A DNA stretch of 64,000 bases from Acorus gramineus (taxonomy: Eukaryota; Streptophyta; Magnoliopsida; Acorales; Acoraceae): assembly GCA_030737835.1 (NCBI GenBank), contig CM060853.1, forward strand, positions 1,368,941 through 1,432,940. Reading direction: 5' to 3'. The notes beneath the pieces are model-generated. The model worked only from the letters and a program-made list of their open reading frames with translations, was not told where the DNA came from and did no database searches. Below, piece after piece: positions 1-64,000 of the stretch (the first letter of the stretch is position 1; the number at the start of each line of letters is the position of its first letter). Made by a program: the position numbers and the translations under genes.

Positions 1-1250
1 TAGAGTTTTGATGGGTTTGGCACCAATTTATCATTTGTATGTCCATCAAATGGATCTCAAAACAATCTTCTTAAATGGTGATCTTGATGAAGTGGTGGAT
101 ATGGAATAACCTGAAGGGTTTGTTCTACATGGGAATTAAAAGAAAGTTTGTAAGTTAGTCAAGTCATTATATGGTTTAAAGCAAGCACCAAAACAATGGC
201 ATGAAAAGTTTGATTCTGTGCTTTTATCACATGGATTTAAACATAATAGTGCGGATAAGTGTATTTATTCAAAATTCACTTGTGAATATGGTGTAATCAT
301 TTGTCTTTATGTAGATGACTTGCTAATTTTTGAACAAACCTGAAAGGTGTTTCTGAGACCAAGAAGTATCTAACTTCAAAATTTAAAATGAAGGATTTGA
401 ATGAAGTAGATACTATATTGGGTATTAAAGTGAAGAAACATAGTGGGGGCTATGCATTGTGTCAGTCACACTATATAGAAAAAGTGCTTCTTAAATTTAA
501 TCATCTTGTGATAAAAGAAGCAAATGCCCCTTTTGAATCTAGTGTGAAAATGACTGAAAATTCTGGTAGATCTGTTGCACAACTTGAGTATGCAAGTGCA
601 CTAGGTAGTTTGATGTATGCTACGCATTGTACAAGGCCAGATATAGCGTTTGCAGTTTGTAAACTGTCAAGATACACGAGTAACCCTAGTGTGATGCATT
701 GGAAAGCAATTGGCAGAATTCTTGGTTACTTGAAAAGAACCATTAATTTCGGCCTATATTATTCTGAATTTCCAGCAATACTAGAGGGATATTCAGATGC
801 TAGTTGGATCACTAGTGCAAGTGATAATAAATCCACATCTGGGTGGGTGTTTACCATTGGAGGAGGAGCCATTTCTTGGGCTTCTAAGAAACAGACGTGC
901 ATAACTCATTCCACAATGGAATATGAGTTTATAGCACTTGCACCAGTAGCAAAGAAGCAGAATGGTTGAGAAATATGCTTTTGGATATAGAGTTGTGGCC
1001 ACAATCGATGCCATCTATTTCTTTGTACTGTGACAGTGAAGCTACTCTGTCTAGGGCTTATAACAAAATTTATAATGGAAAGTCTAGATACATGAGTATG
1101 TGAGACAGTTAAAAACAGATGGTGTTGTTAACATTATTTATGTTAAGTCAAATAATAACTTGGCAGATCCTTTAACAAAATGACTCTCAAGAGAAATTGT
1201 AAAAGGTACAAATGGTGGAATGGGATTGAAACCGTTTCTTTAGAATCACA
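1..1250 (+). pseudogene. Ty1/copia reverse transcriptase-RNase H remnant
   Basis: 3' part of a copia pol gene that enters from the left edge. The first 330 bases read as the copia RT with NGDLDE and PEGF motifs and the catalytic YVDD at about 308-319. The longest open stretch (388-969) holds the end of RT and RNase H, with the YSDASW and STMEYEF motifs. The coding path is broken by a TAA in the PEGF region near 106, a frame change between about 330 and 388, another near 955, and further stops after 1100. RNase H sequence continues out of frame (YCDSEA near 1030). The element continues beyond the later gypsy insertion at 8371. It is a decayed, non-functional copy. Confidence 0.9.
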
Positions 1251-1342
1251 AGTAATGGTAACCCAACTTGATTTAGGCATATAACTACTATCAAGTTTAA
1301 TGGATAATAACAAATTACTAATGTGATTGTAAGCATTGATAT

Positions 1343-2363
1343 TAGTTATGCCTGTGTCATTCGGAGCGCTCTGATTGAAAATTTGGCTACATAATTTTTC
1401 TCCTCGAAGTTATGTATTTCCAATTTGGTATTTGGATTAGATTTTGTTAAAATCCAAGATGAAGAGGTTTAAATATGAGTTTATTATGAGATGCTCAGTT
1501 TCGAGTTAGCTTTCATACAAAAGTGGAATTAGATCAACTGGATTCATGTAGTAAAAGTTATGAGTATTTTTCCAAGTATACCCCGGGGATGAAAAATTCT
1601 GGCAGCAGCTCTGTTCAATGTTTAGCTCTCATTTCGGAATAGCTAGAGGGATTATTTGATCTTGGCAAAAACATGAAAGTTGTAGATAATCGTCTTGGCT
1701 TTCCAACGGATTTATAATTGTGCAATTCGTAGCTATATTGAGGAAGTTATGGCTGTTCTAGTGAAGCATGTACAGAATTTCTAGTCAAGGATAAATAGGT
1801 CATTTCTATCCCTCCTTTAGATATTTAGGTGCCAAAATATCTCTCCCTCTCTCTCTCTCCCACTCACACGTCTACACTTTCTTGGCTCTCTCTTCTCTCT
1901 TCCCCCCCCCCCCAAGTGTTTGTATTATCTCCTCAAAGAGAAGAGAAGGAGAAGGTGCAAGTGCAAGTCTAGGGTTGTGTAAGTGTTGTTGTTGTTGTTG
2001 ATCTCCTCTCTCTCAAGTTCCCTTTTCATGATCTCCCCCCCCTGATTTGCAGCCAAGAAGGGCTGAGGAGAGGCCGAAGAGGTGGTGGTGGTGGTGGTGG
2101 TTGAGGTGGCCGTGGGCGCGTCGAGAGCCCCGCATCTCCCCCTTTCCCTTTCCCTCTTTTGGTAAGTCCTTTTCCCCTTCTTTTCATGGTTTTTATGGCT
2201 TAGGGATGGTTGGGGTGGTCATGCATGTTGGGTAGATGTGTTAGAATGTGTGTGAGGGGTTGGGGAGGGTTAAAAAGGGGTTAGGGAAGAGTGGGCGTGC
2301 GCTGGGGGCTGCCTGCCCGGGTGCGCAGGCAGGCTGGCGCGCAGACGTGCGCGGGTTCCTCGA
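1343..2363 (+). repeat. Truncated 5' LTR of the gypsy element
   Basis: From 1355 on it matches the 3' LTR starting at 5761, with few differences. The 12 or so bases before 1355 (TTATGCCTG) match the start of the related LTR whose reverse strand starts at 46846 (TGTTATGCCTGTGTCATT), so the true start is near 1343, with the terminal TG mutated. It carries the donor-like site TTTTG|GTAAGT at 2161/2162 but no acceptor. Similarity to the 3' copy stops around 2300-2363, where a CAG-repeat gag tail begins. Confidence 0.8.
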
Positions 2364-5300
2364 CAGCAGCAGCAGCAGCAGCAGCCGCAGCGTTAGCAGC
2401 AGTAGCCACAGGGTGGCCGAGTTGACCAGAGGAGGCAGCCAGTGCAGCCTGCGAGGCGTGCCCCTGCTCCTCAGCCGTAGCTTGTTCAGGGTCGTGTTGC
2501 AGCACTTACAGCCGAGGAGGCACAGGCTTCGGGTAGCATGGTCCAAGGTATTGTTCTGATCTCCCAGCTTCCTGCATATGTGCTATTTGATTCCGGAGCC
2601 ACGCACTCGTTCGTGTCTCCCGCTTTCGCGAGACGGATGGGCGTGGTGTCCGCCCCTCTTGATGTTATGCTGGAGATATCATTGCCCGTCGGAGACCGTA
2701 TTCTCCTCCGTTCTGTTTACCGGGGGTGTACCGTGGCGATTGCGGAGCATGAGTTTCCATTAGAGTTGGTAGAGCTCGCCATGACGGACTTCGATGCCAT
2801 CCTGGGAATGGATTGGCTCTCAGCTAGTCACGCCAGTATCGACTGTTTTGCGAAGTCGGTGTCTTTCCACCTCCCTGGTCGGAGATCTTTCCAGTTCGTG
2901 GGTGATCGGGACATAGCCCCTTTGGGGTTCGTGTCATCCATCCAGGCATGGAGACTCCTTTAGGGAGGATGTGAGGGTTTTCTGGCATACATTGCTGAGG
3001 AGGATGCACCACTGCGGGCAGATATCAGTCAGACTCCGGTCGTGGTGGAATATCCAGAGGTTTTCCCCGATGATCTCCCGGGATTACCGCCGGATCGCGC
3101 GATCGAGTTTGAGATTAATCTAATTCCGGGGACCGAGCCAATTTTGAGAGCTCCGTACCGGATGGCCCCAGCAGAGCTGAAGGTGCTCAAGGAGCAGCTG
3201 GAGGAGTTGCTCGAGAAGGGCTTCGCACGTCCGAGTGTTTCTCCGTGGGGAGCCCCTGTTTTGTTCGTTCGGAAGAAGGACGGTTCGCTGCGTCTTTGTA
3301 TTGATTACAGGCAGCTGAACAAGCGAACCGTGAAGAACAAGTACCCCTTGCCACGGATTGACGATCTGTTTGACCAGCTCCAGGGAGCGCGTGTCTTTTC
3401 TAAGATCGATCTCCGTTCGGGCTACTATCAGCTGAAGATCCGGGAGTTGGATATTCCGAAGACGGCCTTTCATACCCGTTATGGGCACTACGAGTTCCGA
3501 GTACTACCGTTTGGGTTGACGAATGCGCCGATAACCTTCATGGATCTGATGAACCGGGTGTTTCGGCCCTTCCTCGACTCCTTCATAGTAGTCTTCATCG
3601 ATGATATTCTGGTGTACTCGAGGAGTCTTGAGGAGCACGCTGACCATCTCCGCACTGTCTTGGAGACTTTGGCCTGACATCAGTTGTTCACCAAGTTCAG
3701 TAAGTGCGAGTTTTGGTTGGAGCGTATGGCCTTTCTAGGCCACGTGATTTCCGGCGAGGGTATATCTGTGGACCCGGACAAGACGCTCGCCGTGTCGAAT
3801 TGGCGGCGACCGTCGAACCCCACCGAGATTCGGAGCTTCCTAGGTTTGGCGGGTTATTATCGGAGGTTTGTCGAGGGTTTCTCGAAGATAGTTGTTCCTC
3901 TGACCCGCCTCACTCGGAAGGATGTCCGGTTCGAGTGGTCCCCATCTTGCGAGGAGAGCTTCTTGGAGTTGAAGCAAAGACTCACCTCAGCGCCAGTTCT
4001 TACCATTCCGTCTGGGAGTGGTGGATTCACAGTCTACTCCGATGCATCGCGGCTGGGTTTGGGTTGCGTCCTGATGCAGTACGGTAAGGTTGTGGCTTAC
4101 ACGTCGCGTCAGTTGAAGCCCCATGAGCAGAATTACCCCACCCACGATTTGGAGTTAGCAGCGATCATCTTTGCGCTGAAGATGTGGAGGCACTACCTCT
4201 ATGGCGAGGAGTTCGAGCTCTTCACCGATCACAAGAGCCTGACTTACTTGCAGTCCCAGCTGGAGCTCAACATGCGTCAGAGACGTTGGGTCGAGTTCCT
4301 GAAGGACTATGACTGTGACATCACTTACCATCCGGGTAAGGCGAATGTCGTGGCCGATGCTCTCAGCAGGCAGCCCTTGGGCATGGCCGCCCACTTGGCT
4401 GTACGTCGTTGGAGGCTTCTGGAGGAGGCCGCTTGCTGGATCAGCGTTTGAGAGACACCTGCGGGTGGCTTTTTGGCCAGGCTAGTGGTGCAGCCCGTTC
4501 TTCTCGACGAGATCCGCACGGCTCAGGGGCAGGATCCTCACTTTCTAGTCCTCTCTAAAGGCGTCGCCCGGGGCGAGCGTCCGGACTACCAGATTCGCGA
4601 GGACGGAATCCTGCGGTTCAGAGGTCAAGTATGCATTCCTGACGACGCAGAGTTGAAGTAGAAGATCTTGGACGAGGCCCATCGTTCGAGGTACACAGTG
4701 CATCCTGGTGGCACGAAGATGTACAGGGGCCTTCGTCGTGGCTACTGGTGGCGCGGGATGAAGGCAGATATTGGCCGTTTCGTTACCCGTTGCTTGGTAT
4801 GCTAGAAGGTGAAGTCGAAACATCAGCGTCCTGCGGGGAAGCTGCAGTCCATTGAGATTCCTCAGTGGAAGTGGGAGCAGATCACCATGGACTTCGTTTC
4901 GAGTTTACCAAGGTCACGTTCGGGTCGCGATGCCATCTGGGTAATCGTCGACCGACTGACTAAGTCCGCTCATTTCCTCCCCATTCGACTCACCGATTCT
5001 CTGGACACCCTGGCGCAGTTGTTTGTCTCCAAGATTGTTCGTCTCCATGGCACATCTGTCAGCATCATTTCTGATAGAGACGCGAGGTTTACTTCGAGGT
5101 TCTGGCGTAGCCTTCAGCACGCCCTTGGTACGAACCTCCACTTCAGTACAGCGTTTCATCCACAGACAGACGGCCAGTCGTAGAGGATGATTCAGACCCT
5201 GGAGGACATGCTGCGAGCTTGCGTTCTCGACTTTGGGGGCAGTTGGGAGAGGCATCTCCCGTTGGTGGAGTTCGCCTACAACAACAGCTACCACTCGAGT

Positions 5301-5780
5301 ATTCTGATGGCACCATATGAAGCGCTCTATAGCCACAGCTGCAGGTCCCCCTTGTGTTGGGACGAGGTCGAAGAGCACCAGTTGGAGGGACCAGAGATCA
5401 TCCACCAGACCTCAGAGATGGTCAAGACGATTCGTGAGCGTATCCGAGTCGCTCAGAGCCATCAGAAGAGCTACGCCGATCGTCGTCGCCGTGAGCTCGC
5501 CTTCGAGGTTGGTGACCATGTTTTCCTGAAGGTGTCCCCGACAAAGGGCATCTTCCGTTTCGGTGTGTGGGGCAAGCTGAGTCCGCGTTACATTGGGCCG
5601 TTTCTCATCCTTGAGCGGATTGGAGAGGTGGCCTATCGCATAGCCCTGCCCCCACAGTTGGCTCAAGCCCATGACGTCTTCCATGTCTCGCAGCTGAGGC
5701 GTTACGTCCACGATCCTGCTCACGTTATTCTGTTCGAGCCGCTCGTCTTCGAGCCGGACTTGTCATTCGGAGCGCTCTGA
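2364..5780 (+). pseudogene. gypsy gag tail-protease-RT-RNase H-integrase, single frame with stops
   Basis: One reading frame runs through the whole region. In order: Q-rich gag tail (2364-2537), protease with LFDSGATHSF (about 2583-2620), RT with YPLPRIDD and catalytic FIDD (3594-3605), RNase H with the TDHKSL and [12 protein letters not shown] blocks, the integrase zinc region (about 4680-4805), the catalytic core, and a C-terminal part with the HDVFHVS motif. In-frame stops are at 2961 TAG, 3675 TGA, 4449 TGA, 4659 TAG, 4803 TAG and 5181 TAG. The stop at 5181 replaces the catalytic glutamate codon after TDGQS. The chromodomain end is missing: the frame runs into the 3' LTR and stops at 5778. 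No frameshift is needed, so decay is by point mutation plus the terminal deletion. Confidence 0.92.
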
Positions 5781-6557
5781 TTGAAAATTTGGCTACATAA
5801 TTTTTCTCCTCGAAGTTATGTATTTCCAATTTGGTATTTGGATTTGATTTTGTTAAAATCCAAGATGAAGAGGTTTAAATATGAGTTTATTATGAGATGC
5901 TCAGTTTCGAGTTAGCTTTCATACAAAAGTGGAATTAGATCAACTGGATTCATGTAGTAAAAGTTATGGGTATTTTTCCAAGTATACCCCGGGGATGAAA
6001 AATTCTGGCAGCAGCCCTGTTCAATGTTTAGCTCTAATTTCGGAATAGCTAGAGGGATTATTTGATCTTGGCATAAGCATGAAAGTTGTAGATAATCTTC
6101 TTGGCTTTCCAACGGATTTTGAATTGTGCAATTCGGAGCTATATTGAGGAAGTTATGGCTGTTCTAGTGAAGCATGTACAGAATTTCTAGTCAAGGATAA
6201 ATAGGTCATTTCTATCCCTCCTTTAGATATTTAGGTGCCAAAATATCTCTCCCTCTCTCTCCCACTCACACGTCTACACTTTCTTGGCTCTCTCTTCTCT
6301 CTTCCCCCCCCCCCCCAAGTGTTTGTATTATCTCCTCAAAGAGAAGAGAAGGAGAAGGTGCAAGTGCAAGTCTAGGGTTGTGTAAGTGTTGTTGATCTCC
6401 TCTCTCTCAAGTTCCCTTTTCATGATCTTTCCCCCCCCCCCTGATTTGCAGCCAAGAAGGGCTGAGGAGAGGCCGAAGAGGTGGTGGTGGTGGTGGTTGA
6501 GGTGGCCGTGGGCGCGTCGAGAGCCCCGCATCTCCCCCTTTCCCTTTCCCTCTTTTG

Positions 6558-7114
6558 GTAAGTCATTTTCCCCTTCTTTTCTTGGTTTTTATGGCTTAGG
6601 GATGGTTGGGGAGGTCATGCATGTTGGGTAGATGTGTTAGAATGTGTGTGAGGGGTTGGGGAGGGTTAAAAAGGGGTTAGGGAAGAGTGGGCGCGCGAGT
6701 AGGAGGGCGCTGGCAGGCGCAGGCGGGCGCGCAGACGCGCGCGGGCGCGTGCGCGCAAGCGCGAGGGTGCGCGCGGGCGTTGGTGGGCGCAGACGGGCGC
6801 GCGCGCGTACGCGCAGGTGCGCGGGCGTCCGCGCGGGGTTCTGCACGGGCGCACAGTGCGCGTGAGGGCGTGCGGGCTGGACGCACGGCAGCGCGCGGCA
6901 GTGCGCCAAGGGTGCTGGGGCGCGTGCGGGGGGCCATGCGTGTGGCTGCCGGAGGGTTTGGGTAGGTGTCGGGGCACTCTGACTCGCGTGCGTACGTGCG
7001 TGCCCGCATGCGTGCGAGTCCGTATGCATGCTTGTCCGAGTATTTGGTATTTCTAGTAAATTTCATGTATATTTGTGTAGTTTACTCACCATATTGAATG
7101 CCCATGTCTTGCAG
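6558..7114 (+). other. Candidate LTR leader intron 1
   Basis: Donor TTTTG|GTAAGTCATT and acceptor TGTCTTGCAG|GTCTTGG, 557 bp. The 25 bases before the acceptor, with ACTCACCATATTGAATG, are conserved in the related LTR introns at 27676-28645, 34209-35183 and 45576-46086. About 6690-6960 is almost pure CpG and CpA repeats. It is followed by a 36 nt mini-exon and then a second donor, GCG|GTGAGTGGG. Confidence 0.6.
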
Positions 7115-7150
7115 GTCTTGGCGAATGGTCACGCAACGATCCGGGTTGCG

Positions 7151-7968
7151 GTGAGTGGGTCAATCCAACCTAGTAGGGAGGCGTTCGATGCACGTAGGCG
7201 TGCATTGCCCACCCCTGGGGCACCATAATTGTATATTAACTTGTGCAAATGAAAAACTATGTTAATGCATGTTTTACTATGATGTAGCCATGCCATATTA
7301 GACATTGTATGCTAGGGATATACATCCATGTATCATGTATAGAGGCCCATACATGTCTAGAAGCCTTGATCTATGCATGTTTCCCATTTAGTTTTAATTT
7401 AATTAAATCAAAATGAGATTATGTTGGTATGAGCATGCCTTAGAAAATATTATAACCTTGTTATTATAATATATGTTTCCCCGCATCTCAGTTATGCGCC
7501 CTGGAGGAATTCTTGAGAATTCATGACATTAGTAGTGTTAGAAATCATTGTCGACAGATCCAAGAGGATCGTATCCGTGTGAGTAGGCTGTTTTCTCCCC
7601 TTCGTTGGATCCGAGTAGGGACTCCCCGGCGTTGGGAAAGCTGTCCTGACAGAGAGCTCCCATCTGTAGGTACCACCGATGCGTTCGGAGGGTACTGATC
7701 ATGGGAGTATACCAGGTAGAGGCTACGCGAGGGAGAGGCTACTGGTGGACAAGGGTGGAGAGCAGTCTAGTCTGTCCCAAAAGGCCCATGTCACCCCTAA
7801 AGGGTGAGGGTGAGGGTGGGGTGGGTCGGCGATGTTACGACCCACTAGCTTGTACAGTTCCTCCCGTTTAGGGACTTTAATTATTATAAGGTTAATATGA
7901 GTTGTGTTGCATAGATTGTGCCATTCACTGAGTGTGTGGCTCACCCCTCGCATATTCTTTTCCTCTAG
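7151..7968 (+). other. Candidate LTR leader intron 2
   Basis: Donor GTGAGTGGG directly after the 36 nt mini-exon, and acceptor TTTTCCTCTAG|TTGTTACTGAG. The donor and the acceptor block (CTCACCCCTCGCA plus a pyrimidine tract) are present at equivalent places in all five full LTRs of this kind in the window. The length is 818 bp here and varies between copies. Confidence 0.55.
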
Positions 7969-8370
7969 TTGTTACTGAGTCGGATCTGAAGGAGGAGCTC
8001 CCCGAGGCATCACATCAGTAGCGGAGCAGTGTTCACGTTTTGGGTTCTGCGAGTGAGAGGCCATCAGCATCCCCTTCTTTGCTTGTATGTATTGTTATCC
8101 GTGCTTGGGCACAACACTTGTATATGGATGTCTTTGTTTATATTGGCTCTCACAGGACAGTTGATTATGTATTCTGGTCTGTAATATGTCTTTGAATTAC
8201 AGACTCAGTCGTTTAAGCTTCCGCTATATGTATATATATTATGTCAGCTACATTATTGATTGTGTTGTCATTTTCGATGTTGTTTAGAGTCTTTTATTGA
8301 TCTCCTGTATGGATTGCTGATATTATATATATTTGCCACGTATCGGGGACGGGCGCCCTGGGGCGTGACA

Positions 8371-9564
8371 AGTATTAATTATAACCCATTCCAAAATGCT
8401 CAATGCAGACTGCTATGTTGATGAGATTGAGTGAGAAACTCTTAATGAAGTTTAAATTATGACATGTCTGAGATAGCAGAGACATATAGTGAAACTTCAT
8501 CTATGAGAACATAGAAGTGGTGCCGCTTCTAGCAAAAGTTGGGGTTTGCTTTTGTAAATGTTCTTGAAACCAGGATGTAGCAAAAACCATAATAGTGCTG
8601 AACTGAAATGTGAACACTCATAGAAACTGAATATATACATGTGTGTGTTATTTCCGGTTCTAGTATAATAGACTTAGTTTAAGCTAAGGCCACCATCGTC
8701 TTATTCGAACTTGGCAGTAATTACACTAAGTAAAGGTTTAAATTGAAAGATACCTTTATGTATGCATGTTTATATTGTTGAAACTGATGATTAGATATAT
8801 TACAATCTAGTGGGGGATTGTTAAAAAAGATTGTATAGGTTGGAGTTAAAAGCTTGTAAAAGGTTGAAGTTTTTGAGACTTAAAACATAGTCCCACATTG
8901 GAAGTGGAAAAAGAATTTTTCAACTTATATATTGGCCCACTACTTTAGTGGTGTCTAGAAAAGACAAAAGGAAAAGTGATCCACACATGCTTACGCATGT
9001 AAGTGCGCGCGCGCGTGCGCGCATTTTGGCTATTATTAGGCACACTTAGCACTCCAATCAGATATTATTTTTATTGACTTTTCTTTTTGAATTTTGAACT
9101 GGGCATGCAGGAGTCTCTTCCATTTGGTATGTATCTCTTCAGAAACACTCTAACCAACAAGCACCATTTCCCACTTCAACCAACAACTGAATTTTTGAAA
9201 GGTTGCAAAGGCAACCCTTCAACCACTATATAAATTTGTTTATTGAACAGATTAATTATCAGGAAAAAATCAGTTGAAAAGAGTGTTCTGAGAGTTCTTT
9301 AGAGTTGCTATCTGCAGAACTCTGAGTTTGTTGTATCCTGGAAGTGAATTGCTTTAACCTGTTAGCAAACTCTTTACGAGTGGGGGCAATTATCACTTTA
9401 AGGACAGCGATCTTTCTTCGTGCCTCAAACTCAAAAGATCTTCCCTGTCCACTAAATTCTTCTACAAAAGATACATCGAGACTAGGATTTTTTTAATGAA
9501 CTTTGAAGTACGTTGAGAAATCTTGAACTTGATATACGTGATGTAAGAGGACAATGATCTGACA
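8371..9564 (+). mobile_element. copia 3' untranslated part and 3' LTR
   Basis: Continuation of the copia element interrupted at 1343. A polypurine tract (TAGTGGGGGA) ends at about 8817 and an LTR starts TGTTAAAAAAGATTG at 8819. The LTR has an AGTCCCACATTGG block, a TATA-like CTTATATATTGG near 8925, and a CpG-rich microsatellite at 9003-9023. The right end is uncertain; a CA at 9564 (CTGACA) is one possibility. The matching 5' LTR is outside the window. Confidence 0.6.
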
Positions 9565-10334
9565 ATGGATCCAATATGAAAAGAAAATATAATGGTGTAC
9601 AAAAAAGATTATTTGAAATAAATCCTAGAGCATTCTATATGCTATGTGGTTATCACAATCTTAACCAGTGTTTTTATATCGGTATGCTGTTTGCGCGCAG
9701 TAAATGTATCGCATAGAGTATATGCGAGAGTATATGCGGTTTTATAATTTTTTATTAATAAAAAATTATTCTGTGTAATGATTTATAAATAAGAGAATTT
9801 TTGAAGACATCACAAATCAGATTTCATTTTTGTCCTACATATTATGACACACTATGCAGGATACTAGTTTTGGATAATCATAATATTAATTATAATTATT
9901 TAAAATCCATGTTACCTTTATAAACCATGTGTTTTTGTCATCTTGTGACATGTGACTTTCATTCCACTTATACACCCACTGATCATCCAGTTCACACATT
10001 TTTTTCATTTTATTTTATATAATATATATACATAGTTGGTAATTGGTTCATTGTAAAAAAAAAAAAAAAGGTTTAGTAGGGAAAGTAAAGGAAGGACGGA
10101 CAAGTTGACAGGTGCAGTGGATGAACAGATGACGACATCCTGAGGTCGACAAAGCCTGAAGAACAGAGAGACGGAGAGATTGAGAGGGGGAGAGAGAGAG
10201 AGAGAGACAGAGATTGGGAGAGATTAACTAAAGGAGACTGACCGACCGATGAAGGCCGACCTGAAGAAGGAAGACGAAGGGCTGGATTGACCGACGACCG
10301 AGGAAGCTTCGTGTTTTTTTTTTTTTTTTTTTTT
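9565..10334. other. AT-rich non-coding stretch with poly-A and GA microsatellite
   Basis: No coding signal. A poly-A run lies at about 10055-10070, a GAGAGA tract at about 10187-10207, and a poly-T of about 20 bases at 10315-10334 directly abuts the hairpin that follows. GCATATGCGG-like motifs near 9710-9740 resemble those inside the hairpin. Confidence 0.5.
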
Positions 10335-10470
10335 CAAAACATGTGTGCGGAATCGGGCCGCATATGCGGGCCTGCTCCGCATATGGCCCGATTCTTTTGA
10401 AATCGGTCTAACCGATTTCAAAAGAAGCGGGCCATATGCGGAGCCGATTATATTCCACACACATGTTTTG
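10335..10470. repeat. Long near-perfect hairpin (fold-back element)
   Basis: The arms 10375-10407 and 10411-10443 are reverse complements over 33 bp with one mismatch, around a 3 nt loop (CTA). The outer arms CAAAACATGTGTG (10335 on) and CACACATGTTTTG (to 10470) also pair. It is bounded by a poly-T on the left and 11 A on the right, which themselves pair. It carries repeated GCATATGCGG/GGCCCGATT motifs and has no coding capacity. It lies just upstream of the hAT remnant and could be part of that transposon or a separate fold-back insertion. Confidence 0.85.
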
Positions 10471-10539
10471 AAAAAAAAAAATGATATATTAAAAGCTTTA
10501 TCTTCTTTTGGAGTGGTACAATGTATATATTAAAATGAC

Positions 10540-10845
10540 ATGATTTCTGATATCCATGGAAGAGATTTGTTTCCAAAATTAAAAGTCCTGAAAGAAATTA
10601 TACTGAAAGAAACAAAAAATGTAATTCATGTGTTGAATTATTTAAAAAGAATGGACTATTGTTTTTCAGATGCATGGGTTGCTTATAAAATATTATTGAC
10701 AATACCAGTTACAATTTCATATGTAGAAAGAAGTTTTTCAAAATTGAAGTTGATAAAATCTTATCTCAGATCTACTATGACACAAGAAAGATTGAATAGA
10801 CTGGCTTTGTTATTTATTGAAAAAGATATGGTGAAAAAAAATTGA
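10540..10845 (+). pseudogene. hAT transposase C-terminal (dimerisation) fragment
   Basis: 101-codon open stretch whose second half carries the hAT dimerisation signature: LLTIPVTISYVERSFSKLK, then a helix with RSTMTQERLNRLALL and the end IEKDM. In full hAT transposases (typically 600-800 residues) this is the extreme C-terminus. No catalytic domain is visible upstream, so this is a truncated copy. AT-rich codons match the surrounding sequence. Confidence 0.85.
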
Positions 10846-12136
10846 TTATTTAAGTCTAATTATTACTTTTGCAAGCTCAAAATGCGAGAAGAATAATATA
10901 TAAGTGATGCTTTGTTGCACTTCATCATTTCTTTTTGATATTATAGCTTTGAGTTATGTTTGTTCTTGGTGTAAATTTTATTAATATAATTATTACAAGA
11001 TGATTTTCTAAATAATCATATATAATTAGTTCAGTTGTGAAATGAAGCTGATGAGAGCATGTATTTATCTTTTACACTCTTCTAGTTAATCAATGAAAAA
11101 TGATAATTTATTGGATCATGTTTAAATAAAATGATTTTATTTTTTTTTGTGATAAAGCTTCATTTTAAAACATCACCTAGGACCCACCCAACAACTATTA
11201 TAACTGCTTTGACTAGAACTGTAATAAGATTTCGATGTGTCCTAAAGTGCACAATAACTTCGAATAGAAGATTTACCCTAAAAAAGAAAAAACACCCTTC
11301 GAATATAATAAATGAGCAAATATCGCTTAATGATAGCGTTTTCATTACGCGTCTCGAAGCCTCTAAGTGTACTATTTCCGGTTCCATTATTCATCTTCCA
11401 ACAGAAAGAACAATCAACAAAGGTTTTTAATCTTTTCCTCTAAAGCAAAGAACAAAAAAATTACCTGTGAATACGGATTCATTGGGAAAGAGATCCATAT
11501 CGAATGGCAATAGAGAGAATCCATATTGACGATGGATAAGTCATATTTTTAATATCTTTTTGTTAACAAGAATAAATATAAAGCACTAATACATGCAGTC
11601 TAGTTTGCATCCCTATACACGATAATAGCATACTATATATTGCGGTATTAAAGTATATAAGGTTTATCATAGTGTATGACGTAAAAATTTTATTAATTTT
11701 TTTACATGAAAAATACATTAACGTATCTCAATATATACTTTATTTCATATAATAATATGTATTTTAACAGGAGTATGATTTTTATTTTATTAAAAATTGT
11801 TATGGACAGTAATTGGGACTGTACAATGGATTGGACATACCATTTTCCATAAATTTATCCAGTCAAGGTGCTCTGTCACCTGAGGTGGTTTTATTTATTA
11901 TTTATTTTTTTTTTTGTTTTTTTTTTCTCCTGGGGTCGGTTAATACACTCATCGTGATATCGAGCCCATTTCATGTTTTTATTCCTTTTTTTTTTTTGGT
12001 TTGCTGTTTAGCTGCAACTTGTTGAGTAGTCACTTATTTTTTCGCTCTCCAATCTCCTCTGAGTTCAGACTTTTGCAACTTTTTCTTCCTGATAGTTATA
12101 AATGTTTACCTTTTTAAAAAAAAATAAAAATAAAGA
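10846..12136. other. AT-rich non-coding stretch
   Basis: No gene is supported. Open frames at 11131-11430 and 11813-12025 are low-complexity and show no recognisable motif. Several poly-T and poly-A runs occur (11140-11150, 11900-11930, 11980-12000). 11541-11570 resembles 25409-25438, the bases just left of the repeat at 25441. Confidence 0.5.
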
Positions 12137-12345
12137 ATAAATATATTTCGCCTATCCATACAGTAATTATTCATGATCCATGAAATTTTCAGCTGAATAG
12201 GTTTTTTTAAAAGTGATCTGATGAGTTATTCTTACAAATTCTGATAAACAAAACAAGAATAACTAGATAGTTGTTTTTATATTCTCTTTTTTGGCCCTTG
12301 GTACAAATAGCTATGGGCCTTGTAGTAGAATAAAAATGAGTAATT
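12137..12345 (+). repeat. Dispersed repeat R1, copy 1
   Basis: About 200 bp match in the same orientation to 25441-25632, sharing TATTCATGATCCATGAA, TCAGCTGAATA, GATAAACAAA and TAGTTGTTTTTATATYCTCT. Moderately diverged and non-coding. Probably an old transposable element piece of unknown class. Confidence 0.75.
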
Positions 12346-12404
12346 CATTTTAGAATGCAAGATATCACAATAGAGGCGGGAGTGAGGGTTTGTATTCCGT
12401 ATTT

Positions 12405-12600
12405 CCGTTGAAAACAGGAATCAAAGTTTTTATCCAATCACGTTTGTCCACGTGGGTTATTTAACGGAGACGGAAAGAGTCAACAAATGTCATTAACGAG
12501 GCTCTACAAACATTGCACTAAAATTGCTTCGAAGTCATATAATAAAAAAAATTACAAATCAATCTCTTAAATTATATCAGACGAAACTTGTGCGGCCCCA
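12405..12600 (+). repeat. Dispersed repeat R2, copy 1
   Basis: Matches the reverse complement of 19126-19338. Shared blocks include TTTTTATCCAATCACGTTT, CCACGTGGGTTATTTAAC, TTGCACTAAAATTGC and ACTTGTGCGGCCC. The two copies form an inverted pair about 6.5 kb apart. Non-coding. Confidence 0.8.
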
Positions 12601-13468
12601 CTTCACTTGAAAATCACAAATTCCGTACAAAAAAAATCCACAGAGATCACGTCAAAAAAAAAAAAAAAAAGTAAACCTTGCATTATAAAACTCATCTAAT
12701 AAAATAATTGCACCTTGATCCTTTCAATTAAATTACTCTACAGCCCTAATATCAAATAATAGAAGGGTAAAAGGTGGGTTTTACAGTAATCATGTGTTCC
12801 TAATATTCAATTTGGAGAACAACTCTACACTTCACTTCTCAGCTTAATGCATGCTCCATTTTCTTCGTCTATTCCACTACAAATTTTTAATGATGTAAAC
12901 CAATTTAATAAGGTAATTTTTTTTTAACTACATCATTTATATATATTGTTTAATAAATTATCATTTGAATTAATTTAATTTCAATATCAAATTATTTTCT
13001 TTTGTGATTGAAAAACAATTCAAAAGGTTTTCCTAATACACATTTATCATTTATCATTTTAGATTGAAAAACAATTCAAATCACATCCTACTACACATAT
13101 CCAAGTATTTGATGTAAATAGTTCCCAGGAAAACCATCAAAGTAGTGACAGGAGACATACAGACAGATTTGAAGTCAATGAGGAGCACTAACCGAACTAC
13201 TTGACTCGAGTATACCCCTTAGTTTCATTTAAATAAACAACCAGCCAAATAAAAGAAGAAGCAAGGAGAAAAAGATCTTTTATTTTTTAAAGTTATTTTC
13301 TTGGACTTATTTATAAGACATTTTTCTATTACCCACAATATCAAATTTGTTTTGCTGACAATACATGTAAATGAATAATGCAATTTAACTTTTTATTGTC
13401 ATCTCATCTGTTTGTTATGAAATGACTGACTTGAATGTCTATTCTTAAATAAAATGAAAATGTTATAC
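12601..13468. other. AT-rich non-coding stretch
   Basis: No coding or structural signal beyond a poly-A run at 12653-12670 and a short imperfect duplication of GATTGAAAAACAATTCAAA at 13006-13024 and 13061-13079. Confidence 0.5.
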
Positions 13469-13866
13469 TATAACGCCCCAGGCTTACACAGCAAAAAATT
13501 GTTCGCTTTGCTCCTAAATAGGCTCACGGCTTTAAAACGCGTCTTGGTGTGTAAGCCTGGAGTGTTACAATTGGTATCAGAACCTGTCCATTACGAGATG
13601 GTGGCCCCACATGCATGAGGACTTGTGGCCTATTAGGGGGGGGGGTGGGGTTGTGACGCCTGGCCCAGGCCCAACGGTCCCAAGAGGCCTATGGATTGGG
13701 TGAGGATATTTAGTCCCACATCACCTAATGGAAGGAGATAGTTTGTGCTTATATTTTAGCACAACTCTTACACACCAAGACGCGTTTTAAGGCCGTGAGC
13801 TCATTTAGGGGCAAAGTGGACAATTTCTTGCTGTGTAAGCCGGGGCGTTACAATTGGTATTAGAGC
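13469..13866 (+). mobile_element. TRIM-like miniature LTR element, rearranged
   Basis: A 202 bp LTR (13651-13852, TGTGACGCC...CGTTACA) is followed by a tRNA-Met type primer site (ATTGGTATTAGAGC, 13853-13866). It is preceded by a polypurine tract (about 13632-13650) and a short internal region (13570-13650) that starts with another primer site, ATTGGTATCAGAACC. Left of this, 13469-13569 is a hybrid: an inverted LTR piece (TAACGCCCCAGGC...TGTGTAAG) joined at GTGTAAG to a direct LTR end (GTTACA). The internal region is only about 81 bp and cannot code. Confidence 0.75.
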
Positions 13867-15179
13867 GTAGGTTGAACTCTCGGACTGTAGGTTATGGGTA
13901 TATTAGTTGGCCTTTGAGGTTTAGAGTTTGAGCTCAATTAACCTAAGGAGTTTTGGTTTAGGTACCCTACAAAAAAAAAATGTTTTGGTTATCTTATTTC
14001 GCTTAGAACTTTTATTTCAAGTACCTTTAGCTTAATTGGCCTATGAAGTTCATTGTTTGAGTTGATCAACCTAAGGAGATTAAGTTTTGCTATCCTATAT
14101 AAAAATTATTTGGGCCATTTGGTTACCCTATATTTTTATTATGGAGCCTAGGATATCTTTTATGTCTAGTTATCCTATGAGATCTTAATACGGCCTATAG
14201 GAGAATTTCCTTTGAAGCCTCGGATAGGCTTAGAGTGTATTAGGATGCATTGCATATGGGGTTTGCATTCTAACGGTTGTTTGTTTTGTCATACCAAAAA
14301 CTTTGGTAGAGCAAGCGTACACTGGGAGCACACCAAAGTGGTTATCATTGTTTTCAGAGTGTTCAATGTGGCTAGGCATTTGCGACCTTCAAGAATGTTT
14401 GCATGTTTCTAATTGCAATGTGAAATGCACATTTAAAATTTGTGATTGTGCGAGGCGGTAAATTAATTTTATTTCTTCGTGTCAGAAATGTCATTAGGGT
14501 TGTTGTTGTCATAATTGCCCCTTTTGCATTGTACAAGTTGGACCATTTATGGTATGGGACATAAATGGACCTAACTTGTACAATTTGGATGAAAATTGTT
14601 ATCTTGAATTGTTTTTCTTGTCATTGTTTTTATGGTATAAGTTAGACTACTTGTGAAATGAGACATAGATAGGCTTGAATTATATAAATTATTCTGTACA
14701 ATTATGTGTATTGGCGCTCTTGTTTGTACTATATAAGTTAAAACACCTATAGTGTGGGGCGTAGGTGGGCTTAACCTATATAGTAATTGTTGTGATTTGT
14801 GAATGTTTGTGTGATATATGTTAATCCACTTGTGGTTTGGGTTACTATGTATCAGAGTGGCGCAGCGAAAGCATTGTGGACCGAGCTTAAATGATTGTTT
14901 TGTTGTTATGTCATTGCATGATTGTTTGCTTGATATGAGTTGAAGCTTCAATGCAGAGCATTGGTAGTTTGACTTATATATTAGTTGTTTGTTTGTGGTG
15001 TGTAAGTTGGCTACTTATACCGTTGTTTGTTGTGCTTGGGTGGTGTGAGTCAGATGCATGAGCCGATTCATACTATCGTTGTTGAATGATTGTTTTGTTG
15101 GCATTGGATATCATATGTTTTTTTTATTTTGTGTTTACCCTCGAATTTTGAGGAAAAATTCCTTTAAGGGGGGGAAGTA
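13867..15179 (+). mobile_element. Non-coding retroelement interior with diverged repeats
   Basis: Lies between a primer site (13853) and a polypurine tract (TTTAAGGGGGGGAAG, about 15164-15178) that precedes an LTR. No gag or pol motif in any frame. At about 14531, 14636, 14731, 14815 and 15000 a degenerate unit recurs (TAYAAGTTRGACYACTT..., then GGGAC/GGGCATAGATRGGCTT), spaced roughly 85-105 bp. It may be the remnant of a large non-autonomous element. Confidence 0.5.
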
Positions 15180-15416
15180 TGTAACGGCTATGGTTTTCCT
15201 AGTCGTTTTTTTATTTTTGTGCATTGGGTCAAATTTCCATAGAGTTTTGGAGGACTTATATATCTCCATTTTCAAAAGTTAAGGCATGGTTGGAATCTTT
15301 GTTTTTTTGGCTTTCCAACACTTTTTACGGATCATAAATCGGATAAGTATCGATCAAGTTATAGCCGTTTTTATGTCTTGTGCGCAACTGGCTTGGGAAA
15401 ATAAAAACTGTCCAGA

Positions 15417-15472
15417 GGTGGCTACTTGAAAGTAGCCGTCTCTCCTCTGACGGCTCATTTTAAGTAGCTGTC
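15417..15472. repeat. 32 bp-period palindrome array, 2 units
   Basis: Units 15417-15440 and 15449-15472. Each is 8 bp arm, 8 nt loop, 8 bp arm; the linker is 8 nt. Left arms GGTGGCTA and GACGGCTC; right arms TAGCCGTC and TAGCTGTC; loops CTTGAAAG and ATTTTAAG. Confidence 0.9.
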
Positions 15473-16670
15473 GGAAACCTGTGTGCAGAAGTGCAGAAAT
15501 TAAGGGGTTTGATAGAACTGTCGAATATGTTTGATTATTTTCTTGGGGGGGCAAGTCATGCACGTGTTTTCCCCTATAAATACCCAACTTTGGATGCCCT
15601 AGGACCTAATTTGAAAACCTAAATCGAGTCCTCTCTCTCTCTTGTTTTATCAAACCCTAAAAGAGGTCATTTGGGTGATTTTTGAAAGAAAATCCTTTGA
15701 GGATTAAGGTGGGTCCCTCTACTTTGTTTTTTTTATGATAATTAATATTTTTAATTGTTGTTAATCTCCAATGATGGGTTCATCCCGAGGTGATTCGGAT
15801 TCACATGGTTTTATGGGTTTTCCTTCTTTTTAATTTCAAGGTTTCTATGTGATATTGATTTATTTTGGATCTTGATGTTATGTTAATCCATTGATGACGT
15901 TTTTAAGATATTTTTACAAGATTACACACTGTTTTGGAATATTTATACATAGATCGTGGTTAGGGTTATTATTTTTAAGATAGAAAGCATGTTTAGGGTT
16001 TCTAATGCCTTGTTTTGGGTACCACCTTGCATGAACCCAAATCTCATGTGTTTTCATCACTGTTTTGATGAGTTTTATCATAGATCCATGTTATTTATTT
16101 GTATACATATTAGATCGGTGGTTTTCAAGATTTTTCGGATGGATTATGTAAGCTTTTGATGCACAATTCATGGCTTTGCATGGATCTAGGGTTAGGAAGA
16201 CATGATCTTTATATTGGATTTATTTATATCATAGATCCTGCTATCGTTATGATGTTTTCTGGTTTACATATTCAGACTTCATGATTTATGATTCGAGTTT
16301 TGTTGATTAAATCGATATTTGAATAGAAATCATGTCTGGCTCTACACAAACTCCACATGCATGATAGAAACATGTCTTAGGACACTTTATCATCATTTAA
16401 TCTACTATTATATAATATGGTAATACTACTTTGAGGTATGAAAGTATATGGTGTTAATATCACCATTTTTCAAATTGTTCTATAGAGATTTCATCATTTT
16501 TTGATATTTTGATTTGTCATAGAATCGATCATTTAGGGGATCAAACCTAAATGTTTTCAACGTGTTTTTATTTGTATTTCTTTATGAGAGAGAGTAGGTA
16601 CGGGTTTTTGGATGTTTGGGTGGGAAGTCGGGGTCATTAAGGGCATATTTGCTATTTTGGGTCTGTCGGG

Positions 16671-16758
16671 GGTGGCTACTTGAAAGTAGCAGTCAGAGAC
16701 CAGGCGGCTAGGTTTGAGTAGCCGTCGGAAGCCTGGTGGCTAAATTTGAGTAGCCGAC
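16671..16758. repeat. 32 bp-period palindrome array, 3 units
   Basis: Units start at 16671, 16703 and 16735, exactly 32 bp apart. Left arms GGTGGCTA, GGCGGCTA, GGTGGCTA; right arms TAGCAGTC, TAGCCGTC, TAGCCGAC; loops CTTGAAAG, GGTTTGAG, AATTTGAG. Confidence 0.92.
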
Positions 16759-17871
16759 TGAGTCTAGTCTTTTCGGTGATGTCTGATTTTATTTAATCAT
16801 TATGTTTCGTTTCTGATCTGGTTCATTGGTATGAATACCCTCTGGAGCAGTAAACTCTTGTTAGCTTTCTTGTTAGTCCGGTAGTCTTGCGTAGGACCGG
16901 AGGTGAGTGGATGTCTCTATCTATTTTGAAACCATAATATATGTGTACTTGTTGGCATCGTGAGTATTTCTTAAATTGAAATCTTTTTGGTATGAGGCAT
17001 ATGAGCATGTTATTACCATATAAGCTGATATATTATTAAGTATCATACACATTGAAATTATTAGATTTGAAACCGTTGCATGCTCATTAACTTGAAGATA
17101 AAGATAAGTGGTTTGATCATATGCATCATATCGCCTAGGTGGCTCAGTCTAGGTGACTGCGGTTCAAAATTGACCCAAGTCTAGGTGACTACGTCTAGGT
17201 GACAAGATTCCCAAAGCGAAATCCTTGCGGCTAGGTGCCGTGGGTGACGGGCATGCGTGTCCGTTGCATTCATATACATCATATGGTTTGAGAAGAGTTT
17301 CTTTGAAATTGTGCATCTTTCAAAAGAGATTTATATTAAGCTATTGTATCTTTGGGATAGCGTTTTAAGACTTATTATTTATGCAATTGTTTCCATTACA
17401 TCTTTATTAAACTCTTTATTTTGAAGCATATTATATTATTTGGACACCAATGTCCATTCACTGAGCGTGTGGTAGCTCACCCCTCTTTTCCCAACCTTTC
17501 AGGTTTAAAGACTTAGATTGGTGGATCTCGTGTAGCTGCGAACGAGATCGTGAGTGCGAGAACGTTAGACTTGCTTGGTCAAAGGACTTAATCAATTTTG
17601 TTGGCATGTAGTCAGCCCATCTCCCTAGTAACTATGATTATGGCAAGTTGTATATCTTTATGTATAAGTTATATCCAGTCACATTGGGAGTATTGTTGAA
17701 ATCTTAGATGTTTTGGTATCTTTGAAGAATGAAATTTATTTTAGTATTATTTATTATATCTCTGGATAAAAGAAAAAAATATAGAACTATGAGATTTGAG
17801 GAAATTAGTTAACGCAACCGGATCTCACGCTTCAAAAGGGAGTCGTGGATTTGGGGGCGTCATAGAGTGGT

Positions 17872-18647
17872 TGTAACACCCCAGGCTTACACAGCAAGAA
17901 ATTGACCACTTTGCCCCTAAATGAGCTCACGGCTTTAAAACGTGTCTTGGTGTGTAAGAGTTGTGCTCACATATAAGCATAGACTATCTCATCCCATTAG
18001 GTGATGTGGGACTAAACACCCTCACCCTCACTCAATCCATAGGCCTCTTGGGACTATTGGGCCTGAGCCATGCGCCACAATCATCCCCCCTAATAGGCCA
18101 CACGTCCTCGTGTGGGACCACCGACATACACCATCGCGTAATGGACAGACTCTAATACCAATTATAACGCCCCAGGCTTACACAGTAAGAAATTGTCTGT
18201 TTTGTCTCTAAATAGGCTCACGGGTTTAAAACGCGTCTTGGTGTATAAGAGCTGTGCTCACACATAAGCACATATTATCTCCTCCCATTAGGCCATGTGG
18301 GACTAAACACCCTCACCCAATCCATGGGCCTCTTGGGACTCTTGGGCTTGGGCTAGGCGTCACAATCACCCCCCTAATAGGCCACATGTCCTCGTATAGG
18401 GTTAGCCACACCCACAATCACGTAGTAGACAGGCTCTGATACCAATTGTAACGCCTCAGGCTTACACAGCAAGAAATTATCCACTTTGCTCCTAAATGAG
18501 CTCACGGTTTTAAAACGCATCTTGGTGTGTAAGAGTTGTGCTCACATATAAGCACAGACTATCTCCTCCTATTAGACAATGTGAGCTAAACACTCTCACC
18601 TAATCCATAGGCCTCTTAGGACTGTTGGGCCTGGGCCAGGTGTCACA
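17872..18647 (-). mobile_element. Tandem TRIM-like array: LTR-int-LTR-int-LTR
   Basis: Three LTR copies on the minus strand (17872-18079, 18163-18364, 18447-18647; 201-208 bp) are separated by two internal regions of 82-83 bp. Read on the minus strand, each internal region begins with a primer site (ATTGGTATYAGAG) and ends with a polypurine tract (the plus strand shows CCCCCCTAATAGG) before the next LTR TGTGRC. It is the same family as 13469-13866 but in opposite orientation. The tandem form is typical of unequal recombination between LTRs. Confidence 0.8.
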
Positions 18648-18853
18648 TATACCCAGTTTTTTATAGCCTCCAAAGTAGTCCGCTCATTTTTTAAAACAAT
18701 TATATACTTTATCTATTGAAAAATGAACTTTTATCTAAAGTTGAAGTATATAGTCTAATAAATTGAATGATATCGTTTATTTTATAATATTATATCATAT
18801 ATATATATAATATTATATTATACATATATTTTTATTTTATAATATTATATATA

Positions 18854-18906
<53 letters not shown>

Positions 18907-19045
18907 GGTTAGTAAAAAAATGAGCATAACTGCATTAATAATGATTTTTTTTTTGCATGGTGAAAAATTATTTTTAATTTTTTTCACTTGCTGATTGAAT
19001 ATTTGTATTTGTTTGAAATGAATTTTAATAACATGCATGGACTTT
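18648..19045. other. AT-rich stretch with (TA)n microsatellite
   Basis: A long alternating TATA tract lies at about 18797-18903, the longest pure run being at 18862-18903. No gene. Confidence 0.8.
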
Positions 19046-19338
19046 AAAGTCTCGTTTGAATAAATTAAAAGGATTGGTTTGTGATTTTGTTATTGTATAT
19101 GACTTTAGTGTAAGTGTTATCTCAACTCTTGTGGGCCGCACAAGTCTCGTCTAATATAATTGAAGGGATTGATTTGTGATTTTGTTTATTATATAGGACT
19201 TTGATGCAATTTTAGTGCATCAATTGTTGAGTTTTGTTCATGCTCTATGTTGACATCATCCGGCTCTGTTAAATAACCCACGTGGATAAACGTGATTGGA
19301 TAAAAACCATGTTTCCTGTTTCCAACGAAAACAGGGAA
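19046..19338 (-). repeat. Dispersed repeat R2, copy 2, with internal duplication
   Basis: 19126-19338 is the inverted copy of 12405-12600. Within it the segment from about 19046 (AAGTCTCGTTTGAATAAATT) recurs in diverged form at about 19141 (AAGTCTCGTCTAATATAATT), giving a partial tandem duplication of about 65 bp. Non-coding. Confidence 0.7.
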
Positions 19339-20039
19339 TCTAAAACCTAGAACATGTGGGAGAGAGCAGAAGTGGGATCAACCGAAAGGTTGGAAAATTT
19401 CTTTTTCCCGTCGTCGCATTTTTAGACTACGTTATAAATATTAGTAAACATGTTTATCTAACAGGAAAGTCGCCTAATAGGATAAAAATGCCTACTACAC
19501 TATTAATCAAACGTCCGACGATTTGAATATATAATTATGGTTTGGTATGGTTTGGTATACGATTTGAATATATTAATCAAACCTACGACGATTTGAATAT
19601 ATTTCTTACTTACCAGAACAGTAAGAGATCCAAAAAGATATAGTTTGATATTGTTAATTATAACCAATACCATATATTATCCATCAAAACATAAATAAGA
19701 ACAGAGTCTTTGCATCAATACATGTTCAAACTACACCAATAGTTGGTGTGAAAATGCCACATTTGAATCGAATTGGTCTGTCAGTCATGATTCAACTAAA
19801 AACATGTTAGTTTATGATCATATTCTCTGTTGACATTTTGGTTTTCTTGGAATTAAAAGACAGACAAATGTAATAGCAGTCCCTAATGGGTATTTTCCAT
19901 CAACGACACGAACAACTATTTTTATTTTGTTTTTCGTCACTTTTCATGACAAGCATGAAACAACATATAAACTGGTCAAATGAAAAATGATTGATTTCTT
20001 TTTCATCAGTTTTCCTTCGTGTTTGTACACAAACACACC
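19339..20039. other. AT-rich non-coding stretch
   Basis: Nothing recognisable apart from a short local duplication of ACGATTTGAATATA near 19517, 19559 and 19589. Confidence 0.5.
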
Positions 20040-20661
20040 CTTAGAAAGATCTTTAGCTTCAGTGTTACTACTTTAGAGACTCCTTTGTTTAAGAGATGTC
20101 ACTCATAAATCTTGACAGTAAAGGTTGAGCTCATTGAGTTACAATACCTAATTTTAGGGTGACCTATGTGGCCCAAGTGGGAGATTGATAGAAATTTCTT
20201 TAAGGTGGGCCTACGTAGATCACAATATTAGACATTGTTGACTGCAATAAAGAATGAGTGGTGATTATACCTATTCAGTTGTGATTTAATTTGAATAAGC
20301 TAAGATTGAATAACACATCTCTCATGCACGTTCAATTATACGTGTAATAAGTAAGTACAAGTTCAGTTTTATGTGTAAAGACCTATTAAGAACCAATTTG
20401 TAATTCTAGCCATTATGATGGGCAAAAACAAAATTTTGGTTTGCTTATATAAACGGTTGAGGTCCCCACTCCAAATCTTAATTTTCTCTTTTTCATACAC
20501 ATCCCATCATTGTGTGAGAGAAGGCAAAACAGAGAGGGACTTGGAGGTAGAAGACCTACCATCATATCCTCAAAGCAATAGTGACATGTACACATGTTAT
20601 TCTCTTTTCTTCATCGATCTGCATGAGATCTAGGATTTGGGGTTTTATTGAAATCCCAACA
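20040..20661 (+). mobile_element. copia 3' end: polypurine tract and LTR (20186-20661)
   Basis: Upstream sequence has the usual copia tail (GGGTGACCTATGTGGCCC) and polypurine tract AAGTGGGAGAT. The LTR starts TGATAGAAATTTC at 20186 and ends ATCCCAACA at 20661 (476 bp). Upstream of about 20040 no pol coding is readable. The open frames inside the LTR are chance frames. Confidence 0.65.
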
Positions 20662-21385
20662 AGCAATGTACATGCCAATCCATGCGCACTTGTACTTCTT
20701 ACTCATGAACAACATGTATTCCAAGTCTTCCTTTATATACCACTTCACACAAAACCATATGTTAAAAGCTACCTTAATAAAAGGAGTTGCAACACAAAGA
20801 AAAAATAAAAACTATATGATAGTTTAAATATAGTAAATCACATTCAACGGAGACTGTCCCCATGGTTGTTGTGGAATTCTTTTTTTTAGGCTCTACACGT
20901 GTATCATCCTAATTTTGAAAACTATACCACATCTCCTTGTAAGCATTAAAGTAAATTTTTTATGTGATAGATTTTAAACTTTCATGATCTTCACAATCGT
21001 AAATAATATAAGAACATATCTGACTCTATTGATGATGCTTCTTTACTCTTGAGTTTTCAAATATGGAATAGGGTTTCTCTCTTTTGATCTTAGCACCTTT
21101 ATAAAATAGAGAGAAGACCCAATCCAATCCGTGAAATCATGAATAATATAAGAACATACCTGACTCTATTGATGATGCCTCTTCATCCAGAATTATAATC
21201 CCTATCAAAAAGTTTATTAGGATATAGAATTATCTCATCTTTGATCAAGTTTAGATGAGGATATTTATAAGTAATAAACTAAATATTTAAAATTTAAAAT
21301 ATTGCACGTGGGATCTTATCACGTGGGCCACTTTAAATTATATTATAACAATCCTCCCACGCAAAACATGCATCAGTATAAGCAC
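20662..21385. other. Upstream region of the BAHD gene
   Basis: Non-coding. A 45 bp segment (AATAATATAAGAACATAYCTGACTC...GATGATGC) is duplicated at about 21003-21049 and 21140-21180. No other retroelement signature is seen. Confidence 0.55.
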
Positions 21386-21441
21386 TATATATATATTTCA
21401 CCCATCTCTCTCTCAACACACATACACACACACACACAAAA
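21386..21441 (+). promoter_or_regulatory. TATA box and short CT/CA-rich leader of the BAHD gene
   Basis: A TATATATATAT run at 21386-21396 is followed by CACCCATCTCTCTCTC and a CACACA tract up to the ATG at 21442. The spacing fits a TATA box with a start about 30 bp downstream and a leader of roughly 20 nt. CT-rich leaders are common in plant genes. Inferred; no transcript evidence. Confidence 0.5.
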
Positions 21442-23992
21442 ATGGAGATTGAGATCCTTTCAAGAGAAACAATCAGACCCACCACACCAACCCAACCCCA
21501 CCTCAGGTGGCACAGGCTCTCCGCGCTGGACCAGCTGGCGCCTCAGATGACCTTCCATCTCGTTCTGTTCTACCCAATCAATGGTGGAGATCAATCTCCT
21601 CCTGCTCATAGAGAGGCCGTGCTCAAGACCTCCCTCTCCAGACTCCTCACCTCCTTCTATCCATTGGCTGGCAGGCTGAGGAGGGAGGGGCTGCCACCCA
21701 ACGGCACGGCCTCCGTCGAGTGCACGGACGAGGGCGTCCCTTTCACTGTGTCCCGAGCTGACATAGAACTCGATTTGGTCTTACAAAATGATGATAGGTA
21801 TAAACCATTTTTTTAATTACATACTATTTGATGACTCAATGAATGGTGTCTTTAATTATTATTATTTTTATTTTGAAGATTAATTCAGAGGATCTCATCA
21901 TAAGTTATTTTGATATAGATAGTAATTTTGGTTAGAAAATGCAATAATAATTTTTTTATTGTTTGGTTGATTATTAATAAATTGTGGATAAAATATCAAT
22001 AAAATGTGAATAAAAAATATAAAAGATGAAAAGCATAAGATGTGATATGTTGATCACTTGATTTAGTACAAATGGAATAGATTGTGTGAAATAACATAAT
22101 TCCAAGTGAAATAGACTTAGAATATCAATATCAGTTTAATCATAGCCAACTATTTTGACTATACTCACATATTCATTGCAAATAAACATATTTTTTGAGC
22201 TTATTCATCTCTATTTCACTCTATTCCACATTTATTTTTGACAGGTACCTCAAACACTACGACAAGCTCGTCCCGCGTGATCGTAGCCAATTGGACTACG
22301 GTCAGCCCCTCCTCCACCTCCAACTCACGCACTTCTCCTGTGCCTCCTCCGCCCTCGGCATATGTATCGCCCACCAGGTTGCCGACAGTAGCTCCTTCTC
22401 CCTCCTCCTCAATGCTTGGTCCGCCTCAGCTCGCCTTAGTGGCATCGGCCCACAACTCACCCCCCGCTTCACCGCCGCCTCCATATTTTCCCCCTTGAAC
22501 CCCCCGCCCCCGGACCTCATCCTCCCCTCTCATTGCCGACTCCACCCTCGCAGGTTATTGTTGAAAATTTATATAAATTTTTATGAATTCTAAACTATAT
22601 TATATGAATATCTGTTTAAGTGATCTATTTAGAATTTAGGATCCATTTAGAGATTTCTCACATGGGTGCTGATATTTTCACCCACATAGCTATTCACACC
22701 ACCTTTTTAAAAAAATAAAAATGTGATTTTTTTAAGGGGTGAACCCACCCCGACCAGCTCGACTTTGTGAAGTTATTTATTATGTTAAATGTTGACATCA
22801 CAGAGTCAAACTGATCAAAGTGACATAAGCCACTCTCTATGGTCTATTTGACTTTGTTTAATCATCAGTTGTATAACACAACCCAAAAAACTTAGAAACA
22901 CACACTAACATTACTGCTCCAGGTTCATTCACAAAATAAATGCATACAGTCATCTAAAACATTCTAATATGATCCTTGATTTTCCACATACCTTCAACTT
23001 CGAATTTGACCATTTTTTATTTCATCTTGCCATGTAGAATGTCATACAATCAAGTTTAATTTTCAACACATTAAGTATCCATTTTTTTCAATAAAAAGAA
23101 TATCACTCTCAAACCTAAATAGGAAGGAAAGAAAACAAAAAACATATTCTTGTTTATACAAAATATTCTTTTTTATTTTTCGGTCTTCTTCATCTTCATC
23201 CTCATCCATGAACAATGACATTTTTGAAGACCTATCTTGATGCACACCAAGACAAGCATGCAGGTTATGTCGAGAACAAAACATCGATGAAACCCGTGCG
23301 CGTAGAAGACGTATTCATTTCAAGAACATCATTTCTTATATGCCTCTCAACCAAGCAAATCCAATTCTTTTTTCTCTGTATTATTTGCTTTTATTTATAT
23401 TGTTATTCTTATATCCAACAGGTTTCTCATCGGCGCGCGCGCGCTCGAGCAACTGAGGGAAGGGACAACAGTCCGCGGCGCGCCAAGGCCCACGCGGTTC
23501 GAGGCGGCGGTGGGCGTGGTGTGGCGGTGCGCGCGACGCGCGCGCGAGGGGCTGACGAACCTTTGCCTCATCGTCAGCCTCCGCCCGCGACTCTCCCCTC
23601 CGGTGGGCGTCGACGTGTTCGGCAACGCGTGGGTCATGACGGCGACAACGACGGAGGAAGGCATAAGGGAGGCCTTGTCGACGATCGACGGGGAATACGC
23701 GCGGCGTGTGATGGCGGGGGAGGTGCACGTGGAGGGGCACGACGAGGGGGGGTCGGCGCTCGTGTTTAGTGGGCTTCTAAGGTTCGGGTTTTACGAGGCG
23801 GACTTCGGGTGGGGGAGGCCAAGAAGGCTCGGGTTCACGAACCAGGACGCGGGGGAGCTCGCGATGTTCGCCGAGACAGCGACCGGGGAGGGGTTGGAGG
23901 TTTGGGTTTGGTTGAAAGAGGAGGTGATGGTGAGGTTTGAGAGGGACCAGGAGATTGCTGGGTTGGTGTCTCATATCGACAGGGAGAATTGA
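21442..23992 (+). CDS. BAHD acyltransferase (vinorine synthase-like), three exons
   Basis: Exons 21442-21797, 22245-22553 and 23422-23992. Introns have GT-AG ends (donors AG|GTATAA and AG|GTTATT; acceptors ACAG|G) and both interrupt an arginine codon in the same phase. The 411-residue product is close to the 420-450 usual for the family. The N-terminus (SRETIRPTTPT, then LDQL, FYPLAGRL) is typical of this clade. The acyl-CoA transfer motif HQVAD (HxxxD) is at about 162-166 and DFGWG at about 349-353, both intact. Such cytosolic enzymes transfer an acyl group from CoA to an alcohol or amine; the substrate cannot be told from sequence. Exon 3 is strikingly GC-rich next to AT-rich introns. Neighbours are all repeats, so no pathway context. 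The start is chosen because the ATG follows a TATA box and begins the conserved N-terminus. Confidence 0.92.
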
Positions 23993-24632
23993 TAGAGAAT
24001 CCACAAACCAAACCTATTTTTCGTAAGATGGTAGAAGTGCCCCCTACTTTAATGAGGAGACCTGGATTTACACGTTGATAGGGAAGATTTGATCATAAAA
24101 TTACTTCAATAATGATTCCTAGGCCCCAATTTTTCAGACCCCATCATAGGACCCATGATATAGCAAGTGTACATTGTCTATTATACCATTTACTTGATAA
24201 CTACCTTAACATGTATTCCTATGATTGTGGAGTATCATTTAATTCTAAAAATTCTGTATTTATTCACCATTAATGGATTCTTAAAATCTTGCAATAATAT
24301 TTGAGAGGGACCGGAGAAACCATTGATGTTGAAACAATTGAAAATCTGTCTTGTATGCGAAATGAGGAGGTTTTACATTACGGAATTGATTTTGTTTATG
24401 AAGAATACATGTGAGCAAATCGGAAATTCTATTTTTGAGGAGAAGGCACGAAATCGTTTTTTTTTTTTTTTCGATTTGGATCTCACATCAATGTCTCTCG
24501 GATCAGGTTTGACATTATTAGATTCGTAAAAAAATTGTGTTTTGCTTTTTGTTTTAAATATTTAAACACAATTTTTTTTCATGTATTGAATATCATTTAT
24601 CACATTTTGATTTGTTTTTGTTTCAATATCTA
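23993..24632. other. Downstream region of the BAHD gene
   Basis: Probably holds the 3' untranslated region; no clear polyadenylation signal was singled out. Otherwise AT-rich, with a poly-T run at about 24459-24470. Confidence 0.45.
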
Positions 24633-25077
24633 AATGTAACACTCGATATCGTTACATTTTATATATGAGTAGTTTGTTTGATGTTACTACTACATTGTTG
24701 ACAATGTAATTTTTCAAATCTGTATTATTTTTGTTACATTCGTAAATGTAACAGTCAACCGCATGCATGTATTGATTTATATTTGTTACATTTATGAATG
24801 TAACATTCATTCGTGTATTGCATTTGTTTCAATGTAAATAGTAATTTATATTTGTTACATTTATTACTGTAACAGTCAAATACATATGTTTGTTAAATGT
24901 ATCACACAATAAAAAAAGTGTTTGACATTTTCTATAAAATGTAACTGACTATTGAAAATATAATCTGTTTCTAAATTGTTTAAACATTGCATGGAATGTA
25001 AAATATTTAGGTAGGAAAATGAAATTGTTTGTTATATTTATGTAAATGTAACAGTTCTGATGTAAATGTAACAAATC
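24633..25077. repeat. Cluster of TGTTACATTT palindromes
   Basis: At least five short inverted repeats built from TGTTACATTT and AAATGTAACA: about 24637-24659, 24733-24754, 24784-24806, 24852-24875 and 25030-25074. Loops are short and variable. Non-coding and AT-rich. They could be a decayed fold-back or MITE array. Confidence 0.7.
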
Positions 25078-25440
25078 GTTGTGAGAGATGTAAATATTTA
25101 ATAAAGGTATTAGTGTAATTTAGGTTCAATTGTAATTTAGGTAAGGATTTTAAAATTCAAAATTTGAAATGGTTAAATGGATTTCAAGATGAAAAGGTAA
25201 TAACCGAATAGAGAAAATGGGGGGATTTGGGTTAATGAGAGAGATTTTTAATGAATGACATATTTGTATTTTGCCATTTTATCATTTTTAAAAAGTCAAC
25301 AAGTCAACTAATAACAATCAATAAGGTGATGACACCTCATAGGGCTTGTTAGTAGAGCTTATATTTTTGGGCCTGGGTATCACCACTCAAATTACTTATG
25401 AATTGAATAATTTATATTTTTAATATCTTTTTGTGAAAAA
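25078..25440. other. AT-rich non-coding stretch
   Basis: No recognisable feature. Borders the R1 repeat on the right. Confidence 0.45.
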
Positions 25441-25632
25441 AGAAAAATATATTTTGCTAGTCCCATATAGTATTATTCATGATCCATGAAGTTTAATTCA
25501 GCTGAATAATTTTTTCAAAGTGATCAGATGATAGTTTCTTACAAATTTTGATAAACAAAGAATAATTAGTTAGTTGTTTTTATATCCTCTGTTTTGCCCC
25601 TTGCTACAAATAGCGGTAGGCAATGAGATATT
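25441..25632 (+). repeat. Dispersed repeat R1, copy 2
   Basis: Direct-orientation match to 12137-12345. It ends just left of the copia 5' LTR at 25642. Confidence 0.75.
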
Positions 25633-25641
25633 CTGTTTTTT

Positions 25642-25817
25642 TGTTGGGTTTGTGGGCCTTAAATAGTTCAGCCCAATTAAGGGCTTATCAAGCCCATGTT
25701 TTACATGCACATGTACACGTGAATGAAATTCACGTGGGGAGGGTATTAAAAGCCCTTTAGGGCTTCCTCTTCATCACATCAAACACAACAACGGCGGCGA
25801 GAGAAGAGTTCTGCGTC
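25642..25817 (+). repeat. copia 5' LTR, left part
   Basis: Matches 40904-41080: GGGCCTTAAAT, GGGCTTATCAAGCCCA, an ACGTGAATGAAATTCACGTG palindrome, and TTAGGGCTTCCTCTTCATCA. It is cut at GCGTC by the gypsy insertion. Confidence 0.9.
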
Positions 25818-28800
25818 TGTCACGCCCCAGGGCGGCCAACCCCGGGACGCGGCAAATGTATATATATCATATCAGAAACCTACACAGGAGGTCAAATGCA
25901 TGTACTCTAAACCACAAATAAAATGACAACACATATCAAACAGGGCTGACATAATATATACACAATATTGCGGAAGCAAAAGACTGAATCTGTGAATAAA
26001 CATTCTACAGACTCGATACTCAATCATACGTCCTGTGAGAGCCAATATACACAAATATACAACTGAACATAGACCAACACGTGCCAAGCACGGAAATAAA
26101 ATACATACAGCCAAGGAAAGGGATGCTGATAGCCTCTGGTACTCGCGGACGTAACGCTGCTCCGCTACTGAAGAGATCCCTCGGAAAGCTCCAACTGCTG
26201 CTCCGGCTCCAGCTCAGGCTCAGTGGCAACTGGGGAAAAACATATGCGAGGGGTGAGCCACACGCTCAGTGAATGGCACAACCCATGCATCACAGACAAT
26301 ATTGACCACAACATATTAATCCAGCCATTCATCCCGCCTCAAAGGGGCAGGAACAACATAACCATTTATCCAATCCAGATCATACCCTCACCCTTACCCC
26401 TCAACAGGGGACTCAGGATTTTGGGACTAACTATCATCAATAAACAAGACCAGCGGGTCGCTTATCGCCTACCCACTACACCCTCACCCTCACCTTTCCA
26501 AAGGTGACATAGGATTTTGGGACTGATAAACATTCATAAACAAAACCAGTGGGTCGCTCATCGACAACCCACTACACCCTCACCCTCACCCTACCACGGG
26601 TGACATAGGATTTTGGGACTGACTAGGCTGTTGGTCACCCTTGGTCCACCGATAGTCTCTCCTCACTCCGCGGTTGTTTGGCCACTCCCATGTTCAGCAC
26701 AGTCCTTCATCAAACCAGGAGGCGCCTACTAGTGGGAGCCCCTGCACGGGACAACCTGTCTAACGCCGAGGTAGTCTCTAAAGGATCCAACGCAGGGCAA
26801 CAGAACAGCCTATCCATCGCATATGATCCACTCGGATCCGCCGACAACGCATCTCTCCAACTCAAATGTCATGAACTCTTCAGAGTTCCTCCAGCGCGCA
26901 TAACCAAGATGCGGGGAAACAGTACAATCAAAAGCAGTGTTGGAATACCACTGGGGGAAAGAAACTCGGGAGGGCGGCGTGAGTTCCCGATACAGGGTAC
27001 CCCGACAACCAAACAAGGAACACGGAGTACCCTAACACGGGTCTCACCGCTGTCCTCGCAAGGTCCCTCCCCTATAATATTCACTACTCATGCTAATAAT
27101 CATACCAAACATACAACTCTAACGTTCTGAATTCCTCAGAACCCACCAGGGCGCATAACTACGATGCGGGGAACATGCATAAGGTTATATCATAGTGAAA
27201 TATTCTTGGGGGAAAGCAACTCGGGAGGGCAGCGTGAGTTCCCGTTATAGGACGCTCCGACAACCAAACAAGGAACACGGTGTACCCTAACCCGGGTCTC
27301 ACCGCTGTCCTCGCAAGGCCCCTCCCCTAAAATAATCACTATAACATGCAATTCAACAGATACTAGTATTTAATTTAATAAATAAAACTAGTAGGACACA
27401 TGCATAGGCCGGGTTTCCTAGCATGTAAACAGGGGACATGCTGCAAGGCTCATATGCATATCCTAAGGGGCAAGTCCCTAACATGCAAAGACTAGGGAAG
27501 CATGCATTCTACACATAAATTATACAATCATGGATACATATTATTGCAGGTTAATATTCATCCAAGACGCCCCAGGAGAGGTCGGTATACGCCCAAGTGC
27601 GTATAACACCTCTCGACTGGGTTGGATTGTCCCACTCACCAGTATCGGGGTCGTCGCGCGACCGTCCGTCTAGATCTGTAAGACAGACATTCAGTATGGT
27701 GAGTTAAAATCCATAATTACCCAAAAATACATAACATACACAATTAAACACCCAAAATCCCAAATTAATCACCCAACACCCCCCGGCAACCACCCGCACG
27801 GCCCCCCGACCGCCCGGGTGCACCGCCGCGCTTCAGCCCGCGCACTCCGCGCACCGCCCGGGGCTCCGCGCGTCCACCGAGCTCAGCCGCGGCAGCCCGC
27901 ACGCGCCCCGCACGCCGTGCGCTGGCCCGCGAGCACCCCGCACGCCCCCGCGCACACCGCCTCGCGCCTTGCCGCGCCCCGCGCACGCCTCCCCGCCCCG
28001 CGCGCACCCCGCGCGCACCTCCGCCACCTCCTCCGCGCGCACCCCGCGCGTGCAGCACCTCCGGCAGCACCTCCGCGCGCACCTCGCGCGTGCAGCACCT
28101 CCGGCAGCACCTCCGCGCGCACCTCGCGCGACCTGCTCCACGCGCACCAGCCGCCCAGCTCGCCCAGCACCGGCCTCTGCTCGCCCAGCACCGGCCTCTG
28201 CTCGCCCAGCACCGGCCAGCACCTCCGCGCGCGCCCAGACCAGCGCCCAGACCAGCCCCTCGCGCCGGACCCGCGCGACCAGCTCCTCGCGCCCGCTGCC
28301 CGCTGCCTGAGGCCCCAGCACGCCTGCACGACCAGCAGCCCGCACCAGACCCGCGCACGCCCGCGCGCACGCCGCGCGCACGCACGCTCGCGCGCGCACG
28401 CGCGCCTGCCCGCGCGCACCCGACCTGCGCGCCGCCTGGGCTGCTGCTGCTGCTGCTTGGCCCGGACGACCTGCCACTGCCCGAGCGCCTCCAACCACCT
28501 CTCCCACTGCCGCCGACCACCTCCAACCACCTCCGACCACCCCGACCGCCCTCCGACGACCCCCACAGCCTCCGACCACCCCCAAACACAAAAACCCCTC
28601 CCTAGCATTCATCTAAGCAAGAAAAAGGAGGGAAAGAAGGCTTACCGAGGGGAGGGAGCGAAGTCCGGACGCTCTCCACGCGCCGAAACCCTTCCCAAAA
28701 GCCTTCTCACGCCCCGATCTAGCTTACCCTCAATGGGCCAAATCAGAGGAGAAAAGGGGAGGTCGGGGAGGCTAAAGTCGTCGGAATTCGGATTTGAAGA

Positions 28801-29215
28801 CACCGGTGTGTAGATCGGGACCCGATCTACACTTCCCGTGCTTTGGGTTTTCGATTTCGAGGGGTCTAGGGGGCTTGAACGGAAGAAAAACGGAGAGGGG
28901 AGAGAGAAATCTCGACGAGGAGACGATGAACAGTGCTTGATTTGCTCTTTATAGTGCGCGACTTAAAAACCCGGATACGCCCCGGAACTGGAAAATTTTT
29001 GCAAACGATGCCAGAATTCATGAAATTTTCGTGGGAGGTCAGAAATGGCACCAGGACACCAAATATGCAGTCAGATTTCCAATCGGAGTCCTCTAGCTCA
29101 GACGATAGCTAACAGTCTGAAATTATGCGGTTCCGACCAAAAACCCTAAAAATTTTAAAAACCGCCAGGGCGCTCTAACGGTTACCAACAGGTTAAAAGT
29201 GACACATATATAACA
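25818..29215 (-). repeat. 3' LTR of the young gypsy element
   Basis: On the minus strand it starts TGTTATATATGTGTCAC (29215) and ends GGGGCGTGACA (25818). It contains candidate intron 1 (27676-28645), the mini-exon (27640-27675) and candidate intron 2 (26230-27639). Inside intron 2 are about three tandem copies of a roughly 90 bp unit with CACCCTCACCCT (26380-26620) and two copies of a roughly 250 bp unit (AACTCGGGAGGGCRGCGTGAG, about 26955 and 27210). Confidence 0.93.
27676..28645 (-). other. Candidate LTR leader intron 1 with CpG-rich core
   Basis: Minus-strand donor CCCCTCG|GTAAGCC at 28645 and acceptor GTCTTACAG|ATCTAGACGG at 27676 (970 bp). The core 27780-28600 is extremely CpG-rich, with short tandem repeats: a roughly 36 bp unit with CAGCACCTCCGGCAGCACC (28050-28130) and a 21 bp unit CTCGCCCAGCACCGGCCTCTG written once per repeat at about 28157-28220. 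The solo LTR at 36085 lacks exactly this segment. Confidence 0.65.
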
Positions 29216-29408
29216 TTATTCCCCCCTTAGGAAATTTTGTCCCCAAAATTCGCCAAAAACATCTAGGAGGGGAAAGATGCGGATACGCGTCGAACCTGGC
29301 CTCCATGAGCTCCCAAGTGTCCTTAACACCGGAACGGTGCTGCCATCGCGCCTCGACCAACTGGACGGTCTTGGTGCGGAGCCTCCTCACGCGGCGGTCC
29401 ATGATCAC
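29193..29408 (-). pseudogene. gypsy pol C-terminal fragment
   Basis: Minus-strand reading shows the end of a gypsy integrase/chromodomain tail: MDRRVRRLRTKTVQLVEARW, then DTWELMEARFDAYPHL, before the polypurine tract. This is the region missing from the element at 1343-8370. It is the only part of the pol end kept here. Confidence 0.7.
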
Positions 29409-29499
29409 AATCTACTGCTCCACGAATGACTGTCCGGTTCAGAGACGAACGGCTCGAACGGGATGACGTGAGCAGGATCGCGGACACACCCTTACCCAC

Positions 29500-29830
29500 T
29501 GCGAACCCACCACTCCAAGACGGAGAGGTAAGAATTGGCGCTAAGGTGAGCCTCCGAGTAAACTCCAGGAAGCTCTCCTCGCAAGAAGGGGACCACTCGA
29601 ACCGGATATCCCTCCGAGTAAGGCGGGTAAAAGGAACAGCTATCTTCGAGAATCCTCGTCAAACTTCCTGCAATAACTCGCCAAACTCCGGAAGCTCCGA
29701 ATCCATGCGGGGCTCGACGGTCTACGCCAATTCGACATAGCAAGCGTCTTACCCGGGTCCACAGATATGCCTTCACCAGAACTCACCCAGCCCAAAAGGC
29801 CTTAACCTCTACCCAAAACTCGCACTTGAT
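29500..29830 (-). pseudogene. gypsy RT/RNase H boundary fragment
   Basis: The reverse complement matches about 3740-4020 of the other gypsy element (the [10 protein letters not shown] to [10 protein letters not shown] stretch) at the nucleotide level, with frame breaks. It is an isolated piece of pol inside the mosaic interior. Confidence 0.75.
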
Positions 29831-29839
29831 CTTTCATCT

Positions 29840-30723
29840 ATCTGATGCTTCCATGGTATCCCTTGCCTGGGAAAAGAAACCTCGGGAGGGCACCATGAAA
29901 TCCCGATATAGGATACCCCGACAACCAAACAAGGAACACGAAGTACCCTAGCCCGGGTTCAACGCCGACCTCACAAGGCCCCTTAATCCAGAAAGGAACA
30001 CTGGAAGAAGACATCATTCTTAAAGAACATTACCAACCTCACCGGATCATCTACATCTAGATAATCACCCACCGACATCCTTCCACATCCATCTCAAGAC
30101 CGGACCCAACCTCTATGGGAACGGTCGAACCACGACTGAGTCACGAGGCGACGCGTCTTTGTCTCATCCACACCCTCACTCCTATCAGGAGACATATTGG
30201 GACTTTGGGAGAGATTTAGACTGCTCTCTACCCCTGGTCCACCGGTAGCCTCTCCTCCACACCGTAGGCCGCCTGGTCCGCTCCCACAATTCAGCACCGT
30301 CCGAAACCAAATCAGGAGGTGCCTACTGAGGGGAGCCCTCTGTCAGGAAGGCCTCTCTAACGCTGAGGAGTCCCTACTCGGGTCCAACGAAGGGGAGAAC
30401 GACACCATACTCGCGTCATCATCATTACAAGACCGAACCCAACATCGTCGGGAATGGTCGAATAAACCATTTGGTCACGAGCGACCCGTCTTCGCCTCAT
30501 CCACACCCTCACTCCCGAAAGGAGACATTTTGGGACTTTGGGAGAGACTTAGACTGCTCTCTACCCCTGGTCCACCGGTAGCCTCTCCCCGCTCCGTAGC
30601 TCGCCTGGTCCTCTGACCGGGAGCCTGTCTAACGCCGGGGCTGTACTACGCGGATCCAACGAAGGGGAGAGCGATTCCACGCTCGCGACACCATTCAATA
30701 ACCTCTTACCGGGTAGCCCCTAC
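29840..30723 (-). repeat. LTR-derived and duplicated filler inside the young element
   Basis: Several stretches resemble LTR sequence. 29870-29990 matches the repeated unit at about 26955 and 27210 (CCCGATATAGGATACCCCGAC, CAACCAAACAAGGAACACG). A unit of roughly 330 bp is duplicated (about 30100-30430 and 30431-30720), each copy with CATCCACACCCTCACTCC and CCCTGGTCCACCGGTAGCC. So part of the interior was captured from LTRs. Confidence 0.65.
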
Positions 30724-32259
30724 CTAGCTTACTCCCAAATTCAGTACTCCTCCGACTGCATCGGCGGTACCTACTGATGGGAATTCACTGCCAGGACAGT
30801 TAAAACCCGGCTTCCTTAACCCAAACAACCGCTCTTGACACTCACTCATCCAGATACCCCACACACTTGCATAATAACCACCAATTACACACACAACTAT
30901 CCTTATACTAGAAAGCTGGGAACACAAGATGATACCTCGAACCATGACACCCGAAGGCTGCGCCTCCTCGGCCGTAAGCGCTGCAACTCTGCCTTGAACC
31001 AACCGCGGCTGAGGAACAGGAGCACGCCTCGCCGGCTGCACTGGCTGCTGCTGGTGCTGAGGCTGCTGCTGCTGCTGGCGCGGAAGCTGCTGCTGCAAGA
31101 ACGGCGGCTGCTGAGGTGGCACTCGGGGTCGGTCAGCATCTGGGCAATTGTATCTGATATGCCCGATGCGCTGACAATGAAAACAGCGCCGCTTCTCCGG
31201 CTGCCAGGACTGGATGGGCACTGCTGCAATGGGCGCCGGATCCCATACTGGCACCGCATCTGCTGGAGGAGAGGCAGCCGCTGACTGCTCGAAGCGGGGC
31301 CTCTTCCTCTTGCGCTGCCCCTGGTCCCGACTCCCGGAAGGACCCTGATCTGAAGAAGGGGTCGGAGCCCGCACTTGAATCCCGAGGTCTCTCTCGACGG
31401 TCTTCGCCCGAGACACTACGTCGGAGTACCTCGTGAAAGCGTGGGCAGTGACATGCACCCGGATAGCGCTGCTGAGACCCAGCTCGAATCGCCGGCACCT
31501 CGTGACCTCATCCGTCACCAAGGCTGGAGCAAATCTGGACAGACTCGTGAAGCGCGCAGAGTAGTCAGCGACGGACATGGTGCCCTGAGTCAGCTGCTCG
31601 AACTCCCGCTCCACTAGCTGTCGCGTCGAGAACGGAAAGTACTCATCCAAGAAGTACCTCCGGAATCCCGCCCAAGAAAGCTGCTCCACTCCCTCTGGAA
31701 TGTCCACCACTCGGGTAGCCCACCAGTCGGCGGCATCACCCTTCAGCATGAAAGTGGCCAAGGCGACTCGCTGGCGATCGGTGCAAAGCATGGCCGCGAA
31801 GATCACATCCACCTCCCTCAACCAACGCTCTGGCGCAAGGGGATCTGCCGACTGCCCATGAAACTCGGGAGGATGGAGCTTTAGAAAGGCGTTGAGGCCG
31901 CTCTGCTGCACCCGCGCTGCCGCCTCTAGCTCCTCCTCCCTTTCCAGGGGATCCTCAACTCCAACTTCCGGAACTGCCACCGGAACTGGGGGTACATCAG
32001 GTACCACAGGCGGATCTGCCACCAAGGGGACCTGCGGAACTGCCTCGCGAGTCGCCCTCAGCTCCTGAATCTCTCTAGCCTGCTCTGCTATCATCCGCGT
32101 CTGTGTCTCCACCAAATCAGCCAACCGAGCGAAAGCACGCTCCCAAGCAGGTGGCTCCTGCGTCAAGGGCTCTCCGGTAGCATCCTCGTCTCTGGTAGGT
32201 CCGGAAACCTCCAAAGACCGAGAGGGACCTCGTCCGCGCCGTCCTCTGCGAGGAGGCAT
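30724..32259 (-). CDS. gypsy gag polyprotein, open, 511 codons
   Basis: Begins with a basic MPPRRGRRGRGPSR stretch. A helical segment at about 45-75 may be a coiled coil. The retrotransposon gag domain is at about 130-290 (ERWLREVDVIF, LKGDAADWW, FRRYFLDEYFP, VERDLGIQ). A CCHC zinc knuckle has C359, C362, H367 and C372. A Q/P-rich stretch covers 382-405. It forms the particle that packages element RNA. The usual protease (DSGATHS) should follow VRGI at about 440; instead the frame enters about 60 residues of unrelated, LTR-like sequence before its stop. It is intact as a gag gene but has lost its protease and pol. It is read from the 5' LTR at 32379-35771. Confidence 0.9.
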   Translation of the reverse strand: MPPRRGRRGRGPSRSLEVSGPTRDEDATGEPLTQEPPAWERAFARLADLVETQTRMIAEQAREIQELRATREAVPQVPLVADPPVVPDVPPVPVAVPEVGVEDPLEREEELEAAARVQQSGLNAFLKLHPPEFHGQSADPLAPERWLREVDVIFAAMLCTDRQRVALATFMLKGDAADWWATRVVDIPEGVEQLSWAGFRRYFLDEYFPFSTRQLVEREFEQLTQGTMSVADYSARFTSLSRFAPALVTDEVTRCRRFELGLSSAIRVHVTAHAFTRYSDVVSRAKTVERDLGIQVRAPTPSSDQGPSGSRDQGQRKRKRPRFEQSAAASPPADAVPVWDPAPIAAVPIQSWQPEKRRCFHCQRIGHIRYNCPDADRPRVPPQQPPFLQQQLPRQQQQQPQHQQQPVQPARRAPVPQPRLVQGRVAALTAEEAQPSGVMVRGIILCSQLSSIRIVVCVIGGYYASVWGIWMSECQERLFGLRKPGFNCPGSEFPSVGTADAVGGVLNLGVS

Positions 32260-32360
32260 ATCAGCACCCTAAGAAAACCAGACACTAGGATCAGAATACT
32301 CATCTCGAAATCCTAGGACTCATCTCTACGAAAGGAAGACTATTGGCTCTGACAGGACCA

Positions 32361-32378
32361 GGCTCTGATACCAACTTT
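32361..32378 (-). promoter_or_regulatory. Primer binding site, tRNA-Met type
   Basis: On the minus strand the 5' LTR end ACA is followed by a short AAAAG spacer and TTGGTATCAGAGCC, complementary to the 3' end of plant initiator tRNA-Met. First-strand cDNA starts here. Confidence 0.85.
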
Positions 32379-35300
32379 TGTCACGCCCCAGGGCGGCCAA
32401 CCCCGGGACGCGGCAAATGTATATATATCATATCAGAAACCTACACAGGAGGTCAAATATATATCATACACAATAAAATGACACACAACAAAAGGCTGAC
32501 ATGATATATACACCAAATGCGGAAGCAAAAGACTGAATCTGTGAATAAACATTCTACAGACTCGATACTCAATCATACGTCCTGTGAGAGCCAATATACA
32601 CAAATATACAACTGAACATATACAAACGTGCTCAGCACGAAATAAATACATACAGCCAAGGAAAGGGATGCTGATAGCCTCTGGTACTCGCGGACGTAGC
32701 GCTGCTCCGCTACTGAAGAAATCCCTCGGAAAGCTCCAACTGCTGCTCCGGCTCAGTGGCAACTGGGGAAAAACATATGCGAGGGGTGAGCCACACGCTC
32801 AGTGAATGGCACAACCCATGCATCACAGACAATATTGACCACAACATATTAATCCAGCCATTCATCCCGCCTCAAAGGGGCAGGAACAACATAACCATTT
32901 ATCCAATCCAGATCATACCCTCACCCTTACCCCTCAACAGGGGACTCAGGATTTTGGGACTAACTATCATCAATAAACAAGACCAGCGGGTCGCTTATCG
33001 CCTACCCACTACACCCTCACCCTCACCCTACCACGGGTGACATAGGATTTTGGGACTGATAAACATTCATAAACAAAACCAGTGGGTCGCTCATCGACAA
33101 CCCACTACACCCTCACCCTCACCCTACCACGGGTGACATAGGATTTTGGGACTGACTAGGCTGTTGGTCACCCTTGGTCCACCGATAGTCTCTCCTCACT
33201 CCGCGGTTGTTTGGCCACTCCCATGTTCAGCACAGTCCTTCATCAAACCAGGAGGCGCCTACTAGTGGGAGCCCCTGCACGGGACAACCTGTCTAACGCC
33301 GAGGTAGTCTCTAAAGGATCCAACGCAGGGCAACAGAACAGCCTATCCATCGCATATGATCCACTCGGATCCGCCGACAACGCATCTCTCCAACTCAAAT
33401 GTCATGAACTCTTCAGAGTTCCTCCAGCGCGCATAACCAAGATGCGGGGAAACAGTACAATCAAAAGCAGTGTTGGAATACCACTGGGGGAAAGAAACTC
33501 GGGAGGGCGGCGTGAGTTCCCGATACAGGGTACCCCGACAACCAAACAAGGAACACGGAGTACCCTAACACGGGTCTCACCGCTGTCCTCGCAAGGTCCC
33601 TCCCCTATAATATTCACTACTCATGCTAATAATCATACCAAACATACAACTCTAACGTTCTGAATTCCTCAGAACCCACCAGGGCGCATAACTACGATGC
33701 GGGGAACATGCATAAGGTTATATCATAGTGAAATATTCTTGGGGGAAAGCAACTCGGGAGGGCAGCGTGAGTTCCCGTTATAGGACGCTCCGACAACCAA
33801 ACAAGGAACACGGTGTACCCTAACCCGGGTCTCACCGCTGTCCTCGCAAGGCCCCTCCCCTAAAATAATCACTATAACATGCAATTCAACAGATACTAGT
33901 ATTTAATTTAATAAATAAAACTAGTAGGACACATGCATAGGCCGGGTTTCCTAGCATGTAAACAGGGGACATGCTGCAAGGCTCATATGCATATCCTAAG
34001 GGGCAAGTCCCTAACATGCAAAGACTAGGGAAGCATGCATTCTACACATAAATTATACAATCATGGATACATATTATTGCAGGTTAATATTCATCCAAGA
34101 CGCCCCAGGAGAGGTCGGTATACGCCCAAGTGCGTATAACACCTCTCGACTGGGTTGGATTGTCCCACTCACCAGTATCGGGGTCGTCGCGCGACCGTCC
34201 GTCTAGATCTGTAAGACAGACATTCAGTATGGTGAGTTAAAATCCATAATTACCCAAAAATACATAACATACACAATTAAACACCCAAAATCCCAAATTA
34301 ATCACCCAACACCCCCCGGCAACCACCCGCACGGCCCCCCGACCGCCCGGGTGCACCGCCGCGCTTCAGCCCGCGCACTCCGCGCACCGCCCGGGGCTCC
34401 GCGCGTCCACCGAGCTCAGCCGCGGCAGCCCGCACGCGCCCCGCACGCCGTGCGCTGGCCCGCGAGCACCCCGCACGCCCCCGCGCACACCGCCTCGCGC
34501 CTTGCCGCGCCCCGCGCACGCCTCCCCGCCCCGCGCGCACCCCGCGCGCACCTCCGCCACCTCCTCCGCGCGCACCCCGCGCGTGCAGCACCTCCGGCAG
34601 CACCTCCGCGCGCACCTCGCGCGTGCAGCACCTCCGGCAGCACCTCCGCGCGCACCTCGCGCGACCTGCTCCACGCGCACCAGCCGCCCAGCTCGCCCAG
34701 CACCGGCCTCTGCTCGCCCAGCACCGGCCTCTGCTCGCCCAGCACCGGCCAGCACCTCCGCGCGCGCCCAGACCAGCGCCCAGACCAGCCCCTCGCGCCG
34801 GACCCGCGCGACCAGCTCCTCGCGCCCGCTGCCCGCTGCCTGAGGCCCCCAGCACGCCTGCACGACCAGCAGCCCGCACCAGACCCGCGCACGCCCGCGC
34901 GCACGCCGCGCGCACGCACGCTCGCGCGCGCACGCGCGCCTGCCCGCGCGCACCCGACCTGGCGCCGCCTGGGCTGCTGCTGCTGCTGCTGTTTGGCCCG
35001 GATGACCTGCCACTGCCCGAGCGCCTCCAACCACCTCTCCCACTGCCGCCGACCACCTCCAACCACCTCCGACCACTCTCCGACCACCCTCCGACGACCC
35101 CCACAGCCGCCGACCACCCCCAAACACAAAAACCCCTCCCTAGCATTCATCTAAGCAAGAAAAAAGAGGGAAAGGAGGCTTACCGAGGGGAGGGAGCGAA
35201 GTCCGGACGCTCTCCACGCGCCGAAACCCTTCCCAAAAGCCTTCTCACGCCCCGATCTAGCTTATCCCTCGGAATGGGCCAAATCAGAGGACGAAAAGGG

Positions 35301-35771
35301 GAGGTCGGGGAGGCTAAAGTCGTCGGAATTCGGATTTGAAGACACCGGTGTGTAGATCGGGACCCGATCTACACTTCCCGTGCTTTGGGTTTTCGATTTC
35401 GAGGGGTCTAGGGGGCTTGAAAGGAAGAAAAACGGAGAGGGGAGAGAGAGATCTCGACGAGGAAGACGATGAACAGTGCTCCTCGAAATTAGCTCACCCC
35501 AATTTATAGTGCGCGACTTAAAAACCCGGATACGCCCCGGAACTGCGAAATTTTTGCAAACGATGCCAGAATTCGATGAAATTTTCGTGGGAGGTCAGAA
35601 ATGGCACCAGGACACCAAATATGCAGTTAGATTTTCAATCGGAGTCCTCTAGCTCAGACGATAGCTAACAGTCTGAAATTATGCGGTTCCGACCAAAAAC
35701 CCTAAAAATTTTAAAAACCGCCAGGGCGCTCTAACGGTTACCAACAGGTTAAAAGTGACACATATATAACA
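32379..35771 (-). repeat. 5' LTR of the young gypsy element
   Basis: Near-identical to 25818-29215. The differences seen are a few small indels, for example in the Q/CTG repeat near 34975-34995 and one roughly 10 bp change near 35075. Candidate intron 1 is 34209-35183, mini-exon 34173-34208, candidate intron 2 32763-34172. It drives transcription of the minus-strand gag. Confidence 0.93.
34209..35183 (-). other. Candidate LTR leader intron 1, second LTR copy
   Basis: Same splice sites as 27676-28645 (GTAAGCC...TTACAG), 975 bp. The CpG-rich core (34300-35130) is open in several frames only because it lacks A and T. Confidence 0.65.
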
Positions 35772-36043
35772 GCGTCCATCTTTCATCTTGTATTTATCAA
35801 GTTTTGGACAAACCTTAAGCGGACACATTATTTCTCATTATATTTTGGTATATTGAATTGTTGCTGGAGTGCCCCGTAAATGTAAGTTTAAAGCCGAACC
35901 ACGTTAAATATGGTGTTTCTATGTGGTTTGCATGCTTTTATATTTTCCTGCTTGCATCGGTGATTGATTCGAGCTTCATATATATTTTTTTCGCGATTAG
36001 TATTATTTATTTCACACAAATAAAATTATTAAAAATCACAACA
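35772..36043 (+). repeat. copia 5' LTR, right part, and primer site
   Basis: Begins with the duplicated GCGTC, then matches 41083-41322 (TTTCATCTTGTATT, GGATTGTTGCTGGAGTG-like, TATATTTTTCTGCTTGCATCGG-like blocks). It ends AATCACAACA, followed by AATGGTATCAAAG, a tRNA-Met type primer site. Confidence 0.88.
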
Positions 36044-36084
36044 AATGGTATCAAAGAAATGTTGAATTTATTTGTGTGAGATAG

Positions 36085-38369
36085 TGTTATATATGTGTCA
36101 CTTTTAGCCTGCTGGTAACCGTTAGAGCGTCCTGGCAGTTTTAAAAATTTTTAGGGTTTTTGATCGGAACCGCTTATTTTTAGACTGTTAGCTATCGTCC
36201 TGAGTTAGAGGACTCCGATTAAAAATCTGACTGCATATTTGGTGTCCTGGTGCCATTTTAGACCTCTCACGAAAATTTCATCGAATTCCGGAATCATTTG
36301 CAAAAATTTCACAGTTCCGGGGCGTATCCGGGTTTTTAAGTCGCGCTCTACTTAAAAGGAATCAAAAAATATCTAATCACTATTCATCGTCCCCGACCTT
36401 GCTCTCTCTCTCTCCTCTCCTCCGTTTTTCTTCCGTTTGAGCCCCCTACACTCCTCAAAATCAAAAACCTAAAGCACGGGAAGTGTAGATCGGGTCCCGA
36501 TCTACGCTCCGGTGTCTTCAAATCCGAATTCCGACGATCCTAGCCTCCCCGACCTCCTCTCTCTCTCCTCTGTTTCGAGCCAAATCGAGGGCCGTGATAG
36601 ATCGGGGCGTGAGAAGGCTTTTGGGAAGGGTTTCGGCGCGTGGAGATCCACCGGACGCCTCTTCCTCCCCTCGATCTTGACGGGCGGTCGCACGACGACC
36701 CCGATTCTGGTGAGTGGGACAATCCAACCCAGTAGAGAGGTGTTATACGCACTTGGGCGTATACCGACCTCTCCTGGGGCGACATGGATAAATATTACCT
36801 GCAATAATATGTAATCCATGCTTGTGTGAATTATGTGTAGAATGCATGCTACCCTAGTCCTTGCATGTTAGGGACTTGCACCCTTAGGATATGCGTATGA
36901 GCCATGCAGCATGTCCCCTGGTTTTCATGCTAGGAAACCCCGGCCTATGCATGCGTCCTACTAGTTTATTTATTAAATTGAATGCTGGTATCTGTTAGAT
37001 CGCATGCCTTAGGATAATATTATAGGGAGGAGCCTTGCGAGGTCAACGCTGAGACCCGTGTTAGGGTACTCCGTGTTCCTTGTTTGGTTGTCGGGATGTC
37101 CTGTATCGGGACCTCGGGCTGCCCTCCCAAGGTTCTAGTCCCAATAATATTATATGTAATGATTGTATGATTGGTATAATTATTAGCATAGTTGGTAGAT
37201 ATTATAGGGGAGGGGCCTTGCAAGGACAGCGGTGAGACCCGGGTTAGGGTACTCCGTGTTCCTTGTTTGGTTGTCGGGGTATCCTATAACAGGAACTCAC
37301 GCCGCCCTTCCGAGTTTCTTTCCCCCAATGATATTCCAGCCTTGCTGATTTTTGTACATGTTCCCGCATCTTGATGATGCACCTGGTTGAATTCAGAGGA
37401 ATTCATGACATTTGAGTTGTAATGATATGTAGTTGGCGGATCCGAGTGGATCATATGCGTATGGATAGGCTGTTCTGTTCCCTGCGTTGGATCCGGTAGA
37501 GGCTACCCCCAGCGTTAGACAGGGCCTTCCTGACAGAGGGCTCCCATTAGTAGGCACCTCCTGATTTGGTTTCGGACTGTGCTGAATGTGGGAGTAGACC
37601 AGGCGGCCTACGGAGTGGAGGGAGAGACTATCGGTGGACCAAGGGTGACCAACAGCCTAGTCAGTCCCAAAATCCTATGTCACCCGTGGTAGGGTGAGGG
37701 TGAGGGTGAGGGTGTAGTGGGTTGGCGATGAGCGACCCGCTGGATTTGTCTATAGATGATTATCAGTCCCAATAGCCTATGTCACCCATTGATGGGTGAG
37801 GGTGAGGGTGTGGTGGTTCGGCGAAGTACGAACCACTGGATTATGTTGTTATGTATTGATGGCTGGATAAAATAATGGAATATTGGTAAATATTGTCTGT
37901 GATGCTTGGGTTGTGCTATTCACTGAGCGTGTGGCTCACCCCTCGCACATGTTTTTCCCCAGTGGTCACTGAGCCTGAGCTAGAGCCGGAGCAGCAGTTG
38001 GAGCTTTCCGAGGGATTTCTTCAATAGCGGAGCAGTGCCACGTTCCGCGAGTGCCAGAGGTTATCAGCATCCCTTCTTGACTGTATGTATTGATTTCCGT
38101 GCTTGGCACGTGTTTGTATATGTTCAGTTGTTTCCATGTATATTGGCTCTCACAGGACGTATGATTGTGTATCGAGTCTGTAACATGTTTTGGGTTACAG
38201 ACTCAGTTTTAGCTTCCGCTACATTGTGTATATATTATGTCAGCCCTGTTTGATATGTGTTGTCATTTCATTTGTGGTTTAGAGTATATATATTTGACCT
38301 CCGGTGTAGGTTTCTGATATGATATATACACTTGCCGCGTTCCGGGGTTGGCCGCCCTGGGGCGTGACT
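36085..38369 (+). mobile_element. gypsy solo LTR lacking intron 1
   Basis: 2285 bp, flanked by GATAG on both sides (36080-36084 and 38370-38374). It starts TGTTATATATGTGTCAC and ends GGGGCGTGACT, the final base being A elsewhere. It is the same family as 25818-35771 but diverged. At 36673/36674 the leader reads CCTCCCCTCG|ATCTTGACGG with no intron, while the mini-exon (36674-36709) and candidate intron 2 (36710-37962, GTGAGTGGG...TTCCCCAG) are present. A GGGTGA repeat run lies at about 37690-37715. Confidence 0.92.
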
Positions 38370-38376
38370 GATAGTT

Positions 38377-39136
38377 ATGAAGAATTCTATCGGCAAGATG
38401 ATTGATTTGAATAGTTCCAATTGGTTGATATGGAAGCCCAAGACGGATGACATTATTTATTATAAAGATTTGTTTGAACAAAATTGAAGGAGATGAAAAC
38501 AAACCAGAAAAAATGATAGAAGAAGACGAGATCAAGTTGAATAGAAAATGTTTTACCATTATTCGACAGTGGATTGATGCCAGCGTATTCCATCACATTG
38601 CAAATGAGACGAACCCACACTTTTATGAAAAACGCTTCAGTCTTTGTATGAGAAAAAGACTGCGGGGAATAAAACGTTTTTAATTAGGAAACTCGTGAAC
38701 TTAAAGTTCAAAGATGATAGTGTTGCAGAGCACCTGAATGAGTTTCAGAGCTTGGTGAATCAGTTGACTAATATGAAGATGACTTTGGATGATGAGTTAC
38801 ATGCACCAATACTTTTGGGATGTTTGCCAAACAGTTGGGAGATGTTAGTAGTCACATTGAGTAATTCTACTCCAGATGGTGTATTGTCTATGAGTACAGA
38901 TACAAGCTGCTTGTTCAATGAAGAAACAAGAAAAAAAATCAGCGGATACAGATGATGCACAAGCACTTATCACAGAGAACATGGGAAGGAGCAATGGTCG
39001 AGAACAAGAAGGTCATGACAGGTACAGAAGCAAGTCATGGTCTGAAGAAAGCGCGTGCCACCATTGCTGTAAAGCGAATCACTTCAAGAGGAATTGCCAA
39101 ATTTGGAAAAGAGAACAGAATGAGAAAAATTATTAG
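38377..39136 (+). pseudogene. copia gag, frameshifted
   Basis: Starts MKNSIGKMIDLNSSNWLIW, typical of copia gag, then a stop near 38488. Gag continues in other frames: KLNRKCFTIIRQWIDASVFHH (38447-38683), FLIRKLVNLKFKDDSVAEHL (38644-38955), and a zinc knuckle with C-x2-C-x4-H-x4-C (CHHCCKANHFKRNC, about 39056-39097). At least three frame changes occur. The first codons follow directly after the solo LTR insertion and its duplicated GATAG. Confidence 0.88.
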
Positions 39137-39163
39137 AAGAAGAAAGATGACGACAAGAACATC

Positions 39164-40857
39164 ATGGCGACTGCATATACGGATGAGTTTGTGGCTCTCT
39201 CTTTCGGAGAGGAAAAATTCCCGCAATTTGCAGATCAGAATACTAAGTGGATAGTTGATACGGGAGCGTCCTACCATGCAACTCCTAAGATGGATTTCTT
39301 CACTTCGTACAAGGTAGGAGACTTTGGCATTGTGAAGATGGGAAACACTAGTCACTCAAAGATTGCAGGAATTGGTGATGTGTGTATACGCATTGATGTA
39401 GGACACACATTGACTTTGAAGGATGCTCGTCATGTTCCTAATTTTTGCCTCAATATGCTTTCTGGGATCACTTTGGATCACCAAGGATTTAAAAATCACT
39501 TTGGCAATGGAAAATGGAAGCTCATCAAGGGTTCGCTACTCATTGCTTGAGGACAAGCATGTTGTACTTCATACAAGACAAAGGTAAAAGTGTGCAAGGA
39601 TGGAATGAGTGCAACTGAAGAAGATTCATCTCTGGATTTATGGCATAAGCTGGTTGGTCACATGAACGAGAAAGAACTACAAGTGTTCGTAAAGAAGTCT
39701 CTCATTCACTTTGCCAAATGTACGTCTCTTAGCTCATGTGATTACTGTTTAATTGAAAAGCATCACATAATTTCTTGATTCACTCTGACATTTATAGTCC
39801 ATTTGAGATTGAATCGCTCGGTGGCAATAGGTATTTTACTACATTTGTTGATGATGCATCTATGAAAGTGTGGGTTTACTTGTTACGAACAGAGGATCAA
39901 GTGTTCGAGCATTTTCAGCACTTTCATGCTATGGTGGAACGGGAGACAGGAAAACAGTTGAAGTCACTACGGACTGTTAATGGAGGAGAGTACAGTTTGA
40001 TGAGATTTAATGATTATTGCTCGCATCACGGTATTCGACACGAAATGAATGAGCCTAGTACTCTACAACACAATGGTGTCGCATAATGGATGAATCGCAC
40101 TATTGTTGAGAAAGTATTGAAGAAGGCTAAATTGCCTGAAACCTTCTGGGGTGAAGCTGTTTCGACTCCTTGCTACTTCATAAACAGGTCATCATCAGTT
40201 CCTTTGGATATGAAGATTCCAGAGAAGGTTTGGTCAAGTAATGAAGTTTCGTATTCGCATCTAAAGATCTCTGGATATAAATCTATGTCGTTTGTACCCA
40301 AAGAGAGACATAAGCTAGATGAAGCAGTCTCATGTATCTCCGTTGGTTATGGAAATGAATTCGGCGACAAGCCATGGGATCTAGAATTGAAGAGGATTAT
40401 TCGACACAGGGATGCGGTCTTCAATGAAAACCAGACTATTGAAGATTTCGATGGAGTTCCGAAATTGGTTGGTGGTGTTGCAGATTGAACACCGATTCCT
40501 TCTCTGATTTAGTCGGCTACAGATGGGGAGAAGATGAGAAATAAAGACTTTGATAAGGCGCCAGAGATGCCTAATGTTGATAAATATTCAAAACATGAAG
40601 CTCTTGAGTAGAGGGAGCAGAGTCATCAGTTACAAACAAAGATTCTGATGAAGAGGTCATCGAAAGAGTCAGAGACTATAGAGATTCCGATGAAGAGTTC
40701 ATCGAGAGCGCATAGACCATCATTGAGATACCCTACCTTAGAGTATATCTTGTTTACTGAAGAGGGGGAGGCAAAAGGTTTTCGAGAGGTACAATCTCAT
40801 GAAGAGCAAGATATTTTCGAGCTTTACGAGAAGCTGGAGAGCATGAACTCCAAGTGA
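39164..40857 (+). pseudogene. copia protease-integrase, RT and RNase H missing
   Basis: 39164-39550 holds the aspartic protease (WIVDTGASYHATP); 39590-39778 the GAG-pre-integrase region (LWHKLVGHMNEKELQ); 39775-40488 the integrase core (FTTFVDDAS; then the MNRTIVEKVLKKAKLPETFW block). Stops fall after 39550, at 39778 and at 40084-40086, where the codon before WMNRTI should be the catalytic glutamate. 40648-40857 gives the linker before RT (RRPSLRY-like) and then jumps to the polypurine tract. RT and RNase H, usually about 1.8 kb, are deleted. Confidence 0.88.
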
Positions 40858-40903
40858 GGAGTCGTGGACCAGGTTCCTCCCTCATTGGGCTAGAGGGGGA
40901 GAT

Positions 40904-41322
40904 TGTTGGGTTTGGGGCCTTAAATGGTCCAGCCCAATTGAGGGCTTATCAAGCCCACATGTAGGTTTTACATGCACATATACACGTGAATGAAATTCAC
41001 GTGGGGAGGGTATTAATGCCCTCTAGGGCTTCCTCTTCATCATGTCAAACACAACAATGGCAGCGAGAGAAGAGTTCCGCATCCCTCTTTCATCTTGTAT
41101 TCCTCAAGTTTTGGGCAAAACGTGAAATGATATTATTTCTCATTATATTTTGGTATAATGGATTGTTGCTGGAGTGCTCCGTGGATGTAGGATTAATTCG
41201 AATCATTGGATGTTTCTTTGTGGTTGGCATGCTTTTATATTTTTCTGCTTGCATCGGTGATGTATATATTTTTCCGTGATTTGTATTCTTTATTTCAAAT
41301 GAAATTGTTAAAAATCCCAACA
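40904..41322 (+). repeat. copia 3' LTR (419 bp)
   Basis: Starts TGTTGGGTTTGGGG after the polypurine tract TAGAGGGGGAGA and ends AAATCCCAACA. Matches the split 5' LTR. Confidence 0.9.
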
Positions 41323-41329
41323 ATTTTTA

Positions 41330-42711
41330 TTTGTTTTGCTAAAAACAATTTGGCGTACTTCATGACTCGGAGAGGATTCTGAGTTTGATAGCAATTGAAT
41401 TAATTGTAATCTCTCTCTTTATTTTTTTTATTTATAAGTTTAAATAAATAACAAACATTACTCAATAACAAATCCTATAAAAATAGGAATTACATCCTAA
41501 CAAACATATATCCAAATAAGCTATCAATTGATCTAATCCTAAAATAAAAGCTTATTCAAATTAATAAAAGACATTCAAATTAAGGATCACATCATTCCAC
41601 TCCCCTTAAGAGAACCTTGTCCTCAAGGTATCGTTCTTTGAGTGGTAGTCTTCTTCTTCCATCTATCTATAGCGTGTTTGAGTGTGCTTCAAATGTATTT
41701 GAATCAATGTCCCATTATCATGAATATCTATTCCATGTGACGCTTTAGATTCGGTCCTTCCTACCATGAAGGAAGAGAGGATGATGTCAATACGTCCACG
41801 CGCCGCACCACATAAGGCGTCCACCATAAAGCGTCCACCAAAAGGGATTCACTATAGTAGAATGAGCTCTTCTTATAAATCCTCAAAATATTTTTCAAAC
41901 AACTAATGTTGTTGGACTAAAAGAATATGACCATTTTTCATCCTCCCATATGGACCACATAAACTGAACTTTTTGAACCCCACTTTTGAAAATATCCAAC
42001 AAAACTTTTGGTCACCGTTTGGACAAATGCCTCTGTTTCTTCGTTCCCTCATCTCCATTCACGTCAATCTTTTTACAGGTATATTTCCTGCCTTGGAGAT
42101 TGAAGTTTGAAGTGACGCCCTACCATGAAGAAATTTCTTCTTCGTCTGTAGCATGTTTGAGTTTGTTTCAAATGTATTTGAATCGACGTCCTATCATCTC
42201 GAATCTCTCTTCCATGCGACGCTTCATATTCAACTATATATACTTCCCTCCTATCTAAAGAAGATAGCTATTCAACGAGAATTTCCTTATTTCATTTATA
42301 CCTCCCTCGAGCTTGTGATGCATCGACTCCATAGTTTGCAATCCAATGGATTGTGTCTAGGGTGGTGTGGTGGTCGATGGTAGCAGTGGAGAATGTATGG
42401 ATCTGATACCAAATGATAGAACCCAACCTGAAAAACAAGTTTTAGGATTCTAACGAAATCTATTTCGAGGATAGATTAGCGGCCGGCCTCCTATTGCTTG
42501 ATAGAAATTGAATTAATAGAGTAATTTCTCTTTATTCTTTTATTCATTAGTTCAAATAAATAGCAAACATGACTCAATAACAAATTTCTCATAAAAATAG
42601 GGATTACATCCTAACAAACATCTATCCAAATAAGTTATCAATTGACCTAATCCTAAAATAAAAGATTTATTCAAATTAATAAAAGAGATATTCAAATTAA
42701 AGATCATATCA
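41330..42711 (-). mobile_element. Small LTR element, minus strand, decayed
   Basis: The right LTR is 42414-42711 (TGATAGAACCC...CATATCA). Its inner side has a primer site (plus strand GGATCTGATACCAAA, 42399-42413). The left LTR ends at 41594 and is clear from about 41379 (TTGAATTAATT, CTCAATAACAAAT, GGAATTACATCCTAACAAAC). Just inside it CTCCCCTTAAGAG is the complement of a polypurine tract. The 820 bp interior has no intact coding. A segment around ATTCTTCTTCC...GTTTGAGT...AAATGTATTTGAATC is present twice (about 41650-41780 and 42130-42240). Confidence 0.65.
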
Positions 42712-42770
42712 TTGCCTTTAGGTTTAGATTTTAATATAGTGAACATGCATATTTACGTGGTTTAATTTGG

Positions 42771-43199
42771 TCAAATTTCCCCTGCGGCCTCAACCCCAGC
42801 ACCCATGGCCTCTTCGGCCTCGAGCCCAACACCCACAGCCCCCGCGGCCTCAGTCCCTACACCCTCGCCTTCCTCCGCACCCACCACCCCGAAGGCCAAA
42901 GCCTCAAAGTCCCCCAAAGCCCTCCTCTCCTCCTCCTCAGCCCTGGCCTCTCTGGCCTCCCTCTCTAACATCCCTAGGATGGCATCCAAAGACGCCCTCT
43001 CCTCTACACTAACCCCCTCTACCCCCTCAACCGCGCCTTCGGCCGATCCTCCGGCCTCCAAAACCACACCTTCGGCAACCGCCGATTGACCCCCACGCCT
43101 TCGCTTGCGTGTATACCCTATGAACCCCGCCCCTCCTCCCATAACATCCCCTGAGGATGCACCCGCACCTCCACCCACACCCACCAACAGCATTTTCAC
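42771..43199 (-). pseudogene. Antisense extra gene of Tat element, N-terminal fragment (copy A)
   Basis: Open minus-strand stretch homologous to 58147-58533: TRKRRRGGQSAVAEG, then a low-complexity E/G/A region with LDAILGMLEREAREARAEEE. It is part of a second Tat element copy whose sequence continues on the other side of the solo LTR at 46847. It breaks off at about 42750. Confidence 0.7.
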
Positions 43200-43209
43200 C
43201 GTTTGGGTC

Positions 43210-46200
43210 TATCACACCCTAGGGCGGCATTCCCCGGGACGTGGCAATATATATAGTATCAGCAATCAAGTACAAGAGGTCAACAATGACTCCAATAAAT
43301 AACACACAAGCTGGCAAAGCAATGATAACTAATAACTCAACTGAAAAGGTGGAAGCATAAAATATCAATAAGTCTGTAAATCAAAAATATCATTACAGAC
43401 TTGAATATACAATCAATGTCCTGTGAGAGCCAAGTCTAGTCCAAATAAAATACAACCTGTGCCACATGCACGATTTATAATACATAAAATGACTCTAGGA
43501 CTACTGACAGCCTCGCACTCGCCACCCGTCAGACAGAACGCTCCACTCACATAGGACCACGCCGCAGGGAAGCACTAGCTCCACGTCCAACACTGCCCCT
43601 GAAAAGAAACAGTATGCGAGGGGTGAGCTACAAGCTCAGTGAGTGGCTGGAAACCAATCACCAATACAATAGTTCAATACTAAAGCAATTTCCTTTCAAG
43701 GAAAACATGGGTGGAAACCCAATGGATAACAAGGTCACGCGGCGGCGCGACCAACCTCACCCTCACCCTCACTCTCGAAGGAAGACTCTTGGGACTTTTG
43801 GGGAGAGACCATACCGTTGGTCGAAGAGACGCGGAATTACTGGTCTACACAACACTACTGGATCATCTATATCGCGATAACTGCCCAACGATGTCTCTGA
43901 ACATCGATACGTAACCGGACCCAACAACTATGGGAACGGACAAAAAACGAATGGGTCACGTGGTGACGTGACTTCACTTCATCCTCACCCTCACCCCTAT
44001 GGGTGACTCAGGACTGTTGGAAGAAAACCTTTTGTTCTACACCCTTCGTCATCCGGTAGCCCTCTCCCGAGTAGCCTCTACCTGGTATACTCCCATGATC
44101 AGTACATCTGCCGAACGCATCGGTAGTACCTACAGGTCGGAGCCCTCTGTCAGGACAGCTTTAACGTCGGGTAGCTTCAACGCGGATCCGAAGAAGGGGA
44201 GAACTATTCCACGCTCGCAAAATCATCCAGTAGCCCTTTCCCAGGTAGCCTCTACCTGTTGACCTTCCACGATCGGTACATCAGCCCGATGCGTACTGCG
44301 ATACGCATCAGTAGCACCTACAAGTGGTGGCACCCAAACAGGATAGCTTCGACACTGGGGTGTTCGACGCACGATGATGTCGGGAGGAAGCACCCCACGT
44401 TCAAAAGGCGAACCCTATGGGCTACGCTCGATAATCACATATCGATGATATCGAATACTCTTTTACTCCCACACAAGTGCGTCGCTCGGACGCGAGGGTT
44501 TACCTCTGCTCTCACGCAGAAATAAGCCCAAGGCATATACTCCAACCAGTGCGCCTAGTATGGGTAGGTCTAACTTAATGCCATAGCCACCGGTTTAACA
44601 AAACCGATACAGCAAATGAATTCTCCTGAATTCCCTTCAAGTGCATCACACGGATGCAGGGGCGATTACATCGCTCGCGCACTAACTAATGAGGTACATC
44701 CCGACAGCGGGTTGTACCCACACCTATTTCAAATAGGCCTAATTAGTTTTAACATGCGCATATATATAACAGGAGAATCATATCATAGCTATGTGCATGA
44801 ACCATATGCACGATCATCTAATAATTGACTATAAGGGTATCCCCTAACATGGATTTACATCATAAACAACAAATCATACAACATGCATACAAGCGTGCAA
44901 GCATATAAGCATACCTCATACAAGTATATAAGTATACAAGCTATACTCTAAAATGCGTTGGATATCACCAACTTAAAAAGGGAAGGGTCAAGCGCGATCT
45001 CGCGCACTAACAGGTGCATGCCATTATTCCAAACGAACCTGAGTCGAGTAGGAAATCGCATCTACTTACTCAGTTCGTACAAAGGGAGAGGGCGAGAGAG
45101 AGCTCATCATCTCTTGAAGTTGGTCATAGCTTTGCCCCATTATCATGGGAGCAATAACTACACCACGCCCTCGAGTCTTATCACAAGGGAATATTAGGCG
45201 TGTGCCCATTATTAACCCAGACTTAATCATGCTGGATATTTCAATTAATATGGTAGGAGTAGTATTACAATACTACCTAAGGCATGCCCTATTCTATACA
45301 TCCATACACATTACAGTAATACATGCCCATACTAGAGGGGCGCATGCAATACAATCATTCATACATGGATACAATACACGCAATATAAGCCTAGCATGCA
45401 AGATATCTAACCTATTATAGTTTAAGCATGGCCATACTACTTATTTACACAATTAGTATAGCTAGGGTGCCCCATCGATGCGCGACGCACGACTACGCTC
45501 GTCGAGCGCATCTCGAGGGGTTGGATCAAACCACTCACCGCAACCCGGGACCTCGCGCATCCCATCCGACGAGATCTGCAAGGTAAGGGCATCAGAATGG
45601 TGAGTAAAATCACATTATAACACTTAGAAATACCAAAGACTTAGACATGCACGCATACGGGCTCACACGCATGCGAGCACGCACGTACGCTCGCATCTCC
45701 GAGCACCCCAGCACCTACCCGCTAACCTCGGGCAGCCACACGTGTGGCCCCGCACGCGTACGCACGCACATGCACGCGCGCACGCGCCCCCGAGTCTACT
45801 GGCGCCCTACCGCGCGCCCAGACGTTCTGCCCCGCGGGCGCGCACGCTCGCGTGCGCACTCGCGCGCCTGCCAACACCCTACGCGCACGCGCCCGACTAC
45901 ACCCTTCTGCGCGCGCGTCTGTACGCGCGCGCGCACGCGCGCGGACAGACCCGCGCGCGCGCCCAGAACCCCTTTAACCCCTCCCCCACACTCCACACTC
46001 ACCCTAAACCAACTACCTAGCATGCATGACTTCCCAAAAACCCCTAAAGCCATGAAAAACCAAAGAAAAGAAGGAGGAGAGGTCACCAAGGGAGGGGGAA
46101 TGAAAGGGGGAGATTCGGGGGCCCTCGATGCACCCGCGACCACCTCAACCACCACCACCACTACCACCACCTCCACAGCCTCTCCTCAGCCTTCTTTGGC

Positions 46201-46846
46201 TGAAAAACAGGGGGGGAAGACATGAGAGGGAGCTTGAGAGAGGAGAAACCACAACAACAACAACACATACACAAAACACACCTTTTTTGTGCTTCCTTCT
46301 TCACCTTCTCCTTCATTTGCTTCTTCCTCCTTCTTCTCCACACACAAAGAAGGGAAAAAGAGACCAAGAGAGGGAGAGAAAGAGAGATCCACGAATTGGG
46401 AGAGAGGGGGAGAGAGAGAGAGGGCAAAAAGGTCATTTTCATGCCAAAATAGTGTCTAGGGGTGACCATAAGGGGGTGGTGAGGTTAGGGTTAGGCTCAC
46501 CCTCACTCAACCACACATTTTTGCTTTATTGGGAAGCGTGAGGAGAAGCACCACACACTCAAAAATATCTCACCCACCAAAACCCTGTAACGGCCAAACC
46601 CGGATGCGATTCGGAACTGCATATTTTTTAAAACGTTACCAGAATTTGATGAAATTTTTATGGGTAGTACAAAACGGTACCAGGACCCATAATATGTAGT
46701 TAGATTTTCAATCAAAGTACTCTAACTCTCGCAGGTGTTTAAAAGCTAAAATTTTAGCGACTCTGATCGAAAAAGAAAAAGGCCCTGAATGACCCAGATG
46801 TGACCAAGGCTTAACCGTAATGGCTCCAAATGACACAGGCATAACA
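43210..46846 (-). mobile_element. gypsy solo LTR, 3637 bp, intron retained
   Basis: Flanked by GGGTC on both sides (43205-43209 and 46847-46851). On the minus strand it starts TGTTATGCCTGTGTCATT (46846) and ends GTGTGATA, mutated from GTGACA. It is closest to the LTRs of the 1343-8370 element. Candidate intron 1 is 45576-46086, mini-exon 45539-45575 (37 nt), candidate intron 2 43599-45538. The CACCCTCACCCT runs (43760-43780; 43983-44000) and CpG-rich stretch (45650-45990) are in the usual places. Confidence 0.9.
45576..46086 (-). other. Candidate LTR leader intron 1 in solo LTR
   Basis: Minus-strand donor CCCTTG|GTGACC (46086) and acceptor TTACCTTGCAG|ATCTCG (45576), 511 bp. The ACTCACCATTCTGATG block precedes the acceptor as in the other copies. 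Confidence 0.55.
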
Positions 46847-47804
46847 GGGTCGCCTCCTCCGCGACCCTCCTCTCTGCACTATCGCTCTCCGACAAGCTCG
46901 ACCCCGAGACAGCCCCCCTCTGTTCTCTTCCCCTTCGTCATCTCCTCCGATTTTGCGAAAAAGAAAACCCCAAAGGAAACTAGGGCTTTGAAATCAAGAA
47001 GAAAGGAATGATCTAGGGTGAATCAAAGTCAAGAAAAACCAAGTTTTTTGGTTTCAAACGAAGAAGAAGAAGTGTTGGAGGGAGAAGAACCGTTTTTTAA
47101 AACGTTTTGGAGAGAGAGGGTCCTTTTCAGTTATAAGGGACCCAGTCGGCTGGCGGCTACTCGCGAGTAACTGCCCCCTATCCGACTGCTAAACACAACT
47201 AGCAGCCCCTCCCTATCGGCTAAACACCACTAGTCGCCCCCAGCCAGCTTCCCAAATACACTTATTTTCTAAGTTTTCTCAAACAAACAGCCATGTATTG
47301 GTTTATTTCCAAGTTTGACTTGATCCAACACAACTTTCTCAAAGTTTTACAACAATTACCAGTACCATTCAGTTCAAATTTCTTCAGTTCTGGTTCTTTT
47401 CCAGAATCTTTGTCTTTCGAATGATCCAATTCACCAAATCAAACACACTTTTTCCTTCTTTCTATCTGTGATATCCCATTGATTTGCTGAGCTACCCAAG
47501 CATGGGTACGGTAAGCACAAGGAAACTGATGCCGGGCTGCTCCGTGCACGATGGCTAAGAACCCCGTCCGAGGGTTGGATCACTTGCTTCCTTACTTTTA
47601 CTCACTCTCCCACCTGAATCACTACTTAGATAACCATTCTAGTCAAAACCCAGCCTCTGATGACCTAAATTACCTCCTTGAATGGTATTGGTCATGTGTC
47701 CTAAACCTCTTGAAGGTTGGGCCGGCCAAAATAAGGGTCTCTTTTCTTATCATCAATCGAAGTCTTTCTGTTTCACACAAAGACTCCGTCCAATGAGGGA
47801 CAAT
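46847..47804 (+). mobile_element. Tat element interior, 3' end (copy A)
   Basis: Right-hand continuation of 42750-43209 after the solo LTR. Colinear with 58620-59665: CCCCTTCGTCATCTC, ATAAGGGACCCAGTCGG, CAGCCATGTATTGGTTTATT and a GATGAGGGACAAT polypurine tract before the LTR at 47805. On the minus strand the gene start ATGACGAAGGGGAAG is at about 46955, but the frame then diverges. Confidence 0.75.
47152..47238. repeat. 32 bp-period palindrome array, 3 units
   Basis: Units start at 47152, 47184 and 47215. Left arms GGCGGCTA, GACTGCTA, ATCGGCTA; loops CTCGCGAG, AACACAAC, AACACCAC; right arms TAACTGCC, TAGCAGCC, TAGTCGCC. The same place in copy B is 59012. Confidence 0.85.
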
Positions 47805-47961
47805 TGTAGATACCTTAATTTTGACCGTCCAAAGAAAAGAAATTTACTTCAAGTAATATTAGAAAACAACCACACTTGGACATCTAATAGAAAACTCCCT
47901 CAGAAACCGAAACCGGAAACCCTAAGTCCAACACTTAGAAAAATCTAAGAGCCTGGACAGG

Positions 47962-48065
47962 GGCGGCTAGTTCCAACTAGCCGCCCCCCTGACCAACCCC
48001 AAACCGCCTTCCTAGATGGAACATAAAGCAACCATGATAGCGGCGGATAGTCCTTTCTAGCCACC
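47962..48065. repeat. 24 bp palindromes, 2 single units
   Basis: 47962-47985: GGCGGCTA, loop GTTCCAAC, TAGCCGCC (perfect). 48042-48065: GGCGGATA, loop GTCCTTTC, TAGCCACC. Confidence 0.9.
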
Positions 48066-48145
48066 CCATCTTAGCCGGTTTCTCCTTAGTAACCGACCCA
48101 AGCCACCGCTTGTCAGAGATGGGACATTTGACAGGTTTTGATGGG

Positions 48146-48201
48146 GGCTGCTACTTGAGAGTAGCCGCCCCTCACCGGGCGGCTAAACACAACTAGCCGC
48201 C
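48146..48201. repeat. 32 bp-period palindrome array, 2 units
   Basis: Units start at 48146 and 48178: GGCTGCTA, loop CTTGAGAG, TAGCCGCC; and GGCGGCTA, loop AACACAAC, TAGCCGCC. The 8 nt linker is CCTCACCG. Confidence 0.92.
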
Positions 48202-48564
48202 CCTCACCTGGACATTGTCAGAGAACAAAGATCTAATGGGAGGTCAAATCAAGCACCTTATTATCCATTTTGATCTATTGTCCAGTGAACACTCCCCTAC
48301 ACCCCTTTTATTATAAATAGGGGGGTCTCTAAGCATTTATACACAATCAATACCCATCAATAACCCCAACAACCCACATTCCCAATCATCAAGCCTATAC
48401 CACCACTTTAAAACCTTGAGAGAGAAAGTGAGAGAGAAACCCATTTCCTACACAAATCCATTCTCCAAATCCACTCTCCAAAACCTAGGTTAAACCCGGT
48501 TTAACCTCTGGCAAAACCAAACCCAAACCCTACCCAGGTTTTGTCCAAATTGAACCAGACACCA

Positions 48565-48620
48565 GGCGGCTACCCACAACTAGCCGCCCCCCACCAGGCG
48601 GCTAAATCTAACTAGCCGGC
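48565..48620. repeat. 32 bp-period palindrome array, 2 units
   Basis: Units start at 48565 and 48597: GGCGGCTA, loop CCCACAAC, TAGCCGCC; and GGCGGCTA, loop AATCTAAC, TAGCCGGC. The 8 nt linker is CCCCACCA. Confidence 0.92.
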
Positions 48621-49031
48621 CCTTCCCTAGCTCACCTCAAGTCCCAAATCTCCTCTAGTCAGTTTCCCAAAGCAGAAAAGGATCCCTGTCTTCACCTCTG
48701 TGCACGGCACATCCGTGTCCCAGAGCGATGACCACACAAACTCCCCACGAAGGCGATCAAATCCACCCCTTTTTCCTGCTTTTTGAGAAAAGAAGGTGAC
48801 GATCACAACAACCCCTGAATCCTCCTGAGAACACGTCGGATGCCTCAGCCAGGAACGAACAACCAACCCATCACCCCCTTCAGAGAGACGATCCGACCGA
48901 GTCTGCCAAGGCGCAGCTCTCCGGACCCAAGCCTCCAAAGAAACCCCCACACACGCACAAACCACCAGATGACCGAGGAGGAAGGAAGAGAGGGCCCCTT
49001 TCTTTCCTTTTCCCGAAATCCGATACCGACA

Positions 49032-50154
49032 CCAGGGAGTTATGATTACAACCATTGAAAGCGATAGCAAAAGGATCATTTTGAGTCAATAGGGTAGTCG
49101 CCTAGTGTTTTCAGTTAGAAAGCGAGACGACCAACCGAACGAAGGTGAGAGCGTAGGAGACATCTCTAATTTTCCCCTGGAGCTTCCTAACTTTCTCAAC
49201 AAAGACTGCCTCACTCGAAAGCTCTTACCCTCGTTTCTCCCCATTTCTAAATGTACATCAAAGTAGCATTCAAAGATCCAACATTTCAGGTCCAGGACAG
49301 TTAGAAAAAAATTTCAAAGCCAAAAGTGAAGAAGAAGGTGACCAAAGGTCTGAAAACCAGTCTAAAGCTTCTATCGCAGATTCAGGTCTTCCCCATCTCG
49401 ATCCTACACCCGTCTCTTCATGGAAGCACCGGGCACGGCTGGGTTTGTTACGAGTTTTTTTTTATATTATTCCATTCCAACTCCTTCCGATACCTATTAT
49501 TCATATCTTCTTCTCCCTAAATATGTTATCTTCTTCCCAAATCTACAAGGTCTCACAAAATTACATATTTTGCCCCACGGTCATCTATTAGAAAAAGGTA
49601 TATCCAACGGAAAGAATCCAAGTTTCCAACTTTCTGTCAATTTCAGTAGTCTGTGTTAAGGAACTTAGGCAATAATGAGTCAGTCTAGTATTCCGTATTG
49701 TGATTTTAGTATTACAGCAATAACAAATGATATTCTCGGAGTGAATACTCCTCCGTGTTGAGGTTTTCCTTGGGGATAGAAATCACAACAGATGAAGATG
49801 AAGGAGAATTCACTCCTTCTACCTCTCCAGATAATATAATCACGTCTGGAGTGTGATTCGAACCCCGAAATTTGATCTGAACCCAGAATCTCATTCGGAG
49901 GATGACGGGACCTTGAGTTTGGCGCATTAAACTACTCACCCATTGTGCGAATCAAAACCCGGGATTCGATTCGAACCCAGACTCTCATCTGGAGGATTGA
50001 TTTTAGCGCCCTAAACTAGCCTCCCATCATTGCAATGCTATCCCTTCATTCAGCCGGTGCACTCCACCACCCAAGCCTTGAAGCATTCCGGGAAGGTCAT
50101 TTGCGGCCTTGGATTGTTTGAACTGGCCATCGGTGCCCTAAAGCATAATGCTTT
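49032..50154. other. Tat interior before protease; possible SINE-like piece
   Basis: No gag could be recognised. Around 49740-50020 the minus strand shows tRNA-promoter-like motifs (GGTTCGAATC twice, near 49850 and 49960, and an A-box-like TGGGTGAGTAGTTTAATGCG near 49945). That might be a decayed tRNA-derived SINE; support is weak. A 9-10 T run lies at about 49456. Confidence 0.4.
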
Positions 50155-50952
50155 GTGGCCCACATTGACACAAGATACCCGCTGATGTTAGGACGACCAT
50201 GGCTGGACATCATCCAAGCCATCTGCTCCCCGAGGCACCAATGCCTTCGCCTACCATTCATGGGCCACATGCTAACCATATGGGGAGAGGCACGCCTTAG
50301 GTATGAGAACGAAGATAACTGGGTGTTGCATAACATGTTTACCCCAACCTTGCACCCAGGTATCCAATCAAGAGGACACAGCCCACCTGGATCTCTCTAC
50401 AACAACCACCACCCCTCAGAAGAAACGGTCGAGACCATGAACTTGGTGAACAACCGTGTAGAGCCCAATCAGATTGCCTTCCTCCCCCATGAGGTCGCCA
50501 AAGTCGGGGCATGCTCCGCACCCCTCACAATCACCACGGACCTCGGAGGAAGAGTGTTCAAGCACATCCTCATCGACACGGGAGAGGAAACAAACGTACT
50601 AACCCATTCCGCCTACCAAAAGCTTAAGGGTAAAGTCCCCAAGTTGGAGCCATCGGACGAGTTCATTTATGCATTTGACAGCTAGCGCAAGGACATCTGT
50701 GGACTGGTCACTCTCCCACTCAAGATCGGCCCGGTAGCCATGATCATCAACTACATGGTGATGGACATCCGATCACCTCACCCCCTTATCGTCGGAAGGA
50801 CGTGGCTCAACAGAATCGAAGCTGTCTTGTCTACTAGACACCAATGCCTCCGCTTCCCGTACCACGGAGATGTCATATCTATTTGGGGAGAGGCGCGCTT
50901 TAACGGAGCACGAGTCTGCAACTGGACCATCTGCGCCATGCACATTAAGTGA
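50155..50952 (+). pseudogene. Tat protease with duplicated C-terminal segment
   Basis: The central part is an aspartic protease of the Tat type: HILIDTGEETNVLTHSAYQKL (50567-50630), where DTG is the active-site triad, followed by a TAG at 50683, then GLVTLPLKIGPVAMIINYMV and MDIRSPHPLIVGRTWLNRIE. The last segment (50755-50950: VGR-WL, STRHQCLRFP, ISIWGEARF) also occurs before the active site (50155-50310: LGRPWLDIIQ, SPRHQCLRLP, LTIWGEARL). So the protease end is present twice. Confidence 0.75.
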
Positions 50953-51159
50953 GAGATGTACTCATACAACATGATAAACTACTCACCCAAAGACGTGCTC
51001 GGTCAAGGGCAAAAACCCAAGAGGGCAAGGGAAGAAGAAGAAGCTGAACCTGCAAAACCTCCACCAGATATGAGTTGGCCTATAAAGGCTAGCCAACTCG
51101 AAGAAGTGGTTCAGATCCACGAGCCTGGGACTGATCCACCCAAGTAAGCTTTACGCTTT

Positions 51160-51800
51160 CAAAGTCCTCTACATATTTGTTTACATGCTTTCCTAAAATA
51201 AAAATAAAAAACAAAACAAAAAGATTTGCTAAACAGCTTTCATTCCAAACTCTTGTACATATTTGTTTACATGCTTTTCCCAAAAAAAAAAAGGCAAAAA
51301 GATTTGCTCAACAGCTTTCATTCCAAACTCCTGTACATATTTGTTTACATGCTTTTCCAAAACAAAAAAAAACAACAAAAAGACTTTCTAAATAGCTTTC
51401 ATTCCAAACTCCTGTACATATTTATTTACATGCTTTCCCAAAACAAAACAAAAAACAAAAGATTTGCTAAACAGCTTTCATTCCAAACTCCTATACATAT
51501 TTGTTTACATGCTTTCCCAAAACAAAAAAAAAAAACAAATAAGTTTTGCTAAACAGCTTTCATTCCAAACTCCTGTACATATTTGTTTACATGTTTTCCC
51601 AAAAAAAAAACAAAAACAACAAAAAGATTTGCTAAACAGCTTTCATTCCAAACTCCTATACATATTCGTTTCCATGCTTCCTTAAACAAAGAAAAAATCA
51701 AAAAGATTTATTTATCAGCTCATGCTCTCAAACTCATATACATATTTGTTTACATGCTTACAAACAAAAGGGACAAAAACAAAAGATTTGTTCATTCCTA
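51160..51800 (+). repeat. Minisatellite, about 80 bp unit, 7-8 copies
   Basis: Unit: TTTGCTAAACAGCTTTCATT, CCAAACTCCTGTACATATTT, GTTTACATGCTTTCCCAAAA, then an A-rich linker. The AACAGCTTTC anchor recurs at about 51233, 51312, 51391, 51470, 51554 and 51635, with diverged copies at both edges. Differences are mostly in A-run length. It lies where RT to the integrase core should be. Confidence 0.9.
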
Positions 51801-51837
51801 GCTTCCTTGCATGCTTTCTTAAAACAACAAAAAAAAA

Positions 51838-52135
51838 CTGCAGACCATGCCCAGGCCTACCAGAGGAGGGTGGCAAGAGCATTTGAAAAGAAAGTAATAG
51901 AGAGAAAATTTAAAGTTGGGGAGATGGTACTTAAGCAAATTATGCCATCAAGATAGCTAAGCAAATTATGCCATCAAGATAGCCCCACCCAAAAGGCAAG
52001 CTGCAACTCAGATGGGAGGGACCCTATGTGATCACCCATGCCTACTCCGGGAATGCCTACAGCTTGGTGGATGCCGAAGGAGTCGAAGTCCAAGGTTCGT
52101 GGAATGCACTTTATCTAAAGAAATTTCATGCATAA
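51838..52135 (+). pseudogene. Tat integrase C-terminal end
   Basis: Reads ADHAQAYQRRVARAFEKKV, then RKFKVGEMVLK, LQLRWEGPYVITHAYSGNAY and WNALYLKKFHA, the usual end of Tat pol. A 27 bp tandem duplication (AAGCAAATTATGCCATCAAG..., about 51934-51986) brings in stops. Confidence 0.8.
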
Positions 52136-53713
52136 AACTATCAATACTTGAGAAATATTATTCTTCCTTCCTACGAATTCCAGCGTTTAGTGCTTGATAA
52201 TGGAATTATAAGACTCTCAAAGATGACTTATATTTTACTTGAATTCATACTCGCCAATTATACCATCTCCATCACACAAGTATGACTTAGGAATTGGTCT
52301 ACCTGATAAAAGGAAAAATTGCCTACCCTGTAGACTGGGACAATTTTTTAACCCCAAAGCATCTCCCCTTTATTCTCACTCTTATTCATATCAACCCAAA
52401 GACAAAATGAGGAATTACCTTGGACATAGCATATGTCCCAAAACTGACTCTGGCACTATACAAACACTTCTAGAGGGGAAGCAGAAAACAACAGAGGTGA
52501 AAAACAGAAAAGCCCCCCCCCCCCCCCCCCCCCCCTCAAAACAAAAAAGAAAGGCAAAAGAGAGGCCAACAAAAGAAAATACGCCCAAAACAAATGGGTA
52601 AACTCTCTATTTCCAAGCGCAAATGCCTTTACACAGTATATGCTAAACAAAAGGCTATGCTAGTACATATCAAAACAAACAGATTGTACTCTCCACCCAA
52701 AACACGGGTACGTGCTCGGTGGGCTGTACTCTCCACCTAAATAAGGAAGTGGTAAAAAAAAGAAAGCCAAAGGGACCTAGAAAGTAAGACATATGCCAGA
52801 CCGGGACAATTCTAAAAAGTTGCCCCAAGGAAGATATTACTCTCACCCCCTTCACCCCCTCTTTTATTTTTCCTGCAATGGGATAAAATTGAACTATGTC
52901 TACTTGGAAAGGCAAAATTTCAGCCAAAAGTAGATCTTTCCCTATGTTTACAACGCACACACTCACATGAGTTCATTTAAAGTCTTCCCTATCTAAAGGA
53001 AGCATATTTGACTTGATTACTGGTACATTCATGATTTCTTAGCATGTTTAGAATAATATGATCAAGCATTTGAGAACCATGAACTTGAAAAATTAACACC
53101 TAAAGCCAATACCTTTCAAATACAATCCTGAATTGGACATAGGTGACCACAAAGGCCCTTCCTCAAGGACTTGATGGTATCTTTTACTTTAGGAAATTGA
53201 AAACAATGCCCTCTCACATGAAAAAAGAGAAAGCAATTGAAGAATTAAAATGCTCCCTTATGTCGCTCACACTTCTGCATAAGCTTGTATTTTTCTTTTC
53301 CAAACACTTAGGCATCCAATTTTCTTAAAATATCACAATTAGACCCCCATACTGAAAGAAAATTGCCCCTATTACTCTATTTTTATACCTCTCCACACAC
53401 ACTTGAGAAGGAAAATTGCCCCATTCTCACATACCCTCACACTTAGAGTCACCTAGGCTCCCTCCTTTTTATGACAGGCACGGCCTCTCGCACCCTTTTC
53501 TTGCTTTACTTTCAATCATCTTAGATGGGTTGTAGCCCTTGACAATTCAAGCAAAAGGGGTTTGAAAGTCAGTGCAGGGGTGCAATCCGAACAGATTTAA
53601 CACTTAGTTCATGGAAAGAATGTTTTTACAGGTTTTAAAGGTTGACCAAGCACTCACAAAACTTTCAGCAGCAGCAGACAGGTAGCAGAATCAGGAGATT
53701 CCCCCAGGCAGGG
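52136..53713. other. Non-coding Tat interior with poly-C tract
   Basis: No coding support. An uninterrupted run of roughly 25 C lies at about 52513-52537. TGTACTCTCCACC is repeated at 52685 and 52725. The rest is low-complexity C/A-rich sequence. Confidence 0.55.
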
Positions 53714-53860
53714 GGCGGCTACTGAAAACAAACCGCCGGCTACTTGGCGGCTGCTCTCCACATGCCGGCCCAACCCCTATTCCAAGTTAAGTCCATCATT
53801 CAGGGGTAGCTAAAATAGACTAGCCGCCTGACCCTAGGTGGCTATTTTGAACATGCCACC
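53714..53860. repeat. Two 32 bp-period palindrome pairs
   Basis: Units start at 53714/53746 and 53805/53837. Left arms GGCGGCTA, GGCGGCTG, GGTAGCTA, GGTGGCTA; loops CTGAAAAC, CTCTCCAC, AAATAGAC, TTTTGAAC; right arms AAACCGCC, ATGCCGGC, TAGCCGCC, ATGCCACC. Some right arms have TA changed to AT. Confidence 0.85.
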
Positions 53861-54549
53861 CCTCACCTGCTGCCTCACCTATTTCTGTCAGTCCAGCTTA
53901 ATCAACTCTTCAACTTTCTCAAGGCCTGTCAAAATTTAATTTCCAAAACCTGTACATATACCTTCCATACATCCATACTAACTCTTACACATTCATCCAT
54001 TCGCATACCCAACCATTCGCCACACATACACTTATATATACACTCACCAAATTATATCCAAAAGACTTTTCAAAGCCAAAACATCCTTGTCTCTACACGT
54101 TCATTCATCTACTCACATACCAAATCCATATAAACCATTCCACACATACACCCACTAGTTCAAATCAATCAATAGACCTTCAAATTGATAAAAACAACTA
54201 AAAACAACCATGTCTGTCTATAAACTGAAGGAGAGATATAAATTGTTCATAAAAACCGAAAGATAAAACTAAAATTTAACCAAAACAAAAGGAGTTCATG
54301 AACCAAACTGAAAACTAAACTAAGGTAGAAATAGTGTTTGCTGGAGTCCAAAGTCTTGAGAAGCACTTAATCGGAAGGTCACCTGAGCCAAAATAAAAGA
54401 AGAAAGCATGAATTCATTGCCATACATACAATTCTTCTACCAAAACCAAGACAAAGAATATACCTTGGCATGTCATCATCCGCGGGAGGCTGGGTCGAAG
54501 GAGGAGCATCCTGGCCTGGCTGAGAAGGCAGCGGTGGCTGAGGAGAGGA
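53861..54549. other. Non-coding stretch downstream of the antisense gene
   Basis: C/A-rich, no coding signal. Should contain the 3' untranslated region of the minus-strand gene ending at 54550. Confidence 0.45.
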
Positions 54550-56955
54550 CTAAACCTCTGGAGCGTCCGGAGCAGCAGGAGTCTCTCGAACCGAAGAAGT
54601 AGCCCTAGCATACCTCCCACGACTTTGAGTAGCCGAAGGACGAGAAGCTCTACTGAAGGTGGCCTCGGTAGCAAAGGAGGTCGAGATGGAGTGCTCGTAA
54701 TCAAAAGGGAGAAGGTCGAGGTCTGCCTCGGTCATGGCCCCTCCACCAACCAACTTCCCCCTCATGGTGGCCTCCCAGAGGTGGACCTGCTGGATGTCTC
54801 TGTCTCTCCTCTCCAACCTCTGGCGAAGGCGTGCCTCCACCCCTCTCGATCGATCCTCGACCGCCCTCAGCCTATCCTCGAGCTCCCGTGCCCTCACCTC
54901 TGTGGCCCGGAGCCTCTCCTCGCTCAATCGAAGCGCGTCTCGGTCCCTATCCTCGGCCGCCTTAAGGGAGCGGATCAGATCTCCCATCAAACCTCCAGGA
55001 ACACCCGCCGATGCCTCCAACTTCACCACCCTCACCTGGAGGGAGTCTCGCTCACAGCACAGGATGGCGAACTCCTCCTCTCTCGATGCCATCTCGGACC
55101 TCAGCCGGTCCATCTCCTCCTCAACCATGGTGGCCATCCCCCTCACCTAATCAAGCTCCATCCTCGTGGCCATCAACTCGCTCCGGGCCATGTCTAGCTC
55201 CCTCGCCAACTCGAGCTCTCGCTCGGAATCCATGGATGGAGGAGGAGCAGAAGAGGAAGAAGCGCCGTTGGCCCTCGCCCTCGCCAACACCTCCACCTGA
55301 ACCTTGAGGACCCGCACCTGATCCTGCAAGCGACGCCTCTAGATCCTCAAGCGTTCCACTTGACCGGTCCTCTTCTAGAGATGTTGGTTGGCGGTTTCTA
55401 ACTTCTTCTCTTACTCATTCATTTCAAACAACACAAAAACATATATATATTAAATATATATTAAAAACACTTAAAAGGAGAAGAAAGGGAAAAGAAAAGG
55501 AAAGGTCAGAAAATATACTCACATAAGAGTCTGAGATTTCCTCCTCCATGGTCCCAAGGATGCCTGCACACTCCTGACGATACCAAGCCAGGTAGTCTTT
55601 GTTTGACGTCACGTCAAGGCGGCGCTCAACCAAAGTCCCCCTCTCGACCCACCCCCACAAGTACATAGCGTAGTTCCTCAAAAGGTCCGTATCCCGAGGA
55701 ATGCCGGCCACTGGAATCGAAGGACACTTTGGTGGAGGGGCTGGCACCCACTGGTAATACCCAAGCTGAAGAACCACCAGGCTGATCGTATGAAAGACCA
55801 CCTCATTAAAAAAGATTAGCCAGATGTCTGGCGAAGCTCCTCGTGGACTGCCTCCTCCGTGTAGGGCCTCCAAGTCATCTACAAGTCAAGATACAATAGA
55901 CATAAGAAGAGAGCTTAGTCAAATGAAAATCCTATAAGGGCTGAAATTCAAGAAATTATACCTCTTCTTCCTTTAAAGTGAGGAAGGCCTCTCGAAACTG
56001 GGCGAGGCGACACAAGCGAGAATACCCCGGGGGCGCCCATCTCATGGCCCAAGGAAGGGCGCGGTCGAAGACCATCTGGGTCGGACGAGCGATGGCAAAA
56101 TTCTCATACCCTAAAATCTGCGGAAGGAACATCAAATTCAAATCAGGTGAAGTAGATAAACATCAAAGAAATATCATTTCTATCTTTTATTGACCCGTAC
56201 ATGCAAAAACGTCGCAAAACCGCCAAGGTTCTTGCCCCCGGCCCTCTTCACCTTCTTCGACAACTCTACGAAGAGGTGAGCAAGCATGGCCGCACCCCAA
56301 GCAAAGCGGCCCATCGTCTCCAAGTTCTCCATCAAAAGCAAGAAATGGGAGGAAACCTTGTCGGAGGCTGTCAAGAAGAGGACCCTATCAAAGAAATAGA
56401 GGAAGAACACCCTCAACTCCTTCCGCGCCCTTTGTGGGCATGCAACAGCCTCTCTGGCCTCGATCATCAGCCTCCTCCGCTCATAGCTAGCCATGGCCTC
56501 ACCTTTCTAACGACGCGTAAATGAACCAAGGCCATACTGCCCCAACAGCCGTCCAAGAGGGATCCGGTTCAACGTGCTCTCTTGCTCCACGAACTCCCAT
56601 TCACCGATCAGCTCCCAAAAAAGCGACTTGTAGTCGGGACTAGTGGCCGCTATCACCGCCTCGCCCAAGGTTGGGAGGCTCGTGATTCGCTTAACATCCT
56701 CGAGCCTCGGCATCACTATACCAGTGGGGAGGATGAATGTACAGCTCTTTGGATCCCACCGCTCCGCCAACGCCTCTAGATAAGGGCGATGAACATGGAA
56801 GGGCTCGATCAAGAAGAAGGAGCGGAAGCCCGCTCCGTCCACCAGATCCCTCTCCCCCTGCCCCAAGGCGGAGTACCACCTCTTTGTCCCATGCTAGAGG
56901 GCCCGAATGCGATTCGGCCGCTGAAAAACAACAAAGAAAAGGGGTTAGTCTCTTA

Positions 56956-57436
56956 GCCCCCGTTTGGATCGAGGAATAAGCTATTCTGAGGTTTATACCT
57001 ATTCCAGGAACAGATAATTTTATCAATAGAATAAGTGATTTTCTGTTTGGTTGTGTTTTTTTTTATTCTTATTGGAAAACGTAAGAATAAAGATTGAGTT
57101 GTTTAGTTGATGAAAAATAAAATGTGAATAAAGTGTAAAAAGTTAATTTGATATGTGGGCCATATTGATGTATAGGAGGTGTTGATAGATGATTTGATGT
57201 GATGAGATGTGATTTTTTTTATGTGAGGGTGAACCCCACTTATCCATGGGAATAGATAAACTGATTATAGCTTATCCTAGCGGTTACTTAGAATTGTTAT
57301 ACTATCTTATATTCATTTATACTGGAATAGTAATACCAAGTTATACTCTGTAAACAAACAGCCGTTTTCCATATCCATTCTTATACCACCCTTATACCCC
57401 CATTATTCCACTTTAACCCCCCATCCAAACGGGGGG
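56956..57436. mobile_element. Tourist-like MITE in intron of the antisense gene
   Basis: 481 bp, flanked by TTA on both sides (56953-56955 and 57437-57439). Terminal inverted repeats GCCCCCGTTTGGATC and CATCCAAACGGGGGG. AT-rich, no coding. The TTA duplication and the CCCGTTTGGAT end fit PIF/Harbinger-derived Tourist elements. Confidence 0.85.
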
Positions 57437-57439
57437 TTA

Positions 57440-58146
57440 GGATAGCATTCAAGAGGTAAGAATTCTAAATCCAACAGAAATTCATTCTAAACAATGCTTA
57501 GTAGGAATTCTTACATACAAAATCAAGTAAAAGCATGAAATATATAAACCCTTAAAAGGACACTCCCCCCTTTTATCATGAAACTTTCCCTTATGATCAC
57601 ATACTTTACCCTCTTATCCCACCATAGTTATCACTATCACATGCTTACGTGCTTTCTTTCATCACTGTCTATCATACTTATATACCTTTCATGAACTCAC
57701 CCAAACTTACTAAAGAAATTGTCCCTCCCCTAACTCATGCCATACCCACGCTCACATGATCCCACCATGAAAAGACCCTATAGACTCATGAATACATGTA
57801 TAAATTGTCCTCTCTTACTCCCCACCATGATAAAAAAAATTATCCCCTACATACAAATCCCACCATAATATAACATGCAAGCATACTATGTTGTTCTACA
57901 AAATCTTCTATACTTACGTTCCTTTTTTTTTTACCATGCCTCTGTCATAATAGAAATATATGCATATGAGAATTGTCCTTCCTTTAAAAACCCACATATC
58001 ATACTCACATGCATGCAAATTCCACCATGATCAATTTGTACAAATACCCTTTTTTAGAAAATCTAAAAACAAACATACTACTTCTACTCATGCCATATAA
58101 AAATTACTAACATATGTCCATAAAAACACACATAATTTAACATGAT
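57440..58146. other. Rest of the first intron of the antisense gene
   Basis: C/A/T-rich low-complexity sequence with many CATGAT and CCACCATGA motifs. No other feature. Confidence 0.4.
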
Positions 58147-59011
58147 CTAAAAGATTAGACAAAGGGAAATTGAGACAAATACCGTGGCTCGTGTGGACCC
58201 AGGAGCATCTGCCTTAGCCTCGTCGGGATCATCCATCCCGTCGTCGTCTCCCTCCTCCTCTACAGCCCCAACATGGACACCCTCGGCCTCCGCGGCCTTG
58301 GCCCCAACACCCTCACCCGCTCCTGCGCCCACCGCACAGGAGGCCAACGCCTCAAAATCCCCCAAAACCCTTCTCTCCTCCTCCACAGCCCTGGCCTCTG
58401 TGGCCTCCCTATCCAGCATGCCCACGATGGCATCCAAGGAATCCCTCACCTCCTCACTAACTCCCTCAGCCCCCACCCCCTCAACTACACCCTCGGCTGA
58501 CCTTCCGGCCTCCAAACCAACACCCTCGGCCACCGCCGACCGATCACTGCGCCTCCTCTTGCGTGATATCCTATCATACTACTCACCGCCCCCGAGACAG
58601 CCCCCGAAGGCGTGCCCCCGACTGCACCCGCGCCCATCAATGGCGTCTCCGCCGTTTGGTTCATCTCCCACGCAACCCACCTTTCCGACCCATCGCTCTC
58701 CGATGAGCCCGACCCCGAGACAGCCCCCCTCTGCTCTCGGGAAGACCTGAGACGCTTCATCATCGAAGCCGTCTTCTTCCCCTTCGTCATCTCTTCCGAT
58801 TTCACAAGAAAAAGGAGAACCCAAAGGTTCTTAGGGTTTTGAAATCAAGAAGAATGAGATAATCTAGGGCAAAATCAAGGAATTTAAGGTGAAGAAAACA
58901 AAGTTTTTCCTGTTTATAATGGAGAAGAAGAAGAAGGTAGGGAAGAGAAACCGTTTTGAAAATGTGATGAGAGAGAGGGTCTCTTTTCTGTTATAAGGGA
59001 CCCAGTCGGGT

Positions 59012-59099
59012 GGCGGCTACTCGCGTCTAGCCACCCCCCATCCGCCGGGTAAGATCAACATGCCTCCCCCTTCTGGCCGGCTCAATTACAATATCCGCC
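59012..59099. repeat. 32 bp-period palindrome array, 3 units
   Basis: Units start at 59012, 59044 and 59076. Left arms GGCGGCTA, GCCGGGTA, GCCGGCTC; loops CTCGCGTC, AGATCAAC, AATTACAA; right arms TAGCCACC, ATGCCTCC, TATCCGCC. It matches the place of 47152-47238, with independent arm changes. Confidence 0.82.
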
Positions 59100-59878
59100 C
59101 AATGCCTTCTTTCAAAAATACATTCATTTCAAAGTTTTCCAAACCAAACAGCCATGTATTGGTTTATTTCCAAAATCCTACTTGATTAAACATGACTCTC
59201 TTGAAGTTTTATCACATTTCCAGTATCGTTCAGTTCAAATTTCTTCAGTTCTGGTTCTTTTCCAGAATTTTCTATCTTTTGGATGATCCAATTCACCAAT
59301 TCAAACACTTTTTACTTGCTTTATGTCAGCGATATCCCCTTGGTTCGCTGAGTTACCCAAGCACGGGTACGGTAGGCACAAGAAAACTGATGCCAGGCTG
59401 CTCCGTGCATGATGGTTAAGAACCTTGTCCGAGGGTTGGGTCACTCGCTATTTTACTTTTTCCCATCTTCCACCTGGATCGTCCTTTCGATTGAAAATTC
59501 TAGTCAAGACCTAGCCTCTGACAGTCTAAATCAACTCCTTGGATAGTATTGGTCACGTTACCTAAACTTCTTGAAGGTCGGGCCGGCCAAAATAGGGGTC
59601 TCTTTCCTTATCATCGATCGAAGTCTTTCTGCTTCGCACAAAGACTCCATCCGATGAGGGACAATTATAGATATCCCAATTTTGACCATCCAAAGAGACG
59701 AAAAATACTTCAAGTAACATTTAGAAATGACCACATTTGGAAACCATAAAGAAAACTACCTTAGAAACCAAAACCGGAAACCCTAGTCCAACACTTAGAA
59801 GTTTCTAAAACCTAGACAGGGGCGGCTCCTTGGACGGTCAAAATGGGACATAAAGCAACATTTAATGCTGATGATTGC

Positions 59879-60038
59879 GGCGGTTTGTTCCCTTTAGACG
59901 CCCCATCTTGGCCAGTTCAAACCTAGTAGCCGACCCAAGCCACCACTTGTTAGAGATGGGACATTTGGCAAGTCATCATAGGGGCGGCTAAACCAATCTA
60001 GCCGCCCCTCACTGGGCGGCTAGTTTCAACTAGCCGCC
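59879..60038. repeat. 24 bp palindromes: single unit plus 32 bp-period pair
   Basis: 59879-59902 is diverged (GGCGGTTT, loop GTTCCCTT, TAGACGCC). The pair starts at 59983 and 60015: GGCGGCTA, loops AACCAATC and GTTTCAAC, TAGCCGCC, both with perfect arms. The 8 nt linker is CCTCACTG. A deleted unit remains as GGCGGCTC at 59821. Confidence 0.92.
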
Positions 60039-60421
60039 CCCCTCCTGGACCTTATCTGAAGAACAAAGATCTAATGGGGGTCAAATCAAAACATCTTATT
60101 ATCCATTTTGATCTATTGTCCACTGGATATTCCCCTGCCTCTTTTTTACTATAAATAGAGGGGGCCCAAAACATTTCTAACATATCCAATAATCCCCCAA
60201 TTCAAATCAACGCATACATTTCATTCCCAAGTCATACTCACAAGCCCATACCCCCTCCCCTTACTTGAAACCCTAGAGAGAAAGAGAGAGAGAAGACCCA
60301 TTTCCAAGCCCAATCTACTCTCCAAAAACCCTCTCCAAAACCCAAGTTAAACCTAGCTTAACCACTGCCAAACCCTAACCCATTTCCTACCCAGGTTCTG
60401 CCCAAATATAACCAGACACCA

Positions 60422-60477
60422 GGCGACTAACCCTAACTAGCCGCCCCCTTTTAGGCAGGTAATTCCCACTAGCCGAC
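60422..60477. repeat. 32 bp-period palindrome array, 2 units
   Basis: Units start at 60422 and 60454: GGCGACTA, loop ACCCTAAC, TAGCCGCC; and GGCAGGTA, loop ATTCCCAC, TAGCCGAC. Same place as 48565-48620 in the other LTR. Confidence 0.9.
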
Positions 60478-60874
60478 CCCCACCTACACCCTGACTTTCT
60501 AAACATCCCTTTGTCAAGTCCTGAAGCAGAAAAGGATTCCTGTTTTTCACCTCTGTGTGCGGCAAGCCCGTATCTCAGAGCGGAGACTCCACAAACTCCC
60601 CACGAAGGCGATCAAATCCAACCCCAACTTTTCTTGCTTTTTGAGAAAGTAGGTGGCGATCACTACACCCCCCTAAATCCTCTTGAGGAGCTATTGGGCA
60701 CCTTAGCAAGGAACCAAACCCTTCACCCTTTTCGAGAGACGATCCAGCCAGGCCCACAGGGCGCAATTGGATCCGAATCCTCGAAAAAAACCCACACACG
60801 CCCCAAAAAGAACCACTTTTTTTTTAAGGCCCCCGACAAACCGGAGCGACCCCACCGAGAAAATGACACCGACA

Positions 60875-63029
60875 AAGGAGTAATTTGAGGGGTGCATTTA
60901 GCCGGACCTAACCGGGCTAGGTTATTCCATCGTGGGTGCCTGATCCATTTAATCTATTAATTCTGTTTTTAATTCTAATGAAATCCTTATTTTTGACAAA
61001 GATCATATTGGGATAAATGGGTCTTAGATGACACTTCTTGTATATATTCACACTTAGAGTGAGGACCAGCCCTAATCTAATTCTTAATTGTCAATATAAT
61101 TCTTCTAATCACAATAGGTGAAATTGTGAGCTTCTCCCTCATTATGGCCAAACAAAGGAAAAAAACTTAAACAAGTCAATTGGTTGAGTTGTAGTGATTG
61201 CAATTTTCTTTTGTAATCAAATCATTATTTAATAAATAAAAAAATCCCTTTGCCAACCTAAAAAGAGCAAAAAAAAAAATCATCCAGTTGCCACTGATCT
61301 CCTCAAGACAGTAGAGCTACTTGCCAAGTTGGTTTAGAAGATTTTGTTTAGGTTTCCTAATCAAGAGAAGTTTATGCACTTATATCTATATGTATATTGC
61401 AGATAGATATAGACATAGACAAAAACCTACAACAAATTGGGACATCAGACAAGCAAGTTGTTCTCAAAAGGCCATTAGTTTGTGCTTTGTGCTATACGGT
61501 GATAGGCTTAAAATAATGCTCAATCATTTTCAATCCACTTAAAAAGGGGATGCATTTTCCCATGTGAAGCACCCAATAAAGAGTAAAGATGGGGAATGCA
61601 TTTTTCAGGTGTATTTTTATTTTATTTTATATGTATTGAAAAACCAAAGCAACTTTTGCATGTTAAGATAAAAGAATTCTTTCTTTTCATAGCCTTTTTG
61701 TTCCCAACCATCCTTTTAAGCACATATTTTAAGTTAAAGAGGTGGTAATGGGCATTTTCCACTTTTGCATCCCACCCTACTCTAAAAAAAAATATATCCG
61801 TGTACATCTTTTGTACCTTATTGTCACATTAGAAAGTATTTAAAGGCAATGAGCATATTCTAACGTAAATTTAATCCACCATCATTTGTTTATGAGAGCA
61901 TTGGATATAAACAAAGAACATCAAAATCAATTGTTATTGATTTATGTCCCATCAGTAAGTGTTTGGTCGGCAGGTAGTGGCAGTGGTCGGTCTAAGATTA
62001 GGGTTGTTCTTTTTGGTTTGTATTAATCAAATAAGTTTATCCCCATGTGGGTCTAATCATGGATTATCACCTAACTCATCTTAAATTAGAAACACTAATC
62101 ATTGATCTTGGTCTCCATCCCCCAAGAATAAGTCCAAGTCAAAAGTACTGTTTAGTCATTGATGTTTTGCTGAAAACATGGAGGGTCTCCCATGCAATTC
62201 AAATGCATTTTTAGGTTGGTGTCTCTTCTTTCAATAAAAGCTAAGATGACCTAGAGAATTACATAAAAACATGTAACACTCACCGCCTAGTTTCATTGGC
62301 TATGGAGCCTTTTTTGGATGCTTTATAGCTCTTTATAGCTCTAAATGATGTCTACTATAGATGCACATTGTATACCATTAACTTTGGTAGTAAATTATTG
62401 GAATATAAAACAATTAGTGCTTTGTTTACCAAGTACACTGATTGATTTAATTTATGTGAATAGTACCAGCAAGTATTGGTGTGGAAGTGCCAGATAACAA
62501 ATGGACATTCTCTACCCCTCACTAGTAGTATTCCAATCCACTTTTAAAAAGGCCTTCCTCATGTAAAAAGATTTCTATCACCAATCAAAATTCCCCAAAC
62601 ACGAACGAAGCTCAGACTTTGAATAACTTTTTATACCAAAGTTATGCCCTTTTCCTCTCCACAGAAACACTAACAACAGGGGCTTTGATGCACCCAACCT
62701 TAAAAATAGCCCCAATTTTAGTCTTTAAATCATATGTATTTATGTGAAGGTCATATAGTAAAGGATGAAGTTTTATATAAATGCGTATGACCTGGCATGG
62801 CTAAAAGTTGTATTAAAAACAAAGCTACATGTAACAATTTTCTTTTGTTGGTTTAAAATCATATAGCCGTGTTTGATTACTATAAGATCTGGTTATAATT
62901 TCAAGGGCAAGATTTGAATTATTTAGTTTTAAGTCCCTATAAACGTGCATATTTAGGTATCGATCTCTCATTTCTTTATTTATTTTTTTAAATCTTCAAA
63001 TTCAACCGCCTATTTCATTTTGAATTCAT
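60875..63029. other. AT-rich non-coding stretch
   Basis: No gene or element recognised. The open frames at 61321 and 61622 show no motif. CTTTATAGCT is tandemly doubled at about 62321-62342. Confidence 0.5.
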
Positions 63030-64000
63030 CCGTCAAACGTCCGTTCATACACCGTTAGTTTATAAAATGTTATTTTTATTTCCGTCCATACACCGTTAGT
63101 TTGTAAAATATTATTTTTATTTTAAAGTCCCTGTAAAATATGTTATTTAGTGATCAGTCCCTCCCTTTATATTTCATTTTAAGTCCCCAACTTTCAATGT
63201 TTTTTCTTATTATTTCCTTGACAAAATGTGTATATGATTTTGTAAATATTTTTATATTTGAAGCTTGTATACAAAATGTTTAATAAAATATCTAAATGGA
63301 TAAGTATTTTGATATTAATTTTCTAGTTAAGCATATCTTCAATTTCCATCATTTGATACTTCAAATCAATTATAATGTGTAGTGGTGCAGCCAAGATTTT
63401 ATTACAGTGAAAGAAAATCCTAAATCCTTTGTGAATGAGATTTTAAATATAAGAATAAATAAATAAATAATAACATAATAGTAGCTTAAATGTTAAATAA
63501 ATAAATAAATATATAATATAAATATGTTAGATTCCCCTAAACTCACTAATCTCTATATAAATAAAAGTTTAGAACCATGCAAAATAAATTTTTTTCATTG
63601 ACTGCATACAATTTTTTTAATGGCATCTAAATTTTTAATTTTAAAATTCTAAACACACTCAAATATCTAATTTAATATTACACAATTTTCAACGAAGAAA
63701 AAAATCATTTAAATCAAAATTCAATAATGAAAAATCCTTAAAATTTGCTTAAGTAATAAATCCTAATTAGACAACTAAGACTATAAGATAATTCAATCTC
63801 AGTTTGGATGAGCATATATAGCGTTGAATAGCAGTGAAATTGTTACCGAACACCAAACAATACAAATGTAGTTTTGATTTAAATATTTTATCAAACATTT
63901 TATATACAAGTTTCAAATATCAAAATACTTACCAAATCATACAAACATTTTGTCTATGGACTAATAAGAAAAATGTTTGAAGTTAGGGACTTAAAATAAA
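63030..64000. repeat. AT-rich inverted-repeat element, right edge of window
   Basis: About 63173-63297 and 63879-64000 are inverted copies of roughly 120 bp, sharing TTTTAAGTCCC, TTTTTCTTATTA, GACAAAATGT, TTTGAAGCTTGTATA-like and AAAATGTTTRATAAAATAT. The interior is non-coding. A 50 bp unit with CCATACACCGTTAGTTT is duplicated at about 63046 and 63096. The right end may lie beyond the window. Resembles a MITE or fold-back element of unknown class. Confidence 0.65.

Follow-up and report, generated by a model that had tools for sequence, protein, structure and literature searches.

A palindromic module of fixed geometry in two LTR retrotransposon families of Acorus gramineus, a probable protein-binding site of their promoters

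A stretch of 64,000 nucleotides of the Acorus gramineus genome (contig CM060853.1; hereafter the window, with positions counted from its first letter) carries a palindromic module that recurs in small clusters inside and outside long terminal repeats (LTRs), which raises the question of what this module is and what keeps its geometry. A sequence-only reading had described about 26 rigid 8-8-8 units, usually placed 32 bp apart, and had offered three options: a protein-binding palindrome, an RNA hairpin or a parasitic module jumping between retroelements.

Each unit is composed of two inverted half-sites, GGCGGCTA and TAGCCGCC, located 16 bp apart with a variable spacer of 8 bp between them; the linkers from one unit to the next are mostly 8 bp long as well. 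All 26 units described were found in register at their positions. A pattern search of the window (at most 3 mismatches) returned 22 matches, compared with 0.08 expected, all of which belong to these 26, while the remaining four (15449, 53746, 53837 and 59044) have 4, 4, 4 and 5 mismatches, respectively. The list was thus correct but incomplete, since two additional weak in-register units (48074 and 59911, 5 mismatches each) had been overlooked; the resulting 28 units are spread over three element copies. Allowing 2 mismatches per arm, the arm-to-arm offset of 16 was found 23 times in the window (0.45 in shuffled sequences), the R-to-F offset of 16 was found 11 times and the F-to-F offset of 32 was found 13 times. 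The loop sequence is not quite free: it ends with C or G in 26 of the 28 units, and A precedes this last base in 24.

The same geometry prevails genome-wide, and loop lengths are not broadly spread. In the 398.6-Mb genome 1606 units with perfect arms have an 8-bp loop, compared with 18 for loops of 0-7 and 111 for loops of 9-38; in the last group, 26 of the 50 places among the matches listed represent a different, 43-nt repeat. The linker is exactly 8 in 45 of the 50 perfect neighbouring pairs among the matches listed (802 were counted genome-wide). In 20 sampled loci of 10 kb each (one of them including 2646 withheld bases), searched with at most 1 mismatch per arm, the loop measures 8 nt in each of the 82 arm pairs with offsets of 8-46, and so does the linker in 30 of the 35 R-to-F pairs with offsets of 8-36. 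Homologues of one LTR family account for 202 of the 208 units sampled (window plus loci L001-L030). An exact double unit gave no match among viral contigs.

This main family appears to be a diverse Ty3/gypsy, Tat/Ogre-like LTR family. One of its LTRs (L004, continued in L044) is followed by protease-like and RVT_1 pieces in sense order: PF13975 in L004 (E 7e-6, just under the curated cut-off) and PF00078 in L044 (E 1.3e-9; RVT_1, not RVT_2), the latter with residues that we take to be typical of the Tat type. A match to PF03732 was obtained in L006 (E 2.3e-6), and the sense pieces 49157-49588 and 50149-50682 of the window gave no Pfam match. The window contains two LTR copies, A and B, with the following features of the main family:

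47131..47136, reverse strand: TTATAA of copy A, probably the antisense gene's TATA box
47152..47238, forward strand: three units of copy A, located in the internal region and not in the LTR, upstream of the antisense gene
47805..49031, forward strand: 3' LTR, copy A, TGTAGATACC...CCGACA (blastn; ends taken from other copies, three with target-site duplications)
47962..47985, forward strand: perfect unit in U3, copy A (pattern search)
48042..48097, forward strand: units 48042 and 48074 (the latter weak) in U3, copy A
48146..48201, forward strand: two units in U3, copy A, 110 bp above TATAAATA at 48312
48312..48319, forward strand: TATAAATA of LTR copy A
48565..48620, forward strand: two units below the TATA box (R/U5), copy A
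53714..53860, forward strand: four units (53714, 53746, 53805 and 53837), internal region
54412..58790, reverse strand: antisense gene (left end approximate; ATG at 58790; PF10536, plant mobile domain, in piece 56510-56893)
58991..58996, reverse strand: TTATAA of copy B, which probably serves the antisense gene as TATA box; the nearest unit is 15 bp away
59012..59099, forward strand: three units of copy B (59012, weak 59044 and 59076), upstream of the antisense gene
59666..60872, forward strand: 3' LTR, copy B (blastn; ends taken from other copies, right end approximate)
59879..59934, forward strand: units 59879 and 59911 (the latter weak) in U3, copy B
59983..60038, forward strand: two perfect units in U3, copy B, 111 bp above TATAAATA at 60150
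60150..60157, forward strand: TATAAATA of LTR copy B
60422..60477, forward strand: two units below the TATA box (R/U5), copy B

The view that A and B form the LTR pair of one element was rejected, since internal sequence with a PPT-like end precedes each of them; these ends, together with the duplication-flanked copies, indicate that A and B are the 3' LTRs of two insertions. The interpretation of an LTR end as a primer-binding site was also dropped, because the LTR ends could be fixed on other copies flanked by target duplications.

The clusters lie at promoter-like places. TATAWA follows the last U3 unit by 107-113 bp in 16 of 22 U3 clusters (a 23rd, cut off at the end of L019, was excluded) and by 126 bp in one, five being unmatched; the chance of TATAWA within the range of 80-125 bp is 0.063. 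Within 160 bp below the R/U5 clusters no TATAWA was found. For the internal cluster at 53714-53860, TATAWA occurs within the next 160 bp in three other copies and is absent here. In both A and B, the antisense gene has a TATA-like box with the nearest units 15 bp upstream of it, and this TTATAA is retained in 9 of the 10 aligned copies covering the region. The module had been placed both in LTRs and in the interior, and both locations stand, with the correction that the clusters at 47152-47238 and 59012-59099 are outside the LTRs.

Is the module under selection, or is it a remnant of repeat growth? In 17 main-family LTRs, the mean pairwise identity is 0.847 for arms, 0.723 for loops and 0.759 for background (arm > background, P 1e-4; arm > loop, P 5e-5), P values that are optimistic because the LTRs are related, and an arm identity that may be inflated, as units were found via their arms and are exchangeable between neighbours. 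In the same 17 aligned LTRs, length changes affect 0 of 73 anchored loops versus 743 of 6530 background stretches (P 2.6e-4), and substitutions per site amount to 0.17 in loops versus 0.105 in background. The claim that arms are kept while loops vary therefore holds in the main family, except that loop ends are biased. For the three antisense-promoter units, conservation of arms over loops between A and B is not clear (differences at 15 of 48 arm sites and 9 of 24 loop sites). The third loop position is A at 0.89 for the right half-site and 0.67 for the left; the right half-site is longer than the left, which makes the symmetry imperfect. The seventh half-site position, the most variable one (31/170), was considered as a GCC/DRE signature (CCGNC) and dropped as evidence, as the variability comes largely from one unit.

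A neutral tandem repeat, i.e., a slippage product of one ancestral LTR kept by descent and unit exchange, would account for the concentration of the 202 units in one family, for five gaps of exactly 32 nt that all touch arrays and occur nowhere else, and for more unit losses visible in the blocks of the 17-LTR alignment. It would not explain why the loop length in the main family is fixed while background length changes, why the arms resist change despite their CpG content, or why clusters persist near separate promoter-like places, also in a second family, and we consider it distinctly unlikely. For the main family, the data favour a structure under selection.

An RNA hairpin would act as a stem-loop in the element RNA (packaging, dimerisation or stability) or as a small-RNA source triggering silencing, as proposed for maize Sirevirus palindromes, which attract small RNAs (PMC10760457, available text). 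Four of the five clusters tested fold far better than shuffled sequences (z -5.4, -4.2, -7.1 and -3.4; the fifth, a shortened stretch of the 53.7-kb cluster, has z -0.9), a full-length sense RNA would presumably include all clusters, and columns 9 and 16, just inside the arms, are complementary 70 times versus 50.5 after shuffling (8 versus 6.5 in the 28 window units alone). However, the check for compensatory changes, which weakens the hairpin option, gave no excess: among 175 distinct units there are 14 compensated arm pairs versus 10.3 expected (P 0.14) and 181 broken ones versus 183.7, and among the 28 window units 4 compensated pairs versus 2.3 (P 0.18-0.20). The arms thus vary independently, as expected of two half-sites. 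Moreover, a hairpin has no need for a fixed 8-nt loop, and small RNAs may be a by-product of any palindrome. A hairpin function is hence unlikely.

The second LTR family in the window comprises the following features:

15181..17867, forward strand: LTR, starting with TGTAACGG after a G-rich tract (3' end approximate, by eye)
15417..15472, forward strand: two units (15417 and 15449) in U3, about 100 bp above the TATA box
15575..15582, forward strand: TATAAATA of this LTR
16671..16758, forward strand: three units (16671, 16703 and 16735) below the TATA box

The first 480 bp of this LTR match at 40 scored places in the genome. Its layout echoes that of the main family: two units precede TATAAATA by about 100 bp, and three more follow downstream; across 12 aligned loci, window copy included, TATAAATA is kept in 11, L040 having GATAAATA. 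A gypsy-type LTR carrying the module had been recognised at 15180-17862; the LTR and its module were confirmed, and its gypsy lineage is putative only. Five tested of 11 ORF pieces of the internal region (L043) gave no Pfam match, and the label 'Tekay-like' is not claimed. The second family shows no excess of arm conservation over loops, as distinct from the main family: identity of the U3 pair, aligned across the 12 loci, is 0.934 for arms, 0.933 for loops and 0.925 for background, and that of the triplet 0.876, 0.975 and 0.893, respectively. In one copy (L042), the first U3 unit has a 7-nt loop.

The two families resemble each other only across the module, apart from one 95-bp second-family fragment (83%) without units near a main-family LTR in L010, which makes other exchange or nesting between the families possible. 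The matching stretch contains the double unit, is 67-81 bp long (71-76%, E down to 5e-8) and includes a nearly identical loop (CTTGAAAG versus CTTGAGAG), as would be expected if one retroelement had acquired the unit pair from an unrelated one through template switching or gene conversion and the pair spread as such. Against such a mobile or traded module, only two families were found, only 2 of the 208 sampled units lie outside both (both in L010, with 3 and 2 mismatches), and no insertion ends or target duplications were noticed around the units on non-systematic inspection. A module spreading in this way is very unlikely, and a jumping parasite gains no support from a sample in which 202 of the 208 units fall within homologues of a single family. 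The module shared with the second family allows one or a few transfers, with no sign of ongoing mobility. From the earlier alternative of a selected or actively spreading structure, selection is retained for the main family (conserved arms, kept loop length) and active spread is not.

A protein-binding palindrome fits best among the three options. We consider it probable (roughly 0.6) that the module serves retrotransposon promoters as a homotypic binding site for a protein, largely independent of orientation; protein binding and activation are what we infer from sequence. Each unit would offer two inverted half-sites TAGCCGCC at a spacing of exactly 16 bp, and two or three in-register units would form an enhancer-like cluster, situated upstream of the LTR TATA box (for the element RNA) as well as upstream of the antisense gene's TATA-like box. 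With clusters at both promoters, one regulator could drive both.

As to the reader, the half-site TAGCCGCC includes AGCCGCC, the GCC-box, and the AGCCGAC of some units is presumably DRE-core-like; to our knowledge, GCC-boxes of host genes do not form strict 16-bp inverted arrays. The GCC-box makes a host AP2/ERF (or DREB-like) factor the first candidate, a tentative one that we place somewhat below even odds. The GCC-box probe that a soybean ERF bound in a gel-shift assay includes TAGCCGCC beside two other GCC-like sites (PMC10459988, available text). Alternatively, the antisense plant-mobile-domain protein (or a partner) could bind the module and drive its own promoter and the LTR in a feedback circuit, like a retroviral transactivator or anti-silencing factor, with the second family carrying the same operator and borrowing the regulator; this is the least probable of the readings considered here. 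The plant-mobile-domain 'DOWN' motif (described in PMC7156037) was tried as the module and rejected, since the form given in the available text of PMC9899485, CATGCAGTTT, does not match.

Several known systems share parts of this arrangement. The BI/BII boxes of the Ty1/copia element Tnt1 are stress-responsive tandem and palindromic U3 promoter repeats; they resemble the module as promoter repeats in a plant LTR U3 and differ in sequence, unit and copia host. TAGCCGCC is also, we assume, the core of the yeast URS1 site, for which we know of no plant factor. Grande, RIRE2 and Retand carry an additional antisense gene between pol and the 3' LTR, in Grande with its own promoter according to a title cited there (PMC11963269), and a plant mobile domain, in an orientation that the available text does not give, is present in 57% of Ogre elements (PMC6317226). 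A palindromic module at such promoters is not described in the available text of these two papers. Among the literature matches listed (open-licence papers), no report of modules of this kind in Ty3/gypsy LTRs was found, and a text search for the arm letters gave no retrotransposon paper recognised by title among the matches listed.

The closest known system is the palindromic repeated motifs (RM) of Sireviruses (Ty1/copia; Bousios et al., 2010), and the earlier statement that no named motif matches does not hold, given the GCC-box inside the half-site and these published CGG-CCG palindromes of Sirevirus LTRs (PMC2829016). According to the available text of that paper, the RM boxes have a CGG-CCG core in 12 of 13 tabled elements and number 8 to 32 per element; they are situated within the LTR, on the upstream side of its TATA box, as well as upstream of ENV, and are termed Sirevirus-specific, being absent from the classic retrotransposons compared there. 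The likenesses include (i) a CGG-CCG palindrome in many copies per element, (ii) arms close to the RM of Sorghum (AGGGCGGCAGTGCCGCCCT) and Inga (AGCGGTASTACCGCT), (iii) a cluster above the TATA box in the upper LTR, here in the 16 of 22 U3 clusters with TATAWA 107-113 bp below, and (iv) copies upstream of an extra gene, here the antisense plant-mobile-domain gene and not ENV. The differences are (i) a Ty3/gypsy host with RVT_1 and not Ty1/copia, (ii) an 8-bp variable spacer between half-sites, with mostly 8-bp linkers, (iii) additional units in R/U5, and (iv) unenriched CpG (observed/expected 0.57 in the arrays of copies A and B, 0.77 in the window), whereas RM clusters are CpG islands. Palindromic promoter repeats have been described as special to Sireviruses, on the copia side; a comparable motif, with a fixed spacer, exists on the Ty3/gypsy side. 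Its placement at both sense LTR and antisense accessory-gene promoters and its presence in a second LTR family point to convergence of unrelated plant retrotransposons on one type of operator, or to exchange of it between them, and the defined motif and spacing may provide a handle on the factor awakening these elements and on regulation by antisense proteins.

Shuffled sequences predict 0.08 matches to GGCGGCTA-N8-TAGCCGCC with at most three mismatches; the window has 22. The remaining four of the about 26 units described in the sequence-only reading lie in register with four or five mismatches, and two additional weak units were found, each 32 bp from a known unit. The arm offset of 16 and the unit offset of 32 far exceed the shuffles and other offsets, and both the rigid 8-8-8 palindrome and the 32-bp spacing within clusters proposed in that reading are thus borne out.

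In the 398.6-Mb assembly containing the window, perfect units with an 8-nt loop number 1606, and the reversed control pattern gave zero matches. Perfect arms enclosing loops of 0-7 nt occur 18 times and those enclosing 9-38 nt 111 times in total; the tabulation of loop lengths, named beforehand as a check, therefore revealed no broad spread. A different 43-nt repeat accounts for 26 of the 50 places listed with loops of 9-38 nt. This repeat (e.g., contig C2 of this genome, G000 C2:2185092-2185134) has outer arms as in the module, GGCGGCTAGGCG..GGCCA..CGCCTAGCCGCC, and does not look like the present module. Perfect neighbouring units with linkers of 0-30 nt were found at 802 places, the linker being 8 nt in 45 of the 50 listed. 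Arm geometry was also counted in 20 loci, each 10 kb long and surrounding the places listed first, all on a single contig (contig 1) and selected via perfect units: the loop was 8 nt in 82/82 arm pairs at offsets 8-46, and the linker was 8 nt in 30/35 pairs of a right arm and the following left arm at offsets 8-36.

The module had been claimed for a gypsy-type LTR at 15180-17862 as well as for Tat LTRs and interior, and units were located in each. The two window copies of the main family, A and B, have 2 kb in common at 76% identity; their LTRs (A, 47805-49031; B, 59666-about 60872) both follow internal sequence and are thus the 3' LTRs of two insertions. The LTR ends, TGTAGATACC...CCGACA, were read from other copies with 5-bp target duplications, i.e., AGTAT (L003 and L005, near-identical to each other), GAGGG (L001) and AGACT (L007); in the rest of the main-family copies no duplication was recognized or the flank was too short to show one. 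Homologues of this LTR, some partial, occur in all 20 sampled loci L001-L020, and matches, some short, in eight of the ten shorter loci L021-L030, L025 and L030 giving none. Protease-like and RVT_1 pieces downstream of one main-family LTR and a gag piece in L006 place the family in Ty3/gypsy; the Tat/Ogre label is based on residues that we take to be of Tat/Ogre type and on an antisense gene. In its interior the window copy showed no long frame for reverse transcriptase and therefore looks non-autonomous. Two adjoining protease-like segments were noted by eye at 50149-50949 (+) (LMLGRPWLD.. / LIVGRTWLN..), the first without a Pfam match, and in the internal region 51157-51838 consists of tandem units of about 80 bp, with self-matches at offsets close to 80.

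The antisense gene that starts at 58790 matches PF10536, the plant mobile domain, with E 2.5e-9, and both window copies carry a version of the gene:

54412-58790, minus strand: antisense gene, ATG at 58790, running leftwards
42774-46950, minus strand: copy A version of the antisense gene, interrupted

Inserted sequence lying within about 43209-46926 appears to divide the copy A version. A search with two words recovered the first residues of the gene in seven of the eight copies examined, three of these seven having a stop inside the first 25 codons. An excerpt of PMC6317226 gives the plant mobile domain in 57% of Ogre elements.

In the U3 clusters of the main family, the distance from the last unit down to TATAWA is 107-113 bp in 16/22 and 126 bp in one, and five (L009, L010, L011, L012 and L017) have no match; this count omits a fragment cut by the end of L019, and its rows are kin by descent, with near-identical pairs among them. 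The chance of TATAWA in the 80-125 bp range is 0.063. At the antisense promoter, where the units of copies A and B begin 15 bp above TTATAA, this box is retained in nine of the ten copies covering the site (including two near-identical pairs) and is missing from L008. The TATA association of the internal cluster at 53.7 kb, also found in L006, L013 and L014, is weak, because no TATAWA lies below the window copy and the spacing is 133, 139, and 100 bp, respectively, in the other loci. No TATAWA was found within 160 bp below the R/U5 clusters.

Arms had been described as kept while loops and linkers vary. This holds for the main-family LTRs: mean identity in 17 of them (after removal of three partial copies and of four rows nearly identical to others) is 0.847 for arms, 0.723 for loops and 0.759 for background, and the LTRs of copies A and B differ at 12/96 arm, 25/48 loop and 255/984 background sites. 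It does not hold for the three antisense-promoter units, where the same copies differ at 15/48 arm and 9/24 loop sites with no clear contrast, nor for the second family, whose arms are no better conserved than its loops. The latter result counts against selection on the arms; the second-family copies are also more alike, which gives the comparison less power. Five gaps of exactly 32 nt touch the arrays and whole units have been gained and lost, indicating that neighbouring units recombine; such exchange could raise arm identity without selection, and the P values take rows as independent though the copies are kin. Loop-length rigidity is independent of unit exchange: in the main-family LTRs the length is altered in 0/73 anchored cases, compared with 743/6530 background stretches. 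Linker length is altered in 0/25.

An RNA hairpin had been proposed as one role of the module. In four of the five clusters tested, folding is better than in any shuffled sequence, as would be expected of a palindrome array. Compensated arm changes, which a conserved stem should accumulate, show no excess among the 28 window units (4 vs. 2.3 expected, P 0.18-0.20) or among 175 distinct units (14 vs. 10.3, P 0.14), and the hairpin is accordingly disfavoured. In the larger set a single pair immediately internal to the arms is complementary above shuffled level (70 vs. 50.5), perhaps a trace of two ancestral types of unit. Arms that vary independently, a spacing that does not change and a loop whose sequence is free together suggest a site in double-stranded DNA that a putative protein would recognize; the protein-binding palindrome suggested earlier is favoured to this extent, its binding protein being a prediction.

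The first 480 bp of the second-family LTR (15181-17867) gave 40 scored places among 364 candidates, and 12 loci, one of them the window's own copy, were compared. These retain a unit pair about 100 bp above TATAAATA, itself intact in 11/12. The lower triplet is whole in nine loci and partly lost in L038 and L041; L036 is unaligned there. In the U3 of L036 an additional tandem unit (1680-1767) is apparently a unit gain, and one U3 unit of L042 has a 7-nt loop. Similarity between the second and main families is confined to the double unit (71-76% along 67-81 bp, lowest E about 5e-8), except for a 95-bp piece (L010 2852-2945) with 83% identity to the second family above its units. This piece, close to a broken main-family LTR but not within the LTR pieces of L010, may be the remnant of a nested copy. 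L010 also has two weak units that the scoring places in neither family; across the unit itself they match the second family at 66-71%.

Other repeats and elements were also noted. A 3.4-kb direct repeat (25818-29215 and 32379-35771; 97% identity) has a diverged, inverted relative at 36081-38371, and a direct repeat of 94.6% (1355-2355 and 5761-6745) on both sides of retroelement-like reading frames is probably a separate LTR element. Beside sampled LTRs, L001 carries a FAR1-domain piece (3140-3808, +) and L044 a copia-type RVT_2 piece (7626-8810, -), each from another element.

The half-site contains AGCCGCC. An excerpt of PMC10459988 describes a GCC-box probe, with TAGCCGCC among three GCC-like sites, that was bound by an ERF from soybean; by analogy, this is a lead to a candidate ERF reader of the module. 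Bousios et al. (2010, PMC2829016) described palindromic repeats of Sireviruses, in almost every case with a CGG-CCG core, that sit in the LTR above the TATA box and also upstream of the ENV gene; they presented them as Sirevirus-specific among the elements compared and proposed stress-related factors for them. The present modules are alike in kind and placement, but belong to another superfamily and differ in their spacer, the gene they accompany and their CpG content.
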